DNA from: Nocardioides mangrovicus | GTDB lineage: Bacteria; Actinomycetota; Actinomycetes; Propionibacteriales; Nocardioidaceae | Length of the DNA stretch: 59,627 nt | Direction: 5' to 3' | NCBI RefSeq assembly: GCF_003674065.1 | Contig: NZ_RDBE01000010.1 | Span: forward strand, 1 to 59,627 | In this document: positions 1 to 59,627 of the stretch, one piece after another | How the letters are laid out: each line of letters starts with the position of its first letter | How positions within the stretch are numbered: the first letter of the stretch is position 1 | Program-made: the position numbers and the translations under genes | The notes under the pieces: model-generated | What the model was told of the DNA's origin: nothing | The model's database searches: none | Seen by the model: only the letters and a program-made list of their open reading frames with translations

Positions 1-1
1 G

Positions 2-43
2 GTCGTCCGCGTCGACGGCGGCATCCGGATGCCGCCCAAGTAG
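2..43 (+). CDS. C-terminal end of an SDR-type gene (5' part outside the window)
   Basis: Frame 2 reads VVRVDGGIRMPPK and then TAG. V-DGG close to the C-terminus is the usual end of classical short-chain dehydrogenases, as in several complete SDRs in this window. Only 13 residues are visible, so the call rests on that motif alone. If correct, the catabolic cluster continues to the left of the window. Confidence 0.45.
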   Translation, partial: VVRVDGGIRMPPK

Positions 44-66
44 GAGGTTCAGCCGCCTCATCGGTG

Positions 67-88
67 TAAAGTTAATGAGGAATTGACC
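67..88. promoter_or_regulatory. Possible operator/promoter upstream of the GntR gene
   Basis: An AT-rich stretch sits about 25-45 nt before the GntR start. It contains an imperfect inverted repeat, GTTAAT-N5-ATTGAC (about 71-87; 5 of 6 arm positions pair). It does not clearly match the element shared by the other island promoters, though both are AT-rich. It could be an autoregulatory site for the FCD regulator. Confidence 0.3.
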
Positions 89-111
89 CCTGATAGACGA
101 AGGCTGAGGCG

Positions 112-993
112 ATGGTAGACGGAGTCGACCTTCCACGACGCGCTCGCGTGCAGCCGCGCCTCGCCGAGCTCATCGCCTCGGAGCTACGCGAGCAGATCCT
201 CAACGGCGTCCACAGCACCGGCATCCTCCCCAAGCAGGACGCTCTGGTCGCGACTTTCGGCGTGAGCGCGCCGCCGCTGCGCGAGGCGTTGCGCATCCTC
301 GAGGGCGAGGGGTTGATCACCGTGCGTCGCGGCAAGGCCGGTGGCGCCCTGATCCACAAGCCCGACGGTGGGTCCGTCTCCCACGCGGTGGGCATGGCGC
401 TGCAGGGCGACCAGATCCATCTGCGCGACCTGGGCAGCTCGATCTTGATGTTCGAGCCGATGTGCGCCCTGATGTGCTCGAGCGACGAGAACGTGCGCGA
501 GTCGCTGCGGCCGGTGGTGGAGCAGAACCTCGAGCGCACGGAGGCGGCGATCGGCGACGGTCCCACGTTCACCCACGAGGCGCGCCTCTTCCACGACATC
601 GTGGTGGCGCAGACCCCCAACGCCACGACGCGGCTGCTGGTGCGCAGCCTGGTGGCCATCTGGTCGGCCCAGGAGGAGACCTGGGCTCATGAGGCGGCCG
701 ACCTGGGCAAGTACCCCACCGAGGCGCTGCAGAAGGAGGTCCTCGGCGCCCACAAGAAGATCGCCGAGAAGATCATGAAGAGCGAGTCCGCGGCAGCGGA
801 GCGCTATGCACGCAGTCATCTCGAGGCGTCCCAGCAGAGCATGCTGCAGCTCTTCGGCGACCGCGTCGTGGACGCCTCGTCGGCCCGAGCGGTTCGCGGC
901 CTGCGCGACGAGACGGCCCGGCAGTCCGAGAGCAGCCGGCTCTACGCCGGCGTCGACGTCCCGATCACGCGGACCTGGGTCAGCTCGCTCTGA
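112..993 (+). CDS. GntR-family (FadR/FCD) transcriptional regulator
   Basis: A 293-residue protein of normal length for the FadR subgroup. The N-terminal winged helix covers about residues 15-85: residues PKQDALVATFGVS and PPLREALRILEGEGLI form the helix-turn-helix, followed by the wing (TVRRGKAGGALI). An alpha-helical FCD ligand-binding domain follows at about 105-250. FCD regulators usually sense carboxylates or acyl-CoAs and release DNA on binding. The gene lies at the left end of the catabolic island, convergent with the acyl-CoA dehydrogenase operon at 1019-3926. I infer that it is one of two candidates for control of the shared operator found through the island. The ligand cannot be read from sequence. 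Confidence 0.9.
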   Translation: MVDGVDLPRRARVQPRLAELIASELREQILNGVHSTGILPKQDALVATFGVSAPPLREALRILEGEGLITVRRGKAGGALIHKPDGGSVSHAVGMALQGDQIHLRDLGSSILMFEPMCALMCSSDENVRESLRPVVEQNLERTEAAIGDGPTFTHEARLFHDIVVAQTPNATTRLLVRSLVAIWSAQEETWAHEAADLGKYPTEALQKEVLGAHKKIAEKIMKSESAAAERYARSHLEASQQSMLQLFGDRVVDASSARAVRGLRDETARQSESSRLYAGVDVPITRTWVSSL

Positions 994-1018
994 GTCGGCT
1001 CCGACCCGCGGCCGCGCC

Positions 1019-2140
1019 TCATCGTGGCATCCCCAGCACCCGCTGGGCGATGATGTTGAGCTGGATCTGCTCGGCGCCCCCGTAGATCGACGCCGCCCTC
1101 GCGTAGACATAGCGCTGCAGCCACGGCGCATCGCCCGGCTCTAGTAGCACGGACGCCCCGAGGAGGTCGACGGCGGTTCGATGCAGCGCCTGGTCCACGT
1201 CGGTCATCAGCAGCTTGTCCACCGACATCTCGGGCCCGGGCAGGACGTCCCCGCTGTCGCGCTCGGTGAGCCGGCGGCGCACGTGCTGGCTCAGGATCCG
1301 GTAGCGCACCTCGAGATCAGCGACCCGACGACGCGTGCTGGCGTCCTGGTGGACGCGGTCACCGAGCAGGCCCCGCAGCTCACGGAGGGCCGCGCCGAAC
1401 TTGGAGAGGTAGCCGACGTCGGCCGCGCCCCGCTCGTAGGCGACGGTCATCATCGCGATCGGCCACCCGTCACCCTCGACGCCGATCCGGTTCTCCTCAG
1501 CCACCTCCACGCCGTCGAAGAACATCTCGCAGAACTCCGACTCGCCGGTCGCAGCGATGATCGGGCGCACCTCGATACCCGGGGAGTCCATCGAGACGAC
1601 GAATGCCGAGACGCCCTTGTGACGTCCACCGGGCTCGCCGGTGCGAGCCAGCAGGATCGCGTAGTCGGCGTACTCGGCGAAGCTGGTCCACACCTTCTGC
1701 CCGCTGATGCGGTACGACGAGCCGTCCTTCACCGCGCGGGTCGACAGGTTCGCCAGGTCCGAGCCCGCGCCTGGTTCGCTGAACCCCTGGCACCAGTAGT
1801 CCTCGCCGCTGAGCAGCCGCGGAAGGAACCGCTTGCGCTGCTCCTCGGTCCCCCACTGCAAGAACGCCCGGCCCATGTACCCGATGCGCGGAGCGTCGGG
1901 GGCACCACTCGCGCCGATCTCCTCGTTGAGTACGACGTCGTAGGCGTTGCTCAATCCGCGGCCGCCGTACTCCTCGGGCCAAGAGAGCCCCACCCAGCCA
2001 CCTTGGAAGAGCACCTGGTGCCAACGCTTGAGGAACAACGCCGGGCTCTCGTCCTCCTCGCGCTCGATGACGTGCTCACGAAGCCAGGAGCGCAGCCCAC
2101 TGCGAAACTGCGCCAGCTCCTCGTTGTCGCTGAAGTCCAT
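1019..2140 (-). CDS. Acyl-CoA dehydrogenase, larger subunit-type (pair 1)
   Basis: A 373-residue FAD-dependent acyl-CoA dehydrogenase. Flavin and substrate motifs are WCQGFSEPGAGSDLA (about 117-130) and GQKVWTS (147-153). The C-terminus IYGGAEQIQLN has no Glu at the YEG position used as catalytic base in medium-chain enzymes, so the base must lie elsewhere or on a partner. The ATG at 2140 overlaps the stop of the upstream gene as TGATG, which fixes the start. The adjacent gene encodes a shorter dehydrogenase. Such neighbouring pairs form alpha2beta2 enzymes in actinobacterial steroid side-chain catabolism, and I infer the same here. Likely role: alpha,beta-desaturation of a bulky acyl-CoA. 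Confidence 0.9.
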   Translation of the reverse strand: MDFSDNEELAQFRSGLRSWLREHVIEREEDESPALFLKRWHQVLFQGGWVGLSWPEEYGGRGLSNAYDVVLNEEIGASGAPDAPRIGYMGRAFLQWGTEEQRKRFLPRLLSGEDYWCQGFSEPGAGSDLANLSTRAVKDGSSYRISGQKVWTSFAEYADYAILLARTGEPGGRHKGVSAFVVSMDSPGIEVRPIIAATGESEFCEMFFDGVEVAEENRIGVEGDGWPIAMMTVAYERGAADVGYLSKFGAALRELRGLLGDRVHQDASTRRRVADLEVRYRILSQHVRRRLTERDSGDVLPGPEMSVDKLLMTDVDQALHRTAVDLLGASVLLEPGDAPWLQRYVYARAASIYGGAEQIQLNIIAQRVLGMPR

Positions 2141-3120
2141 CAGGCCTCCTCCGCCTCGATCGCCACCAGGAGCTCGGCGCCGGCGGCGTCCGGTGTGCCG
2201 AGGACGAGGGCGTCTAGCAGGGCACGACGCAGGTGGCGATGGGCCCGGAACTCCCACGTGATCGCCACGCCGCCGTACATCTGAACCGCGGCCTCGACGA
2301 CGGCGACACCGGCGCGGCCCGCATAGGCCTTCGCGACCAGTGACGCCTCGTGGTGGTCGCGACCCGCGTCGAGCGACCACGCGCCGTGCAGGAGCGAGCT
2401 GCGGATCGCCTCGACCTCGCTGTAGGCGCGAGCCGCTATGTGCTGGACGGCCTGGAACTTCCCGATCGGCGCCCCGAACTGCACGCGGTCGCCGGCGTAG
2501 CGGACGGCGTCGGCGAGCACCCCGCCGGCGGTGCCCAGCAGGTCCGCGGTGAGCATCAGCCGCGCGAAGGAGTCGAAGCGCTGCCGGCCCTGCTTGTCGA
2601 GCGAGCCGTTCAACGGCTGCGGCCCGCCGGACGGTCTCGCCGAGGGACGGGTGAGGTCCTGCGTCGGCTGGGAGGCGCCCAGGGCGTGGGCCACCAACCG
2701 GTCGCCGTCGAGCGCCACCGCGGTTGCGACCGGGTGGCCGGCATCCCAGGCGACGCCGGTGCCGTCGGTGGACAGCGCGCCGAGGTCCTCGTCGAGCAGC
2801 ACGGTCATCGGCCCCTCCACCTCGACCGCCGCAAGCCTGAGCAGCTCCGCGGACAGCAATGTGCCGAGGAGCGGTGCGCCGCACACGACGGAGGCGAGCT
2901 CCTGGACGACGATCGCGGTCATCGTCGTGTCGGCCAGTGGGGCGCCGTCGTCATCGGCCGAGCGCAGCTCGGCGAAGCCCGACTCTTCCAGTCGCCTCCA
3001 GCAGTCGGCATGGTCGCCATCGATGTCGCACCGCACCGCGATCTCGCGAGCGGTGTCGCGTACCGCCGCCTCCTCCTCGGAGTCGGGTGCAGTCGTGGGC
3101 AGCGTCGCGAGCGTGCTCAT
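2140..3120 (-). CDS. Acyl-CoA dehydrogenase, shorter subunit-type (pair 1)
   Basis: A 326-residue acyl-CoA dehydrogenase-family protein with a divergent N-terminal half. Its C-terminal domain is recognisable: RVQFGAPIGKFQAVQH at about 210-225, then the partner-subunit signature QMYGGVAITWE. That combination is typical of the less conserved half of heteromeric actinobacterial dehydrogenases. ATG 3120 overlaps the stop of the upstream hydratase gene (ATGA), so the three minus-strand genes are translationally coupled. It probably forms a complex with the 1019-2140 product. Which subunit supplies the catalytic base cannot be decided by eye. Confidence 0.85.
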   Translation of the reverse strand: MSTLATLPTTAPDSEEEAAVRDTAREIAVRCDIDGDHADCWRRLEESGFAELRSADDDGAPLADTTMTAIVVQELASVVCGAPLLGTLLSAELLRLAAVEVEGPMTVLLDEDLGALSTDGTGVAWDAGHPVATAVALDGDRLVAHALGASQPTQDLTRPSARPSGGPQPLNGSLDKQGRQRFDSFARLMLTADLLGTAGGVLADAVRYAGDRVQFGAPIGKFQAVQHIAARAYSEVEAIRSSLLHGAWSLDAGRDHHEASLVAKAYAGRAGVAVVEAAVQMYGGVAITWEFRAHRHLRRALLDALVLGTPDAAGAELLVAIEAEEA

Positions 3121-3926
3121 CGCAGCTCCCAGTCCTTCACCTTGGCCGCGGCTCGATCGAGCCCGGTCGCGCCGATCGGGTTGCCGACCTGGGTGTAGAG
3201 CAGGGCGCCGGCCATGGCCTGCTCGCGCCCCAGGTCGCGCGAGCGCCAGAGCGCCTTCACGGTGCCCTCCACGGCCGCCCGTGGCTGCGTGGCGATCCGC
3301 GCGGCCAGATGATGGGCACGATCCAGGAGGACACCGTCGTCGACCACCTCGTTGACCAGGCCGCAGCTGCGAGCGGTCTCTGCGCTCATCCGCTCGTGCA
3401 GGCCCATGACCGCCATCCGCACCACCTCGGCGTAGGGCATCCGGTAGGACAGGCTGATCGGTTCGAGAGCGGCGACCATGCCGTAGGTGACGTGCGGGTC
3501 GAAGAACGTGCTGCCCGGGGTCGCCAACACCAGGTCGCACTCGCCGATCCAGTAGAAGGCGCCGCCCGCGCACATGCCGCGCACGGCGGCGATCACCGGC
3601 TTCCAGACCTCGTTCGACTTGGGGCCGAGCTGGCGGCCAGGGTCCTCGGTCTCCCCCCAGGGGTCGTCGAGGCGCACCCAGGGCGAGTCGTTGCCGTCGG
3701 CGCGCTCGGTGACATCGAGCCCGGTCGAGAAAGCCCGGTCCCCCGCGCTGGCCAGCACGATGGCGCCGACAGAGGCGTCGGCCCGCAGCTCGGACCAGAC
3801 ATCCGCGAAATCGCGACGCATCTGCTCGTTGAACGAGTTGAGCTTGCCGGGGCGGTTGATAGTCACCGTGGCGACGCCGTCTTCGAACCTGTCCACGACC
3901 ACCGTGTCGTACCTAGTCTCGGCCAT
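3117..3926 (-). CDS. Enoyl-CoA hydratase/isomerase family protein (atypical active site)
   Basis: A 269-residue crotonase-fold protein. The oxyanion-hole segments are AFSTGLDV and GMCAGGAFYW. The usual PE motif carrying catalytic Glu144 is replaced by FFDPHV, so simple hydration is doubtful. The family also includes isomerases, hydrolases and ring-opening C-C hydrolases. ATG 3926 is chosen over the longer frame to 3959 because a GGAG-type site (GAGCTGGAGC) lies just upstream. It is the first gene of a minus-strand operon with the pair 1 dehydrogenases. The shared AT-rich operator lies in its promoter, divergent from the SDR gene at 4040. Confidence 0.85.
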   Translation of the reverse strand: MAETRYDTVVVDRFEDGVATVTINRPGKLNSFNEQMRRDFADVWSELRADASVGAIVLASAGDRAFSTGLDVTERADGNDSPWVRLDDPWGETEDPGRQLGPKSNEVWKPVIAAVRGMCAGGAFYWIGECDLVLATPGSTFFDPHVTYGMVAALEPISLSYRMPYAEVVRMAVMGLHERMSAETARSCGLVNEVVDDGVLLDRAHHLAARIATQPRAAVEGTVKALWRSRDLGREQAMAGALLYTQVGNPIGATGLDRAAAKVKDWELR

Positions 3927-3974
3927 GCTGCTCCAGCTCTTCGGATGACCCGACCTCACGGTCGCTACACATGC

Positions 3975-4001
3975 TATCTTTACAACAAATACAAGGATAA
4001 A
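3975..4001. promoter_or_regulatory. Island operator, copy 1 (divergent promoter)
   Basis: An AT-rich element lies in the 113-nt gap between the divergent hydratase (minus) and SDR (plus) genes. It contains an imperfect inverted repeat, TATCTTTACA (3975-3984) and TACAAGGATA (3990-3999). On the minus strand it reads TTTATCCTTGTA...TTGTTGTAAAG, which aligns with the copy at 37494-37516 with one extra base. Its placement suits control of both operons by one repressor. Confidence 0.6.
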
Positions 4002-4039
4002 GCCAGCGTGGTGCTGGTGAGGTGGAGGCCGCGGAACCG

Positions 4040-4807
4040 ATGACCATCCCCGCTGACGCGTTCTCTCTCGTCGATCGCAGCATCCTCCTCACCGGAGCGA
4101 CCGCGGGACTCGGCCGGCGCTTCGCCGAGGTGCTCGGTGCCGCGGGCGCGCGAGTCGGCGTCGTGGGCCGCCGGGGTGACCTGCTCGAGGAGCTCGCGCA
4201 CGACAACCCCGGCTGCGTGCCCCTTCCCGCTGATCTCTCCGACACTGCCTCGCTCGGCGGGCTCGTCGAGCGTGCAGTGGCCGAGCTGGGACCCATCGAC
4301 GTGCTGGTCAACAACGCGGCGTACATCGCTGGCGGGGTGCGCGCCGAGGACGAGACACCCGAGCAGGTCCTGGAGACTCTGGCGGTCAACCTGATCGCGC
4401 CGATCGCCCTGTCGCAGGCCGTCTACCCGTCGATGAAGGAGCGCGGCCGCGGGGTGATCCTCAACGTCACCTCGATCGTAGCCAGAGCCGGCATCGCCCG
4501 CTTCCCGCAGGCGACGTACGCGGCGTCGAAGGGAGGACTGGAGGCGATCACGCGCGAGTGGGCGGCTCAGTGGAGCCCCCACGGCGTACGGGTCAACGCG
4601 CTCGTGCCGGGGTTCTTCGAGAGCGAGATGACCAGCGGGGTCATCCACCACCCGAAGATCCAGGGGTGGATCCTCGCCAACACCCTGATCCCGCGCCACG
4701 GTCGGCCCGACGACTTCGACGGTGCCCTGCTCTACCTGTGCAGCGACGCCTCGTCGTACGTCACCGGCCAGACCCTGGTCGTCGACGGCGGCTGGACGGC
4801 GCGCTGA
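4040..4807 (+). CDS. SDR family NAD(P)-dependent oxidoreductase
   Basis: A 255-residue classical short-chain dehydrogenase. It has the Rossmann motif TGATAGLG (residues about 17-24), a variant NNAAYIAG, the catalytic YAASK and the C-terminal VDGGWTAR. ATG 4040 is preferred over an in-frame GTG at 4022 because GGTGGAGG lies 12 nt upstream. It overlaps the following flavoprotein gene as TGATG, giving a two-gene operon. SDR plus nitronate-monooxygenase-like protein recalls the IpdF/IpdC pair of steroid C/D-ring catabolism. That link is an analogy from gene content, not shown by sequence. Confidence 0.88.
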   Translation: MTIPADAFSLVDRSILLTGATAGLGRRFAEVLGAAGARVGVVGRRGDLLEELAHDNPGCVPLPADLSDTASLGGLVERAVAELGPIDVLVNNAAYIAGGVRAEDETPEQVLETLAVNLIAPIALSQAVYPSMKERGRGVILNVTSIVARAGIARFPQATYAASKGGLEAITREWAAQWSPHGVRVNALVPGFFESEMTSGVIHHPKIQGWILANTLIPRHGRPDDFDGALLYLCSDASSYVTGQTLVVDGGWTAR

Positions 4808-5784
4808 TGATCCGCACGCCGTTCACAGCCCTGTTCGGCGTCCAGCACCCCGTGGTGTGCGGCGGGATGACCGGTTACGGCACGGCGCCGCTGATCGGCG
4901 CTGTCGCCGAGGCAGGGGCCCTGGGCATGCTCACCGCGCTGACGCAACCCAGCCCCGAGGCGCTGGCCCGCGAGATCGAGCGCACCCGGTCGCTCACCGA
5001 CAAGCCGTTCGGCGTGAACCTCACGATCCTGCCCACCATCCACGAGGTGCCCTACGCCGAGTACCGCGCGGTCGTCGTCGAGTCCGGCATCACCGTCGTC
5101 GAGACGGCGGGCTCGAGCCCGGTCCCGCACCTGCCCCACCTCAAGGCCGCCGGCGTACGCGTCATCCATAAGGCGACCAGCGTGCGTCACGCCCTGGCCG
5201 CCGAGCGTGCCGGCGTCGACGCCGTCAGCATCGACGGGTTCGAGTGCGCCGGGCACCCGGGCCCGGACGACGTCCCCGGCCTCGTCCTGATCCCGGCCGC
5301 TGTCCGCGCGCTGAGCATCCCCGTCATCGCCTCGGGTGGGTTCGCCACCGGCTCCGGGATGGCCGCCGCGCTGGCGCTCGGCGCCGACGCGGTCAACATG
5401 GGCACCCGCTTCATCGCCACCGAGGAGGCCCCGGTCCACCCCCGCGTCAAGGACCGGGTCGTGGCCTCCTCCGAGACCGACACCGTGGTCATCTTCCGGC
5501 CGTTCCGTAACACCGCTCGCGTGGTGCGCAACGCGATCGCGGAGAAGATCGCCACCATCGAGGCCCGACCCGGTGCGACCTTCGCCGACGTCGCCGAGCT
5601 GGCTGCCGGTGCACGCGGGCGGCAGAACGTGCTCGTGGAGGGCGACGTCGACGGTGGGCTGATGTGGGCCGGCCAGGCGATGGGGCTCATCGACTCGGTC
5701 GCGCCCGTGCGCGAGGTGGTCGCGACGATCATGGCCGACGCCGAGGAGCTCCTCGGCCGCCGGCTCCCCGGTCTGCTGGCTTAG
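4807..5784 (+). CDS. Nitronate monooxygenase / 2-nitropropane dioxygenase-like flavoprotein
   Basis: A 325-residue FMN-dependent TIM-barrel protein. It has the N-terminal GGMTGYGTAPLIGAVAEAGALG segment split around the flavin site, the family segment DGFECAGHPG (about 139-148), and the phosphate-binding ASGGFATGSGMAAALALGA (about 176-194) followed by VNMGTRF. Family members oxidise nitronates, but several are really flavin reductases. IpdC of steroid catabolism carries the same annotation. In this CoA-rich context a role on a cyclic enoyl- or keto-acyl-CoA is more likely than nitronate oxidation; this is inference. Its TAG stop overlaps the convergent ligase stop. Confidence 0.85.
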   Translation: MIRTPFTALFGVQHPVVCGGMTGYGTAPLIGAVAEAGALGMLTALTQPSPEALAREIERTRSLTDKPFGVNLTILPTIHEVPYAEYRAVVVESGITVVETAGSSPVPHLPHLKAAGVRVIHKATSVRHALAAERAGVDAVSIDGFECAGHPGPDDVPGLVLIPAAVRALSIPVIASGGFATGSGMAAALALGADAVNMGTRFIATEEAPVHPRVKDRVVASSETDTVVIFRPFRNTARVVRNAIAEKIATIEARPGATFADVAELAAGARGRQNVLVEGDVDGGLMWAGQAMGLIDSVAPVREVVATIMADAEELLGRRLPGLLA

Positions 5785-7244
5785 CGCTGCAGCTCGGCGC
5801 GCAGCTCGCGGCGCAGCAGCTTGCCGGTCTCGGAGTACGGCAGATCCTCGCGTACGTGCACGACCTCGGGCGCCCGCGAGGAGCGCAGGCGCGAGCGCAC
5901 GAAGTCACGTACGTCGTCGACGTCGAGCTCCGTGCCGACGGTGGGGACGACGAACGCCGCGACGGTCTCACCCCACTCCTCCGACGGCATTCCGACGACC
6001 GCGACCTCGGCGACACCCGGGTGCTGGAGCAGCACGTCCTCGATCTCACCGGGGCTCAGGTTCTCGCCGCCGCGGACGATCACGTCGTCGGCGCGGCCGT
6101 CGATGAACAGGTAGCCGGCAGCGTCGAGGTAACCGTGGTCGTTGGTGCGGAACCAGCCCTCGGCGTCCTTGGCGTCGTTGCCGTCATACTCGCCGGCCAC
6201 CTGGTCGCCGCGGACGACGATCTCGCCGGTGAGGCCAGGCGCGAGGCGGTGGCCGTGGGCGTCGCGGATCTCGAGATCGACCCCGGGCAGCGCGCGGCCG
6301 ACCGAGCCGAGGCGCGCGGTCACGTCCGGGTGCGTGCCGGACAGCGCCGCGCGGTGGTCCTCGGGGCCGAGCAGCGCGATCGTCGAACTGGTCTCGGTGA
6401 GGCCGTAGGCGTTGACGAAGTCGACGTCGGGCAGCAGCTCGAGCGCTCGGCGCACGACGGGTTGCGGCATGCGGCCGCCGCCGTAGCTGAGGTGACGCAG
6501 GTGCGGGAGCCTGGTGCCGGAGCCCTCCAGGACATCGAGGATGCGGGCCAGCATCGTCGGCACGATCATCGCGTGGGTGATCTCCTCCTCCCGTGCGATC
6601 CGCACCCACTCCGCGGCCTCGAACGCAGGCAGATAGACCATCCGGCGACCGAGGTAGACGTTGCTGAGCACCGCCGCCATCCCGGCGATGTGGTAGGGCG
6701 GCACGCTGACCAGCGCGGCCTCGCCCTCGTCCGCCGCGAGGAACTCCGTGGTGGAGATGACGTAGGACGTCAGGTTGGTGTGCCGCAGCAGCACCGTCTT
6801 GGGATCACCGCTGGTGCCGCTGGTGAACAGCGCGATCGCGACGCCGGCGGAATCGACGACGGGCAGCTCGGCCCCAGGCCTGCCTGCCGTGAGCGGGGCG
6901 AGGCCGTCGATGCCGGCGATCCTCGCCGCGGTGCGCTCGTCGGCGACGACGGCCGCCGGGGTGCACCGCTGCACAACCGATCTCAGCCGGTCGTCGGCGA
7001 GGCGGTAGTTGACGGCCGTGAACACGGCGCCGGCGTAGGCACTGCCGAAGACCAGGCCCGGGAGGTCATCGGTGTTCTCGGCCGCCAGCACGAGACGCTC
7101 GAGCCCTGCGCCCCGCAGGCCGACCGCGACGGCGTGAGCCTGCTCGCGCAGTGCTGCGAAGGTCCTGCCACCACGTCGGGAGCCGACCGCGATGCGGTCA
7201 CCGGCCGTGTCGGCGGCCATGTCGAGCAGCAGGGTCAGGTTCAC
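5781..7244 (-). CDS. Acyl-CoA synthetase (class I adenylate-forming)
   Basis: A 487-residue AMP-binding enzyme that activates a carboxylic acid to its acyl-CoA via an acyl-adenylate. It shows the P-loop-like TSGTSGDPKTVLLRHTN (about 147-163), the YGLTETSS core, GWFRTNDHG and the C-terminal lysine segment ETGKLLRRELRAEL. The GTG start at 7244 overlaps the upstream gene's TGA (GTGA). A longer open frame to 8054 has no homology-like content. It is the last gene of a minus-strand operon behind the pair 2 dehydrogenases. One of three synthetases in the island; the substrate is unknown. Confidence 0.9.
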   Translation of the reverse strand: MNLTLLLDMAADTAGDRIAVGSRRGGRTFAALREQAHAVAVGLRGAGLERLVLAAENTDDLPGLVFGSAYAGAVFTAVNYRLADDRLRSVVQRCTPAAVVADERTAARIAGIDGLAPLTAGRPGAELPVVDSAGVAIALFTSGTSGDPKTVLLRHTNLTSYVISTTEFLAADEGEAALVSVPPYHIAGMAAVLSNVYLGRRMVYLPAFEAAEWVRIAREEEITHAMIVPTMLARILDVLEGSGTRLPHLRHLSYGGGRMPQPVVRRALELLPDVDFVNAYGLTETSSTIALLGPEDHRAALSGTHPDVTARLGSVGRALPGVDLEIRDAHGHRLAPGLTGEIVVRGDQVAGEYDGNDAKDAEGWFRTNDHGYLDAAGYLFIDGRADDVIVRGGENLSPGEIEDVLLQHPGVAEVAVVGMPSEEWGETVAAFVVPTVGTELDVDDVRDFVRSRLRSSRAPEVVHVREDLPYSETGKLLRRELRAELQR

Positions 7245-8203
7245 GGCAGGACGGCCTCGGCGGTGTTGAGCAGCCCATCGCCGTAGAGACCGGTGAAGGG
7301 CGTGTCGGCCATCGCCTCGAGCAGTCGGGCCCGCGTCTGCGACCGGCCCCACGGCAGGCGGCGCATGGCCTGGCCGTGCCGGGAGAGCCACGAAAGGTCG
7401 ACCTCGTCGCAGAAGCCCATCGCTCCGTGCATCTGGTGGCCGGTCCGAAAGACCTCCTCGGCGGTCTCGAGGGCCGCGAGCCGGCACGACAGCACGTCGA
7501 CGGCCGCACCCGGCTGGTCGGTGAGGACCGACCAGAGCGTGTACTTCGCCAGCTCCTCGTAGGCCTGGTAGGACGTCGCGGTGTCGGCCATCCGGAACTG
7601 CAGCGCCTGGAAGGCCGCAAGGGGCTGTCCGAACTGGTGCCGGTCGAGCAGGTGTCGCCGGGTCGCCTCCATCGTGGTGTCCATCATGCCGAGCAGGGTC
7701 CAGCAGGGCAGCACGAGAGCGAGCCGCTCGGCCCGCACGTCCCCCGGTCCCCACTCCCCCAGCTCGACCTCGCTGACCAGGGGCCCGAGCATGGTGCCGA
7801 GCGCTGGCCCGGTGGTGGTGACCGGAGCCCGGTGTCCGGCACCGTCGCAGACCGCCCAGCGCAGACCGGGGGTCAGGCTGGCCAGGTTGACGCGGGCGGG
7901 CCCGCTGGCCACGGCGAGGGCGTCGTAGCCGGCGTCGGGGTCGGCGGCGAGCCGCTCGGCCACCGGGTACGGCAGGGCGACGCGCCCAGCGGCACGACAG
8001 ACCGCGGCGGCGACCTCGCCGTCGTCGGCGTCCGAGGCCGCACACAGGTCCCACAGCCCGAGCTGCTCGAGGACCCGCTCGACCTCGGCGATGTCACCGT
8101 CCTGCTCGGCACGGCGCGCCAGGTCGACGCCACCGGCGTTGCGCAGCGCGATGTCGACCACGCGCGCGAACTCGAGTGCGTCCTGGGTCAGCTGGGTCCT
8201 CAC
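7241..8203 (-). CDS. Acyl-CoA dehydrogenase, shorter subunit-type (pair 2)
   Basis: A 320-residue divergent acyl-CoA dehydrogenase-family protein. Its N-terminal domain is weakly conserved. The C-terminal half shows DRHQFGQPLAAFQALQFRMAD split over about 190-210, and QMHGAMGFCDEVDLSWLSR, the mark of the partner subunit in heteromeric dehydrogenases. Start GTG 8203. It follows the full-length dehydrogenase gene by 7 nt and overlaps the synthetase gene by 4 nt. I infer an alpha2beta2 complex with the 8211-9362 product. Confidence 0.83.
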   Translation of the reverse strand: MRTQLTQDALEFARVVDIALRNAGGVDLARRAEQDGDIAEVERVLEQLGLWDLCAASDADDGEVAAAVCRAAGRVALPYPVAERLAADPDAGYDALAVASGPARVNLASLTPGLRWAVCDGAGHRAPVTTTGPALGTMLGPLVSEVELGEWGPGDVRAERLALVLPCWTLLGMMDTTMEATRRHLLDRHQFGQPLAAFQALQFRMADTATSYQAYEELAKYTLWSVLTDQPGAAVDVLSCRLAALETAEEVFRTGHQMHGAMGFCDEVDLSWLSRHGQAMRRLPWGRSQTRARLLEAMADTPFTGLYGDGLLNTAEAVLP

Positions 8204-8210
8204 GTGGTCC

Positions 8211-9362
8211 TCACCGGTCCTTCAGCAGCGCGCGAGACAGAAGCAGCCGCTGCACCTCGATACTGCCCGAGGCGACGGTCGCGGCCTGGGCGTAGCGCCA
8301 GTGGTCGTCCACCGCACGCTCGAAGAGCTGGTCGCGGCTGGACGCGCCGGTCGCCCGCTCCTCCAACATGTCCATCAGGACCTCGGCGACCTCCTGGTCG
8401 GTCTGGGTCGCCGCGATCCGGTAGGCGGCGGTGTCGGCCGGGTCCACCTCACCGGTCTCGACGAGCTGGATCACCCGGTAGGCCAGCAGTCGCGACTGGC
8501 GCACGTGGACCAGCGCCGCCGCCCATCGCTCCTTGAGCTCGACGGGCAGCGTCTCCCAGCGGTCGTCGAGCGCGGCGGGGGCCATGTTGAGCAGTCGGTC
8601 GCATCGGGCGTAGCGAGCGATCCCGACGCGCTCGAACGCCAGCGCCTCACGGACGATGTTCCATCCTGCGTCGACCTCGCCCAGCACGTCGTCGCCCGTG
8701 ACGTGGACGCCCTCGAAGAACACCTCGTTGAGGTGGTGGGGACCGACCATCGCCTTGATGGGGACCACCTTGATGCCGGCACGGTCCATCGGCACGAGGA
8801 ACACGGTGATCCCGCGGTGCTTCGGTGCGTCACGGTTGGTCCGGGTGAGCAGGAAGCACCAGTCGGCCATCGTCGCGTACGAGGTCCACACCTTCTGCCC
8901 CTCGACCCGCCAGCCGTCACCGTCCTCGATCGCGGCCGTGCGCAGGGACGCGAGGTCGGAACCGGCCTCGGGCTCGGAGAAGCCCTGGCACCAGATCACC
9001 TCGCCACCGGCGATGCGGCCGAGGTGCTCCTCCTTCTGCTGGTCGGTGCCGAAGCGCATGATCGCCGGACCGACCCAGTTCACGCCCATGTACTGCGCAC
9101 CGCGCGGTTCGAAGTGCGCCCACATCTCCTCGCGCACCACGGCCTGCTCCCACGGTGAGGCCGCGTTGCCGCCGTACTCCACCGGCCAAGCGGGGGTGAG
9201 CTGGTGCTTCTCGGCGAGCAGCCGGCAGAAGGACTGGGCCAGCGCGAGGTCCTGGGGATCGGAGGTGAACGCACCGAGGAACGTGCCGGGCACGTGCTCC
9301 CGCACCAGGCCACGCAGCTCCTGCCGCAGCGAGGCCGCCGCCTCCGAGTCCGAGAAGTCCAC
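8211..9362 (-). CDS. Acyl-CoA dehydrogenase, larger subunit-type (pair 2)
   Basis: A 383-residue enzyme with WCQGFSEPEAGSDLASLR and GQKVWTSYA for FAD/acyl-CoA binding. The C-terminal TVASGSIEVQRLLLSR replaces the usual GGTxEIQR. GTG 9362 (VDFSDSEAAA) is chosen because GGAGG lies 7 nt upstream and the protein then starts like its paralogue at 2140. An ATG at 9422 would almost abut the operator at 9429-9449. It is the first gene of the operon with the smaller subunit and the synthetase. Confidence 0.88.
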   Translation of the reverse strand: MDFSDSEAAASLRQELRGLVREHVPGTFLGAFTSDPQDLALAQSFCRLLAEKHQLTPAWPVEYGGNAASPWEQAVVREEMWAHFEPRGAQYMGVNWVGPAIMRFGTDQQKEEHLGRIAGGEVIWCQGFSEPEAGSDLASLRTAAIEDGDGWRVEGQKVWTSYATMADWCFLLTRTNRDAPKHRGITVFLVPMDRAGIKVVPIKAMVGPHHLNEVFFEGVHVTGDDVLGEVDAGWNIVREALAFERVGIARYARCDRLLNMAPAALDDRWETLPVELKERWAAALVHVRQSRLLAYRVIQLVETGEVDPADTAAYRIAATQTDQEVAEVLMDMLEERATGASSRDQLFERAVDDHWRYAQAATVASGSIEVQRLLLSRALLKDR

Positions 9363-9428
9363 GCTCACACCTCCGTCGTGCCGCGCCGACCGCACCGGGC
9401 GCGTGTCCCGGAAGCGTGACATGTTGTC

Positions 9429-9449
9429 TTAATCATTGCAAGTATTAAC
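9429..9449. promoter_or_regulatory. Island operator, copy 2
   Basis: A near-palindrome centred on TTGCAA: plus strand TTAATCATTG followed by CAAGTATTAAC. It is located 66-87 nt before the GTG of the pair 2 dehydrogenase operon. It is the best-formed class I copy and aligns base for base with 23899-23919 and, reversed, with 30036-30056. Confidence 0.72.
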
Positions 9450-9457
9450 TGTCTTAC

Positions 9458-10285
9458 TCAGGCAATGGCGAACCCGGCGTCCACCGGCAGCGCCACACCG
9501 GTCACGAAGCGGGATGCGTCCGAGGCCAGCCACAGCACCGCCTCGGAGATGTCGCGCACCTCGATGCGTCCGGCGTGCATGGCGTCGCCGAAGCCGCCCG
9601 CGACCACCGCGACGTTGGCGGCGATCCACCGCTGCATGGCCTCGTTGGTCACCATCGCGGTCTCGATCGCCGTGGGGTGGATGGTGTTCACGCGGATCCG
9701 GTCGGGACCGAGCTCGTTCGCGGCCGCGCGCATCACCCCGACAAGGCCGTGCTTCGCGGCAGTGTAGGCGTCCGACCGCACGTCACCACGCGACTGGCCC
9801 TTGAGCCCCGAGGTCGAGCTGATGATGATGATCGACCCACCGCCGGCGGCCTTCAGGTGCGCCTTGGCGGCCTGGACGGTGTTGTAGGCCCCAGTCAGGT
9901 TGACGGCGACGTAGTCGGCCCAGATCTCCTCCTCCGGCGACACCTCACGCTCGGGAAGGCCCTGGGCCACGCCCGCGTTGGCGACCACCACGTCGAGTCG
10001 GCCGAGCTCGGCGACCGCTGCGTCGACCGCGGCGACCAGGGCAGAGCGGTCTCGTACATCGACGGCCGCGGTCAGGCAGCGGCCGCCGGCCGCCTCGACC
10101 AGACGACCAGTCTCCGCGAGGTCGTCCGCGGTGCCCAGAGCGTAGGGGACGGTGCGAATCTGGGCGCAGATGTCGACCGCGAGGACCGCGGCACCCGCCG
10201 CGGCCAGGGTGATCGCATGGCCGCGCCCCTGGCCCCGCGCCGCACCGGTCACGACGGCGACCCGGCCGTCGAGCGCGCCCGTCAC
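9458..10285 (-). CDS. Mycofactocin-coupled SDR family oxidoreductase
   Basis: A 275-residue short-chain dehydrogenase with the mycofactocin-associated signature TGAARGQGRGHAITLAAAGA, then VDIC, the insertion-type segment after it, VVANAG, and catalytic YTAAKHG. Proteins of this group hold NAD tightly and hand electrons to the redox peptide mycofactocin rather than exchanging cofactor; this is family knowledge. GTG 10285 overlaps the thiolase TGA (GTGA), so it is the second gene of a thiolase-SDR operon. A role as 3-hydroxyacyl-CoA or alcohol dehydrogenase upstream of the thiolase is plausible. No mycofactocin biosynthesis genes are in the window. Confidence 0.87.
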   Translation of the reverse strand: MTGALDGRVAVVTGAARGQGRGHAITLAAAGAAVLAVDICAQIRTVPYALGTADDLAETGRLVEAAGGRCLTAAVDVRDRSALVAAVDAAVAELGRLDVVVANAGVAQGLPEREVSPEEEIWADYVAVNLTGAYNTVQAAKAHLKAAGGGSIIIISSTSGLKGQSRGDVRSDAYTAAKHGLVGVMRAAANELGPDRIRVNTIHPTAIETAMVTNEAMQRWIAANVAVVAGGFGDAMHAGRIEVRDISEAVLWLASDASRFVTGVALPVDAGFAIA

Positions 10286-11463
10286 AAACGCTCGATGATC
10301 GTCGCGTTGGCCATGCCGCCGCCCTCGCACATCGTCTGGAGGCCGTAGCGGCCCCCCGTGTCCTCGAGCTGGTGGAGGAGCGTGGTCATGAGGCGGGTCC
10401 CGGAGGCACCCAGGGCGTGGCCCAGTGCGATCGCGCCACCGCGCGGGTTCATCCGGTCGGGGTCCGCGCCGAGCTCGCTCGCCCAGGCCAGCGGCACCGG
10501 CGCGAAGGCCTCGTTGACCTCGTAGGCGTCGATCCGGTCGATCGTCATCCCCGACCGCTGGAGCACCTTGCGGGTCGCTGGGATAGGACCGGTGAGCATC
10601 ATGAGCGGGTCGTCACCGGCCACGGCGAAGGCATGGAACCTCGCCCGTGGAGTCAGCCCGAGCGCGGCCGCCCTGTCCTCGCTCATGATCAGCACCGCAG
10701 ACGCGCCGTCAGTCAGGGGCGAGGAGTTGCCCGGGGTGATCTGCCACTCCAGGTCGGGGAACCGCTCCTCCATCTCCGAGGTGCGGAACGAGGCCTCGAG
10801 ACCCGCCAGCCCCTCGGCGGTCGTGCTTGGCCGCACCGTCTCGTCGACGACGTGGGAACCGCCGTCGGGCAACCGCACGGGGACCAGCTCGCGGTCGAAC
10901 CGACCAGCGGCCGCGGTCTCGGCGGCCAGGCGGTGCGATCGCGCGGAGTAGTCGTCCAGTGCCGACCGGTCCAGTTTCCAACGCTCGGCGACCAGCTCGG
11001 CGGAGACTCCCTGGTTGACCAGCCCCTCCGGGTAACGCGCGTGCATCCGGCCGCCCCAGAGCTCGCGGCCGAGGGTCGCGGTCCCGATCGGAACGCGGCT
11101 CATCGACTCCACGCCGCACGCCACGACCACGTCGTAAGCACCGGCGATCACGCCCTGGGCGGCGAAGTGGGCCGCCTGCTGGCTGGACCCGCACTGGCGG
11201 TCGATCGTCGTCGCCGGGACCGACTCGGGGAAGCCCGCCGAGAGCACCGCAGTCCGCGCGATGTTCACCGACTGCTCGCCCGCCTGGCTGACGCAGCCGA
11301 CGATGACGTCATCGACCTGCGCCGGGTCCAGACCCTGGCGCTCGACGAGCTGCTCGAGGACGGTCGCCAGGAGGTCGGCCGCGTGAATGCCGGAGAGCGC
11401 ACCTCCGGGCTTGCCCCGGCCACTCGCGGTGCGGATGGCGTCGACGATCACGGCTTGGGGCAT
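10282..11463 (-). CDS. Thiolase (acetyl-CoA C-acyltransferase)
   Basis: A 393-residue thiolase II-type enzyme that cleaves 3-ketoacyl-CoA with CoA. All catalytic residues are visible: Cys91 in DRQCGSSQQA, His349 in ALGHALGASG and Cys379 in MCEGGGMANATI, with the NEAFA box present. ATG 11463 begins MPQAVIVDAIRT, the standard thiolase N-terminus. It is divergent from the reductase gene at 11593, with the shared operator in between. In steroid ring catabolism the same class (FadA6-like) ends the pathway; here that is only suggestive. Confidence 0.93.
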   Translation of the reverse strand: MPQAVIVDAIRTASGRGKPGGALSGIHAADLLATVLEQLVERQGLDPAQVDDVIVGCVSQAGEQSVNIARTAVLSAGFPESVPATTIDRQCGSSQQAAHFAAQGVIAGAYDVVVACGVESMSRVPIGTATLGRELWGGRMHARYPEGLVNQGVSAELVAERWKLDRSALDDYSARSHRLAAETAAAGRFDRELVPVRLPDGGSHVVDETVRPSTTAEGLAGLEASFRTSEMEERFPDLEWQITPGNSSPLTDGASAVLIMSEDRAAALGLTPRARFHAFAVAGDDPLMMLTGPIPATRKVLQRSGMTIDRIDAYEVNEAFAPVPLAWASELGADPDRMNPRGGAIALGHALGASGTRLMTTLLHQLEDTGGRYGLQTMCEGGGMANATIIERL

Positions 11464-11489
11464 CAGGTGAATCTCCCGGTTCCAACTTG

Positions 11490-11508
11490 TAATGTTTATA
11501 AAGATTAA
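11490..11508. promoter_or_regulatory. Island operator, copy 3 (divergent promoter)
   Basis: A palindrome TAATGTTTA / TAAAGATTA (11490-11507, 8 of 9 arm positions pair). Read on the minus strand it gives TTAATCTTTATAAACATTA. This is the class I motif with TTATAA in place of TTGCAA at the centre. It lies 27 nt from the thiolase ATG and about 85 nt from the reductase GTG. Confidence 0.6.
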
Positions 11509-11592
11509 TGCGATGTTACGCTGGTCACTCAGGTGCGTCAATCGACCGGGACGACCCGCCGGGGCCGTCTCCAGGGCACACAGGAGGCGGCG

Positions 11593-12555
11593 GTGCGCAG
11601 CACTCACGAGGAGGTCGAGGTCGCGGTGCGGGTGGTGGACCGCACCGTCGCCGCGGACGGCGTGGTCGTGCTCGATCTCGTGGCCGCGGACGGGGCGCCC
11701 CTGCCGGCCTGGGAGCCGGGTGCCCACGTCGACCTTGACCTGGCCGAGGACCTGTCGCGGCAGTACTCGCTCTGCGGGGACCCGACGCGAACCGGCACCT
11801 GGCGCATCGGAGTGCTGCTGGAGCCACAGAGCCGTGGCGGTTCGCGCTTCGTCCACGACAAGCTGCACGTCGGGTGCGAGGTGCTGGCCCACGGTCCCCG
11901 CAACCACTTCGTCCTCGAGCCGTCGCCCCGCTACGTCTTCGTGGCCGGCGGCATCGGCGTCACGCCGATCATGGCGATGGCCGGCGCCGCCGAGCGCGCC
12001 GGTTCGCAGTGGACCCTGCTCTACGGCGGACGCTCGCTCGCGACAATGGCCTTCCGCAACGAGCTCGAACTCCTGGGGGGTGAGCGCGTCGAGGTGCGCC
12101 CGCAGGACGTGCACGGGCTGCTCGACCTGCCGGCTCTGCTCGCCGCGCCTCGACCCGACACCCTGGTCTACGCGTGCGGCCCCGAGCCGTTGCTCGACGC
12201 CGTCGAGCAGGCGATGACAGCGTGGCCGGACGGCGCCCTTCACATCGAGCGGTTCACGCCGAAGACCTTCGACGAGCCGGCCAGCACCGAGAGGTTCGAG
12301 GTGGAGCTGACCCGCTCCGACCTGGTCCTCACCGTCGCTGCGGACAAGTCGATCCTCGAGACCGTCTCCGAGGCTGGCGTGGACGTGCCGTCGTCGTGCC
12401 AGGAGGGAACCTGCGGCACCTGCGAGACCGTCGTGGTGAGCGGTGAGCCCGACCACCGCGACTCCCTGCTGTCGGCTGCCGAGCAGGAGGCCAACGAGAC
12501 GATGATGATCTGCGTCTCGCGGTCCCGCTGCCCGCGCCTGGTCCTCGACCTGTGA
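11593..12555 (+). CDS. Phthalate-dioxygenase-type reductase (FMN/NAD/[2Fe-2S])
   Basis: A 320-residue electron-transfer protein of the PDR/VanB type. Order: flavin domain (RQYSL, 56-60), NAD domain (AGGIGVTPI, 118-126; YACGP, 193-197), and a C-terminal plant-type [2Fe-2S] domain with Cys269, 274, 277 and 307. The GTG at 11593 has AGGAGG 5 nt upstream and is preferred to the longer frame from 11533. Such reductases normally feed a Rieske oxygenase or a demethylase, but no Rieske oxygenase is in the window. It may serve an oxygenase elsewhere or one of the two P450s. First gene of a plus-strand operon reaching 16555. Confidence 0.9.
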   Translation: MRSTHEEVEVAVRVVDRTVAADGVVVLDLVAADGAPLPAWEPGAHVDLDLAEDLSRQYSLCGDPTRTGTWRIGVLLEPQSRGGSRFVHDKLHVGCEVLAHGPRNHFVLEPSPRYVFVAGGIGVTPIMAMAGAAERAGSQWTLLYGGRSLATMAFRNELELLGGERVEVRPQDVHGLLDLPALLAAPRPDTLVYACGPEPLLDAVEQAMTAWPDGALHIERFTPKTFDEPASTERFEVELTRSDLVLTVAADKSILETVSEAGVDVPSSCQEGTCGTCETVVVSGEPDHRDSLLSAAEQEANETMMICVSRSRCPRLVLDL

Positions 12556-12600
12556 CCTGAGATCTCACCGTGCCGTGAACCCGAGGAGCTGGAGAGCCCT

Positions 12601-13383
12601 GTGACCGAGACATCGAGCGTGCGCTACGAACCCGATCCCGAGCGCCACGTGGCCGTCGTCACCATCGACCGTCCCGAGGCCCGCAACGCGGTGAACGGCG
12701 AGGTCGCCTACGCCATCGAGGCGGCGCTCGACGACGTCGAGACCGACGACGAGCTCTGGGTCACGGTCCTCACCGGCGGGCCACGTACGTTCTGCTCGGG
12801 CGCCGACCTGAAGGTGGTCAGCACCGAAGGGGCCCGGTCGTTCACGACGAGGAAGGGCGGCTTCGCCGGGATCGTCCGCCGCGAGCGACTCAAGCCGCTG
12901 ATCGCCGCGGTGGAGGGACCCGCCGTCGCCGGCGGCACCGAGATCCTGCTCGCCTGCGACCTCATCGTCGCGGGCCGATCGGCGACGTTCGGCATCCCCG
13001 AGGTCAAGCGCGCGATCGTCGCGGCCGGCGGCGGACTGTTCCGCTTGGGTCGCAAGATTCCCCCGACCGTCGCGATGGAGTGGGCGCTCACGGGTGAGCA
13101 GTTCCCGGCCGATCGCGCCTACGAGGTCGGGCTGGTCAACGAGGTGTGCCCCGACGGCACCGCGCTGGAACGAGCCCTGGCGCTGGCCGACCGGATCACG
13201 ACGAATGCCCCGATCGCCGTCCAGCAGTCACGCAAGGTGATGCTCGAGGGCACCTGGGCCGAGGAGGCCGACGCCTGGCGGATGTCTCGGGCCGCCACCG
13301 ACGTCGTCTACCACTCCGAGGACTTCAAGGAGGGCATGCAGGCCTTCTTCGAGAAGCGCCCGCCGAAGTGGAGCAACTCGTGA
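12601..13383 (+). CDS. Enoyl-CoA hydratase/isomerase family protein
   Basis: A 260-residue crotonase-fold enzyme. Oxyanion-hole segments TFCSGADLK and AVAGGTEILLACD are present, and the catalytic-Glu segment FGIPEVKRAIVAAGGG is intact, as is GLVNEV. GTG 12601 follows the reductase by 45 nt, with GAGGAGCTGGAG upstream. It closely resembles the 38769-39515 hydratase (shared G-G-LFR and KRxPxW end), suggesting paralogues acting on related substrates. The stop overlaps the next gene's GTG. Confidence 0.9.
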   Translation: MTETSSVRYEPDPERHVAVVTIDRPEARNAVNGEVAYAIEAALDDVETDDELWVTVLTGGPRTFCSGADLKVVSTEGARSFTTRKGGFAGIVRRERLKPLIAAVEGPAVAGGTEILLACDLIVAGRSATFGIPEVKRAIVAAGGGLFRLGRKIPPTVAMEWALTGEQFPADRAYEVGLVNEVCPDGTALERALALADRITTNAPIAVQQSRKVMLEGTWAEEADAWRMSRAATDVVYHSEDFKEGMQAFFEKRPPKWSNS

Positions 13384-14867
13384 GTGCCCGGGACGTGGTC
13401 GTCATCGGGGTCGGTCAGCTGCGCAGCAACCGGTACAAGGACCCGGCCGGGGCGAGGGAGCCGCTCGACCTGGTCCTCGAGGCAGCACGCACGGCCGCCC
13501 GCGATGCCGGCCTGACCGAGGCGGCCCTCGCCCAGCTCGATGCCATCGGTGTCGTTCAGGTCGTCTCCTGGGCCTACGACGACGTGGCGGGATCGGTCGC
13601 CCGGGGGCTGGGCGCCACTCACGCGAAGACGTTCGAGTCCGGGGTGGGCGGGCACCAACCGGTTGCCGTGCTCGGCGACCTCGCCGCCCGGATCGCCGAC
13701 GGTGGGGCCGAGCTGGCCCTGCTCTGCGGCGGCGAGGCGCAGTCGTCGCTGGAGCTCCTGGGTGCCCACCAGGACCCGGCGGCCGCGGCGGGATGGTCGC
13801 ACGCCCCCGGTGGACCGGTCCCCTTCTCGCGCGAGACCGGTGGCACGGACGCCATGTGGGAGCTGGGGCTGGTGGCGCCGATCCGCGTCTACCCGCTCTG
13901 GGAGAACCGGTTGCGCTACGACCTCCACCAGTCCTTCGCCGAGTCCCAGTCGGCGTCGGCAGCGCTGTACGCGGGGTTCAGCCAGGTCGCGGCCGACAAC
14001 CCCGCCGCCTGGAACCCGCAGCCGGTCACCGCCGAGGAAGTGGCCGAGGTGGGTCCCCGCAACCGCATGGTGTGCTTCCCCTACCCGTTGCTCATGAACG
14101 CCCTCAACCGCGTCGACCAGGCGGCCGCCGTGCTGCTGGGGAGCGCCGAGGCCGCCGACCGGCTCGGGCTGCCCGCCGAGGGCCGGGTCCACGTGCACGC
14201 GACCGCTCTGGACGCCGACTGCGAGGACGTGCTCGAGCGTGCGTCGTACTCCCGCGCGCCGGGAGGCGAACGAGCGCTCGACAGCGCCCTGTCGCTGGCC
14301 GAGGTGTCGGCGGCCGAGCTCGATGTCGTCGACCTCTACTCCTGCTTCCCCGTCGTCCCCAAGCTCGGGCGGCTCCACCTGAACCTCGACGAGGAGCTCC
14401 CGCTCACCGCGACCGGTGGCCTCACGTCGTTCGGAGGCCCGCACAACGACTACAGCTCGCACGCCCTGGTCGCGGTCGTGCATCGCCTCCGCGAGGGCGG
14501 TGGGACCGGTCTGGTCTACGCCCAGGGCGAGTACCTCACCCAGCACGGGGCCACCGTCCTGGGGACCACCCCTCGGCCATACGCCGGCACCGAGGCGACG
14601 AAGGAGCAGCACGGCCCCGTGCCCGTCGACCCCACCTACACCGGACCGCTGACCATCGAGACCTTCACCGTCGAGTACGACCGCGGGGGGGCACCCGCTC
14701 GCGGCTTCGTCCTGGGCCGAACACCTCGCGGTGCACGCACCGGGCTCCGCGTGTCCTCCTCGGACCGGGCGACCCTCGAGGCCCTGGTCGACTCGGAGGC
14801 CGAGGCGATCGGTCGCACGGGACGCGCGGTACTCGACGGCGACCGGCGCCTCTTCACGCTCGGCTGA
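13380..14867 (+). CDS. Thiolase-like acetyl-CoA acetyltransferase family protein
   Basis: A 495-residue thiolase-superfamily protein of the long type with an extra C-terminal domain. Visible family segments are GVGGHQPVAVLGDLA, LLCGGEAQSS, DLYSCFPVVPK and TGGLTSFGGPHNDYSSHAL. Members are annotated as acetyl-CoA acetyltransferase, but few have been assayed. The GTG start 13380 is coupled to the hydratase stop, and the gene is 3 nt ahead of the LLM flavoprotein. Likely a C-C bond-cleaving or forming step after the hydratase. The exact reaction is not readable. Confidence 0.82.
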   Translation: MSARDVVVIGVGQLRSNRYKDPAGAREPLDLVLEAARTAARDAGLTEAALAQLDAIGVVQVVSWAYDDVAGSVARGLGATHAKTFESGVGGHQPVAVLGDLAARIADGGAELALLCGGEAQSSLELLGAHQDPAAAAGWSHAPGGPVPFSRETGGTDAMWELGLVAPIRVYPLWENRLRYDLHQSFAESQSASAALYAGFSQVAADNPAAWNPQPVTAEEVAEVGPRNRMVCFPYPLLMNALNRVDQAAAVLLGSAEAADRLGLPAEGRVHVHATALDADCEDVLERASYSRAPGGERALDSALSLAEVSAAELDVVDLYSCFPVVPKLGRLHLNLDEELPLTATGGLTSFGGPHNDYSSHALVAVVHRLREGGGTGLVYAQGEYLTQHGATVLGTTPRPYAGTEATKEQHGPVPVDPTYTGPLTIETFTVEYDRGGAPARGFVLGRTPRGARTGLRVSSSDRATLEALVDSEAEAIGRTGRAVLDGDRRLFTLG

Positions 14868-14870
14868 CGC

Positions 14871-15728
14871 GTGCGGCTCTCCTTCCACCTCCCCGGTCCG
14901 CGACGCTCAGGTGCGCTGCGGATGTCCGACGTCGTCGCGCTCGCCGAGCACGCCGAGCGGCTCGGGATAGACGCGGTGAGCGCCAGCGACCACCCGTTCC
15001 CCGTCGTGGTCCCCGGGTCGACCGGTCACCACACCTTCGACCCGTTCGTGCTCCTCGCCCAGACGGCCGCCCGGACGACGCGGTTGCAGCTGGTGTTCAG
15101 CCTGCTGGTCGCCCCGTACCGCAACGCCTACCTCACCGCCTCGATGCTGGCGACGCTCGCCGACGCCGCACCTGGGCGGGTGGTGGTCGGTCTCGGCGCG
15201 GGTTACCTCGAGCCGGAGTTCGAGGCCCTCGGTGCCGCGTACGACGGACGTGCGGGTCAGGTCGGTGCGACCGCCGCGGCGATGCGCACCGCCTGGCGGG
15301 GCGAGCCGGTCGGCGCTGCCGGCAACACCCTGCGACCCGTCCCGACCGAGTCCATCCGGCTCTGGCGGGGCGGCAACGGTCCCCGGGCCGCGCGTGAGGC
15401 CGCCGGACTCGACGGCTGGATGCCGTTCGAGGCCGGCACCCGGATCGCCGCGGGCTCCGGCACCACCCGGCTGCGCACCGACGACCTCGCCGAGCGGGTC
15501 GCGGTCTACCGCGAGACCTGCGGGGACCGCCCGGGTGACGTCTGCTTCGTCCGCACCTCGCCGTCGTGGCTCGTCGACCGCCCCCGGGCGGTGGACGAGC
15601 TCGGTCGACTGGCGCAGGCCGGTGTCAGCTGGGTGGAGTCCGGCACCCCCGGCCGCACTCCCGCCGAGGCCAAGGACGATCTCGAAAGGCTCGCCGAGGT
15701 GCGGGCAGAGGCCGCGGTGTCGTCGTGA
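14871..15728 (+). CDS. LLM class flavin-dependent oxidoreductase
   Basis: A 285-residue luciferase-like TIM-barrel protein. It has the N-terminal RLSFHLPGPR strand, the DAVSASDHPFPV loop, the family segment TRLQLVFSLLVAPYRNAYLTA split over about 65-85, and VVVGLGAGYLEPEFEALG (about 105-122). Such enzymes use F420 or FMN. The actinobacterial setting favours F420, but the cofactor is not proven by sequence. Starts with GTG 3 nt after the preceding stop and overlaps the next SDR gene (GTGA), so it is within the same operon. Confidence 0.85.
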   Translation: MRLSFHLPGPRRSGALRMSDVVALAEHAERLGIDAVSASDHPFPVVVPGSTGHHTFDPFVLLAQTAARTTRLQLVFSLLVAPYRNAYLTASMLATLADAAPGRVVVGLGAGYLEPEFEALGAAYDGRAGQVGATAAAMRTAWRGEPVGAAGNTLRPVPTESIRLWRGGNGPRAAREAAGLDGWMPFEAGTRIAAGSGTTRLRTDDLAERVAVYRETCGDRPGDVCFVRTSPSWLVDRPRAVDELGRLAQAGVSWVESGTPGRTPAEAKDDLERLAEVRAEAAVSS

Positions 15729-16555
15729 GGTTCCCCGGACGCGTCGTTCTGGTCACCGGCGGCGCCCGCGGCCAGGGCCGTTCCCATGCCGTCGCGTTCG
15801 CCCGGGAAGGAGCCGACGTCGTGGTCTGCGACCTGTGCGACGACCTCGGGACCAGCTATCCCTCCTCGACCGTGGCGGATCTCGAGGAGACGAGGCGACT
15901 GGTCGAGGCCGTCGGTGGTCGGTGCCTGGCCGTGCGGGCGGATGTTCGCGAGCCCGCGCAGCTGAGGGCACTGGTGGCGCGGGCCAGGACCGAGCTCGGA
16001 CCGGTCGACGTGCTCGTCGCCAACGCCGGCATCCTCGACAACGCTCGCATCGAGGAGCTCGACCCGGTCCGCTTCGACCACGTGCTGGCTACCAACCTCG
16101 GCGGAGTCTTCCACGCGATCCAGGCGGTCCTACCCGACATGCTCGAGCGCCGCGCCGGGCAGATCGTGGCCATCTCCTCGATGGCCGGGCGGCGCGCCTA
16201 CGGACGTGCAGCGCACTACACCGCGTCGAAGTGGGGCGTGATCGGACTGGCCAAGGACGTGGCGCTCGACCTAGCCCCGTTCGGGATCACGGTCAACGTG
16301 GTCTGTCCCGCCAGCGTGAACACCGTGATGGCCGTCAACGACCACCTCGTCCACGCCTTCCTGCCCGACCGCGAGGAGCCGACCCTCGAGGAGTTCGAAG
16401 CCGAGATGGCCAAGCTCCACCCCCAGCAGGTCCCGTGGGTCGAGCCCGAGGACGTCTCGGCAGCCGTGCTCTTCCTGGCCTCGCCCGAGGCCAGGCACAT
16501 CACCGGTGAGGTGATGACGGTCAGCGCCGGGATGATGGCTCAGAACTCGTCCTGA
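15725..16555 (+). CDS. Mycofactocin-coupled SDR family oxidoreductase
   Basis: A 276-residue SDR with TGGARGQGRSHAVAFAREGA, VCDLC, the family insertion, NAG and catalytic YTASKWG. The C-terminus lacks the usual V-DGG and ends TVSAGMMAQNSS. The GQGRSHA motif and insertion place it with mycofactocin-dependent dehydrogenases. Start GTG 15725 overlaps the LLM stop. It is the last gene of the 11593-16555 operon and converges on the CoA-transferase gene with a 7-nt gap. Confidence 0.86.
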   Translation: MRFPGRVVLVTGGARGQGRSHAVAFAREGADVVVCDLCDDLGTSYPSSTVADLEETRRLVEAVGGRCLAVRADVREPAQLRALVARARTELGPVDVLVANAGILDNARIEELDPVRFDHVLATNLGGVFHAIQAVLPDMLERRAGQIVAISSMAGRRAYGRAAHYTASKWGVIGLAKDVALDLAPFGITVNVVCPASVNTVMAVNDHLVHAFLPDREEPTLEEFEAEMAKLHPQQVPWVEPEDVSAAVLFLASPEARHITGEVMTVSAGMMAQNSS

Positions 16556-16562
16556 GCGGCGC

Positions 16563-18842
16563 TCACGTCGACGTCCGCAACGCCCTGCTCAGGGCGTGGA
16601 CCGATCCCGCCGCCACCAGTCCGCTCACCTCCTCGTCGCTGTAGCCGAGCTCGTCCAGGATCTCGCGGGAGTGCTCGCCCAGCTCGGGCACGGACTGCTC
16701 GGGAACCGACTGGCCGAGGCTCCAGAAGCCGGCGACCAGGTCGATGGCACCGTAGCCGCCGGTCTGTAGCCGACGGCTGAAGCCCAGCTCGCGATGGACC
16801 GGTGAGTCCATGAAGTCGTCGAGCTGGTCGAGCCGCACCGGCGCGGCCGCCACGCCGAGGGCGGCCAGCTCGGCCACGGTCGGCTCGACCCGCCGCCCCT
16901 CGAGCGAGGTGCCCACGAGCCACGACGCGTACGCCGCGGCTTCGCGCTCATCGCGGGCGTCGACTGCGAGCCAGCCGTCCTGGAGCTGGTGGATGCGGTG
17001 GGCGGGTCCCACACCCGTCTGCTCGGCATCGAGCCCGGGTGTCTCGGTCACGCCTCCCGCGGGTCGGCGCACGGCGACCTCGGAGGCGGCGGCGATGCCG
17101 ACGGACAGCAACGAGGTGTCGGCCGCACCGGGGCGCCCGGTGGTCGCCAGCGTGTAGAGCCCCAGCACCGCACCGAGGCACGCAGCCAGACCGGCGGTGA
17201 CGTCGAAGACCGAGTTGCGCAGCCAGATCGGCGTCTGTCCCTCACCGGCGTTCGCGTGCTCCCAGCCGGTCATGGCCTGCGCGGTCGGGTCGTAACCCGG
17301 AAAGCCGGCCATCGGCCCGAGGGGCCCGTAGGCGCTGACGTGGCTGAACACCACCGTCGGGTTGCGGCGCCGCAGTCCCGGGCCGTCGAGTCCGAGGCGG
17401 CCCGCCGGACCCAGCCGCATGTTGTGAAGCACCAGATCGGCAGAGGCGACCAGCCGGTCCAGGGCCGCCTGGCCCTCTACACTCTTCAGATCCATGGCCA
17501 GCGACCGCTTACCGCGGTGCGCCCCGGCGAACTGGGTCAGCACACGACCCCGGTCCCCGCTCAGCGGCTCGACCTTCACCACCTCGGCACCGAGGTCACC
17601 CAGGCACTGAGCACCGAACGGGCCCGCGATCGCCGATCCGAAGTCGAGCGCGCGCAGGCCGGCCAGCGGCCGGGTGTCCCCCGCAGCCGTACGCCCCGGT
17701 CGCGGTTCGCGCTGGGACCACCCGGCGAGCACGTCCGCGCAGCGGGTAGATCCGAGCAGTGGTGCCGGTGCACCCACCGCACTCGCCGGCGTGGTCTGCA
17801 CGGGGGTAGCCGCTTGGAGGGCGGGCCCGACAACGGGGTCGTCGACCTCCACGACGTAGCCGTTGACGCCGGCCTGCTGGTCGGTGAAGCACTCCCCCAG
17901 GTGCCGTATCTCGATGCACGGCACGTCGGCTGCGCTGAGCGACTCCAGCCACCAGTCGCACGGCCGCTCACCGAACACCTCGTTCCACGTCGACCAGTTG
18001 CCGGGGGTGACGCCGATCTCAGAGAGGTCGACCAGGTCGGCGAGCGCCAGCGCCTCGAGGACCGGCGGGGACTCGATCCACCCGCCGACCGCGCCGGCGA
18101 GCTGGACCCAGCGGCCGTCGGCACACTCGAAGATCGACAGTGCCGCGTCGGGCCAGATCTTGGGCAGCGTGTGGCGGGTGAGCGTCTCCGGCAGCCGTTC
18201 CCATCGTTGCCAGTACAGCGCTGCCGGCGCGAGGCTCCCCTGGAAGAGACTTGTGGCCACCGGCAGCACCACGCCATCGCGCTCGCGCTGGACCAGCCGC
18301 GCCACGATCCCGGCGGCCAGCGCGTACGCCGCGCACCAGCTGGGGAACGGCATCCGGATCCACACCGGCCCGGGGCGGTTGCCCTGCTGCTCGTCCATGA
18401 ACCCCTCGGCGGCCTGCACCATCGCGTCGGTAGCGTCGAGGTCCGCGAGCGGGTGCCCGACGGGATAGCCGGGCACCGAGGCCACCAGGAGGTCGGGGTG
18501 GCGCCCGGCCAGGGTCTCGTCGTCGAGACCGAGCTCGACGGCGCGGGCCGCCGGCAGGTCGTGGACCACCACGTCCGCGCGCGCGAGCAGCTCGTCGAGG
18601 CCGACGCGCCCCGAGGCGTCGTCGAGGTCGATCACCACCGAGCGCTTGGCCCGGTTCCACCCGGCGAAGCCGACGACGCGCAGCTCGCGCTCCGGGTCGC
18701 CACCGGGTCTCTCCACCTTGACCACATCGGCGCCGGCCTCGGCCAGAACCCGGGTGGCGAAGGGGCCGGCCAGGCGGGAGGTCAGGTCGACGATGCGCAC
18801 CCCGGACAGCGGCGGCTGCTCCATGCGACGACTCTCACTCAT
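16563..18842 (-). CDS. Fused double CaiB/BaiF (class III) CoA-transferase
   Basis: At 759 residues this is about twice the family length, with two class III CoA-transferase domains in tandem: about 10-375 (begins LSGVRIVDLTSRLAGPFATR) and about 390-755 (begins LAGLRALDFGSAIAGPFGAQ). The second half has VFDVTAGLAA, matching the catalytic Asp of formyl-CoA transferase. The first half has MPFPSWCAAYALAAG at that place, so its Asp is missing. ATG 18842 is used; ATG 18824 is an alternative. It would move CoA between acyl chains without ATP. Last gene of the minus-strand P450 operon. Confidence 0.87.
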   Translation of the reverse strand: MSESRRMEQPPLSGVRIVDLTSRLAGPFATRVLAEAGADVVKVERPGGDPERELRVVGFAGWNRAKRSVVIDLDDASGRVGLDELLARADVVVHDLPAARAVELGLDDETLAGRHPDLLVASVPGYPVGHPLADLDATDAMVQAAEGFMDEQQGNRPGPVWIRMPFPSWCAAYALAAGIVARLVQRERDGVVLPVATSLFQGSLAPAALYWQRWERLPETLTRHTLPKIWPDAALSIFECADGRWVQLAGAVGGWIESPPVLEALALADLVDLSEIGVTPGNWSTWNEVFGERPCDWWLESLSAADVPCIEIRHLGECFTDQQAGVNGYVVEVDDPVVGPALQAATPVQTTPASAVGAPAPLLGSTRCADVLAGWSQREPRPGRTAAGDTRPLAGLRALDFGSAIAGPFGAQCLGDLGAEVVKVEPLSGDRGRVLTQFAGAHRGKRSLAMDLKSVEGQAALDRLVASADLVLHNMRLGPAGRLGLDGPGLRRRNPTVVFSHVSAYGPLGPMAGFPGYDPTAQAMTGWEHANAGEGQTPIWLRNSVFDVTAGLAACLGAVLGLYTLATTGRPGAADTSLLSVGIAAASEVAVRRPAGGVTETPGLDAEQTGVGPAHRIHQLQDGWLAVDARDEREAAAYASWLVGTSLEGRRVEPTVAELAALGVAAAPVRLDQLDDFMDSPVHRELGFSRRLQTGGYGAIDLVAGFWSLGQSVPEQSVPELGEHSREILDELGYSDEEVSGLVAAGSVHALSRALRTST

Positions 18843-18866
18843 TCTTTCTGCCTCGCCATCATCGGT

Positions 18867-19883
18867 TCAGGCCGCGGCGAGGGTCGAGTGGCGCGCCACC
18901 TCGCCAGCGAGCGCAGCCATGTCGAGGACCATGTCCCCGAAGGCTGCCATCTTCGGGTTGTCGGCCCGACCGGCGACCCACGCGGCGTACCCCGCCTCGA
19001 GCACCGCGGCGTTCTTGAAGGCGGCGAGGGCCAGGTAGTAGTCGATGTCGTCGACCGGGCGACCCGAGGCGGAGGCGTAGCGTTCCAACACCTCGGGAAC
19101 GGTGGGCATGCTGTCCATGTCGAACGAGCCCCGCGGTCGCTGACCCTCCTCGCTCGGCCACCGCATCAGCAGCCACCCGAGGTCGAGCAGCGGGTCGCCC
19201 ACCGTCGACATCTCCCAGTCGACCACGGCCGCGAGCCGGCCCGGCCGAGAGCGGTCGAACATCACGTTGGCGAACGAATAGTCGCCGTGCAGGAGGCCCG
19301 GCGTCCAGGCGCGGGGTCGGTGGGTGCTCAGCCACGCAGCGGCATCGTCGAGGCCCGGGATCTCACGGAAGCGGACCTTGTCGAGGTGTGCGGTCCAGCG
19401 AGGCACCTGGCGGTCGTGGAAGCCTTGCGGGCGCCCGAACCCCTCGAGCCCGACCGCACGCCAGTCGACGCGCGCGAGCGCGGCGATACCGTCCACGACG
19501 GACAGGCCCAGCTCGCGTCGCGCGTCCGGATCCTCGTCGAACGGAGAGGGGCCCCGGCGGCCGGCCGACACCGGGGACCAGCCATCGACCAGCTCCATCA
19601 CGTAGAACGCCGAGCCGAGCACGTCGGGGTCCTCGCAGGCACCCACCAGGCGCGCGTGCGGCACGTCGGTATCGGCGAGCGCGGCCAGGACTCGAGCCTC
19701 TCGCAGCATCGTGGCGGCGCGCTCCTGGGCCGCGTGCGCCGGTGGCCGGCGGAGCACGACCGGTCGCTCACCGTAGGAGACCCGGTAGACCTCGTTGGAG
19801 GCACCCCCGGTGAGCGGGTCTAACACCGGCTCGCCGTCGCCGGGCAACCCGTGGGCATCCAGCCAGGCGGCCAGACCACTCAC
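18867..19883 (-). CDS. APH-type phosphotransferase (ACAD10/11 kinase-domain family)
   Basis: A 338-residue aminoglycoside-phosphotransferase-fold kinase. It has LTGGASNEVYRV (glycine loop), the Brenner motif HGDYSFANVMFD (His199, Asp201, Asn206) and the metal-binding DWEMSTVGDPLLDLGW (Asp222). This form matches the kinase domain of ACAD10/ACAD11 and bacterial LvaA, which phosphorylate 4-hydroxyacyl-CoAs before phosphate elimination by an acyl-CoA dehydrogenase. GTG 19883 overlaps the synthetase stop. An ACAD11-like dehydrogenase is encoded on the divergent side of the same promoter (23943). I infer a phosphorylation-dependent 4-hydroxyacyl-CoA route; antibiotic resistance is unlikely. Confidence 0.85.
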   Translation of the reverse strand: MSGLAAWLDAHGLPGDGEPVLDPLTGGASNEVYRVSYGERPVVLRRPPAHAAQERAATMLREARVLAALADTDVPHARLVGACEDPDVLGSAFYVMELVDGWSPVSAGRRGPSPFDEDPDARRELGLSVVDGIAALARVDWRAVGLEGFGRPQGFHDRQVPRWTAHLDKVRFREIPGLDDAAAWLSTHRPRAWTPGLLHGDYSFANVMFDRSRPGRLAAVVDWEMSTVGDPLLDLGWLLMRWPSEEGQRPRGSFDMDSMPTVPEVLERYASASGRPVDDIDYYLALAAFKNAAVLEAGYAAWVAGRADNPKMAAFGDMVLDMAALAGEVARHSTLAAA

Positions 19884-21490
19884 CGCGCAGCCTCGCGGGC
19901 CCAGTCGTAGTCCACCTTGCCGTTGGGGTGACGGCGCACGGCGTCGACCGCCACGACCACCCTGGGGATCTTGTAGCCCGCGAGCCGCTCGCCGCTGGCG
20001 ACCTTGACCTGCTCCCGGGTGAGGCCGCCGGGTGCGACGACGAGCGCCACCACCTCCTGCCCCCAGCGCTCGCTGGGTCGGCCGACCACCACCGCGTCGT
20101 CCACCTCCGGCAGCGAGCGGAGCACAGCCTCGACCTCTTCGGCGTACACCTTCTCCCCGCCGGAGTTGATCACCGACGACTCGCGCCCTAGGAACCGGAT
20201 CTGCCCGGCGTCGTCCATGCTCGCCCTGTCACCGGAGATCGACACCCGAAGACCGTCGACCACGGCGAACGTGGCCGCGGTCCGCTCGGCGTCGTTGAGG
20301 TAGCCGCGCGGCAGCTCACCGGCGTTGGCCAGCCACCCCACACCGGGGTCATCGGCCGACAGGAGGTGGGTGCGGTCCTCGCTCGCGACGTACGTCGTGG
20401 GACCGGGCCGGAAGCCGGCCTGCTCACGACTCGTCTGCACGGCCTGGGGTCCCGTCTCGGAGGAGCCGAGCGCATTGGCCAGCTTGAGACCGGGGAAGAA
20501 CGCATCGAGCTCCTCCCACGCGGTCGGCGAGAGTCCTGCACCACTGGAGAAGACGTAGGCCAGTGTCGAGGGCGGTTCGACCCCGGCTCGCAGAGCGGTC
20601 AGCAGCGGCTGGGCGAACGCATCGCCGACGATGGCCATCCAGCTCACCCGCTCGGTGCGGCAGAGCGCCAATGCCGCCTCCGGGTCGAATCTCGCGGCGT
20701 CGGTCACGACCAGGGTCCCACCGCGCGACCAGGCACCGTAGGCGAACCAGGCAGCGGCCCCGTGCATGAGCGGGGGCGCCGGATAGGCCCGCAACCAACC
20801 GCGCCGGGGAGCGTCTGCGTGGGCGTCCTCGAGCGAGGCCACCGTGATCCCGCAGGGTCGACCGGCTAGCTCGCGCAGCGGCCACAGCACGCCCTTCGGC
20901 ATGCCGGTCGTGCCACCGGTGTAGAGCACGTGGACGTCATCGGGCGAGGGCTCGACGACGGCCGCCGGCGGCTCGGCACTGTCCAGGACGTCCTCGTAGG
21001 CCAGCGAGCCGGTCGGGAGCCGAGCACCGCTGCCGTCCTCTACGTGCACCAGCGTCGGGTCCAGGTCGGGCACGCGCGTCAACGCCTCGACCAGCACCGG
21101 GGCGAACTCGCGGTGGTAGACGACCGCCGACGGGCCCGCGTCCGCGAGAAGGTAGGCCAGCTCCTCGGCCCGGTAGCGGTAGTTGACGTTGAACGGTGCG
21201 CACCGCGCGCGGTAGCACCCCACGCTCGCCTCCAAGAACTCGACGCTGTTGCGCAGCAGCAACCCGACCAGGTCGTTGGGTGACTCGTGGTCGGCGACCG
21301 GGCCCGGTCTCGCGCCGTAACCCCGGGCGGTGAGGAACCAGCCCAGCCGGCTGGTGCGCTCGGCCATCTGTCGCCAGGTGACTCGCCGGTCGCCGTGGAC
21401 GACGCACTCGCGATCCGGAACGGCGGTGGCGACCGCGTCCCAGAGTTGCAGGAGGCCGTAGCTGCGGGTCTGGGCAGGCGCTGTCGTCAT
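19880..21490 (-). CDS. Acyl-CoA synthetase (class I adenylate-forming)
   Basis: A 536-residue AMP-binding ligase. It carries YTGGTTGMPKGVLW (about 172-185), the core ANALGSSETG, and the C-terminal lysine in HPNGKVDYDW. ATG 21490 overlaps the P450 TGA. It sits between the P450 and the ACAD10/11-type kinase, so it may activate the acid produced or admitted by the P450 step before phosphorylation. The substrate is unknown. Confidence 0.9.
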   Translation of the reverse strand: MTTAPAQTRSYGLLQLWDAVATAVPDRECVVHGDRRVTWRQMAERTSRLGWFLTARGYGARPGPVADHESPNDLVGLLLRNSVEFLEASVGCYRARCAPFNVNYRYRAEELAYLLADAGPSAVVYHREFAPVLVEALTRVPDLDPTLVHVEDGSGARLPTGSLAYEDVLDSAEPPAAVVEPSPDDVHVLYTGGTTGMPKGVLWPLRELAGRPCGITVASLEDAHADAPRRGWLRAYPAPPLMHGAAAWFAYGAWSRGGTLVVTDAARFDPEAALALCRTERVSWMAIVGDAFAQPLLTALRAGVEPPSTLAYVFSSGAGLSPTAWEELDAFFPGLKLANALGSSETGPQAVQTSREQAGFRPGPTTYVASEDRTHLLSADDPGVGWLANAGELPRGYLNDAERTAATFAVVDGLRVSISGDRASMDDAGQIRFLGRESSVINSGGEKVYAEEVEAVLRSLPEVDDAVVVGRPSERWGQEVVALVVAPGGLTREQVKVASGERLAGYKIPRVVVAVDAVRRHPNGKVDYDWAREAAR

Positions 21491-22725
21491 CCGGCCGGGT
21501 CGAAGGCGATCTTGACGTTGTCGACGCTCCACGTCAGCGCCATCAGCTCACGCGGCTTCTCACCCTCGACGAGGCGGAAGTGCGGGATCCGGCGGTGCAG
21601 CTCCTGGAAGGCCACCTTGAGCTCCGTGCGTGCCAGGTGGACGCCGACGCAGCGGTGGGCCCCGAGACTGAACGTCACGTGGGGCTTGGGGTCGACGCGG
21701 TCGAACTTCACCTCGTCGGGGTCCTCGAAATACTTGGGGTCGCGGTTGGCCGCGTTGAGCGGGCAGAAGACACGCTCACCTCTGGGCAGGGTCATGTCCC
21801 CCACGGTCGCAGTCTCCTCCGCGACGTTGCGCGTCGGCATCGCCGGAGAGGTCCAGCGCAGCAGCTCCTCGATCGCCGGCTCGAGCGAGTCGGGCGAGGC
21901 GAACATCTGCTCCCAGCGGTCCTGGTGCTCGGCCAGGTAGGCCATGCTCTGCGCGATCACGCTCTGCACGGTGTCCAACCCGGCCATCAACATCAGCACG
22001 AAGAGGTCGGACAGGTCGGAGTCACTGATGGGCTCGCCGTCGAACTCGGTCTGCACGATGGTGGTCGTGATGTCGTCGCGCGGGTTGGCGCGGCGGTCGT
22101 CGACGATCGCTTGGATGTAAGCCCGCGATTCCTGGCTGGCCCTGATGCGGGCCTGGAGGGTCTCCTCCTCGGTGCCACCCGGGACGCCCTTGAGGAAGAT
22201 CTCGACCCACTCGTTCATCTTCTCGGCGTCCTCGAGCGGCCAGCCCATGAGCGTGAGGAAGTTGATGCCGGGGAACGGAAACGCGAACTGCGGCACGACG
22301 TCGCACTGCCCGGTCTCGATGAACCCGTCGATGAGGTCGTTGGCGACCGCGCGGATGTCGTCCTCGATCGCCGCGATCCGAGCCGGGGAGAGCAAAGGAT
22401 CGAGCAGCTTGCGGTACTGGGTGTGGATCGGACCGTCGAGCTCGATCGGGATCTGAGCCTTCTGGCCGAACGCGACCTTCCCGTCCGGGATGTTGGGGAA
22501 GCTCACGAAGCCGCGGTTGTTGCGGCGCAGGATGCTGCTGATGTCGTCGTAGGACGTCGCCAGCCAGAAGCCACCCTTCTCGGAGAAGGTGATGGGGCAC
22601 TTCTCACGGCGGTCGGCGAGGTCGTCGAAGACCTCCTGCATGGTGCCCTGCGGGTAGACCTCGTAGTCGCGATGGCGTTCCTGCTTGAGCTGCTCGACGC
22701 TCTTGTCGGCCACGTTCTCGGTCAT
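21487..22725 (-). CDS. Cytochrome P450 (first of two)
   Basis: A 412-residue soluble bacterial P450. The I-helix motif is LMAGLDTVQS (normal A-G-x-D-T), the K-helix ExxR lies in EELLRW, and the haem loop FSLGAHRCVG places the thiolate at Cys359. All motifs are standard, so it should be an active monooxygenase. ATG 22725 overlaps the stop of the ferredoxin gene just upstream, which is the obvious electron donor. Likely hydroxylates the pathway substrate, possibly creating the hydroxyacid used by the neighbouring kinase/dehydrogenase module (inference). Confidence 0.93.
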   Translation of the reverse strand: MTENVADKSVEQLKQERHRDYEVYPQGTMQEVFDDLADRREKCPITFSEKGGFWLATSYDDISSILRRNNRGFVSFPNIPDGKVAFGQKAQIPIELDGPIHTQYRKLLDPLLSPARIAAIEDDIRAVANDLIDGFIETGQCDVVPQFAFPFPGINFLTLMGWPLEDAEKMNEWVEIFLKGVPGGTEEETLQARIRASQESRAYIQAIVDDRRANPRDDITTTIVQTEFDGEPISDSDLSDLFVLMLMAGLDTVQSVIAQSMAYLAEHQDRWEQMFASPDSLEPAIEELLRWTSPAMPTRNVAEETATVGDMTLPRGERVFCPLNAANRDPKYFEDPDEVKFDRVDPKPHVTFSLGAHRCVGVHLARTELKVAFQELHRRIPHFRLVEGEKPRELMALTWSVDNVKIAFDPAG

Positions 22726-22955
22726 GACTGGCTTCCCTTCTCGGCGTCGCCGCCGACGGTGATGAGCTCGATCGCGCTCTCTGGACAGGCGTTGACGACG
22801 ACACCCGGTTCGCGCGTGGCCGGGCCGTCGCGGTAGTCACGGACGACGCCGTGGCCCATCTCGTCGGGCTGGAAGGACTCCGGGGCCAGCGCGTAGCAGC
22901 GCCCGTGGCCGACGCAGAACTCCTCGTCGATCTTGAACGGTGGGTGGTCGCTCAT
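22722..22955 (-). CDS. P450-associated [3Fe-4S]-type ferredoxin
   Basis: A 77-residue ferredoxin with the spaced motif Cys14-x2-His17-x2-Cys20 ... Cys57-Pro. A His in the second ligand position is typical of actinobacterial P450 ferredoxins, usually [3Fe-4S]. ATG 22955 overlaps the SDR stop, and its own stop overlaps the P450 start (ATGA at both ends), giving strict SDR-ferredoxin-P450 coupling. Electrons would come from an NAD(P)H ferredoxin reductase such as the FprB-like protein at 43823. Confidence 0.92.
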   Translation of the reverse strand: MSDHPPFKIDEEFCVGHGRCYALAPESFQPDEMGHGVVRDYRDGPATREPGVVVNACPESAIELITVGGDAEKGSQS

Positions 22956-23839
22956 CCGTTGAAGCTTCCCTTGCGTGCGTTGTCGTTGAGGTTCTCGCGC
23001 CAGTTGTCGCCGAACGGGATCGCCACCTGGGCGAGGGTGCCTCCGTCGGTGACAGGGAGCGAGACACCGGACATGTACATGGACTCGTCCGAGGCGAGGA
23101 ACAGCGCCGGGTAGGCGTTGTCCAAGATGGCCGGCGGCCGGTCGAGCTTGAGCGGGATGGGGCTGTGCTCGGGAATCCACTCCCCTCCCATCTCCTCGTG
23201 CGACCTGCCCAGGACCGGGGCGTCCGGCGGCAGGATGAAGTTGGCCGACATCCCGTGCGTCGGGCAGATCGCGTTGATGCGGATGCCGTACTTGCCGATC
23301 TCCCAGGCCGCGCAGATCCGCACCAGGGCGTTGACGCCGCCCTTCGCCGCGCCGTACTGGGGAAAGCCGGGATAGCCGACCATGGAGGCCGCCGATGAGG
23401 TACAGATGATCGAGCTGCCCTGCGGACCACCGGGGTTGCCCTTCATCGCGCGAACCGCGTGCTTGACCGCGAAGAAAACCCCCTTCAAGACGACGTCGTT
23501 GGTCTCGTCCCACTCCTCCTCGGTCAGCTCCTCGAACGGTGTCAGCCCGAAGCCTCGGGCCGGGATGCCGGCGTTCGCGAACATCACGTCGAGGCGACCG
23601 TAGGCCTCGACCGCCTGCTCGACCGCGGCCTCGACCTCGGACTCCTGGGTGACGTCGGCCTTCACGGCGATGGCCTCGCCACCGGCCTCGTGCACCAGGT
23701 CGAGCGTCTCCTTGGCCCGGGTCTCGGACAGGTCGGTGATGACAACCTTGGCGCCCTCCTGCGCGAACAGCTGCGAGGAGACGCGGCCCAGACCGGATCC
23801 GGCGCCGGTGATCATCGCGACTTTGTTGGCCAGACGCAT
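22952..23839 (-). CDS. SDR family oxidoreductase
   Basis: A 295-residue SDR. TGAGSGLGRVSSQLFAQEGA is the Rossmann motif, with FANAGIPARG, catalytic YGAAKGGVNA, and a longer than usual C-terminal end (VTDGGTLAQVAIPFGDNW). ATG 23839 with AGGAGG 10 nt upstream is chosen over an upstream in-frame start that would lie in the operator region. First gene of the six-gene minus-strand P450/kinase/CoA-transferase operon, divergent from the dehydrogenase at 23943. Confidence 0.88.
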   Translation of the reverse strand: MRLANKVAMITGAGSGLGRVSSQLFAQEGAKVVITDLSETRAKETLDLVHEAGGEAIAVKADVTQESEVEAAVEQAVEAYGRLDVMFANAGIPARGFGLTPFEELTEEEWDETNDVVLKGVFFAVKHAVRAMKGNPGGPQGSSIICTSSAASMVGYPGFPQYGAAKGGVNALVRICAAWEIGKYGIRINAICPTHGMSANFILPPDAPVLGRSHEEMGGEWIPEHSPIPLKLDRPPAILDNAYPALFLASDESMYMSGVSLPVTDGGTLAQVAIPFGDNWRENLNDNARKGSFNG

Positions 23840-23898
23840 GTGCGGCGGTCCTCCTGGTGTGCTGCGGGTCACGTTCTTCTCGATCCTGGCACAACGTA

Positions 23899-23919
23899 GT
23901 AATCCTTGCAAGCATTAAG
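23899..23919. promoter_or_regulatory. Island operator, copy 4 (divergent promoter)
   Basis: Plus strand GTAATCCTTG followed by CAAGCATTAAG, centred on TTGCAA. It lies 23 nt before the dehydrogenase ATG (23943) and 60 nt from the SDR ATG (23839), in a 103-nt divergent gap. It differs from copy 2 at only a few positions. Confidence 0.72.
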
Positions 23920-23942
23920 AACTTGGGGTTACCTTCGCGGCC

Positions 23943-25235
23943 ATGTGGGACTTCTCGACGGAGCCGGACTTTCAGGAGCGGCTCGACTGGGCCTCGACGT
24001 TCGTCCGCGAGGAGTGCGAGTCGGTCGATGTTCTCTTCCCGGGCGGTGGAGCGCCCTACGACGTCCAGGACAGGGCCGCGCGCGCCTTCGTGGAGCCCAT
24101 GCGCGAGGAGGTCAAGGCGCACGGGTTGTGGGCGTGCCACCTCGGGCCCGAGCTCGGGGGCCCGGGTTACGGTCAGGTCCGGCTCGGGCTGCTCAACGAG
24201 ATCCTCGGCCGCTCGCACTGGGCCCCGACGATCTTCGGCACCGCGGCGCCAGATACCGGCAACGCCGAGATCCTGGCGATGTTCGGGACCGAGGAGCAGA
24301 AGGCCCGCTACCTGCAGCCGCTGCTCGACGGCGACATCGTCTCGGCGTTCTCGATGACCGAGCCGCAGGCCGGCGCGGACCCCAAGGAGTTCGTGTGCGC
24401 GGCGCGTCGAGACGGTGACGAGTGGGTGATCGACGGGGAGAAGTGGTTCACTTCCAATGCCCGGTACGCCGAGTTCCTGATCGTGATGGCGGTGACCGAC
24501 CCGGACGCCGCCCCGCACGCGCGGATGTCGATGTTCGTGGTGCCGCGGCACACCACCGGCGTGGAGATCGTGCGCAACGTCGCGACGTTCGTCGAGTCGG
24601 CCGACGACGACGGGACCCACGCGTACGTGCGTTACACCGACGTACGCGTGCCCCTCGACCACATGCTGGGCGGACCGGGCGAGGGGTTCAAGGTCGCCCA
24701 GGCCCGGCTCGGCGGCGGCCGGATCCACCACGCCATGCGCACCGTCGGTCGATGCGCGCGGATCCTCGACATGATGGCCGAGCGGGCACTTTCGCGGCGC
24801 ACCCAGGGCACCGCGTTGTCGGACAAGCAGTCGGTGCAGCAGGCGCTGGCCGAGTCCTCGATCGAGCTCGCGCAGCTGCGCCTGCTGGTCCTCCACACGG
24901 CCTGGGTCATCGACACCCAGCCGCCCGGGGCGGCGCGGAACGGCATCGCGATGTGCAAGGTGCAGATGTCGAGGGTGCAGCACGACATCCTGCAGCGCGC
25001 GGTGCACCTGCACGGCTCGCTCGGCACGACGATCGAGATGCCGCTGGCCCAGTGGTGGTCGCAGACGCCGCACCTGGCCCTGGTCGACGGTCCGACCGAG
25101 GTGCACCGGACCACAGTGGCCAAGGGGCTCCTGGGCCAGTACTCCCCCGCCCCGGGCCTGTTCCCGACCGAGCACGTCCCTACGCGGCTCGCGGCCGCGC
25201 GCGAGAAGTACGCCGACCGGCTGGCCGCGCTGTGA
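23943..25235 (+). CDS. Acyl-CoA dehydrogenase, ACAD11-like
   Basis: A 430-residue enzyme with FSMTEPQAGADPKEF and DGEKWFTSNARYAEF for FAD binding. It also carries the ACAD10/11-type segments LGGGRIHHAMRTVGRC (about 255-270) and LVDGPTEVHRTTVAKG near the C-terminus. ACAD11 and bacterial LvaC remove phosphate from 4-phosphoacyl-CoA after alpha-desaturation. The matching APH kinase is in the divergent operon (18867). ATG 23943 is followed 8 bases from the end by the next SDR's GTG overlap. I infer the pair works together. Confidence 0.87.
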   Translation: MWDFSTEPDFQERLDWASTFVREECESVDVLFPGGGAPYDVQDRAARAFVEPMREEVKAHGLWACHLGPELGGPGYGQVRLGLLNEILGRSHWAPTIFGTAAPDTGNAEILAMFGTEEQKARYLQPLLDGDIVSAFSMTEPQAGADPKEFVCAARRDGDEWVIDGEKWFTSNARYAEFLIVMAVTDPDAAPHARMSMFVVPRHTTGVEIVRNVATFVESADDDGTHAYVRYTDVRVPLDHMLGGPGEGFKVAQARLGGGRIHHAMRTVGRCARILDMMAERALSRRTQGTALSDKQSVQQALAESSIELAQLRLLVLHTAWVIDTQPPGAARNGIAMCKVQMSRVQHDILQRAVHLHGSLGTTIEMPLAQWWSQTPHLALVDGPTEVHRTTVAKGLLGQYSPAPGLFPTEHVPTRLAAAREKYADRLAAL

Positions 25236-25975
25236 ACGACCTGTTCACCCTGGAGGGCAAGGTCGCCCTCGTCACCGGTGGCAGCCGCGGCCTCGGTCGC
25301 GAGATCGTGGTCGCCTACGCTCGCGCGGGCGCCGACGTCGTGGTCACCAGCCGCAAGCTCGACGCGTGCGAGCTGGTCGCCGACGAGGTCCGCGCACTGG
25401 GGCGCCGCGCCCTTCCCGTCGCGTGCCACGTCGGCCACTGGGACGAGATCGACGGGCTCGTCGACGCGGCGTACGCCGAGTTCGGCCACGTCGACGTCCT
25501 GGTCAACAACGCCGGCATGTCACCGCAGGCCCCGTCCTCGGTCGAGACCACCGAGGAGCTGTTCGACAAGGTCGTCGGCGTCAACTTCAAGGGCCCGTTC
25601 CGCCTCGGAGCGCTGGTCGGCGCGCGGATGGTCGAGCACGGCGGCGGCGCGATCATCAACGTCTCCTCGTTCGCCGCGCTGCGCCCGAAGCCCGGCTTCG
25701 GCCCGTACGCCGGCGCGAAGGCCGGGCTCAACGCCCTGACCCACGTGTTCGCCCGCGAGTACGGGCCGACCGTTCGGGTGAACACCCTCTCGGCGGGTCC
25801 GTTCCTCACCGACGTCTCCGAGCACTGGAGCCAGGAGGCCCGCGCCAGCACGCAGAGCGCCGTCGGCCACCCCGGTCGGCCGGATGAGGTCGTCACCACC
25901 GCGCTCTACCTGGCCTCCTCGGCGTCGTCGTTCACCACGGGGGCGTTGGTCCGCGTCGACGGCGGGCTGTACTAG
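25232..25975 (+). CDS. SDR family oxidoreductase
   Basis: A 247-residue classical SDR. It has TGGSRGLGREIVVAYARAGA, NNAGMSPQ, catalytic YAGAKAGLNA and a C-terminal RVDGGLY. GTG 25232 overlaps the dehydrogenase TGA (GTGA). It forms a two-gene operon with the ACAD11-like dehydrogenase, so it probably oxidises a hydroxyl group on the same intermediate. Its TAG shares bases with the stop of the convergent SDR at 25972. Confidence 0.88.
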   Translation: MNDLFTLEGKVALVTGGSRGLGREIVVAYARAGADVVVTSRKLDACELVADEVRALGRRALPVACHVGHWDEIDGLVDAAYAEFGHVDVLVNNAGMSPQAPSSVETTEELFDKVVGVNFKGPFRLGALVGARMVEHGGGAIINVSSFAALRPKPGFGPYAGAKAGLNALTHVFAREYGPTVRVNTLSAGPFLTDVSEHWSQEARASTQSAVGHPGRPDEVVTTALYLASSASSFTTGALVRVDGGLY

Positions 25976-26751
25976 AAGACCGAGTAGCCGCCGTCCACCG
26001 TGAGCACGTCGCCGGAGTGGTACGCCGCCGCGTCCGAGACCAGGTACGCCGCCACGCCGGCCACCTCGTCCGGGGCGCCCCAGCGCCGCAGCGGGATGCG
26101 AGGCAGCACCTTGGCGGCGTAGCGCTCGTCGGACTGGAAGGGCTCGCTGAGCCGGGTGGTGAAGGCGCCGGGAACGATCGTGTTGGCCCGGATGCCGTGG
26201 CGGGCGAGCTCGACGGCGCAGGAGCGAGCGAGCGCGACGATACCGCCCTTGCTCGCGGCGTACTGCTGACCGCGCACCTGCCCCTGGGTGGCGGCGAGGC
26301 TGGCGACCGCGACCAGGCTGCCGGCGACGCCGTCCGCCACCATCGCTCGGGCAGCCTCCCGGAACGTGAGGAAGGCGCCCTCGAGGTTGGTGCGCATGAC
26401 CGGACGCCAGTCGTCGAGGGTCTGTTCCAGGAACGGTGTGCCGGGACTCGCGGCCCCGGCGCACGCCACCACCCCGCGTATCGGCCCCAGCTCGTCGCGG
26501 GCCGCACGGAACGCCGCCACGACCTGCTCCTCCGAACCGACGTCGCAGACCAGTCCGACGGCAGCACCGGGTTCGTCGGGAGCGAGGTCGCAGAGCTCGG
26601 CGACCGCGGCGCCGTTGGCCTCGGCGCGGCGGCCGAGCACGGCGACCCGGGCCCCGCAGCGCACCAGCCCACGAGCAACGCCCAGGCCGATGCCGTCGTT
26701 CCCGCCGGTCACGACGACGGCACGACCCGAGAGATCGATCAGCGGGGTCAC
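25972..26751 (-). CDS. SDR family oxidoreductase
   Basis: A 259-residue SDR. It carries TGGNDGIGLGVARGLVRCGA, ACAGAASPG in place of NNAG, catalytic YAASKGGIVA, and TVDGGYSVF at the end. GTG 26751 overlaps the aldehyde dehydrogenase stop, so it is the last gene of the 29990-25972 minus-strand operon (two aldehyde dehydrogenases, a small protein, and this SDR). It could supply the aldehyde from an alcohol for its operon partners; this is inference from order only. Confidence 0.87.
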   Translation of the reverse strand: MTPLIDLSGRAVVVTGGNDGIGLGVARGLVRCGARVAVLGRRAEANGAAVAELCDLAPDEPGAAVGLVCDVGSEEQVVAAFRAARDELGPIRGVVACAGAASPGTPFLEQTLDDWRPVMRTNLEGAFLTFREAARAMVADGVAGSLVAVASLAATQGQVRGQQYAASKGGIVALARSCAVELARHGIRANTIVPGAFTTRLSEPFQSDERYAAKVLPRIPLRRWGAPDEVAGVAAYLVSDAAAYHSGDVLTVDGGYSVF

Positions 26752-28205
26752 ATCGCAGGCGCGTTGTAGATCGACTTGTACTCCACGTAGGCCTCGAGGC
26801 CCTCGGGCCCCAGCTCGCGCCCGAGCCCGCTCCCCTTCACGCCACCGAACGGCGCATCGAGCGTCGGCTCGTAGGTGTTAATGCCGATGGAGCCGGTCTC
26901 GACTCGACGCGCGATGCCCAGACCACGCTCCGGGTCGGCGGTGAACACCGACCCACCCAGGCCGTAGTCGGAGTCGTTGGCGATGGCGACGGCCTCGTCG
27001 TCGCCGTCGTAGGCGATGACGACGAGCACCGGCCCAAAGATCTCCTCGCGCGCGATCCGCATCGAGTTGTCCACCCCGCGGAACACCGTGGGCATGACGA
27101 AGAAGCCGCGATCGAGACCGGCCGGCCGGCTGCCGCCGAGCACGAGATCGGCGCCCTCGGAACTGCCCAGGTCGACGTAGTCCTCTACCCGGGTGCGCTG
27201 TCGCGCGCTGACCAGCGGCCCGAAGTTCGTGGTCTCAAAAAGGGCGTCGCCGAGACGGGCGGTCCGCATGCCGGCCACCACCGCGTCGACCACCGCGTCG
27301 TAGGAGCCGCGCGGTGCGAGGACACGGGTGCAGGAGTAGCAGACCTGGCCCGAGTTGGGCGCGCAGATGCGGGTGACGGCCTTGCCGAAGGCATCGAGAT
27401 CGGCGTCGTCGAGGACGATGGCCGCGCTCTTGCCGCCCAGCTCGAGGGTCGCGGGCTTGAGCTGGCTGCCGCACACCTCGGCGATCGCCCGCCCGGCCGC
27501 GGTCGACCCGGTGAAGGCGACCTTGTGCACGCCGCGATGCGCGACCAGCGCGGCACCGGTATCGCGCCCGCCCGTGACGACGTTGACGACGCCGGGTGGG
27601 AACCCGGCCTCGGCGACCGCCTCGGCCAGGACGAACGCGTCGAGGCTGGTCTCCTCGGCAGGCTTGATCACCGCGGTGCACCCCACGGCGAGAGCGGGGC
27701 CGAGCTTCCAGGCCACCAGGATCTGCGGACCGTTCCACGGTGCGATGATCCCGACCGTTCCGACCGGCTCGCGGCGCACACGCGTGCGGCTGTAGGGGGT
27801 GGCGCGCTCGTCCTCGACGATCTGCTGCTCTGCGAGGTCCGCGAAGTACCGGTAGCTGGCCGAGGATCCGCCGACGTTGCCCCAGCGGACCATCTTGATC
27901 GGCATACCGTTCTGGGTGCTGACCAGCTCGGCCAGCTCGGCGCCCCGTCGGTCGAGGGCATCGGCGAGACCACGCAGCAGCGCGGCCCGCTCAGCCGGAC
28001 CCAGGTCTCGCCAGGCCGGGTCGCGCAGAGCGCGGTTGGCCGAGCGTACGGCCGCGTCCACGTCGGTCGCACTGCCGTCGACGGCGGTCCCGATGACCTG
28101 CCCGGTCGAGGGGTTGGTGAGCGTGACCGTGCCCGACCCGCTCGGGCGGGCCGGCGCGTTGTCGATCCAGTGGGTGTCGCGAGAGAGCTCCATCACGGCG
28201 CCCAT
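26748..28205 (-). CDS. Aldehyde dehydrogenase family protein (first of two)
   Basis: A 485-residue NAD(P)-dependent aldehyde dehydrogenase. It has IAPWNGPQILVAWKLGPAL (cofactor entry), catalytic Glu255 in LELGGKSA and nucleophile Cys289 in SGQVCYSC. ATG 28205 overlaps the small gene's stop as TGATG; an in-frame ATG at 28193 is the alternative. It oxidises an aldehyde to an acid, or to acyl-CoA if CoA-acylating; the family cannot be split by eye. Confidence 0.92.
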   Translation of the reverse strand: MGAVMELSRDTHWIDNAPARPSGSGTVTLTNPSTGQVIGTAVDGSATDVDAAVRSANRALRDPAWRDLGPAERAALLRGLADALDRRGAELAELVSTQNGMPIKMVRWGNVGGSSASYRYFADLAEQQIVEDERATPYSRTRVRREPVGTVGIIAPWNGPQILVAWKLGPALAVGCTAVIKPAEETSLDAFVLAEAVAEAGFPPGVVNVVTGGRDTGAALVAHRGVHKVAFTGSTAAGRAIAEVCGSQLKPATLELGGKSAAIVLDDADLDAFGKAVTRICAPNSGQVCYSCTRVLAPRGSYDAVVDAVVAGMRTARLGDALFETTNFGPLVSARQRTRVEDYVDLGSSEGADLVLGGSRPAGLDRGFFVMPTVFRGVDNSMRIAREEIFGPVLVVIAYDGDDEAVAIANDSDYGLGGSVFTADPERGLGIARRVETGSIGINTYEPTLDAPFGGVKGSGLGRELGPEGLEAYVEYKSIYNAPAM

Positions 28206-28504
28206 CAGTCTGAGGACGGCAGGTTCTTGGCCTGCTTCACGCCGAGCACGGTCCCACCCACACGGAGCTGACCGGCGCCGGGCCTGGTGCACAGCAGCTC
28301 CAGGCCCGAGCCAGGATCGCTGTACCGCTTGCCGACCAACGTGCCGGGCCCGTCCTCGCCGACCGCCTCCTTCGTCTCGGCCGGCAGCGGCGCCATGGGC
28401 TGACCTCCGCAGGTCAGGTCGACGTCCTGCGAGGGCGGGCGGACTACGATCACCTCGGTGTCGCAGACGGTGCTTCCCAGTCGTTCACCGACGATGGGGA
28501 TCAC
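28205..28504 (-). CDS. Small protein of unknown function between two aldehyde dehydrogenases
   Basis: A 99-residue protein starting VIPIVGERLG, with three cysteines (about 14, 32, 72) in the settings STVCDTE, LTCGGQP and LLCTRPG. It has no signal peptide, membrane segment or domain that I recognise. Start GTG 28504 with AAGGAG about 12 nt upstream. It is translationally coupled to the following aldehyde dehydrogenase (TGATG) and 28 nt from the preceding one. The C-terminal KRYSDPGSGLELLC region could be a metal-binding or rubredoxin-like fragment, but this is not supported enough to name. Confidence 0.75.
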   Translation of the reverse strand: MIPIVGERLGSTVCDTEVIVVRPPSQDVDLTCGGQPMAPLPAETKEAVGEDGPGTLVGKRYSDPGSGLELLCTRPGAGQLRVGGTVLGVKQAKNLPSSD

Positions 28505-28532
28505 GGGACAACCACTCCTTCCAGAGCGTGGG

Positions 28533-29990
28533 TCAGAGCATGACCTGGACGGTCTTGGTGTTCACGAACTCCCAGATGCCCGCGAGTCCGCCCTGCTTGC
28601 CGTAGCCGCTCTGCTTGCGGCCTCCGAAAGCCAGGTGCGGGCCGGCGGGGGCGTTGCCGCCGTTGACCCCCACGTTGCCAGTGTCGAGGCGCGAGGCGAC
28701 ACGGTGCGCGCGGGACACGTCCTGGGTGAAGACGTAGCCGGAGAGGCCGTAGTCGCTGTCGTTGGCGATCGCGACCGCCTCGTCCTCCTCGTCGAAGGCG
28801 ATGATGCCCAGGACCGGCCCGAAGACCTCGTCCTGGGCCAGCTCACCGGCGTTGTCGGGGAGTGCGACCAGGGTCGGCTCGACGAAGAAGCCCTCGCTGA
28901 GCTCCCCGCCTACCCGCCCGCCACCGGTCACGACGGCGGCGTAGTCGCGGGCGCGGTTGATCATGGCGGTGATCCGATCCGCGGCGGAGGCGTTGATGAC
29001 CGGCCCCATCACCACACTCTCGTCGAAGGGGTCGCCCTGCCTGATGGTCGCGAGCGCAGCTGCCACCTGCTCGACGTAGTGGTCGTGGACCGAGCGGTGC
29101 ACGAGGAGCCGCGAGCCGAGCGTGCAGACCTGCCCGGCGTTGCCGATCACGCCGACGGCCGCGCCGACGGCACGCTCCAGATCGGCATCGCCGAAGACCA
29201 GCGAGGCGGACTTGCCGCCGAGCTCGAAGACGCACGGGGTCAGGCGTTCGGCGGCCACCGCGGCGATACGCCGCGCGGTCGCCGGGCTGCCGGTGAACGT
29301 GACCTTGTCGACACCGGGGTGCGCAACAAGCGCAGAGGAGGCCTCCACCCCGGCTGTGATGACGTTGAGGACACCCGGCGGGATCCCGGCCTCCAGGGCC
29401 AGCTCTACCACGCGGATCGCACCGAACGGCGCCAGCTCGGACGGCTTGGCCACCACGGTGCAACCGGCCGCCAGGGGCGCGCCGATGGTCATGCCGAACG
29501 CACCGCTCGAGCCGTTCCAGGTGGCCAGCGCGGCGACGACGCCGAACGGCTCCACCGCGGTGTACTCCAGCATGCCGCGAGCCGAGAGCGGTGCGGTCTC
29601 GCCGTACAGCCGGTCGGCCCAGCCCGCGGCGTCCTCGATCCAGTCAGCGCCCCACTGCACGTGGTAGGGCGTCATCGTGATCGGTCCGCCCATCTCGAGC
29701 GAAGCCAGGACCGCCAGCTCGTCGACGTGCTCGCGCATCAGGTCGGCCAGTCGCACGATGACGCGGCGCCGGTCGACGGGATTCCAGCTGCGCCACTCGG
29801 GCAGGGCCGCGCGGGCCGCCGCGACGGCAGCGTCGACCTCGGCCGCACCGGCCATCGGGATCGAGCCCTGGGCTCGCCCGGTCGCGGGGTTCACGTGCTC
29901 GAACGCACCTCCCGAGGCCGCTGACAGCCGCTCGCCCCCGATGATGAGCTCCGAGGGCAGCGTCACGGTCCGGTCTGGCGTGCTGGTCAC
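28533..29990 (-). CDS. Aldehyde dehydrogenase family protein (second of two)
   Basis: A 485-residue aldehyde dehydrogenase with TWNGSSGAFGMTIGAPLAAG, catalytic Glu256 in FELGGKSA and Cys289 in NAGQVCTLGS. Start GTG 29990 with AGGAGA 8 nt upstream. It is the first gene of the minus-strand operon, just downstream of operator copy 5. It is clearly divergent from the first aldehyde dehydrogenase, so two different aldehydes or two pathway steps are likely. Confidence 0.92.
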   Translation of the reverse strand: MTSTPDRTVTLPSELIIGGERLSAASGGAFEHVNPATGRAQGSIPMAGAAEVDAAVAAARAALPEWRSWNPVDRRRVIVRLADLMREHVDELAVLASLEMGGPITMTPYHVQWGADWIEDAAGWADRLYGETAPLSARGMLEYTAVEPFGVVAALATWNGSSGAFGMTIGAPLAAGCTVVAKPSELAPFGAIRVVELALEAGIPPGVLNVITAGVEASSALVAHPGVDKVTFTGSPATARRIAAVAAERLTPCVFELGGKSASLVFGDADLERAVGAAVGVIGNAGQVCTLGSRLLVHRSVHDHYVEQVAAALATIRQGDPFDESVVMGPVINASAADRITAMINRARDYAAVVTGGGRVGGELSEGFFVEPTLVALPDNAGELAQDEVFGPVLGIIAFDEEDEAVAIANDSDYGLSGYVFTQDVSRAHRVASRLDTGNVGVNGGNAPAGPHLAFGGRKQSGYGKQGGLAGIWEFVNTKTVQVML

Positions 29991-30035
29991 GACTGTTCTC
30001 CTGTCTGAGCGTGCACCTGGACGCTAGCCAAAGCT

Positions 30036-30056
30036 CTTAATGATTGCAAGGATAAG
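30036..30056. promoter_or_regulatory. Island operator, copy 5
   Basis: Plus strand CTTAATGATTG followed by CAAGGATAAG. The reverse strand gives CTTATCCTTG then CAATCATTAAG, nearly identical to copy 4. It lies 46 nt upstream of the aldehyde dehydrogenase GTG and just 6 nt from the stop of the SDR gene that ends at 30062. The aldehyde dehydrogenase operon therefore has its own promoter. Confidence 0.7.
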
Positions 30057-30061
30057 GGTGC

Positions 30062-30892
30062 CTACCTCAGCATGGCGCCGGCGTCGATCGGCAGGGTCAC
30101 ACCGGTGATGTAGCGCGCGTCGTCAGACACGAGGAAGGCCACCGCGTTCGAGATGTCGATAGGCTCCACCCAGGGGATCTGCAGGAGGTGGGTGGCCTGG
30201 GAGCGCTCGGCGAACAGCTCCTGCGAGGGCACCTCCACATCGGGTGCGAAGAGGTTCCGCATCACGTCGTTCTGGATCATGTCGGTGTTGACCTGAGTGG
30301 GGTGCACGCTGTTGACGCGGATGGCGTCACGAGCGAGCTCCCAGGCGAGCGTGCGCATCAAGCCGACGACGCCGTGCTTGGCCGCGACGTAATGGCCCGC
30401 GTTCTCCGAGCCGCGCAGGCCGCCGATGGAGCTGGTGAGCACGATCGAGCCACCGCCGGTGGTCCGCAGGTGCGGGATCGCCGCCTTGGCCGCGTGCCAC
30501 ACCCCGGTCAGATTCACGTCGAGCATGTCCTGCCAGGTCTGCTCCGACATCTCGTCCATGCGGCCGTAGCTCCAGATGCCGGCGTTGGCCACCACGATGT
30601 CGAGGCGCCCCAGGCGCGCGACACCCTCGGCGACGGCCGCCATGAGCGGCTTCGAGTTGCGTACGTCGGTCTCGCTCGCCACGATGCGCCGGTCGAGGGC
30701 CTCCACCTGGCGCACCGTCTCGGCCAGGTCCTCAGGGCTCGCGACCGGGTAGGGCACGCTCTGGATGTCGGCGGCGATGTCGACCGCGATGATGTCCGCG
30801 CCCTCCTCCGCCAGTTTGACCGCGTGGCTCCGACCCTGTCCTCGGGCCGCTCCGGTGATGAAGGCGACCTTGCCCTCGAGACGTCCGGCCAC
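30062..30892 (-). CDS. Mycofactocin-coupled SDR family oxidoreductase
   Basis: A 276-residue SDR with TGAARGQGRSHAVKLAEEGA, AVDIAADIQSVPYPVAS (the insertion typical of the mycofactocin group), VANAGIWSYG and catalytic YVAAKHG. GTG 30892 is chosen because GGAG lies 7 nt upstream and the protein then begins VAGRLEGKVAFITG. It follows the solute-binding-protein gene on the same strand, separated by three strong hairpins. It is closest in form to the SDR at 9458. Confidence 0.87.
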   Translation of the reverse strand: MAGRLEGKVAFITGAARGQGRSHAVKLAEEGADIIAVDIAADIQSVPYPVASPEDLAETVRQVEALDRRIVASETDVRNSKPLMAAVAEGVARLGRLDIVVANAGIWSYGRMDEMSEQTWQDMLDVNLTGVWHAAKAAIPHLRTTGGGSIVLTSSIGGLRGSENAGHYVAAKHGVVGLMRTLAWELARDAIRVNSVHPTQVNTDMIQNDVMRNLFAPDVEVPSQELFAERSQATHLLQIPWVEPIDISNAVAFLVSDDARYITGVTLPIDAGAMLR

Positions 30893-30916
30893 TTCATGGC
30901 TCCTCTCCTCATCCGT

Positions 30917-30999
30917 CGCGACCGGTTCCGGTCGCGGACCGTGGGGAGGTCGCGCCGGCGACCTCCCCACGGAGTCAAGCAGCCCGCGCGGTGCGGGCT
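30917..30999 (-). terminator. Three consecutive hairpins between transporter and SDR genes
   Basis: Perfect inverted repeats lie in the 114-nt gap: AGCCCGC/GCGGGCT (30981-30999, loop 5); CCGTGGGGAGGTCGC with its complement (30939-30953 and 30958-30972, 15-bp stem, 4-nt loop); and CGCGACCGG/CCGGTCGCG (30917-30936, 2-nt spacer). No T-run follows on either strand. In high-GC actinobacteria such structures can terminate transcription or protect the 3' end of the binding-protein mRNA. Confidence 0.65.
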
Positions 31000-31006
31000 C
31001 GCGCCG

Positions 31007-32257
31007 TCACCCCTTCGAGAGGGCCGCCAGCGCGGAGTCGAGCGTGGACTGGATGCTGTCGGGCGGGCAGACCGGGTCGGTGCCGTTCTGCACCCACTTG
31101 CCGTCCTGGATCTTGATCGAGAAGGCGCAGTTGGTCTGCTTCTGCACCCCGGAGCTGGTGAAGGTGAGCGGCGGGGTCAGGCCACCGAGGGTCTCACTCT
31201 TGAACATGCCCAACCCCTTCTTGATGGCGGCAGCGTCGACCGTGCCGCCCGGGTTCTTGCCGAGGTAGTTCTCGATCGCCCGGCCCAGCGCAGCACCGGC
31301 GGTCCAGCCGGACACCGTGGTGGAGTCGACCGGCACCTTCGGGAAGTACTTCTTCATCGCGGCCGTCTGGTCCGCGACCGGCCCGCTGGTGAGGAACCAC
31401 GGCGCGTCGGCCTGACCGGCGAGCGTGCCCTCCATCGCCGGTACGGCAGCAAGGCTGTCGCCGGGGACGGTGCCCGACTCGGCGTAGACCGGGTGGTAGC
31501 CCTGCTTGTCGCAGTCCTTGGCTAGCCGGATCACGTTGGAGGTGTCGAACGCCACGGCGAGCACCTGAACGCCCGCCTGTTGCGCGGCGATGCACTGGGC
31601 GGTGAACGACGGCGCCGCGAGAGAGGCCTCGGCCGAGTAGACCGGATCACCGCCGTTGGCCTTGGACAGCCCGAGGTCGAACATCATGGTCTTCACCCCG
31701 GTGCACCCGGCCGACTCCTTGCAGTAGACCAGACCGGTCTTGGTGCCGGCGGACGGCACGGCGAAGAAGCCCTGGAGGTACGTACCGAGGAGACCGGCGC
31801 CGGTCGCGTACAGACCGGGGTCGACCGCCCAGGCGACGTCGTTCGTGTTGCCACCGATGACGGGGATGCCGGCCTTGTTGACGGTCGGGGCGGAGCCGGC
31901 GATCGTCGAGAGCCCCATGCCGACGAACGCGGCGGGCTTGTAGCGGCCGATCATCTGGGTCACCTGAGAGACCTCCGAAGCCGGGTCGCCCTTGGCGTCC
32001 GCGGTGTGGAGCTCGATCTGGTGACCGTCGACACCGCCGGCGGCATTGGTCGCCTTCACCCAGGCCTGCAGGCCGTAGCCCTGGCCGGCGAGACCCGGGA
32101 TCTGACCGGAGTAGTTGCCGACCTGGCCGATCACGATCGGGTCTTTCCCGCCGCCACCGCCGTCCCCGCTCTTGTCGTCACCACACGCGACGAGGGAGAG
32201 GGACAGGGCCGTGAGCGCCGCGGTCAGGACCGCGCCACGGTGGAGTGCACGCTTCAT
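31007..32257 (-). CDS. LIV-type ABC transporter substrate-binding lipoprotein
   Basis: A 416-residue periplasmic-binding protein (type 1 fold). Its signal peptide has a lipobox SLVAC with Cys25 as the lipid anchor, followed by a Gly/Asp-rich linker. Family segments include IVIGQVGNYSGQIPGLAGQG. ATG 32257 starts MKRALHRG, a normal signal. The branched-chain-amino-acid transporter family also carries aromatic and alicyclic acids in catabolic clusters. Its place in this island suggests uptake of the pathway substrate (inference). It lies after livHM-livG-livF on the same strand with a 56-nt gap. Confidence 0.9.
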   Translation of the reverse strand: MKRALHRGAVLTAALTALSLSLVACGDDKSGDGGGGGKDPIVIGQVGNYSGQIPGLAGQGYGLQAWVKATNAAGGVDGHQIELHTADAKGDPASEVSQVTQMIGRYKPAAFVGMGLSTIAGSAPTVNKAGIPVIGGNTNDVAWAVDPGLYATGAGLLGTYLQGFFAVPSAGTKTGLVYCKESAGCTGVKTMMFDLGLSKANGGDPVYSAEASLAAPSFTAQCIAAQQAGVQVLAVAFDTSNVIRLAKDCDKQGYHPVYAESGTVPGDSLAAVPAMEGTLAGQADAPWFLTSGPVADQTAAMKKYFPKVPVDSTTVSGWTAGAALGRAIENYLGKNPGGTVDAAAIKKGLGMFKSETLGGLTPPLTFTSSGVQKQTNCAFSIKIQDGKWVQNGTDPVCPPDSIQSTLDSALAALSKG

Positions 32258-32313
32258 AACTCTGGTTCCTGTTCATGAGGTGAGGCCCGCCCGACGCACG
32301 CCGGGACGGTGGG

Positions 32314-33021
32314 TCACTCCTGCAGAGCTGCACCGAGGTAGTGGCCGAGGATGTCCTCGTCAGACCCCAGCTGGTCCGGTGGTCCCGAGAACCGGATCGC
32401 GCCGCTGCGCATGAGGTAGATGTGGTCGGCGAACCGCCGGACGCGGTCCACGTACTGCTCGACCACCAGCAGGGAGATGCCCTCCCCCGCCAGCCTCCGG
32501 ATGAAGGCGTAGACCTCGTCGACGATGAGTGGGGCGAGTCCCATGGAGACTTCGTCGAGGAGGACGATCTTGGGCCGTACGAGCCACGGCCGGGTCAGCG
32601 CCAGCATCTGTCGCTCGCCACCGGAGAGCGTGCCGGCCAGTGCGTCGAGCCGACGCTCGATGAAAGGGAACTCGGCGACCGACCGGTCGACAGCCTCTTG
32701 GAGGGGCATGCCGCGGCCGAAAAGGGCGATGTTGTCGCGCACGGTCAGGGCCGGGAAGACTCCCCTCCCCTCGGGCACGTGGCACAGGCCGCGTTCGGCC
32801 GCGGCGTAGGACGGCATCCGGGTGACGTCCTCGCCGTCGAAGACCACCCGGCCCACCTGCAGCGGCACCATCCGCGACGCCGCACGCAGCGCCGTGGTCT
32901 TGCCCGCACCGTTCGGGCCGAGGAGTGCGACGACGGAGCCTTCCGGCACGCTGAGGGAGACGCCGGAGAGGACCTGGCTGGTGGCCGTGTAGCCGACGGT
33001 GACGTTCTCGAGCTCAAGCAC
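32314..33021 (-). CDS. livF: LIV-type ABC transporter ATP-binding protein LivF
   Basis: A 235-residue ABC ATPase: Walker A GPNGAGKTT, signature LSGGERQM, Walker B IVLLDEVSMGLAP. Here E follows D as usual, but the DEPS motif reads DEVS. The short length and VEQYVDRVRRFADHIY end fit LivF. GTG 33021 overlaps the livG end by 8 nt. It pairs with LivG to drive the fused permease. Confidence 0.9.
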   Translation of the reverse strand: MLELENVTVGYTATSQVLSGVSLSVPEGSVVALLGPNGAGKTTALRAASRMVPLQVGRVVFDGEDVTRMPSYAAAERGLCHVPEGRGVFPALTVRDNIALFGRGMPLQEAVDRSVAEFPFIERRLDALAGTLSGGERQMLALTRPWLVRPKIVLLDEVSMGLAPLIVDEVYAFIRRLAGEGISLLVVEQYVDRVRRFADHIYLMRSGAIRFSGPPDQLGSDEDILGHYLGAALQE

Positions 33022-33817
33022 GAGGGCCCCCGGACGCCTCGGGTACGGCGCTCTCACCGAGGTAGGAGCGCTGCACCAGCTCGCTGGCCATCGCCTCTCG
33101 GGTGGTGCCGGAGAAGATCAGCCTGCCGAAGTTGAGAACGTGCACCTGGGCACAGATGCGAGCCACTAGGTCCATGTCGTGCTCGACCACGAAGACGCCG
33201 AGACCGAGGATACGCACAGCGTCCTCGACGATCTCGGCGAAGACCGCCCGCTCCTGCCCGGTGAGCCCGGAGGACGGCTCGTCCAGGAGCAGCAGCCGGC
33301 TCGGCCCGGCGAGGACCCGAGCCAGCTCAACCATGCGCTGCTGTCCCGTCGAGAGCGAGCCGGCGGTCCGACCGGCGATGTCGGTGAGCCGGCACAGCTC
33401 CATCACCTGCTCGGTGACCCGCTCGGTCTCACGCCGCTCGGAGGGCAGTGCCTGCAAGAGCGAGTAGGGGTGCTTCCACACGTAGGCGGACTCGTGGCCC
33501 ATCGCGATGTTGTCGTGCACCGAGAGCGTCTTGAACAGCTCCACGCGCTGGAAGGTTCGACCGAGTCCGAGTCGGGCACGCTTGGCGACGCTCGTGCGCG
33601 TCACGTCCTGGCCGAAGAGCTCCACGCTGCCCGAGCTGGCCCGCACCAACCCGGCGCACGCGTTGAAGAGACTCGTCTTGCCGGCCCCGTTGGGCCCGAT
33701 GAGGCCCGTGATCGAGTCGGCGGCCACGTCGAGGCGGACGTCGTCGACGGCCAGCACGCCGCCGTAGCGGACCGTCAGTCCGCGCAGGGACAAACCGACT
33801 GCGTGGTGATCAGCCAC
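33014..33817 (-). CDS. livG: LIV-type ABC transporter ATP-binding protein LivG
   Basis: A 267-residue ABC ATPase: Walker A GPNGAGKTS, Q-loop LGRTFQRVELF, signature LSTGQQRM and Walker B LLLLDEPSSGLTGQE, with H-loop VVEHDMDLV. The LGRTFQ segment and the longer helical insert (KHPYSLLQALPSERR) mark LivG rather than LivF. GTG 33817 overlaps the permease gene by 8 nt. Confidence 0.92.
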   Translation of the reverse strand: MADHHAVGLSLRGLTVRYGGVLAVDDVRLDVAADSITGLIGPNGAGKTSLFNACAGLVRASSGSVELFGQDVTRTSVAKRARLGLGRTFQRVELFKTLSVHDNIAMGHESAYVWKHPYSLLQALPSERRETERVTEQVMELCRLTDIAGRTAGSLSTGQQRMVELARVLAGPSRLLLLDEPSSGLTGQERAVFAEIVEDAVRILGLGVFVVEHDMDLVARICAQVHVLNFGRLIFSGTTREAMASELVQRSYLGESAVPEASGGPRA

Positions 33818-35705
33818 GGCGACCTCCCGCGGTCACGAGCTCGGGCTGTGGCGTGGTCCCCGACGGGGTCGAGGACCGTCGCGCTCTCGGCGTGCTGACC
33901 CGGGTCGAGGCGAATGCGGCCTCGACGGCGGCGACACCGAAGAAGAGGTTGAGCCCCTGCAGCACGTCGTAGGAGGAGATGTAGTCGGGGATCACGATCA
34001 GCCCGATCGCACCGCCGAGGGCCGCCCCGAGCGTGCCGATCCGCTGGTCGCGCGCCCCCAGCACGAGAAGGGCGACCAGCAGGAGGGAGGTCGGGATGGT
34101 GGTGAAGTCGTTCTTGCTCACCACGCCGACGCTCGGGCCGATCAGCGCGCCGGCCACACCGGCGAGGAACGCCGCGGTGCAGAACGCCGCCAGGGGCAGC
34201 AGCGACGTGTTGACGCCGAGCGACTCGAGCGCGATCGCCGAGTCGGCCTTGCAGCGCAGCAGCTGGCCCAGCCGGGCCCGTTCGACCAACCGCACCAGGA
34301 GGAAGCCCACGGCGCCGACGACGGGGATCAGGTAGAAGTACGCCGTATCGGACTCGGCGAACGACGGCCGCATGGTGATCAGCGGTAGGGGGTCGTTGCC
34401 GAACATGAGCGGAGAGTCGTAGAGCGCGGTCTGCACGAAGAGCCCGAACGACAGTGTGGCGAGGGCCAGGTAGACCCCGGAGAGCCGCACGGCGGGGATC
34501 GCCACGAACGCGCCGATGGGGATCGCGATGAGCCCGGCGCACACCAGCGCGAGCGTCCACGGCAGGCCCCTCTGCACCAGGTGGTACGAGGCCGTGGCGC
34601 CGACCGCCGCGAAGGTCATCTGGCACAGCGAGATCTGGTTGGACAGGCGCACCAGAAGGCTCAGTGACATCATCAGGAGCACGAAGATCATGCCCTTGGT
34701 CCAGGCCAGCAGGTGCGTCTCGAACAGGTGCGGGACCAGCGCGACCAGCACCACGACCGGGACCAGCTTGGCCAGGCCGACCCGCCGATTCTGGCGCGGG
34801 ATCGTGACGACGCGCTGCTGCAGCGTGGCACCCACCTCGACCAGCCACCCCTTGGGCGAGAGCAGCAGCACGAGGAAGAGCACCGCGAACGGGATCGACG
34901 ACGGCGCGCTCTGCAGACTGGGGTGGTCGGAGGCGACCTTCGAGCTGACGGCGACCAGCACCTGGATGATCACGGCGCCCAGGTAGGTCAGCGGCAGGCT
35001 TGAGAACCGACCGATCGCCGCGGCGCCGAACCCCTCCACCACCAGCAGTGTCAGCGTGGTGCCGTCGAGGCCGATGCTCGGGGCGATGAAGACGCCGGCG
35101 ACGGCCGCGAACGTCGTGCCGATGACCCAGGCCCAGCGACGCACTGTCGTGGGGTTGAGTCCCATCAGCGCGACCAGCTGGGGGTCGTCCACGATCGCCC
35201 GCATCCCCCGGCCGAGGATCGTGCGCCGGAAGAAGACCGTCATCGCGACCGCGAGGAGGAGGCCGACCAGGACGGCGATCACCTGCTCCCAGGCGATGTT
35301 CACCCCACCGAGGCGGAAGGTCCGCTGGGACAAGAAGTCAGGGAACTGCTTGGTGATCCCGCCGTAGCGCAGGTTGAACAGCGAGGTCAGCGTGATCATG
35401 ATGCCGAGCGTCGAGACGATCTTCATCGTCGTGCTCGCGTTCGCAACGAGCGCCGCAACCCGCTCCATGACGAATCCGAAGACCAGGCCGACCAGGACGA
35501 GCGTGATCACCAGCGCCAGCGGCCACGGCAGCCCGTTGAGCTTGTAGAGCTGGTAGAAGACGCCCGCCGCCACCGCGCCGATGGCGCCGTGCGCGAAGTT
35601 GAAGATGCCCGACGCCTTGTAGCTGAGCACGAGACCCATGGCGGCGATCGCCACCAGAGAGCCGTCGGCGATGCCGCTGACGATCAAGGGCAGGTAGTCG
35701 TGCAT
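33810..35705 (-). CDS. Fused LivH-LivM permease of LIV-type ABC transporter
   Basis: At 631 residues this is the sum of two permeases. The N-terminal half (about 1-290) is LivH-like (GIADGSLVAIAAMGLVLSYK, FNFAHGAIGAV). The C-terminal half (about 320-600) is LivM-like (SLSLLVRLSNQISLCQMTFA, AVRLSGVYLALATLSFG, RCKADSAIALESLGVN). Most operons encode these as two genes. Many transmembrane helices are visible in both halves. ATG 35705 is the first gene of the transporter operon, which reads livHM-livG-livF-binding protein-SDR. An AT-rich operator lies 60 nt upstream. Confidence 0.9.
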   Translation of the reverse strand: MHDYLPLIVSGIADGSLVAIAAMGLVLSYKASGIFNFAHGAIGAVAAGVFYQLYKLNGLPWPLALVITLVLVGLVFGFVMERVAALVANASTTMKIVSTLGIMITLTSLFNLRYGGITKQFPDFLSQRTFRLGGVNIAWEQVIAVLVGLLLAVAMTVFFRRTILGRGMRAIVDDPQLVALMGLNPTTVRRWAWVIGTTFAAVAGVFIAPSIGLDGTTLTLLVVEGFGAAAIGRFSSLPLTYLGAVIIQVLVAVSSKVASDHPSLQSAPSSIPFAVLFLVLLLSPKGWLVEVGATLQQRVVTIPRQNRRVGLAKLVPVVVLVALVPHLFETHLLAWTKGMIFVLLMMSLSLLVRLSNQISLCQMTFAAVGATASYHLVQRGLPWTLALVCAGLIAIPIGAFVAIPAVRLSGVYLALATLSFGLFVQTALYDSPLMFGNDPLPLITMRPSFAESDTAYFYLIPVVGAVGFLLVRLVERARLGQLLRCKADSAIALESLGVNTSLLPLAAFCTAAFLAGVAGALIGPSVGVVSKNDFTTIPTSLLLVALLVLGARDQRIGTLGAALGGAIGLIVIPDYISSYDVLQGLNLFFGVAAVEAAFASTRVSTPRARRSSTPSGTTPQPELVTAGGRRG

Positions 35706-35764
35706 CACGCACCTGCCTGCACGGTCGGTGTGTCCGGCGTCACGCCGCACACATTCACATAAAA

Positions 35765-35787
35765 CATGTCATCTTGACAAGGATTAA
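35765..35787. promoter_or_regulatory. Island operator, copy 6
   Basis: Minus strand reads TTAATCCTTGTCAAGATGA then CATG; the centre is CTTG-T-CAAG (class II, one base longer than class I). It lies 60 nt upstream of the livHM ATG. A second inverted repeat, ATGAAAA/TTTTCAT (35789-35795 and 35802-35808), sits beside it. Confidence 0.65.
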
Positions 35788-35854
35788 AATGAAAAAGGTT
35801 GTTTTCATCGCGCTTCCACGAGAACGCACCACCGCTGCCCGACGCCGAGGACCG

Positions 35855-37018
35855 TCAGCCGAGGGGCTCGGTGCCGAACAGCGACACGCTGCTCAGCTCG
35901 GAGATCGGGCCCCCGGAGACGAGACAGACCTTGGCGTCCGGCACCGGGTTGTAGGACTCCCCACGCAACAGGCGCACCGCCTCCACGGCGTTGCCCATGC
36001 CGTGCAGGAAACCCTCGGCCAGGTCGCCACCGCTGGTGTTGATGGGCAGTGCACCGGTCGGCGCGACCAGGTTCTCGTAGGTGAGCACCTCGCCGGCGTC
36101 CTCTACGGTGCAGAAGCCGAGGTCGACGAGGGCGGAGACGGGCGGGCCCGTGAAGTTGACGTAGAGCTGGACGGCGTCGACGTCGTCCGGGCCCAGCCCG
36201 GTGCGGTCCCACATCCGACGGGCGGCCGAGGCCTGCGACGAGGCGGTGTAGGGCTCGTGGTTCTCGTCGAGTTCCCCCCAGCGCGGCCCCTGCGCACCGT
36301 ATGCCGAGGCGAGGAGGTGTATCGGCTTCTCGGTCAGGTCGGCTGCGCGCTCGGCGCTGGTGAAGATGATCGCGGCCGCCGCGTCGTTCTCGCGCGAGGA
36401 GTCGTAGAGGCGGATCGGGTCGACGATGCGACGCGAACCCTCGTACAGCTCGTCGGTCAGATCGACGTCGCGGCCGACCGCGTGCGGGGTGTTGCCGGCG
36501 TGGAAGTAGCTGGCCCTCGCGATCGCACGCAGAGCGCTCGGCGGTACGCCGTTGGCGAGGATCCGCTGCGTGCGCAGCCCGAGCGCCTGCGCCGGGGAGT
36601 CGATGCCGTGGGCTCGGTACTGGATCCCGAAGACCCCCTGGATGACCGCCGAGCTGAGCCGACCGCTCGTCGACTCGGCCGTGGCGCGGTAGACGACCAC
36701 GGTCTCGGCCTGGCCCGAGAGGATCGCCGCCTCCGCCTGGGCGATCGCGGCTGAGCTGCCGCCGCCACCACCACCCCAGACCAGGCTGCTCCAGCGCAGC
36801 TCCTTGGTACCCAACGGGCCGGTGAGCCGCGGCCCGTCCTCGAGGTCGGCCCCGTAGGAGACGAAGCCGTCGATCTCCGCAGCGTCGATCCCCGCCATCG
36901 TGGCCGCCTCGTCGATGGCCATCAGGAGCAGCTTGCGCTCGGCGTGGGGCGACTGGCCGCGCCTGTAGTAGGGCGTGGCGCCGTACCCCACGGCGGCGAC
37001 CCCGGTCGGGCGCTTCAC
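35855..37018 (-). CDS. Thiolase-like lipid-transfer-type protein (possible Ltp-type aldolase)
   Basis: A 387-residue thiolase-fold protein. Segments include GVAAVGYGATPYYRRG at the start, an unusual Gly-run WGGGGGGSSAAI, QLYVNFTGPPVSALVDLGFC and NTSGGDLAEGFLHGMGNAVE. It lacks the paired thiolase Cys/His/Cys motifs. GTG 37018 overlaps the stop of the DUF35 gene. Ltp2-type proteins with a DUF35 partner are retro-aldolases in steroid side-chain removal, and the same partnership here makes an aldolase a good guess. An acetyltransferase is the alternative. Confidence 0.82.
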   Translation of the reverse strand: MKRPTGVAAVGYGATPYYRRGQSPHAERKLLLMAIDEAATMAGIDAAEIDGFVSYGADLEDGPRLTGPLGTKELRWSSLVWGGGGGGSSAAIAQAEAAILSGQAETVVVYRATAESTSGRLSSAVIQGVFGIQYRAHGIDSPAQALGLRTQRILANGVPPSALRAIARASYFHAGNTPHAVGRDVDLTDELYEGSRRIVDPIRLYDSSRENDAAAAIIFTSAERAADLTEKPIHLLASAYGAQGPRWGELDENHEPYTASSQASAARRMWDRTGLGPDDVDAVQLYVNFTGPPVSALVDLGFCTVEDAGEVLTYENLVAPTGALPINTSGGDLAEGFLHGMGNAVEAVRLLRGESYNPVPDAKVCLVSGGPISELSSVSLFGTEPLG

Positions 37019-37449
37019 GCGGCCGCCACCTCCAGGCTCCAGGTCAGCACGGACAGGTCGAGGGTGCGGGCGGAGGGGGCCTGGAAGGTGCCGGTGACGA
37101 CCGACCCGACCTCGAGTCCCTCCTCGGGTCCGGTGAACAGCCCCATCAAGCGTGCCCCGTCGGCACCGGGCAGCTCGACGAGCACGTTCACGTACGGCAC
37201 CAGCTCGGCGTAGGCCGGCACGAAGGCCAGGTGCGTGCGTACCCAGCTGTAGACCACTCCCCTGGGCTCCACCGGCTCCCAGCCCAGGTCGTAGCTCCCG
37301 CACCGTGGGCAGCGCCAGTCGGCGGGCCAGCTCCAACGCGCGCAGCCGGTGCAGCGCTGCACCAGTAGCTCGTCGCGCCCCAGGCCGTCCCAGTAGGGGA
37401 AGTCGACTCGCCCCTCGAACGGATGCACCTCGTCTCGTTCGTTCGCCAT
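37015..37449 (-). CDS. DUF35 zinc-ribbon/OB-fold protein (Ltp partner)
   Basis: A 144-residue protein. Its N-terminal rubredoxin-like zinc ribbon has Cys33-x2-Cys36 and Cys47-x2-Cys50, followed by an acyl-CoA-binding OB fold (GVVYSWVRTHLAFVPAY, VTGTFQA). ATG 37449 is used; an in-frame GTG three codons upstream (37458) is possible. It overlaps the thiolase-like gene by 4 nt, as in Ltp-DUF35 aldolase operons. Divergent from the hydratase at 37509 across operator copy 7. Confidence 0.88.
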   Translation of the reverse strand: MANERDEVHPFEGRVDFPYWDGLGRDELLVQRCTGCARWSWPADWRCPRCGSYDLGWEPVEPRGVVYSWVRTHLAFVPAYAELVPYVNVLVELPGADGARLMGLFTGPEEGLEVGSVVTGTFQAPSARTLDLSVLTWSLEVAAA

Positions 37450-37493
37450 CGTCAGCACGTCACCTCTCGTCGGTGGACAACGCTCGCATGAAC

Positions 37494-37516
37494 CTTTACA
37501 ACTTGACAATGATTAC
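37494..37516. promoter_or_regulatory. Island operator, copy 7 (overlaps a start codon)
   Basis: Minus strand GTAATCATTGTCAAG then TTGTAAAG; class II. It lies 45 nt from the DUF35 ATG (37449) and overlaps the hydratase ATG at 37509. TACAAC at 37497-37502 could be a -10 box for a leaderless hydratase transcript. Confidence 0.65.
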
Positions 37517-38321
37517 AAAGTCAAAAACCTATGAGACGCTAGCGGTCTCGCGCGACGACGACGTCGCCTGGGTGCGCTTCGACCGGCCTGAGCATCGCAA
37601 CACGGTCACCGCGCAGATGGCCGAGGAGATGTACGCCGCGCTCGGCGCGCTCGCCGACGACGACCGGCTGCGCCTGGTCGTGCTCACCGGCCAGGGTCGC
37701 GACTTCTGTCCCGGCGCCGATCTCGACCGCGAGCCAGGAGAACCGGCCCAGGTGCCGGCCGCGGAGGCGTTCGAGTCGGCCGCCCTGCTCGCGGAGATGC
37801 CGCAGCTGACGATCGCCGCCGTGAACGGCGGGTGCGCGGGCGCCGGCTTCTCCTGGGCGATGGCGTGCGACCTGCGCGTCGCGGTCGACCGCGCCCGGTT
37901 CGCGACCGCATTCCTCGACGTCGGCGTCGCCGGCGAGCTCGGGTTGGCCTGGATGCTCACCCGGCACCTGGGCTCGGCCCGCGCGCGCGACCTCCTGCTC
38001 CTTCCGGGCAAGCTGACGGCGGCGGACCTCCTCGACCTCGGCCTGGTCTCGCGGGTGTACACCGAGAGCTCGTGGGATGCCGACGTCGCCGAGCTGGTGG
38101 CCGGGCTCGTCGCCCGCAACCCCCGTGCACTGCGCGACATCAAGGCCAACCTGCTGGACGCCGAACGGCTTTCGTTACGTGAGTACCTCGAGGTCGAGAC
38201 GGCTCGCCACCTGGCGCAGTTCGAGGGCTCGGCCGCTGAGACCACCTTCGCCGCGTTCGCGTCGCGCAACGAGTCCCTCAAGACGTCCGCGGTGCGGCGC
38301 TCTTTCGGAAGTCCCAGCTGA
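37509..38321 (+). CDS. Enoyl-CoA hydratase/isomerase family protein
   Basis: A 270-residue crotonase-fold protein. Oxyanion-hole segments are DFCPGADLD and NGGCAGAGFSWAMACD. The PE motif is replaced (FATAFLDVGVAGE), so the usual Glu144 is absent. Start ATG 37509 has no ribosome-binding site and lies inside the operator, so a leaderless message is likely; ATG 37488 is an alternative. The C-terminal 44 nt overlap the convergent PPOX gene. The reaction could be hydration, isomerisation or hydrolysis. Confidence 0.82.
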   Translation: MITKSKTYETLAVSRDDDVAWVRFDRPEHRNTVTAQMAEEMYAALGALADDDRLRLVVLTGQGRDFCPGADLDREPGEPAQVPAAEAFESAALLAEMPQLTIAAVNGGCAGAGFSWAMACDLRVAVDRARFATAFLDVGVAGELGLAWMLTRHLGSARARDLLLLPGKLTAADLLDLGLVSRVYTESSWDADVAELVAGLVARNPRALRDIKANLLDAERLSLREYLEVETARHLAQFEGSAAETTFAAFASRNESLKTSAVRRSFGSPS

Positions 38322-38772
38322 CGAGCTTGCTGGGCCTCACCCGGAGCCAGGCGTGGCGACCGTCCGGGACGAACTCCCCGGACCGCGAGTACTTGCTCGC
38401 CATCAGCCGCTCGGGCTCGACCAGCTCGGGATCGATGCGGGAGGTGCGCGGCACGTCGCCGACCTGCTCGACCTCGCCGCGCACCTCGACTCCGCGCAGC
38501 TCGTGGAACTCCGTGCCGGCGTCGACGACCACGGCGACGTGGGGGTCCCGCGTCAGGTCGGCCCAGCGCTGGCTCTTCACGATCGAGCTCAGCCATACGC
38601 TCCGGTCGTGCCAGACGAACCACAGCGGCATCACGTGCGGTGTCCCGTCGGCGCCGACCGTGGCGACGCGACAGGTTCGTTCGGTCCGCATGAACCCGTC
38701 GACCTCCCGCTCGCTCATCGCGATCGACCGTCCCCGGCGCTGGGGTCGCAGCTGGTCCTCGTGCGCACTCAT
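38278..38772 (-). CDS. PPOX-class (pyridoxamine 5'-phosphate oxidase fold) flavoprotein
   Basis: A 164-residue split-barrel protein: TCRVATVGADGTPHVMPLWFVWHD split around about 32-55, then a second barrel strand HVAVVVDAG and GVEVRGEVEQ. Members bind FMN or F420 and reduce or oxidise small substrates. ATG 38772 is coupled to the hydratase stop at 38769. Its 3' end overlaps the convergent hydratase gene by 44 nt. The substrate and cofactor are not identifiable. Confidence 0.8.
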   Translation of the reverse strand: MSAHEDQLRPQRRGRSIAMSEREVDGFMRTERTCRVATVGADGTPHVMPLWFVWHDRSVWLSSIVKSQRWADLTRDPHVAVVVDAGTEFHELRGVEVRGEVEQVGDVPRTSRIDPELVEPERLMASKYSRSGEFVPDGRHAWLRVRPSKLVSWDFRKSAAPRTS

Positions 38773-39515
38773 CGTCCCGTCCACCTCGGTGCTCTCTTCT
38801 CGAGGAAGGCGTTCACGCCCTCCCGCATGTCCTCGGACTCCTTGACCGCGGCCACGGCGGCCGCCGTCGTCGCCCATCCGGTGTCCTCGTCGAGGCCGAC
38901 CTCGGCCAGGGCGCCCAGCGTCAGGCCGACCGCGTACGGGGAGGCGAGGCAGATCTCGGCCGCCAGCGCGAGCGCGGCCCCCAGGGCACGTCCCGGCTCG
39001 ACGAGCCGGCTCACCAGCCCCAACGCGTGCGCCCGTGACGCGTCGAGTCGGGCGCCGGCGAGCATCAGCTCGGCCGCCACCTGACGAGGCAGCGCCTGCG
39101 GCGCGCGGAACAGACCACCCGACGACGCCACCACCCCGCGACGGGTCTCCGGCAGCCCGAACGACGCCGTGGTGGAGGCCACCACCAGGTCGCAGGCCAG
39201 CACCAGCTCGAACCCGCCACCTAGCGCCAGACCCTCTACGCAGGCGATCAGCGGTTTGGCGCGCCGGCGACGGACCACGCCGTACTCCCCTCCCCGCTCG
39301 GTACGGGGGCTCATGCCCGCGGCGAGGTCGGTGCCGGCCGAGAACATCCGCGGCCCACCGGTGAGCACGCCGACCCACAGCCCTGGGTCGTCCTCGAGCC
39401 GGTTCATCGCGGCGTCGATGCCGTCCGCGACCTCCTGGTCGATCGCATTGCGCTTGGCCTCCCGCTCGATCGTGACGACCAGCACTCGGTCGAGCTGCTC
39501 CTGTCGGACGGACAC
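38769..39515 (-). CDS. Enoyl-CoA hydratase/isomerase family protein
   Basis: A 248-residue crotonase with MFSAGTDLAAG and LALGGGFELVLACD for the oxyanion hole, FGLPETRRGVVASSGG with the catalytic Glu, and GLVSRLVEPG. It resembles the 12601-13383 enzyme. GTG 39515 starts 1 nt after the synthetase stop. Second gene of the 41031-38278 operon (synthetase, hydratase, PPOX). Confidence 0.9.
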   Translation of the reverse strand: MSVRQEQLDRVLVVTIEREAKRNAIDQEVADGIDAAMNRLEDDPGLWVGVLTGGPRMFSAGTDLAAGMSPRTERGGEYGVVRRRRAKPLIACVEGLALGGGFELVLACDLVVASTTASFGLPETRRGVVASSGGLFRAPQALPRQVAAELMLAGARLDASRAHALGLVSRLVEPGRALGAALALAAEICLASPYAVGLTLGALAEVGLDEDTGWATTAAAVAAVKESEDMREGVNAFLEKRAPRWTGR

Positions 39516-39516
39516 G

Positions 39517-41031
39517 TCATCGCCCCCCTGGAAGCTGGGCGCGCAGCTCGCGCTTGAGCACCTTGCCCGAGGCGTTCATCGGGAGTCCGTCCACCACGAC
39601 GACGGCCCTGGGCACCTTGAAGTTGGCGATGCGGTCGCGACACCAGGCGACCAACTCATGCTCGTCGACAGGGGCCCGGCGGACCACGAAGGCTACGGCG
39701 ACCTCGCCGAGCCGGTCGTCGGGCCGGCCGACGACCGCGACCTCGGCCACCGCCGGGTGCTCGACCAGGCAGGCCTCGACCTCGGCGGGGTAGACGTTGA
39801 ACCCGCCGACGATGACGACGTCCTTGATCCTGCCGTCGATCACGAGGTTGCCGGCCGCGTCGACGTGGCCCAGGTCGCCACTGCGGACGACCCCGCCGGT
39901 GCCTGGCCGTTGCTCCTGCCCAGTCTCCGGATCGAGGTAGCCAGGCATCACGGCGTAACCGCTGACCTCGATCTCGCCCGTCTCACCCGGTGCGACCGGC
40001 ACGCCGTTGGGATCGAGGATCCGCACCGTGATGTCGGGGAGCGGTCGGCCCGCCGTACCGCAGACAACGTCACGGCTGTCGCCGCGGCGGGTGACGGTGG
40101 CCAGCGCGCTCGCTTCGGTGAACCCGTATGGGACGTGCACGTCATCCACGCCAAGCACGTCGTACATCGCATCGACCGTGGGCCTGGGGATGACGGTCGC
40201 CCCGATGACCGCCGAGCGCAGCGACGGCAACGGACCCCCACCCTCGGCGCGCACGAGATCGGACAGCGCCACGAAGACCGTGGGCGGCGCCGGGTAGTAG
40301 GTGATTCGCTCGCTGCGCAACAACGCGAGGACGCTCCCGGGGTCGAAGACCGCGACCGGGTATGCCGTCGCACCGTGGATGAGCGGTGCGAGCAGGCCGA
40401 CGTTCAGGCCGAACGCGTGGAAGAACGGGTTGGTGACCATGACCCGGTCGCCGTGCCGCATGCCGGTGAGCGCGCTCCACTCCCGGTATCCGCGGACCAG
40501 GGCGTCGTGACGGAGCATCGCACCCTTGGGGCGACCCGTCGTGCCAGAGGTGAACAGGATGGCCGAGATGTCCTCACCCCTGGTCAGGTCGGCCGGAGGT
40601 GGCCCGGCGAGCGACCAGTCGGGGACCGTGTCCACGGTGAGCACCTCGCGCAGGTCCGGCAGGTCGAGCGAGCGCGCCTCGTCGGCGTAGCGCCGACCGA
40701 GAAACTCCTCCACCGTCACCAGCACCGACACCCGCGCGTCAGCCAGCAACTGGCTCACCTCACGGTCGCGGAAGCGGGTGTTGACCGGGACCAGCACGCC
40801 ACCGGCGAGCTGGAGCCCTAGAAGCACGACGGCGTGGTCGACGCCGTTCGGTGCCCACACCGCGATCCGGTCACCGCGGGTGACGCCTCGCGCCACAAGT
40901 CCGTTCGCGACGCCGCCCGCCCGGTCGACGTACTCGGCAAAGGTGAGGCGCCGACAGCCCTGGTGGATTGCCGGTTCGTCGGCCCAGTGCGTCGCGGCGT
41001 AGGCAGCGGCGGCGGGGATCGTGTCACGCAC
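39517..41031 (-). CDS. Acyl-CoA synthetase (class I adenylate-forming)
   Basis: A 504-residue ligase with LFTSGTTGRPKGAMLRH (about 160-176), YGFTEASA, GEIEVSGYAVMPGYLDP and the C-terminal lysine of NASGKVLKRELR. GTG 41031 is chosen because GGAG lies 7 nt upstream. A TTG at 41046 would almost touch operator copy 8. Third synthetase of the island and first gene of its operon. Confidence 0.9.
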   Translation of the reverse strand: MRDTIPAAAAYAATHWADEPAIHQGCRRLTFAEYVDRAGGVANGLVARGVTRGDRIAVWAPNGVDHAVVLLGLQLAGGVLVPVNTRFRDREVSQLLADARVSVLVTVEEFLGRRYADEARSLDLPDLREVLTVDTVPDWSLAGPPPADLTRGEDISAILFTSGTTGRPKGAMLRHDALVRGYREWSALTGMRHGDRVMVTNPFFHAFGLNVGLLAPLIHGATAYPVAVFDPGSVLALLRSERITYYPAPPTVFVALSDLVRAEGGGPLPSLRSAVIGATVIPRPTVDAMYDVLGVDDVHVPYGFTEASALATVTRRGDSRDVVCGTAGRPLPDITVRILDPNGVPVAPGETGEIEVSGYAVMPGYLDPETGQEQRPGTGGVVRSGDLGHVDAAGNLVIDGRIKDVVIVGGFNVYPAEVEACLVEHPAVAEVAVVGRPDDRLGEVAVAFVVRRAPVDEHELVAWCRDRIANFKVPRAVVVVDGLPMNASGKVLKRELRAQLPGGR

Positions 41032-41050
41032 CAGCACGCTCCGCAATATA

Positions 41051-41073
41051 GTTATCTTTTACAAGTTGGCAAC
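41051..41073. promoter_or_regulatory. Island operator, copy 8
   Basis: Plus strand GTTATCTTTTACAAG then TTGGCAAC, aligned with copy 7 at 16 of 23 positions. Located 20 nt upstream of the synthetase GTG at 41031. The remaining gap up to 41196 holds no convincing gene. Confidence 0.58.
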
Positions 41074-41196
41074 CTCGGGACGTCAGGAGGGAGTTGCGGC
41101 GTGCGTCGGCGCCGGGCGGAGCACCCGCGAGGGCATGCGGCATCTCCACGACACGCAGGACGGGGGTGTCGACCGGACCTGGACCCGCCCGTCGCG

Positions 41197-41943
41197 TCAC
41201 TCGACCGGGACGGGGACGACCGGGCCCAGCACCGCTCCCCCATCGACAACCCACTCCGAGCCGGTGCTGTACGTCGCATCCGCGGCGAGGAAGAGGACGA
41301 GCTTGGTGACCTCGTCCGGCTCACCGAGCCGCGGGATCGGCTGTTGGCGGTAGGACTCCTCGGTCACGTCCTTGGTCATCGGCGTCACCACTCCACCGGG
41401 ATGCACGGACAGCACGCGGATGTGATCCGGAGCGAACTCCAGCGCGGCCGCCTTGGTCAGCCCGCGCACACCCCACTTCGACGCCACATACGCCGCCTCG
41501 TTGGCGAAGCCGATCAGGCCAGCAGTCGAGGACACGTTGATGATCACGCCGTGGCCGCTTCTGCGCATCGACGGCACCACCTCGCGGATGCCGATGAACT
41601 GACCGGTCAGGTTGATGTCCACGACCCGGCGCCACTCGGCGGTCGTCACCGCCTCCCAGGGCTTCCACTGCACGACGCCGGCGTTGTTGAGCAGGATCGT
41701 GACCGGGCCCAACTCCTGCTCGGCGTAGGCCACCACAGCGGCCCACTGCTCGTCGACGGTGACGTCGAGCCGGAAGAACCGGGCGGAGTCGCCGAGCTCG
41801 TCGACCAGCGCCCGGCCGGCATCCTCCGCGATGTCCGCGACGACGACCTGCGCCCCCTCGGCGACCAGTCCCCGCACGTGGGAGGCGCCCATGCCACTGG
41901 CACCGCCGGTGACGATGGCGACCGCGCCCTTAAGCTTTCCCAT
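41197..41943 (-). CDS. SDR family oxidoreductase (3-hydroxysteroid/alcohol dehydrogenase-like)
   Basis: A 248-residue SDR. It carries TGGASGMGASHVRGLVAEGA, ADIAED, NNAGVVQW, catalytic YVASKWGVRG and the C-terminal WVVDGGAVLG. The TGGASGMG pattern is frequent in 3-alpha/20-beta-hydroxysteroid-type dehydrogenases, but this is weak evidence for substrate. ATG 41943 overlaps the TetR gene by 14 nt, so it is co-transcribed with the regulator. Confidence 0.88.
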   Translation of the reverse strand: MGKLKGAVAIVTGGASGMGASHVRGLVAEGAQVVVADIAEDAGRALVDELGDSARFFRLDVTVDEQWAAVVAYAEQELGPVTILLNNAGVVQWKPWEAVTTAEWRRVVDINLTGQFIGIREVVPSMRRSGHGVIINVSSTAGLIGFANEAAYVASKWGVRGLTKAAALEFAPDHIRVLSVHPGGVVTPMTKDVTEESYRQQPIPRLGEPDEVTKLVLFLAADATYSTGSEWVVDGGAVLGPVVPVPVE

Positions 41944-42568
41944 GGTGATCCCCTCTCGAGACCGGCGACGCCTCGTCGACCGGCGAGTCGGTGGTGAACC
42001 AGGCCGGCAGCACCCGACGCAGCTGGACGGCGACCCACTGCGCCGAGAGGTCGTTCCCCTCGCGCAGCCAGGACGCGACGACGCCGAGCGCACCGGCGGC
42101 TACGAAGCGGGCCAGCACGAACGGGTCCACATCGTCCGGCAGGTCGCGAACGGCGCTCAGCGTCCGCACGTTCTGAGCCGTGAACGCGTCCTCGACCGCC
42201 TGGTAGAAGTCGCCCGAGCGCAGCAGCGGCCCGTAGACCTCGCGCCGCGCACCGACGAACCGTGCGACCTCCAGCAACGACTTCTCACTCGTCTCGGCAT
42301 CGTGCCCGCATCCACGCCCGGTCGTGTCGATGGACGCCACGAGGTCGAACACCTCGGTCAACGTCTCGACCGCCAGTGCGTCCAGGCTCGCGAAGTGCGC
42401 ATAGAACGACGTGCGGTTGACCCCGGCTCGCCGCACCAGCGCGCTGACCGTCACCGGCTCGGGCAGCTCGGCCAGCCCGGCGAACGCGTCGACCAGCTTC
42501 GCGCGCGTCCGCGACGCACGCACATCCGCACTGCCCACCATGCGCTGGCGTGTGACGGCGTTGCCCAT
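41930..42568 (-). CDS. TetR-family transcriptional regulator
   Basis: A 212-residue regulator. The helix-turn-helix is TVSALVRRAGVNRTSFYAHF (about 39-58), with a helical ligand-binding domain behind it. ATG 42568 is 34 nt after the P450 stop, so it may be read from the FprB-P450 transcript as well as its own promoter. A TetR-style inverted repeat lies just upstream (42585-42606). It differs from the shared island operator, so this TetR may control only the local FprB-P450-TetR-SDR unit; this is inference. Confidence 0.9.
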   Translation of the reverse strand: MGNAVTRQRMVGSADVRASRTRAKLVDAFAGLAELPEPVTVSALVRRAGVNRTSFYAHFASLDALAVETLTEVFDLVASIDTTGRGCGHDAETSEKSLLEVARFVGARREVYGPLLRSGDFYQAVEDAFTAQNVRTLSAVRDLPDDVDPFVLARFVAAGALGVVASWLREGNDLSAQWVAVQLRRVLPAWFTTDSPVDEASPVSRGDHHGKA

Positions 42569-42584
42569 GGTGGGATCGTACCCC

Positions 42585-42606
42585 GTTAACGGACAGTGTC
42601 GTTTAG
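42585..42606. promoter_or_regulatory. Candidate TetR operator
   Basis: GTTAACG, eight bases, then CGTTTAG: arms TTAACG and CGTTTA pair at 5 of 6 positions. A perfect 10-bp palindrome, CCGTTAACGG (42583-42592), overlaps the left arm. It lies 17-38 nt upstream of the TetR ATG and overlaps the P450 stop. Confidence 0.5.
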
Positions 42607-43826
42607 GCCAGGTTCGGCCGAATCGGCAGGGTCGCGAAGCCGTTGTTCACCCCGAGCTTTCCGAACCGCCGGGCACCGGCCCCGATCTCGTAGTCCGGCA
42701 TCCGCTGCAGGATCCCCACCACGGCCGTGCGGAGCTCGAGTCGAGCCAGCCACAAGCCCATGCAGTAGTGCGTGCCCATCCCGAAGGTCAGGTGCATGCC
42801 GTCCTGCCGCTCCGGCTCCACTTCCAAAGGGACCGGGAACTGCTCCTCGTCGAGGTTGGCGGTGGCGATGAGTGCGGCGATGCGGTCGCCCCGCTTCAGG
42901 TGCTGCCCACCGAGTTCCAGGTCCTGTGTCACCGTGCGGGCGACGAGCGGGGTGATCGCGAACAAGCGCAGCATGTCCTCGACCGCTGAGGGAATGAGCT
43001 CGGGATCCTCGATGAGCTCTGTGCGCAGCTCGGGATGGCGAGCCAGGTGCTCCACGACGTTCTCCAGCGCAGCGGCGGTCGTCCGGACCCCGCCGAGGAT
43101 GATCGAGAGCGTCAGGGCGACGACGTCGTCCTCGCTCAGCTGCGTCGAGGGGTCCACCATCTTCGACAACAGGTCCTCGCGTGGTGCCGCGACCCGTGAC
43201 CGGACCGCCGCGCGCACCATCTCCGACGCCGCGGCGAACTCCGCCGCGGCCGCCTGGGCGATGCGGTCGCGATCGCCTCCGGCCTCTGGGTCGATGGCGA
43301 ATGCGTCCTCCAGCATCAAGATGAAGCGCTCGCGATCGGGCACCTCCACCAGGCCGACGAACTCGAAGATCGTGTTCACGGTGAGGCGGAAGCTGAAGCG
43401 CTGGGTGAAGTCGAACTCCTCGCAGTCGACCACCTCGTCCAGGAACGACTCGACCAGGGCGGTGACCGTGGGCTGGACGACCCGGTCGACGTGCGCCTTG
43501 GCGAAGAGGGATCGCAACGGCCGACGCAGGCGGTCGTGCGCCTCGCCGTCGAGGATCCCCGGGACGATGGCCGGGGCCTTCGCCGAGGTCGGGATGAGCT
43601 TGCCGCCCTTGGTCCCGTCGGCGCTTCGCTCGACCGTGAAGTGCTCCTGGTCGGCGATCACTGCGCGAGCCAGGTCGTAGCTCGTGGCGACCCAGAACCC
43701 GCCGTAGCTCTCGCTCCAGCTCAGCGCGGCCGGCACCGTCCGCAACCGGGGGAACCGTCGCTCGGAGTCGGCGGCGAACTCCGGGGAGTGGTGGTCGAAT
43801 TCGATCTGCACCTCGCTCGCGCTCAT
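42603..43826 (-). CDS. Cytochrome P450 (second of two, unusual active-site motifs)
   Basis: A 407-residue P450 with a normal haem loop FGMGTHYCMG (Cys355). The I-helix reads LGGVRTTAA, so Arg replaces the acidic residue before the conserved Thr. The K-helix reads VEDMLRLF, giving D-x-x-R rather than E-x-x-R. Both changes were checked in the DNA. ATG 43826 overlaps the FprB stop, so its reductase is co-expressed. It may have altered oxygen activation or a non-standard reaction. Confidence 0.9.
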   Translation of the reverse strand: MSASEVQIEFDHHSPEFAADSERRFPRLRTVPAALSWSESYGGFWVATSYDLARAVIADQEHFTVERSADGTKGGKLIPTSAKAPAIVPGILDGEAHDRLRRPLRSLFAKAHVDRVVQPTVTALVESFLDEVVDCEEFDFTQRFSFRLTVNTIFEFVGLVEVPDRERFILMLEDAFAIDPEAGGDRDRIAQAAAAEFAAASEMVRAAVRSRVAAPREDLLSKMVDPSTQLSEDDVVALTLSIILGGVRTTAAALENVVEHLARHPELRTELIEDPELIPSAVEDMLRLFAITPLVARTVTQDLELGGQHLKRGDRIAALIATANLDEEQFPVPLEVEPERQDGMHLTFGMGTHYCMGLWLARLELRTAVVGILQRMPDYEIGAGARRFGKLGVNNGFATLPIRPNLA

Positions 43827-45517
43827 CGCTCCTCCGACCCGGCACCGGCTGCGACCAGGCCACCGTGCGCCGTCCGCAGCATGTCGTCCACCCTTGTCAG
43901 CTTGACCCGGGGCCGGCCCGACGCCTCGCCGGCCTGCACCTCGGCGCGGTCGATCGCTCGCCACCCCTGGAGGTCCAGGTGCTCCGGCAAGGCGTCCACC
44001 AGATCGTCGGAGAGCCGCGGCGTCGGCAGTCGGCCCTCGACGAAGTCGTCGAGCAGGGCCCCGACCGTCTCTTTGGCGCACTTCTTGTTGGTACCGATGA
44101 CGCCGGAGGGTCCCCGCTTGATCCACCCCGTCACGAACACGCCAGGGAGAACCGCGCCGAGCGCCGACTCGAGGACGCGTCCGTGGTCGTTCGGCAGGAT
44201 CGCGCGTGTGTCGTCGAACGGCAGGCCTCCGACGTTCTTGCCCCGGTAGCCCACAGAGCGCAGCACGAGCCCGCACGAGAGGTCCTCGTACGCGCCCGTC
44301 GGCCTGGCGATCGGCGACCCGTCCTGCTCGACGAGCTCGTTGTGCAGCAGGCGCACGCCCTCGACGCGCTCGGAGCCCAGGATCTCACCCGGTGAGGCCA
44401 GGAAGCGCATCGTCACCCTGCGCTCGCGTGCCGGCTCCTCGGTCCCCAGCCGCCTGAGGAGCTCGGTCTTGCGAGGGCCCATCACGAAACGGTCGCCGTC
44501 GTCCTGCGGATGCTCGACGACGAGCTCGTCTCGGCGGACGACCAGGTCCACGTCGGCGAGATCCACGAGTCCCAGCAGCTCGGGTGTCGTGAAGGCCGCC
44601 TGCGCCGGACCGCGGCGACCCGCGACCACCACCTCCCGCACGGCGCTGGCCGCCAGCTGCTCGAGGGCGTGGTCGGCGATGTCGGTGCGGCGGAGGCGGT
44701 CGATGTCGCTGACTAGCACGCGGGCGACGTCCAGCGCGACGTTGCCGTTGCCGAACACCACCGCCCGCTCGCCGGACAGGTCGAACGAGCGATCGGCGAA
44801 GTCGGGATGGCCGTTGTACCAGGCGACGAACTCGGTCGCGGAGTGACTGCCGGCCAGGTCCTCACCGGGGATATCGAGCGGCCGGTCGCTCATGGCTCCG
44901 ACGGCATAGACGACGGCGTGGTAGCGACCCATGAGGTCCTCATGGGTCAGGTGAGTGCCCACCTCGACGTTGAGGAACAGACGGAACCCCTGACGCCGCA
45001 TGGTGCGGGCGAAAGTATCGGTGACCGACTTCGTGGCCTGGTGGTCAGGAGCGACGCCATAGCGCACGAGACCCCCCGGCACCGGTAACCTCTCGAACAT
45101 GTCCACCTGGGCCCCCAGGTGACGCTGGGCGAGCAGCTCCTCAGCGGCGTAGCAGGCCGCAGGCCCCGATCCCACTATGGCCACCTTCAGCGAGCGGGTC
45201 GCATCTGCCTCCCACCGCCGCCGCCGGGTCCTTTTGGGGTTCTGGGCGTAGGAGGCCCGCACCGGGTCCTCGTAGTAGCCGGCATTCAGGTCGAGGTAGG
45301 GCACGAAGCGATCCGGCAGGTCGAAATCGGGCGCGATCGCCCCCACCGGACAGACGTCGAGGCACGCACCGCAGTCGATGCAGCCCTGCGGGTCGATGTA
45401 CAGCATCTCCGCGGTCGCGTAGTCGGGCTCGTCGGGCGTGGGATGGATGCAGTTGACTGGACACACCGGGACGCACGCCGCGTCGTTGCAGCAGTTCTGG
45501 GTGATCACATGCGTCAC
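43823..45517 (-). CDS. FprB-like ferredoxin-NADP+ reductase with N-terminal ferredoxin domain
   Basis: A 564-residue protein. Its N-terminal 7Fe-type ferredoxin has cysteines at 9, 15, 19, 23 and 46, 49, 52, 56 (NCIHPTPDEPDY and DCGACLDVCPVGAI segments), fused to an adrenodoxin-reductase-type FAD/NADPH module starting at VAIVGSGPAACYAAE. The start VTHVITQNCCND matches the FprB N-terminus, so GTG 45517 is preferred over the longer frame. It passes electrons from NADPH to P450s, first the overlapping P450 gene, and perhaps the 22722 ferredoxin. Confidence 0.92.
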   Translation of the reverse strand: MTHVITQNCCNDAACVPVCPVNCIHPTPDEPDYATAEMLYIDPQGCIDCGACLDVCPVGAIAPDFDLPDRFVPYLDLNAGYYEDPVRASYAQNPKRTRRRRWEADATRSLKVAIVGSGPAACYAAEELLAQRHLGAQVDMFERLPVPGGLVRYGVAPDHQATKSVTDTFARTMRRQGFRLFLNVEVGTHLTHEDLMGRYHAVVYAVGAMSDRPLDIPGEDLAGSHSATEFVAWYNGHPDFADRSFDLSGERAVVFGNGNVALDVARVLVSDIDRLRRTDIADHALEQLAASAVREVVVAGRRGPAQAAFTTPELLGLVDLADVDLVVRRDELVVEHPQDDGDRFVMGPRKTELLRRLGTEEPARERRVTMRFLASPGEILGSERVEGVRLLHNELVEQDGSPIARPTGAYEDLSCGLVLRSVGYRGKNVGGLPFDDTRAILPNDHGRVLESALGAVLPGVFVTGWIKRGPSGVIGTNKKCAKETVGALLDDFVEGRLPTPRLSDDLVDALPEHLDLQGWRAIDRAEVQAGEASGRPRVKLTRVDDMLRTAHGGLVAAGAGSEER

Positions 45518-45554
45518 AGCGAGCGGCTCCAACCGTCCGACACGAAGTCTTGCC

Positions 45555-45573
45555 TCATCATGACAAAGATTGT
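45555..45573. promoter_or_regulatory. Island operator, copy 9 (divergent promoter)
   Basis: Minus strand reads ACAATCTTTGTCATGATGA, matching copy 6 at about 15 of 19 positions. It lies between FprB (start 45517) and the small plus-strand gene (45601). It is the weakest clear member and the last one before the tRNA-Ala gene. Confidence 0.5.
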
Positions 45574-45600
45574 TAACTTGATCAACGGCAGGAGGTCGAG

Positions 45601-45771
45601 ATGGCACTGAGGCTGAGCTGCCCCTGCGGGGCGAGGCTGTTCGGTCGCACCGGCGACGACCTCGTCACGGAGGTTCGCCTGCACCTCGAGGCCGACCACG
45701 CGAGCCGCCAGTATCAGGACGACGAGATCCTGTCGATGGCCGTACCCATCCCCGACCGCCTCCTGCCCTGA
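45601..45771 (+). CDS. Small DUF1059-like protein
   Basis: A 56-residue protein, MALRLSCPCGARLFGRT at the start, with a C-P-C-G knuckle, DDLVTEVRLHLEADH (an E/H-rich helix) and DDEILSMAVPIP at the end. This layout fits the small DUF1059 family, whose function is unknown. ATG 45601 has GGAGG 5-6 nt upstream. Divergent from the FprB operon across operator copy 9, so it probably belongs to the same regulon. Last gene of the island before tRNA-Ala. Confidence 0.7.
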   Translation: MALRLSCPCGARLFGRTGDDLVTEVRLHLEADHASRQYQDDEILSMAVPIPDRLLP

Positions 45772-45956
45772 GCATCCGCGTCGGACAGGCTGCACCGGCC
45801 TCCACGTCGTGGAGCGTTGTCGCACGGCAGCTGCGGGTTCCCCGCGCGCCCGGGCCGCACCCACCACCCTGAGCGGTACGCGAGGATGGGGGTCGAACCC
45901 CGAACCGGACCTGCGCCGCCGCGATAGGAGACCAATCCGGCTGAGTGACGGGTTCG
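45772..45956. other. Intergenic stretch next to tRNA-Ala, tRNA-like T-arm fragment
   Basis: 185 nt without a convincing gene. On the minus strand, at about 45885-45905, it contains GGTTCGGGGTTCGACCCCC, resembling a tRNA T-arm, but no complete tRNA can be folded from it. It may be a remnant of tRNA sequence left by an integration event, or chance. Confidence 0.3.
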
Positions 45957-46032
<76 letters not shown>

Positions 46033-46099
46033 AGTGCGCTGCCATCAGCGCGACGACGAAGGTATCACCCGCCGGCCGGGCGTCCCCAATCGGCAGGGC

Positions 46100-46912
46100 T
46101 CAGGCGCCGGCGACCTTGCGGACCGGCTCGGTGTCCTCGGCCTTCTTGGCCGCCGCCGCGGCGGCGGCCTCGCGGGCCAGCCGGGAGTCGCCGGCGTCGT
46201 GGCCCGAGGAGGTGACCTGGGTGAGGTCGATGGTGCGGACCGTGCGGCGGGCCGCCGGCTTGGAGACGTACGTCGGCAGGGTCAGCGGCAGCGGGTCCCA
46301 CAGCGATCCGTCGGTCTCGAGGTCGCTCGCGGTGACCGAGTGCGCGACCGGGTAGGACGGCTCGGCGGTGGGGGTGGCGGCCGGGTCGGCCACCGGAGCC
46401 GTCGCGGAGGTGGCGACCGGCGCGGGAGCCGGAGCGGCCGCACGGGCCGGGGTCTGACGCACCATCAGCCGGCACAGCACCAGCCAGCCGAGCACGAGGA
46501 CGACCGGCACGACCACCGAGAGCCACGGCACGTGGCCGAGCCCGGCGGCACCGGCGACGAGCGCGGTGACCGCCAGCAGCACCAGCAGCACGCGACGACG
46601 CCGGACGGTGGCGGCGTAGGTCGTCGAGGCGGGCACCGGACGCGCCTCGGTGCGCAGCGCGTCGTGCTTGGCCTTCTTGTCGGCCCGGGTCAGGGCGCGC
46701 TCCACCTCGACACGCGCGGTGACGGAGGCGGGTGGCGGCGTCCGCAGCGCCTTCATCGTCGCCGGGGTGCGCTCGAGCACCCGCATGGTGTCGGAGAAGC
46801 TGTCCAGCGGTCGGCTGGCGGCGAGCTCCTCGTGCCGGCGCAGGGCCCGGGGGAGCAGGTAGCCGGCCCAGGCGACGGCGAGGACGACGAAGATGAGTGC
46901 GCTGAGGTCCAC
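46100..46912 (-). CDS. sepX: SepX/GlpR-type septal membrane protein
   Basis: A 270-residue protein. One transmembrane helix is at residues 2-20 (ALIFVVLAVAWAGYLL). A cytoplasmic stretch with the conserved SRPLDSFSDTMRVLER follows, then two further helices (about 120-165) and a Pro/Ala-rich C-terminal tail. This architecture and the location near the MoeA-like Glp gene match SepX of Streptomyces and GlpR of Corynebacterium, membrane partners at the division septum. GTG 46912 is chosen; a longer open frame upstream has no membrane start. Expected partner: Glp at 48560. Confidence 0.85.
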   Translation of the reverse strand: MDLSALIFVVLAVAWAGYLLPRALRRHEELAASRPLDSFSDTMRVLERTPATMKALRTPPPASVTARVEVERALTRADKKAKHDALRTEARPVPASTTYAATVRRRRVLLVLLAVTALVAGAAGLGHVPWLSVVVPVVLVLGWLVLCRLMVRQTPARAAAPAPAPVATSATAPVADPAATPTAEPSYPVAHSVTASDLETDGSLWDPLPLTLPTYVSKPAARRTVRTIDLTQVTSSGHDAGDSRLAREAAAAAAAKKAEDTEPVRKVAGA

Positions 46913-46994
46913 ACGCCAGAGCGTAGGAGCGGTGACCGGGCTCACCGCGCAGCGTGAACGGTGTGTCGCCTGGGAACTGATGTGACTGGTGTGA

Positions 46995-47594
46995 CTATGC
47001 GGAGCCCGAGGCCCCGTCGAGCCGCCGCAGCAGCCCACCCGGGCACTCCTCGACGGTGATCGCGAACAGCCGGTGGTCGCGCCACTCGCCGTCGATGTGC
47101 AGGTAGCGCGGGGCGTAGCCGTACTCGGCGATGCCGAGCTTCTCGACCACCCGCAGCGACGCCGCGTTCTCGGGACGGATGGCGACCTCGACGCGGTGCA
47201 GCCCGGCCACGAACAGGCAGTGGTCGATGACCATCGCCAGCGCCCGGGTGGTGATGCCGCGACCGGCGTAGGCCTGGTCGATCCAGTAGCCCACCGAGGC
47301 GAACTGCCCCGACCCGCGGACGATGTTGTTGACGGTGATCTGCCCGACCAGCCGGCCGTCGTACTCGATGGCGAACGGCATCGTCTGCCCGGCGTTGGCC
47401 TGCCGGTGGTAGAGCCGCACCATCGAGGCGAACGTCCGCGGCGGGTGCGTTCCCGAGGGCGACGTCGCGTCCCAGCGCCGCAGCCACTCGCGGTTGCGCT
47501 CGCGCGCCTCGTGCCAGGCACGACGGTCCGAGCGGGCCAGCGGCCGCAGCCAGATCCCGCGCGAGCGCAGTTCCACCGGCCACCCGCGCGTCAT
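46995..47594 (-). CDS. RimJ/RimL-type GNAT N-acetyltransferase
   Basis: A 199-residue GNAT-fold protein starting with the RimJ-like GIWLRPLARSD. It shows VGQITVNNIVRGSGQFASVG (acetyl-CoA strand), the binding-loop segment GRGITTRALAMVIDH (about 118-132), and NAASLRVVEKLG. It would acetylate a protein N-terminus or small amine. ATG 47594, 7 nt after the MoaB stop, in the moa-glp gene string; the same neighbour (Rv0995) is found beside moeA1 in mycobacteria. Confidence 0.9.
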   Translation of the reverse strand: MTRGWPVELRSRGIWLRPLARSDRRAWHEARERNREWLRRWDATSPSGTHPPRTFASMVRLYHRQANAGQTMPFAIEYDGRLVGQITVNNIVRGSGQFASVGYWIDQAYAGRGITTRALAMVIDHCLFVAGLHRVEVAIRPENAASLRVVEKLGIAEYGYAPRYLHIDGEWRDHRLFAITVEECPGGLLRRLDGASGSA

Positions 47595-47601
47595 GCCGGC
47601 C

Positions 47602-48087
47602 TCATGAGCGGGGGTGGTCCCCGCCCGCGATCTGCTCGACCGCGTGCACGACGACCGGACCCAACACCGCCAGACCGTCCTTCACCCCGCCGCGCGAGCC
47701 GGGCAGGTTCACCACCAGCGTCTGCCGGTGGACGCCGGCCAGACCGCGCGAGAGCGCGGCGGTCGCGACGCCGTGGGCGGTGCCGTACTGCCGGATCGCC
47801 TCGGCGAGGCCGGGCACCTGGTAGTCCAGCAGCTCCGCGGTCACCTCGGGCGTGCGGTCGGTGGGCGTGAGCCCGGTGCCGCCGGTGGTCACCACCAGCC
47901 GCGCGCCGGTCGAGGCCGCGAGGCGGATGGCCTGCCCCACCGGCTCGCCGTCGGAGACCACCTCGGGACCGGAGACCTCGAACCCGAGGTCGCGCAGCGC
48001 CTCGACGATGAGCGGGCCGGTGGTGTCCTCGTAGACGCCGGCCGCGGCACGGTTGGAGGCGACGACGACGGCGGCGGTGAGGCTCAT
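47602..48087 (-). CDS. moaB: Molybdopterin adenylyltransferase/MoaB-type protein
   Basis: A 161-residue MoaB/MogA-fold protein. It has [17 protein letters not shown] (about 65-81), the metal/MPT-binding loop, and [12 protein letters not shown] near the C-terminus. Members adenylate molybdopterin or bind it during molybdenum cofactor synthesis. ATG 48087 overlaps the MoaC stop (ATGA). Confidence 0.92.
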
Positions 48088-48560
48088 CGGGTCCACTCCC
48101 CCGACCGGCCGCCGCTCTTGGCCTCGACCCGGACGTCGGTGATGACGGCGGCCTTGTCGACCGCCTTGACCATGTCGACCACCGTGAGCGCCGCGACGCT
48201 GACCGCGGTCAGCGCCTCCATCTCCACGCCGGTGCGGTCGGTGGTGCGCACCGTGGCGCTGATGTGCACGGCGTCGTCGCCGACGTCGAGGTCGACGCTC
48301 ACCCCGGAGATGGCCAGCGGGTGGCACAGCGGCACCAGGTCGGGCGTGCGCTTGGCCGCCATGATCCCGGCCACCCGCGCCACGCCCAGCGCGTCGCCCT
48401 TGGGCACCCCCTCGCCGCGCAGCAGCGCCACCACCTCGGCCGAGACCAGCACGCGGCCGGTGGCCGTCGCGACCCGGGCGGTGACGTCCTTCTCCGAGAC
48501 GTCGACCATCCGCGCGGCACCGGACTCGTCGACGTGGGTCAGCCGCGCACCGTCGGGCAT
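48084..48560 (-). CDS. moaC: Cyclic pyranopterin monophosphate synthase MoaC
   Basis: A 158-residue MoaC. It carries [37 protein letters not shown] split around about 55-72, [10 protein letters not shown], and [20 protein letters not shown] with the active-site Asp/Lys region. It converts the GTP-derived intermediate to cyclic pyranopterin. ATG 48560 overlaps the glp stop by 1-3 nt, so the three genes are coupled. Confidence 0.95.
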
Positions 48561-49798
48561 CAGAAGTCCCGGTCGAGCACCAGCACGGGCACCGGGGTGC
48601 CCGCGGGGATCGAGGTCTGCTGCTCGCTGCACACGATGAGGGCGTTGGCCGCCGACAGGTCGCCCATCAGATGCGAGCCGGCGCCGCCGACCTGCGCCAC
48701 CGTCGCCCCGCCGCGCGCCACCTGGTAGCTCCCGCGCAGGAACTGCTTCTTGCCCGGCAGCGAGGTGATGTCGGTGGTGGTCACGGCCCGCATCATCGGT
48801 CGCGAGAGCACGGAGCGACCCATCATCTTGCGCAGCGCGGGCACCACGAACACCTCGAAGGAGATGTAGGAGGAGACCGGGTTGCCCGGCAGCGTGAAGA
48901 TCGGCGTGTGGTCCTCGCCCACGAAGCCGAAGCCCTGCGGCTTGCCCGGCTGCATCGCCACCTCGTCGAAGCTGACGCCGCCCTGCTCGGTGAGCACCTC
49001 CTTGACGACGTCGTAGGCACCCATGCTGACCCCGCCGCTGGTGACCACGACGTCGGCGCGCACCAGCTGGTCCGAGAGCGCCTCGGCGAAGCCCTGCGGG
49101 TCGTCGCGCACGATGCCCACCCGGTACGCGATCGCCCCGGCGGCGCGGCACGAGGCAGCCAGCATGTAGGAATTGCCGTCGTAGATCGAGTCCGGCCCCA
49201 GCTGCTCACCGGGCTCGCGCAGCTCGTCGCCGGTGGAGATCACCACGACGCGCGGCCGCGGCCGGGCCGAGACCCGCGAGCGACCTACCGAGGCCAGCAG
49301 CCCGATCTGGCGCGGGCCGATGAGGTCGCCGACGCTGAGCAGCGCGTCGCCGCTCTGCACGTCGCTGCCGGCCAGCCGAATGTGCTGGCCCTGCGTGGGC
49401 GCCCGGCTGATCTGCACCTTGACCGTGCCGGCGTCGGTCCACTCCACCGGCACCACGGCGCTGGCGCCCTGCGGCACCGGGGCGCCGGTCATGATCCGCA
49501 CCGCCGTGCCCGGCGACATCGCGGTCACCGCGCGCGCTGCGCCGCCGGCCGCCACCTCCCCGACCACGGGCAGGTGCACGGGTCGCTGCTCGGAGGCCTC
49601 CGCGACGTCCTTGAACACCACGGCGTAGCCGTCCATGCCTGAGTTGTCGAAGGCGGGCAGCGGTGCCTGCGCCACGATGTCCTCGGCGATTGGCAGGCCC
49701 ATGGCCTCCAGCAGCGGCTGGTCGTAGGCGGGAATCGGCTCGATCTGGTCGAGGATCCGCTGCAGGTGGACGTCGACCGGGGTCAGGTCGTCACTCAC
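48560..49798 (-). CDS. glp: MoeA/gephyrin-like protein (Glp)
   Basis: A 412-residue MoeA-family protein. It has [52 protein letters not shown] split over the core, [16 protein letters not shown], and [13 protein letters not shown] in the gephyrin domain. MoeA inserts molybdate into molybdopterin. In Corynebacterium a paralogue (Glp) instead binds FtsZ and the membrane protein GlpR. The nearby SepX/GlpR gene argues for the Glp role, perhaps alongside cofactor insertion. GTG 49798 ([11 protein letters not shown]) is preferred over an earlier start. Confidence 0.88.
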
Positions 49799-49823
49799 GG
49801 AGGTCCTCAGGCATAGGTCGAGG

Positions 49824-51221
49824 CTAATGGCTGGGGGGGCTCTGCTCCTCCAGCACGGTGCCCGCGGCGATCCGGCCACCGTTGCCGTCCAGCTCGACGT
49901 CGCCCACGACGCTGACGCCCTCGCCGAAGGTCCAGTCGCCCTTGACCACCAGCGAGTGCGCCCGGCGCAGCGACGGCGCCCCCGACGGGAAGCGCTTGTC
50001 GAACTCCCCGACTAGCTTGTAGGGGCCCTCCAGGTCGACGAACGGCGTCTCGTCGGGCACCAGGTCCAGGCCGAAGTCGGGGCCCATGTCGTAGGCGTCG
50101 GAGCGCAGGACCAGCAGCTGGCTGGTGCTCTTGACCGGGATGAAGCGGGCCCGGGTGACCTCGATGATGCGGGCGTCCTCGAAGACCTCGATGGCCGCGC
50201 CCATGGCGGTCTCGATCTGGATCACCTTCGGGCTCGCGGCGTCGCTGGGGTCAGTGGTCTTCTCGTTGCGGATCAGCGGCAGGCCCAAGATGCCGTCGCG
50301 GCGGTCGAGCTCGTCGCGCATCGCCACCAGGTCGAACCAGATGTTGTTGGTGGAGGCGAACCGGTGCTGGTCGAGGTCCTGCAGCTTGGCCAGGTCCTCG
50401 GGCAGGGTCTGGGCGGTCTCGCGCAGCACGATGCGGCCGTCGTTGACCCGGGTGGCGAAGTGGCCCCCCTTCTTGTCCGCCGCCGTGCGCCGCACCGCCT
50501 CGATGGCGAAGGGTGCGCCGCTCCGGGCGAACCAGCCGGCCACCGCCTTGTCGGGGGTGGCGCCGAGGTTGTCGGAGTTGGAGACGAAGGCGTAGCGGAA
50601 GCCGGCGTCGATGAGCTCATCGAGCAGACCCGTGCCCCGCAGCGCGGTGTAGATGTCGCCGTGCCCGGGCGGGCACCACTCCAGCTCGGGGTCGAGGCTC
50701 CAGGTGACCGGCTCGAGGTTGTCGACCCGGATCTTGGGCTCCTTGTTCTGCAGGAACTCCAGCGGCAGGCCGTCGACGGCCAGGTCGTCGTAGCGCGCGA
50801 GCGCGGCCAGGGTGTCCTCGGAGGTGCGGAAGGAGTTCATCAGCACCAGCGGCAGCTGGGCGTCGTACTCCTTGCGCAGGTGCAGCACCTGCCGGGCGAT
50901 GACGTCGAGGAACGAGAGCCCGCGCCGCACGCACAGCAACGACTTCGCGCGGTCCATCCCCATCGACGTGCCCAGGCCGCCGTTGAGCTTGATGACGGCC
51001 GTCGCGCGGATCGCCTCCAGCTGCGCGTCCTCGGGCACCTCCTGGTCGGCCAGGGCGGGCGCGTTGACCGGCGCGATGGCCGACTCGGGGATCATCCCGG
51101 TCTCGCCGTGCTGGACCAGCCGGTAGTAGTGCGAGAAGACGTCGATCGCGACCTGGTCCACGCCGGCCTCGGCCATCTTGGCCTGCGCCATCGACAGGCC
51201 ACGACTCTCCTTGCCACCCAT
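49824..51221 (-). CDS. UTP-glucose-1-phosphate uridylyltransferase, eukaryotic (UDPGP) type
   Basis: A 465-residue enzyme of the UDPGP fold. Its signature KLNGGLGTSMGMDRAKSLL (about 76-94) is that of eukaryotic-type UGPases, not of bacterial GalU. Other family segments are QNKEPKIRVD, PPGHGDIYTAL and YAFVSNSDNLGA. It makes UDP-glucose. ATG 51221 lies 23 nt from the divergent cyclo-ligase; an ATG at 51191 is possible. It sits in the slot taken by galU in mycobacteria. Confidence 0.92.
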   Translation of the reverse strand: MGGKESRGLSMAQAKMAEAGVDQVAIDVFSHYYRLVQHGETGMIPESAIAPVNAPALADQEVPEDAQLEAIRATAVIKLNGGLGTSMGMDRAKSLLCVRRGLSFLDVIARQVLHLRKEYDAQLPLVLMNSFRTSEDTLAALARYDDLAVDGLPLEFLQNKEPKIRVDNLEPVTWSLDPELEWCPPGHGDIYTALRGTGLLDELIDAGFRYAFVSNSDNLGATPDKAVAGWFARSGAPFAIEAVRRTAADKKGGHFATRVNDGRIVLRETAQTLPEDLAKLQDLDQHRFASTNNIWFDLVAMRDELDRRDGILGLPLIRNEKTTDPSDAASPKVIQIETAMGAAIEVFEDARIIEVTRARFIPVKSTSQLLVLRSDAYDMGPDFGLDLVPDETPFVDLEGPYKLVGEFDKRFPSGAPSLRRAHSLVVKGDWTFGEGVSVVGDVELDGNGGRIAAGTVLEEQSPPSH

Positions 51222-51244
51222 GTCAACGACTTTAGGCTGCGGGC

Positions 51245-51847
51245 GTGTCGCACCGCGAACCCAGCCCCGTCAACGCGAGCAAGGAGGCCCTGCGCGATCA
51301 GCTGCTCGCCGCCCGTCGGGAGGTGTCGGTGGCCCAGATCGCCAGCCGAGCCAAGCTGGTCGCCGAGCACCTCCTCGACGAGGCCGAGGTGCGCCGCGCA
51401 GCCACCGTGGCGGCCTACGTGTCAGTAGGGCGCGAGCCCGGCACCGGTCCTCTGCTCGACGCCCTCACCGACGCCGGCAAGCGCGTCGTGCTGCCGGCGC
51501 TGCAGCCCGACGGCGATCTCGACTGGGCGCTCTACCGGGGACCGGACTCGCTGGCTCCCGCCCGCCGCGGGCTGCTGGAGCCGGTCGGGCCGCTGCTGGG
51601 GCCCGCGACCGTCGCCACCGCCGACGTGGTGCTCGTGCCCGGTCTCGGCGTCGACGGCCGCGGTCGTCGGCTGGGCCGGGGCGGCGGCTCCTACGACCGC
51701 GCGCTGGCCCGGGTGCCGGTCGGCACCTTCGTGTGCATCGTGCTCAACGCCGCCGAGGTGCTCGACGCCGTGCCCACCGAGGCCCACGACCGGCCGGTGA
51801 GCGCCGTCGTCACCGAGGACGGCGTGCGGCGGCTCACCGCAGGGTGA
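51245..51847 (+). CDS. 5-formyltetrahydrofolate cyclo-ligase
   Basis: A 200-residue enzyme with ASKEALRDQLLAARREV near the start, a Tyr/Val-rich core, LVPGLGVDGRGRRLGRGGG (about 137-155) forming the ATP/folate loop, and SYDRAL after it. It converts 5-formyl-THF to methenyl-THF using ATP. GTG 51245. Its 3' end overlaps the convergent penicillin-acylase-like gene by 14 nt. Same position as Rv0992c in Mycobacterium. Confidence 0.92.
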   Translation: MSHREPSPVNASKEALRDQLLAARREVSVAQIASRAKLVAEHLLDEAEVRRAATVAAYVSVGREPGTGPLLDALTDAGKRVVLPALQPDGDLDWALYRGPDSLAPARRGLLEPVGPLLGPATVATADVVLVPGLGVDGRGRRLGRGGGSYDRALARVPVGTFVCIVLNAAEVLDAVPTEAHDRPVSAVVTEDGVRRLTAG

Positions 51848-54323
51848 GGACGTCGGCCGCCTGCCGGCGCACGCTGGCCAGGGAGGCGGGCCAACCGATG
51901 GTGCGACCGTCGGCGAGCAGACCCGCCTGGTCGAGGTAGCTGCCGTCGAAGGCGTGGCCCGAGGCGCCGGTGGCCACCACCCAGCGACTGCGGTCGAGGT
52001 GGCCGAGGTCGACGACCATGCGGGCGGCCGGTGCGGTGGTGACGTCGTAGACGTCGCTCTGGTCCCCGGTGTCGAGGGAGGCGTCCCAGGAGGTCTGGGC
52101 GACCGAGCCGACGCCGCCCGCCGCGCCACCGCCGTCGCGGTCCAGCAGCAGCCCGCCGAGCCCGCCCACCAGGGGGCTGGCCAGCCGCAGCCGGTGGAAG
52201 TGTCCCCAGGTCCACTGGCCGGGCTCGCGGGCCTGGCCGCGCACCAGCTCGGTACGCGCGGCGCGCATCGCGCGCTCGAGGATGTCGTCGCGGTGCTCGA
52301 CCTTGGTGGTGTCGGCGTCGTCCCACCACGGGTCGTCGGGGTGCTGCAGCAGGTCGGCCATCACCGCGATCCAGCGGGTGCTGCCGTCCGGCCACAGCGA
52401 ACGGCGCAGCTGGTCGTGGAAGGTGAGGGCGAGCAGGTTGCGCCACACCGCGTTGGTGTAGGCGGCCGCCGACGACCCGGGCGGCTCGGCGTAGTCCCAG
52501 CTGGCCAGCAACCGCCGGCCCGAGGCCTGGTAGGAGGAGTGCAACGGCACGTCGAGCAGGTAGGGCACCAGGATCGGCGCCATCGGGTTGCGGGTGTCGC
52601 CCTGGATCCGCGACATGTCGGCCAGGCGCATCCGGGCGCCCTCCTGCATCCCGGTGCGCAGCAGCCGCAGGATCCGGGCGCTGCGGTAGCCCTCGTCCCA
52701 GCCCGAGCTGCTCGCCGAACCGGTGCTGGGGGCCTGATCGGCGGCGACGATGATCCCGGAGGCCGGGTCGAGGCTGGTCGGCAGGTCGGCGTAGGCGACG
52801 AACTGCCCGGTGGGGTCGTCCGCCGGCAGCCAGCCGGGCACCGGCAGCCGGCCGGTGACACCGGCGGGCCGCACCGGGATGGCGCCGGTGGCCTGGTAGC
52901 CGATGTGGCCCGCGGTGTCGGCGTAGACGATGCCCGAGGCCGGGGAGGTCAGCAGCGCCGCGGCCGCCTGGAGGTCGGTCCAGTCCTGGGCCCGGTCGAG
53001 CGCGAGGATCGCGTCGAAGGAGCGCGACGGCGTCAGTCCCGGCCAGCTCACCGCGACGGCGTACCCGCTGCCGCGGTCGGGCGAGCCGTCGGGCACCGCT
53101 GCGTTGGCCCCGGTGCTCGAGAGCCGAGCCGAGACGTCGGAGAGCAACGGGCCGTGGCGGCTGCTCCTGACCGTGATCGTGCGGGTCCGGCCGCCGGCCA
53201 CCCGGATCTGCTCGTCGTGGGTCGTCAACGGCTGCTCCTGGTCGCCGACGAGCGCCGAGCCGCCGCTGACCTTCTCCAGGTACAGGTCCGTGTCGTCGGC
53301 GTGCAGGTCGCTCAGCGCCCAGGCCACCTTCGCGTCGTGACCGGAGAACACCCCGGGCACGCCGGCGTAGGTGAGCCCGGAGACGTCGTAGGGGCAGGAC
53401 GCGGAGACCGTGCGGCAGTGCAGTCCCACCTGGTAGAGCTCGCCGGGCAGGGAGGTGTCCAGGTGCGGGTCGGCGGCCAGCAGCGGCTGGCCCGTGGTGG
53501 TGAGGCGTCCCGAGACCACCCAGGCGTTGCCGCCGGGGGTGTCGGCGCCCACCCCGGCACCGGGGATGGATGCCTGCGAGGACGGCACGATCGGCGGGTG
53601 GTCACCGGCGTCGTAGCCGGGGTCGAGGTCGTCGGTGTCGCTCGACGTACGGCCCACCTCCAGGTCGGCGCCGGTCATCTCCTGCGACACCCCACCGCTG
53701 TGCTGCCAGGCCAGCTGCTTGAACCAGGTCAGCGAGTCCACCGGCGTCCAGTCGGCCGGGTGGTAGTCGGTGCTCAGCGAGAGCACGGTGTACTCCAGCG
53801 ACGCGTCGCCGCCCGAGTGCTGGTCGAGCCAGCCGTTCACCCCCTCGCTGAAGGCCGTGAGCGCGCGCTGGGTGTCGTCGGAGAGCCCGTCCAGCTCCTG
53901 CTGCGCCACCGCGCGGAAGCCCATCGTCCGCGCCACGAGGTCCTGCGGCACGGCCCGCTCGCCGAGCAGCTCGGCCAGCCGGCCCGACGCCGCGTGGCGG
54001 CGCTCGTCCATCTGCCAGAACCGGTCCTGGGCCTCGACGAAGCCCTGGGCGCGGAACAGGTCCTCGCTCGTGGAGGCCCAGATCTGCGGGACGCCGTGGG
54101 CGTCGCGGTAGACGCTCACGCGCCGGTCGAGGCCCGGCAGCCGCAGCGTCCCGGACGTCTGGGGCAGCGGGCGGCGCACCACCACCACGCCGGCGATCGC
54201 CGCGATCACCGCCAGCAGCAGGAGGAGCACGATGCCCTGCACGACGTAGCGGGCGGGCGCCGGCCAGTCCGAGAAGCGGTCGCCCCGGGGAGGGCGCTCG
54301 GGCTGCTCGGTCGGGCTGGACAT
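51834..54323 (-). CDS. Penicillin acylase family protein, membrane-anchored, nucleophile Ser replaced
   Basis: An 829-residue protein. It has a cytoplasmic start, one transmembrane helix (about 28-50), then an Ntn-hydrolase-type acylase: RDAHGVPQIWASTSEDLF and GFVEAQDRFWQMDERRH in the alpha part. The junction that normally reads G-S-N-x-W, where Ser becomes the N-terminal nucleophile, is TPGGNAWVVSG here, so Gly replaces Ser. HGPLLSD and the C-terminal WGHFHRLRLASPL are kept. It is extracellular by topology. Function as an active acylase is doubtful. Confidence 0.88.
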   Translation of the reverse strand: MSSPTEQPERPPRGDRFSDWPAPARYVVQGIVLLLLLAVIAAIAGVVVVRRPLPQTSGTLRLPGLDRRVSVYRDAHGVPQIWASTSEDLFRAQGFVEAQDRFWQMDERRHAASGRLAELLGERAVPQDLVARTMGFRAVAQQELDGLSDDTQRALTAFSEGVNGWLDQHSGGDASLEYTVLSLSTDYHPADWTPVDSLTWFKQLAWQHSGGVSQEMTGADLEVGRTSSDTDDLDPGYDAGDHPPIVPSSQASIPGAGVGADTPGGNAWVVSGRLTTTGQPLLAADPHLDTSLPGELYQVGLHCRTVSASCPYDVSGLTYAGVPGVFSGHDAKVAWALSDLHADDTDLYLEKVSGGSALVGDQEQPLTTHDEQIRVAGGRTRTITVRSSRHGPLLSDVSARLSSTGANAAVPDGSPDRGSGYAVAVSWPGLTPSRSFDAILALDRAQDWTDLQAAAALLTSPASGIVYADTAGHIGYQATGAIPVRPAGVTGRLPVPGWLPADDPTGQFVAYADLPTSLDPASGIIVAADQAPSTGSASSSGWDEGYRSARILRLLRTGMQEGARMRLADMSRIQGDTRNPMAPILVPYLLDVPLHSSYQASGRRLLASWDYAEPPGSSAAAYTNAVWRNLLALTFHDQLRRSLWPDGSTRWIAVMADLLQHPDDPWWDDADTTKVEHRDDILERAMRAARTELVRGQAREPGQWTWGHFHRLRLASPLVGGLGGLLLDRDGGGAAGGVGSVAQTSWDASLDTGDQSDVYDVTTAPAARMVVDLGHLDRSRWVVATGASGHAFDGSYLDQAGLLADGRTIGWPASLASVRRQAADVLTLR

Positions 54324-54350
54324 CGCGGCATATTGTGCCGGGTCGTAGAG

Positions 54351-54377
54351 TTAGCACTCGTGTCTGGCGAGTGCCAG
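54351..54377. promoter_or_regulatory. CIRCE element (HrcA operator)
   Basis: TTAGCACTC, nine bases, then GAGTGCCAG. The consensus is TTAGCACTC-N9-GAGTGCTAA, so the left arm is perfect and the right arm matches at 7 of 9. It ends 21 nt before the GTG of the FmdB-type gene. HrcA repression with heat-shock induction is expected. Confidence 0.88.
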
Positions 54378-54398
54378 CACCAGTTCGAGGAGGGGCAC

Positions 54399-54743
54399 GT
54401 GCCGACCTACCAGTACTCCTGCACCGAGTGCGGCCACTTCTTCGAGGAGTTCCAGAGCTTCTCCGACGACGCGCTCACCGAGTGCCCGGTGTGCGGCGGC
54501 CGGCTGCGCAAGGTGTTCAACGCGGTCGGCGTGGTCTTCAAGGGCTCCGGGTTCTACCGCACCGACAGCCGCGACTCCGCCTCGAAGGGCGGCTCCTCGG
54601 AGAAGTCCGACTCCTCGGCCACGTCCAGCAGCAACTCGGCGACGTCGTCCTCGACGTCATCCTCGACGTCGTCCTCGGACTCCGGCTCGGGCTCGTCCTC
54701 GACCTCCTCCAGCGCGAGCGGGAGCAGCTCCAGCACCTCCTGA
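54399..54743 (+). CDS. FmdB-type zinc-ribbon protein with Ser-rich tail (Ruc-like chaperone)
   Basis: A 114-residue protein. The zinc ribbon has Cys8-x2-Cys11 and Cys29-x2-Cys32, FmdB-type (VPTYQYSCTECGHFFEEF), then a disordered Ser/Thr tail over about 60-114. GTG 54399 has GAGGAGGGG just upstream. A CIRCE element precedes it. M. tuberculosis Rv0991c (Ruc) is a FmdB-like, redox-regulated chaperone with a disordered C-terminus under HrcA control, in the same neighbourhood. I infer orthology. Confidence 0.88.
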   Translation: MPTYQYSCTECGHFFEEFQSFSDDALTECPVCGGRLRKVFNAVGVVFKGSGFYRTDSRDSASKGGSSEKSDSSATSSSNSATSSSTSSSTSSSDSGSGSSSTSSSASGSSSSTS

Positions 54744-54811
54744 CCTGCGGTTTCTCCCTGGCTGTGGATGACGCCCCGGTGTGGTCCGGGGGCGTGGCTA
54801 GCGTCCTCGAC

Positions 54812-55441
54812 GTGAGAGTCCACCACCTGCTGCGCGAGCTGCGACGGCGGCTGCTGCTGCACCGTCGGCTGCTCGCCGCCCTCGCTGCGGCGGCGGCCGT
54901 GGCGCTCGGCCTGCAGGCAGCCCGGCCCGCAGCGCCGGCCACCGTGGCGGTGTGGGTCGCCGCCGACGACCTGGCCGGCGGGGCGGTGCTGCACCGTGCC
55001 GACCTGCGCACGGTGGCGCTCCCGGCGGGCGACGTCCCCGCCCACGCACCACCGGCCCGCACGCTGATCGGCCGGGCGCTCGTCGCGCCGGTGCGGGCCG
55101 GCCAGCAGCTCAGCGATCTCAGCGTCGTCGGCCGTGCCGTCGGGGCGCGCTACCCGGGTCGCGACGTCGTGCCGGTGCGACTGGGCGACGCGGGCGCCGC
55201 CGCGCTCCTGCACGCCGGCGACCGGGTCGACGTCGTGGCCGGCGACCCGCGCGGCGACGGCTCGGGCCGGCTGCTCAGCCGAGGCGCCCAGGTGGTCACC
55301 GTCCCCTCGGTCTCGCAGACTCCTGCCACCGGCGAGGAACCCACCGGGCGGCTGGTGCTGCTCGCGGTGGCCGAGGACGACGCGGTGGCCGTGACGGCCG
55401 CCGGGCTCGGCGGCTACCTCGGCGTCGTGTGGACCGATTAG
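54812..55441 (+). CDS. SAF-domain (CpaB/RcpC-like) membrane-anchored protein
   Basis: A 209-residue protein. It has an Arg-rich N-terminus, one membrane helix (LLAALAAAAAVALGL), then a SAF domain (VWVAADDLAGGAVLHRADL, AGQQLSDLSVV) and a CpaB-type domain with LHAGDRVDVVAG. CpaB/RcpC proteins belong to Flp pilus assembly, but no pilus genes are nearby, so the role is open. Start GTG 54812 has no clear ribosome-binding site; in-frame GTG 54764 is the alternative. Located between fmdB and mscL. Confidence 0.8.
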   Translation: MRVHHLLRELRRRLLLHRRLLAALAAAAAVALGLQAARPAAPATVAVWVAADDLAGGAVLHRADLRTVALPAGDVPAHAPPARTLIGRALVAPVRAGQQLSDLSVVGRAVGARYPGRDVVPVRLGDAGAAALLHAGDRVDVVAGDPRGDGSGRLLSRGAQVVTVPSVSQTPATGEEPTGRLVLLAVAEDDAVAVTAAGLGGYLGVVWTD

Positions 55442-55483
55442 TGTCCACCCGTCAGATCTTGGGAGCACAGAAAGGCACGACTC

Positions 55484-55873
55484 ATGACGGGCTTCAAGAA
55501 TTTCATCCTGCGCGGCAACCTGATCGAACTCGCGACCGCGTTCATCATGGCCGCCGCCTTCGCTGCCGTCGTGACGGCCACCGTCACGATCATCATGGAC
55601 CTGATCGGCAAGATCGGCGGCACCCCGAACTTCAGCGACTACACCCCGGGCGGCATCCACGTCGGCGCCTGGATCACCGCGGTCCTCTCGTTCCTGATCA
55701 TCGCCGCAGTCGTCTACTACGCGATCGTGCTTCCCTACACCAAGGCCAAGGAGCGGTTCTTCCCGGCCGAGCCCGAGGGCACCCCGGCCGACATCGCGCT
55801 GCTCACCGAGATCCGCGACGCCCTCGTGGCCCAGCGCGGTGGCACGGCGGGGCCGGCAGGCCCCACCGCCTGA
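55484..55873 (+). CDS. mscL: Large-conductance mechanosensitive channel MscL
   Basis: A 129-residue channel. It has the N-terminal amphipathic GFKNFILRGNLIELATAFIM, first membrane helix about 14-45, periplasmic loop, second helix about 66-90 (AVLSFLIIAAVVYYAIVLP), and the cytoplasmic bundle with LLTEIRDAL. It releases solutes on osmotic downshock. ATG 55484 with AGAAAGG upstream. In M. tuberculosis mscL lies in the same neighbourhood (Rv0985c). Confidence 0.95.
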   Translation: MTGFKNFILRGNLIELATAFIMAAAFAAVVTATVTIIMDLIGKIGGTPNFSDYTPGGIHVGAWITAVLSFLIIAAVVYYAIVLPYTKAKERFFPAEPEGTPADIALLTEIRDALVAQRGGTAGPAGPTA

Positions 55874-55889
55874 ACCTGGCGCAGCCCGC

Positions 55890-56834
55890 TCAGCGGCCGG
55901 TGATCTCGTCGAGCTCGGCGAGGTCGCCGGCCGTGGGCGTCCACGCGCCGGCGGCGACGTTGGCCCGCACCTGCTCGGCCGAGGTGGCACCGGCGATGAC
56001 GCTGGCGACGCTCGGCTGCGCGGCCAGGCCGCCGATCGCGATGTCGAGCAGCCCGATCTCGCGCTGCTTGGCGAAGGACTCCAGCGCCTCGACGACGTCG
56101 AAGACCTCGTCGGTCAACCGCGACTCCATGCCCCAGTCCTTGATGCGCGTACCCGCAGCCGCCTCCTCGCCGCGCCGGTACTTGCCGGTGAGCAGACCAC
56201 TGGCCAGCGGGAAGTACGGGAGCATCCCGACGCCGTAGTGCTCCAGGGCCGGCACCAGGTCGGCCTCGACGCCGCGCTCGAGCCACGAGTACTCGTTCTG
56301 GGCGCTGACGAATCGCTCGAGGTGGGTCGAGCGGGCGACCCAGTCCGCCTCGGCCACCTGCCAGCCGGTGAAGTTCGAGCTGCCCAGGTAGCGCACCTTG
56401 CCCTCGCGCACCAGGTCGTCGAGCGCCGAGAGCGTCTCCTCGATCGGCGTGGCCGGGTCCGGGCGGTGCAGCTGGTAGAGGTCGATCCAATCGGTGCGCA
56501 ACCGGCGCAGCGACGCCTCGACGGCCTTGCGCACGTAACGGCGCGAGCCGCGGGCGCCCCAGTCCTCGCCGTTGTCCAGGCCGCGGCTGCGCACGTCGCT
56601 GCCGAACTTGGTGGCCAGCACGACGTCGTCGCGCCGGCCCTGCAGCAGCTCGCCCAGCCGCTCCTCGGAGGCGCCGTAGGAGTCGGCGGTGTCGAAGAGC
56701 GTGATCCCGGCCTCGAGGGCGGCGTCGACCACCTCGCGACTCTGGTCGAGGTCGAGCTTCATCCCCAGGTTGTTGGTGCCCAGCCCGACCGAGGAGACCA
56801 CCAGGCCGGAACGTCCCAGACGTCGAAAGTCCAT
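55890..56834 (-). CDS. Aldo/keto reductase
   Basis: A 314-residue AKR of the YghZ/oxidoreductase-like branch. It carries MDFRRLGRSGLVVSSVGLGT split, catalytic Asp/Tyr region FDTADSYGASEERLG, DLYQLHRPDP and LGSSNFTGWQVAEA. ATG 56834. It reduces carbonyls with NADPH. The gene is convergent with mscL and 38 nt from the small gene downstream of the LCP protein. Confidence 0.92.
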   Translation of the reverse strand: MDFRRLGRSGLVVSSVGLGTNNLGMKLDLDQSREVVDAALEAGITLFDTADSYGASEERLGELLQGRRDDVVLATKFGSDVRSRGLDNGEDWGARGSRRYVRKAVEASLRRLRTDWIDLYQLHRPDPATPIEETLSALDDLVREGKVRYLGSSNFTGWQVAEADWVARSTHLERFVSAQNEYSWLERGVEADLVPALEHYGVGMLPYFPLASGLLTGKYRRGEEAAAGTRIKDWGMESRLTDEVFDVVEALESFAKQREIGLLDIAIGGLAAQPSVASVIAGATSAEQVRANVAAGAWTPTAGDLAELDEITGR

Positions 56835-56872
56835 GCTGCGAACGTACCGGGCTGCCGAATCTTGGCGGAGGC

Positions 56873-57034
56873 TCAGCCCCCGTGGTGCGGCGGCCGCTGC
56901 GCACGCCACCAGGCGTCGTCGCGACCCGCGCGCTCGCCGGGCTCCGGGGTGTCGTCGGAGGTCTGGTCGGTGTCGTCGCCGAAGACCTCGGCGAGCCGGC
57001 GGCGCTGCTCGGGCGTGAGCTCGGGCGAGCTCAC
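56873..57034 (-). CDS. Small protein coupled to the LCP gene
   Basis: A 53-residue protein starting VSSPELTPEQRRRLAEVFGD and rich in Asp and Arg, ending RPPHHGG. GTG 57034 overlaps the LCP stop (GTGA), the main evidence that it is translated. No known domain. It may be an accessory or a regulator of the LCP protein. Confidence 0.55.
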   Translation of the reverse strand: MSSPELTPEQRRRLAEVFGDDTDQTSDDTPEPGERAGRDDAWWRAQRPPHHGG

Positions 57035-58296
57035 GTGCACAGCCCGTTCTCCTCGGCCGTCTCCTTCTTCTGCTCCTCGGTCTGCGCCTTGTTGTTCTTG
57101 AGCGTGAAGGTGCCGGCCTGCACCGCGGCGTCGCCGTAGTCGACGTCGCTGCTCGCCGAGGCCGAGGGGCTGCTGCTCGCCGACGCGCCGCTGCTCGGGC
57201 TGGCCGAGCTGCTGGAGCTGGCCGAGCTGCTGGGGGTGCTGTCGGAGGCCTTGACCACCTGGGAGGTGTACGCCGAGCCGAGCGGCCGGTCGTAGCGCAT
57301 CTCCTTCCATAGCCCGGCTGCGGCGGCGGTCAGCTCCACCCGGTTGGTGTCCTCGGGGTAGGGCTGCCAGGGTGCGGTGACGAACTGGACGTTGTCCAGG
57401 CCGATGTTCTTCAGCGACTCCCCCAGCGAGGCCAGCTGGCGCAGGTGGGCGAAGCCGGGGTCGGTGGTCAGCGAGCTGGTGGCGGCGTTGAGGAACTTCA
57501 GCAGCCGCACCGGGTTGGCCAACGTGCCGGCCGAGACCGCCTTCTTGATCATGGCCGCGACGAAGGTCTGCTGCCGCTTCATGCGGCCGATGTCGCCGTT
57601 GGCGGAGATGCCGTGCCGCACCCGCACGTAGTCCAGCGCCTGCTCGCCGGTGACGTTGTAGGTGCCGGCGGCCAGGTGGATGCGTCCGGTGGTGTCGTTG
57701 ACCTCTTCGGGCACGCACACCTGCACGCCGCCCAGGGCGTCGACCATCTTGCGGAAGCCGTTGAAGTCGACCACCACGAAGTGGTCGATGTGGACGTTGG
57801 TGATGTGCTCGACGGTGGTGATCGTGCACAGCGCACCGCCGATGGCGAAGGCCGCGTTGAACTGGGTCAGGCCGCCCGGGTCGGTTCCCTTGCCGTCCTT
57901 GCGCTTGCACGCGGGCCGCTCGACCATCGTGTCGCGCGGGATGCTCACGCCGTACGCCGAGGAGCGGTCGGCCGACAGGTGCAGCAGGATCGTGGTGTCG
58001 GAGAGGCCGGGCGTGGAGCCGGCGACGGCCTTGCCCTGGCCCTTGCGGGTGTCGGAGCCCATCACCAGCACGTTGAGCGGCTCCTTGGAGCCGGTCTGGA
58101 CCTTGGTCGGCCGGTCCTTCAGCGTGTTCAGCCCGCTGAGGCTGGTGATGTTGCCCTCGAAGTGCTTGTAGAGACCGACGCCGACGGCGCCGACGATCAA
58201 AACGAGCGACAGCCCCACCACCAGCAGTCGCTTGGCGACACGTCGGCCGCGGCCGGTCGCGGTGCTCGCGCGGCGCTTCGGTACGTGGTCTGACAA
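57031..58296 (-). CDS. LytR-CpsA-Psr (LCP) family glycopolymer ligase
   Basis: A 421-residue protein. It has a basic cytoplasmic start, one transmembrane helix (about 22-44), LCP domain (about 70-260) with LVMGSDTRKG, SIPRDTMV and RVRHGISANGDIGRMKRQQ in the lipid-phosphate binding core, then a Ser-rich linker (about 340-385) and a short C-terminal segment. It transfers polymers such as teichoic acid or arabinogalactan to peptidoglycan. The start is TTG 58296 (LSDHVPKRR), the only plausible choice. Confidence 0.92.
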   Translation of the reverse strand: MSDHVPKRRASTATGRGRRVAKRLLVVGLSLVLIVGAVGVGLYKHFEGNITSLSGLNTLKDRPTKVQTGSKEPLNVLVMGSDTRKGQGKAVAGSTPGLSDTTILLHLSADRSSAYGVSIPRDTMVERPACKRKDGKGTDPGGLTQFNAAFAIGGALCTITTVEHITNVHIDHFVVVDFNGFRKMVDALGGVQVCVPEEVNDTTGRIHLAAGTYNVTGEQALDYVRVRHGISANGDIGRMKRQQTFVAAMIKKAVSAGTLANPVRLLKFLNAATSSLTTDPGFAHLRQLASLGESLKNIGLDNVQFVTAPWQPYPEDTNRVELTAAAAGLWKEMRYDRPLGSAYTSQVVKASDSTPSSSASSSSSASPSSGASASSSPSASASSDVDYGDAAVQAGTFTLKNNKAQTEEQKKETAEENGLCT

Positions 58297-58493
58297 GTCT
58301 GGACCCCAGGGAAGGTCGGTGGCCCAGTCGGCTCGGGCACGGGAATCTGAGTCTTATTGTGCTGGGTCGCCCCAGCAGACTCCAACACGCCGCTCGCAAC
58401 CCGGCGCTCACACGCGCGGTCGACGCCTGATCCGGACGCCCGGCTCGGCCGACCTGCACCGCCCCGGTCGGGCGATGGGAGGATGTGCGGCAC

Positions 58494-58566
58494 GCCCCAG
58501 TAGCTCAGTGGATAGAGCAGCCGCCTCCTAAGCGAAAGGTCGCCAGTTCGACTCTGGCCTGGGGCA
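58494..58566 (+). tRNA. tRNA-Arg (anticodon CCT), weak anticodon stem
   Basis: A 73-nt tRNA. Acceptor GCCCCAG/CTGGGGC, D-stem GCTC/GAGC, T-stem GCCAG/CTGGC all pair; anticodon loop CTCCTAA gives CCT (arginine AGG). The anticodon stem GCCGC/GCGAA has two mismatches at its base. No CCA encoded. Confidence 0.9.
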
Positions 58567-58605
58567 CGTCGACCGCCGCGAGCGAAGCGAGCAAGGGAGG
58601 CGGGA

Positions 58606-58684
58606 GCCGAGTCGTCGCATTCGCGCAGCGGCGCCCGCCGCGCGAAGCGCGCTTCACGGTGGTGCGGGAGTGCGACGACTCGGC
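58606..58684. repeat. Perfect 14-bp inverted repeat downstream of tRNA-Arg
   Basis: GCCGAGTCGTCGCA (58606-58619) and TGCGACGACTCGGC (58671-58684) pair at all 14 positions, with a 51-nt loop that contains the smaller palindrome GCGCGAAGCGCGC. A further GCGAGCGAAGCGAGC lies at about 58578-58592. Could be a terminator, processing structure or a copy of a dispersed GC-rich repeat. Confidence 0.7.
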
Positions 58685-58755
58685 GAGACCACCACCAAAC
58701 GGTGACGTGCGAGCCGACCGAAAGCAGAACCGGTTGGCCTGAACCCGGGGCACGC

Positions 58756-58834
58756 ACAAGCGACGCCTCACCACACAGGACATGCGGACAAGCGACGCCT
58801 CACCGCCCCACACGCGCGGAGATGTGACGCCTCA
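58756..58834. repeat. Three imperfect tandem copies, 32-nt period
   Basis: GACGCCTCA occurs at 58762, 58794 and 58826, exactly 32 nt apart. The first two units share 17 nt (ACAAGCGACGCCTCACC); the third shares the core and overlaps the Dyp peroxidase stop codon. Not a CRISPR: the units are contiguous and degenerate. Confidence 0.7.
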
Positions 58835-59627
58835 GCGGAACATCGGTTCCCCGATGTAGGAGCCCTCCCGCGGGGCCGGGGGCACGAAGAAGACCGCCGA
58901 GCCGACGTGCGAGATGTACTCGTTGAGCTGGTCGGAGGCGCCGAGCTTGGTCTGCAGCGTCTCGAAGGCCGCCGGGTCGTTCTGGTAGGAGATGAACAGC
59001 AGGCCGGCGTCGAGCAGGCCGTAGGAGTTGATCCCGTCGGAGTAGTTGTAGCCGCGGCGCAGGATCTTCAGGCCGTCGTTGTTCTCGTGAGCGGCCAGCG
59101 CGATGTGGGAGGTGGCGGGTATGACCGCCTCGCCGCCGGTGGTCTTGGCGAAGTCGGGGGTGGTGAACTCGGTGCCGCCGCTGAGCGGGGCGCCGGAGAC
59201 CTTGTGCCGGCCGAAGACGTCGTTTTGGTTGCTGACCCGGTTGGTGTCCCAGTTCTCGATGTGCATCTGGATCTTGCGCACCACCTGGTAGCTGCCGTGC
59301 CGCTGCCACGACGGGCCGTCCTTGACCCACACGAACCGCTCGAAGTCCGGCTCCTCCTTGAGGTTGCGGGTGCCGTCCTTGTAGCCCATCAGGTTGCGCG
59401 GCGTGGACTGGTTCTTCCCGGCCGAGGCGCGCCCGAATCCGATGACGGTCCAGAAGGTCGAGGCGGTGCCGGTGTCGCGCGCGATCCGGGCCAGGTCGTG
59501 GATGGCGTGGTAGGCCACCTGCGGGTCGTCGGCACAGGCCTGCAGCGACAGGTCGCCGCCGGTCAGCGCGGGCTGCAGGGCGTCGCTGGGCAGCGTCGCG
59601 AGATCGCGCAGCAGCGGGGGCCGGTGG
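58832..59627 (-). CDS. Dyp-type peroxidase, 5' end outside the window
   Basis: At least 265 residues, continuing past the right edge. It shows GGDLSLQACADDPQVAYHA, the distal-haem motif in LMGYKDGTRN (G-x-x-D-G), the proximal His in ATSHIALAAHENN, and RRGYNYSDG. This matches Dyp/EfeB-type peroxidases, which oxidise dyes or release iron from haem. Whether it has a Tat signal (as EfeB does) cannot be seen. The internal GTG at 59518 is not the start, since upstream codons keep family homology. Confidence 0.93.
   Translation of the reverse strand, partial: HRPPLLRDLATLPSDALQPALTGGDLSLQACADDPQVAYHAIHDLARIARDTGTASTFWTVIGFGRASAGKNQSTPRNLMGYKDGTRNLKEEPDFERFVWVKDGPSWQRHGSYQVVRKIQMHIENWDTNRVSNQNDVFGRHKVSGAPLSGGTEFTTPDFAKTTGGEAVIPATSHIALAAHENNDGLKILRRGYNYSDGINSYGLLDAGLLFISYQNDPAAFETLQTKLGASDQLNEYISHVGSAVFFVPPAPREGSYIGEPMFR

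Follow-up and report, generated by a model that had tools for sequence, protein, structure and literature searches.

A shared AT-rich palindromic operator in a catabolic island of Nocardioides mangrovicus and an FCD-GntR protein as its candidate regulator

The stretch of Nocardioides mangrovicus DNA analysed here (the window; 59,627 nucleotides) carries a catabolic island in which AT-rich elements recur in front of the operons, raising the question of whether these elements are operators for one regulator and, if so, which protein reads them. A preliminary description had claimed nine such elements, calling them near-identical. We found all nine in place, but a tenth, in the GntR promoter (57–76), had been overlooked. 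"Near-identical" overstates their likeness: across the 36 pairs, the nine share a mean of 12.6 of 20 letters (range 8–17).

Operator sites in the window and elsewhere in the genome

We used a 20-bp palindromic matrix trained on the islands of six other genomes, with the first seeds taken from half-sites in the window. Its ten highest scores in the window fall in the nine gaps (16.4–35.0 bits) and at positions 57–76 (18.9 bits), consistent with the earlier claim that sites precede nearly every island operon; the eleventh place scores 6.1 bits. Five sites lie between divergent transcription units: operator 1 between g4-g2 (-) and g5-g6 (+) (3973–3992; 16.4 bits), operator 3 between g11-g10 (-) and g11b-g15 (+) (11489–11508; 35.0 bits), operator 4 between g21-g16 (-) and g22-g23 (+) (23899–23918; 29.3 bits), operator 7 between g34-g33 (-) and g35 (+) (37497–37516; 20.7 bits), and operator 9 between g42-g39 (-) and g43 (+) (45554–45573; 20.1 bits). 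The start of g35 is uncertain, and one gene call puts it upstream of operator 7. Operator 2 precedes g9-g7 (-) (9429–9448; 29.9 bits), operator 5 precedes g27-g24 (-) (30037–30056; 27.4 bits), operator 6 precedes the transporter operon g32-g28 (-) (35768–35787; 25.1 bits), and operator 8 precedes g38-g36 (-) (41051–41070; 18.7 bits). Operator 10, in the GntR promoter, is found at the same place in all six related islands. As had been described, there is no site to the right of tRNA-Ala: beyond 46 kb, the sole place among the top 20 scores 0.5.

The operator is a single 20-bp palindrome, gTAATCTTTgcAAAGATTAc, with halves TAATCTTTG|CAAAGATTA. The matrix centre reads TTT-G/A|C/T-AAA, with 49% G at the central G position and no invariant GT/AC pair; C/G five and T/A three positions from the centre are conserved. 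The elements had been divided into two classes, one with an extra central base; however, zero spacing scores best in nine of the ten sites, indicating that the extra-base class is mostly a register artefact and that the two-class description should be dropped. The site at 35765 scores 25.1 at zero spacing versus 13.1 with one extra base, and the site at 37494 is nearly tied (20.7 versus 20.2). The exception is the site at 3975, which prefers three extra bases (22.3 versus 16.4 bits). Averaged over 40 sites, the half-site score is highest 9 bp outside the palindrome (-4.2 and -6.2, versus about -14), although part of this peak may come from the pseudo-symmetry of the half-site itself. An initial 26-bp matrix also matched copies displaced by 9 bp, giving 105 overlapping places, and was replaced.

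We applied the matrix to the window, to 400 kb of its contig, to contig C22, to the paralogue loci and to short stretches, and scanned the whole genome by pattern. In the 400 kb (20 stretches of 20 kb) the best score was 14.9, with no place reaching 16 bits, and none of 295 column-permuted matrices gave ten matches in the window (mean 0.43, maximum 4). We rejected AT content alone as the cause: of 44 AT-rich 20-mers in the 400 kb, three score at least 12 bits and none 16. Searching the genome with TWAWCNTTRYAANGWTWA, allowing up to three mismatches, gave 14 positions, 12 in the island and two elsewhere, the latter equal to the two found with the pattern written backward. By this pattern, the motif is rare outside the island. 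Eleven of the 12 island positions lie on C19:58-45572 (two of them overlapping a neighbour) and one lies on C22, an 18.8-kb contig with three further sites that probably carries the missing end of the island. Sensitivity on the resulting 13 sites differed between methods: the covariance model recovered four, one genome pattern nine, and TWAWCNTTRYAANGWTWA ten. Across seven genomes, in six of which it recovers its own training sites, the covariance model returned 41 rows, 39 of them on island contigs. The remaining two rows mark one and the same place, G296:C112:150337, upstream of a related acyl-CoA dehydrogenase. The genome scans, the six related islands and the rarity of the motif elsewhere support the proposal that one operator defines one regulon confined to the island.

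An FCD-GntR protein as candidate regulator

Gene g1 (148–993, + strand; a start at 112 is also possible), encodes an FCD-GntR protein with both domains over cut-off (PF00392, 50.9 bits; PF07729, 30.4 bits). Its predicted model (pLDDT 88) matches FCD-GntR structures with E-values down to 2e-7 and mostly modest TM-scores. The gene is kept next to the island in all seven genomes, each time with a site upstream (six of the seven belong to the training set). We also examined 18 further GntR homologues of 40–50% identity, all outside the training set. Seventeen of the 18 have a place of at least 13 bits within 250 bp upstream, and 14 have at least 16 bits; these sites are not independent, because the homologues are related to one another. 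Block-shuffled upstream regions gave a mean of 0.79 of 18 at 13 bits (maximum 4). Column-permuted matrices gave a mean of 2.4 at 13 bits but 17 once in 500, and up to 12 at 16 bits, in a control that left near-identical permutations in. Homologue L081 has no upstream site (best score 6.7 bits), and no site was found at eight loci of the genome's own FCD-GntR paralogues (at most 2.0). The operator accompanies the GntR gene into other families, and the FCD-GntR protein is the best candidate binder.

We put at about 85% the probability of the following account, in which all 13 sites (the nine, 57–76 and the three on C22) are FCD-GntR operators. A GntR dimer would contact both palindrome halves, TAATCTTTG|CAAAGATTA; often there is also a weaker half-site 9 bp further out. 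Since the sites are found just upstream of start codons and overlap presumed core promoters, GntR most likely acts as a repressor of the island and of its own gene. It would be released by an intermediate of the pathway, probably a carboxylate or a ligand of CoA type bound in the FCD pocket. The shared motif, its island-restricted spread, its conservation and its linkage to the GntR gene and not the TetR gene are computed from the genomes; we infer physical binding by GntR, repression and the inducer.

It is possible, but improbable, that GntR is an activator, or acts jointly with a second regulator, rather than being a simple repressor. FadR-type proteins can repress and activate, which allows an activator role, and site centres lie 13–136 bp from assigned starts, such that some sites could serve an activator. 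The three Pseudonocardia genomes each have two close GntR copies. By contrast, 19 of 19 sites overlap a predicted core promoter, by a lenient test and with promoter predictions that are weak and biased to AT-rich DNA, and the GntR promoter itself carries a site, as is usual for autorepressors.

Regulation through the operator by the TetR protein g40 (41930–42568, - strand; PF00440), with GntR acting on something else, is very unlikely. The tetR gene lies inside the site-controlled operon g42-g39, and the length of the operator would suit TetR proteins, which often bind palindromes of about 20 bp. However, close relatives of g40 (47–48%) occur in only two of the six other genomes, such that three of seven genomes have a close TetR; neither G118 nor G297 has a match, and G294 and G295 each have just one, at 31% and 38%, yet all four carry operators. 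Moreover, the operator tracks the GntR gene into other families. Hence, the evidence favours GntR over TetR. Also very unlikely is a role of the elements as parts of the core promoter or as sites for a special sigma factor: TTGCAA or TTGACA is similar to a -35 box, and hexamers of -10 type lie 16–18 bp downstream of the element at g21, g22, g27 and c9, but the site is palindromic and lies between divergent genes, predicted boxes sit differently against it from operon to operon, and promoter elements are general whereas this site is at control level across the rest of the genome.

Regulator residues, island genes and wider meaning

The conserved recognition-helix Arg45 of the FadR subfamily is absent from g1, which has Ala41 in its place. 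Among 40 aligned close homologues, chosen among 120 listed, this position is A, G or Y in every case (A 22, G 14, Y 4), and it is Arg in all seven alignable paralogues from the same genome. L076 and L078, distant homologues with an upstream site, keep Arg. Loss of Arg45, the residue that reads the guanine of the usual GT/AC signature, fits an operator that lacks this signature, and the two would go together. Metal-binding FCD proteins carry an Asn or Asp besides three histidines. In the same 40 homologues, histidines 149, 202 and 224 are invariant, position 145, the Asn/Asp metal position, is A in 25, S in 12, G in two and C in one, and Arg146 is always present.

The acyl-CoA dehydrogenase gene g9 (8211–9362, - strand) is the most frequent neighbour of GntR in distant genomes, with relatives of 62–74% in 14 of 18 distant GntR loci and of 78–85% in all six related islands. 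Among solved structures, the best relatives are, for g9, Tcur3483 and a 4x28 acyl-CoA dehydrogenase, the lipid-transfer protein 6ok1 for g33, and CYP125MRCA and P450cin for g19. We take Tcur3483, the 4x28 enzyme and 6ok1 to serve steroid side-chain breakdown; together, these relatives suggest terpenoid- or sterol-side-chain-like chemistry, and nothing more specific. Gene g41 is a P450 by Pfam, with no solved relative at 1e-40. Gene g20 looks ferredoxin-like by eye; a Pfam search at 1e-10 found nothing. NCBIfam gave mostly family-level names, and a literature search, with most subscription journals outside its scope, found no description of the pathway or the regulatory system.

Slightly better than even, in our judgement, are the odds of a broader history, in which a clade of FCD-GntR proteins dropped the near-universal GT/AC-reading arginine and took up a palindromic, AT-rich operator that is new. 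The circuit would be local in distant relatives among the actinobacteria, comprising the regulator gene and the acyl-CoA dehydrogenase operon next to it. In the island lineage (the family of the window, Pseudonocardia and Amycolatopsis) the operator would have come to occupy the promoters of an entire, apparently undescribed pathway that acts on a branched alicyclic substrate. About 50 genes of the island can now be tested as a single regulon for which a candidate regulator is named, and the 20-bp probe gained has already led to another contig as the probable carrier of the island's missing end. This would be a natural example of altered DNA specificity within a very large family of regulators, in which both the protein change and the DNA change can be seen.

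Comparison with known systems

KstR and KstR2 are TetR regulators of steroid catabolism whose numerous sites are distributed across a large set of catabolic genes. The operators described here are similarly spread; however, the co-conserved regulator is a GntR protein, and the motif is unlike the KstR and KstR2 consensus sequences quoted in the preliminary description, which had already set it apart from both.

FCD-GntR regulators such as Atu1419, CGL2915/LldR, TM0439 and NanR have in common with g1 both domains and matching structures, a palindromic AT-rich operator and a site in their own promoter. The spacing of histidines 149, 202 and 224 in g1 is like that of the Atu1419 zinc site, His141, His192 and His214 (PMC7797058). 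The same paper calls Arg45 a typical feature of the family; g1, whose membership rests on its domains, is a variant member despite missing it. The g1 clade differs in having A/G/Y at Arg45 and A/S/G/C at the Asn/Asp metal position (40 of 40). The operator differs in lacking the invariant GT/AC pair, and does not conform to GT-Nx-AC, the FadR-subfamily consensus in PMC4494728. The looser form TNG(N)nCNA, mentioned in PMC7797058, fits only sites with TTGCAA-type centres. The extra half-sites 9 bp outside resemble the boxes 7–12 nt away that PMC4494728 gives as a subfamily feature. That paper, and for NanR also PMC8012715, names NanR and BioR as subfamily members with non-consensus operators; FCD proteins that recognise something other than the GT/AC palindrome thus have a precedent. 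The NanR operator consists of direct repeats of TGGTATAW, and that of BioR is TTATMKATAA (PMC4494728); the binding of three NanR dimers to a row of repeats is cooperative (PMC8012715). Compared with these operators, the site described here is an inverted repeat of greater length, which has C five and A seven positions from its centre.

The operator and its sites

We trained a palindromic 20-bp matrix on the island as it occurs in six other genomes encoding a relative of g16, the double CoA-transferase (G118, from the same family, three Pseudonocardia and two Amycolatopsis), a comparison set chosen to limit circularity. The matrix was seeded with places in these relatives located via the window's half-sites and refined on the six relatives only, giving a final training set of 51 sites, not all of which are independent because G294 and G295, two related-island genomes, are nearly identical across the island. 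The consensus is gTAATCTTTgcAAAGATTAc, and the best-conserved positions, counted from the centre, are A at 7 (94%), T at 3 (91%), T at 2 (77%) and C at 5 (74%).

The ten top-scoring places in the window were positions 57–76 and the nine gaps in which the preliminary description had reported AT-rich elements (3975, 9429, 11490, 23899, 30036, 35765, 37494, 41051 and 45555), all of which are present; the next score was 6.1 bits. The weakest island site scored 16.4, and the maximum across 400 kb of contig C19, to which the window belongs, was 14.9. The relatives-trained matrix and the scans thus bear out the main claim of that description, that the island has a real, single operator specific to it. 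By contrast, its division of the sites into two classes, one with an extra central base, is wrong: with a half-site matrix from the relatives, zero spacing scored best in 9 of the 10 window sites, although only narrowly at 37494; site 3975 preferred three extra bases.

Counting gaps of at least 60 bp to the left of tRNA-Ala, with the region before the GntR gene included and two gene starts placed by hand, 10 of 12 contain a site; the genes flanking the two site-free gaps (21368–21486 and 30893–31006) are co-directional. To the right of tRNA-Ala, none of the four such gaps contains one. For 19 transcription units, the distance between site centre and assigned start is 13–136 bp. None of six literal forms of the operator occurred in the openly licensed papers searched.

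Extent and gene content of the island

Gene calls and family scans place the island between the contig start and about 45.8 kb; the window begins at the edge of C19 (1,132,003 bases, in a genome of 4.108 Mb in 23 contigs). Close to the end of the island lies a tRNA-Ala gene (45957–46032), with other genes also to the right; tRNA genes are a common insertion point of islands. All six relatives matched 17 of the 44 genes to the left of tRNA-Ala (identity of 50% or more across half the length or more), and one of the 14 genes to its right had a weak match, in one genome of six.

Family scans identified an FCD-GntR regulator (g1, 148–993), a TetR regulator (g40, 41930–42568, minus strand), acyl-CoA dehydrogenases (g2/g3, g8/g9, g22), crotonases (g4, g12, g35, g37), CoA ligases (g7, g18, g38), thiolase-like proteins (g11, g13, g33), P450s (g19, g41), aldehyde dehydrogenases (g25, g27), a Liv-type transporter and several SDRs, among which g10, g15 and g28 score above the threshold for TIGR03971, the mycofactocin-coupled family. 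The g16 protein (16563–18824, minus strand) has two family III CoA-transferase stretches within a single chain, and was present in 2 of the 294 family genomes searched, its own included. The 99-aa g26 protein (28205–28504, minus strand) gave no match in a Pfam scan, and is 57–70% identical to a counterpart in all six islands; none of its 65 database relatives carries a functional name. The closest solved enzymes hint at a terpenoid- or sterol-side-chain-like substrate chemistry.

Across the whole genome, the operator pattern with up to three mismatches occurred at 14 places, 12 in the island and two elsewhere (control, 2). A looser pattern with one mismatch occurred at 21, against 2 for the control; the window's island accounts for 10 of these, contig C22 for two and the rest of the genome for nine. 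Loose matches elsewhere outnumber the control, yet none reaches the score of an island site, since matrix scanning of all nine gave at best 14.9, 13.0 and 11.8. On C22 (18,825 bases), three sites of 19.1–23.5 bits adjoin c7/c8, c9 and c14, bringing the total for window and C22 to 13. Relatives of c9 (53–69%) occur in all six islands, those of c10, c11 and c12 in four, and those of c8 and c14 in one. We infer that C22 is the missing end of the island. Positions 10855–18415 of C22 carry island-type genes, encoding crotonases, a CoA-transferase, an amidohydrolase, a thioesterase, a TIM-barrel protein and a Vgb-lyase-like propeller.

GntR as the predicted regulator

The preliminary description named both GntR and TetR as candidate binders. 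A relative of the GntR (60–78%) is found at the island in all six other genomes, whereas close relatives of the TetR are found in the two Amycolatopsis only. Sampling 393 genomes of the class gave a GntR match at 1e-50 in 18, not counting the window's own genome; the upstream 250 bp scored at least 13 bits in 17 of these 18 and at least 16 bits in 14. At 13 bits, block-shuffled controls gave a mean of 0.79 and a maximum of 4 of 18, and permuted matrices, near-identical permutations included, a mean of 2.4 and a maximum of 17. A g9-like acyl-CoA dehydrogenase gene (62–74%) lies nearby at 14 of the 18 loci. Eight larger regions, located in other genomes or at other places in the Amycolatopsis ones, contain 14 sites between them, with one to four per region, and eight of these sites directly precede a GntR or g9-like gene. 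The island-wide spread of the operator may be a derived state. At the eight loci of the genome's own FCD-GntR paralogues, the operator scored at most 2.0.

The three Pseudonocardia genomes each carry a second close GntR copy, both copies being 64–70% identical to the window's protein; a division of labour on one operator is possible. Amycolatopsis genomes with the island contain further clusters (L090–L093, L096) with the same operator and a GntR or g9-like gene, making cross-regulation possible.

Most likely, the GntR is an autoregulated repressor, a prediction under which the inducer would most likely be an acid or CoA-type ligand. Every homologue chosen for alignment retains the three histidines of the FCD metal site; because the Asn/Asp position is nonetheless lost, the ligand may be held differently in the pocket.

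Comparison with characterised GntR proteins

Weaker half-sites repeat 9 bp outside the operator (40 sites), an arrangement likewise reported for many GntR proteins (PMC4494728). For Atu1419, the published account describes an essential guanine read by Arg45, with binding abolished when the base is changed, and calls Arg45 typical of the family (PMC7797058). The genome's own paralogues have Arg at this position in seven of seven aligned, the eighth being missed by the profile. Among the 18 distant homologues it is Tyr in 15, Arg in two and Lys in one; the Arg and Lys proteins, few in number, account for three of the four lowest scores upstream (15.4, 13.7 and 6.7), which fits a change of specificity. 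We aligned 40 homologues picked from the 120 listed among 199 found. Residue 31 is Asp, Glu or Asn in all 40, but carries less weight because it varies among the paralogues. At residue 41, which aligns with Arg45, these 40 homologues have Ala, Gly or Tyr in place of the Arg of Atu1419.
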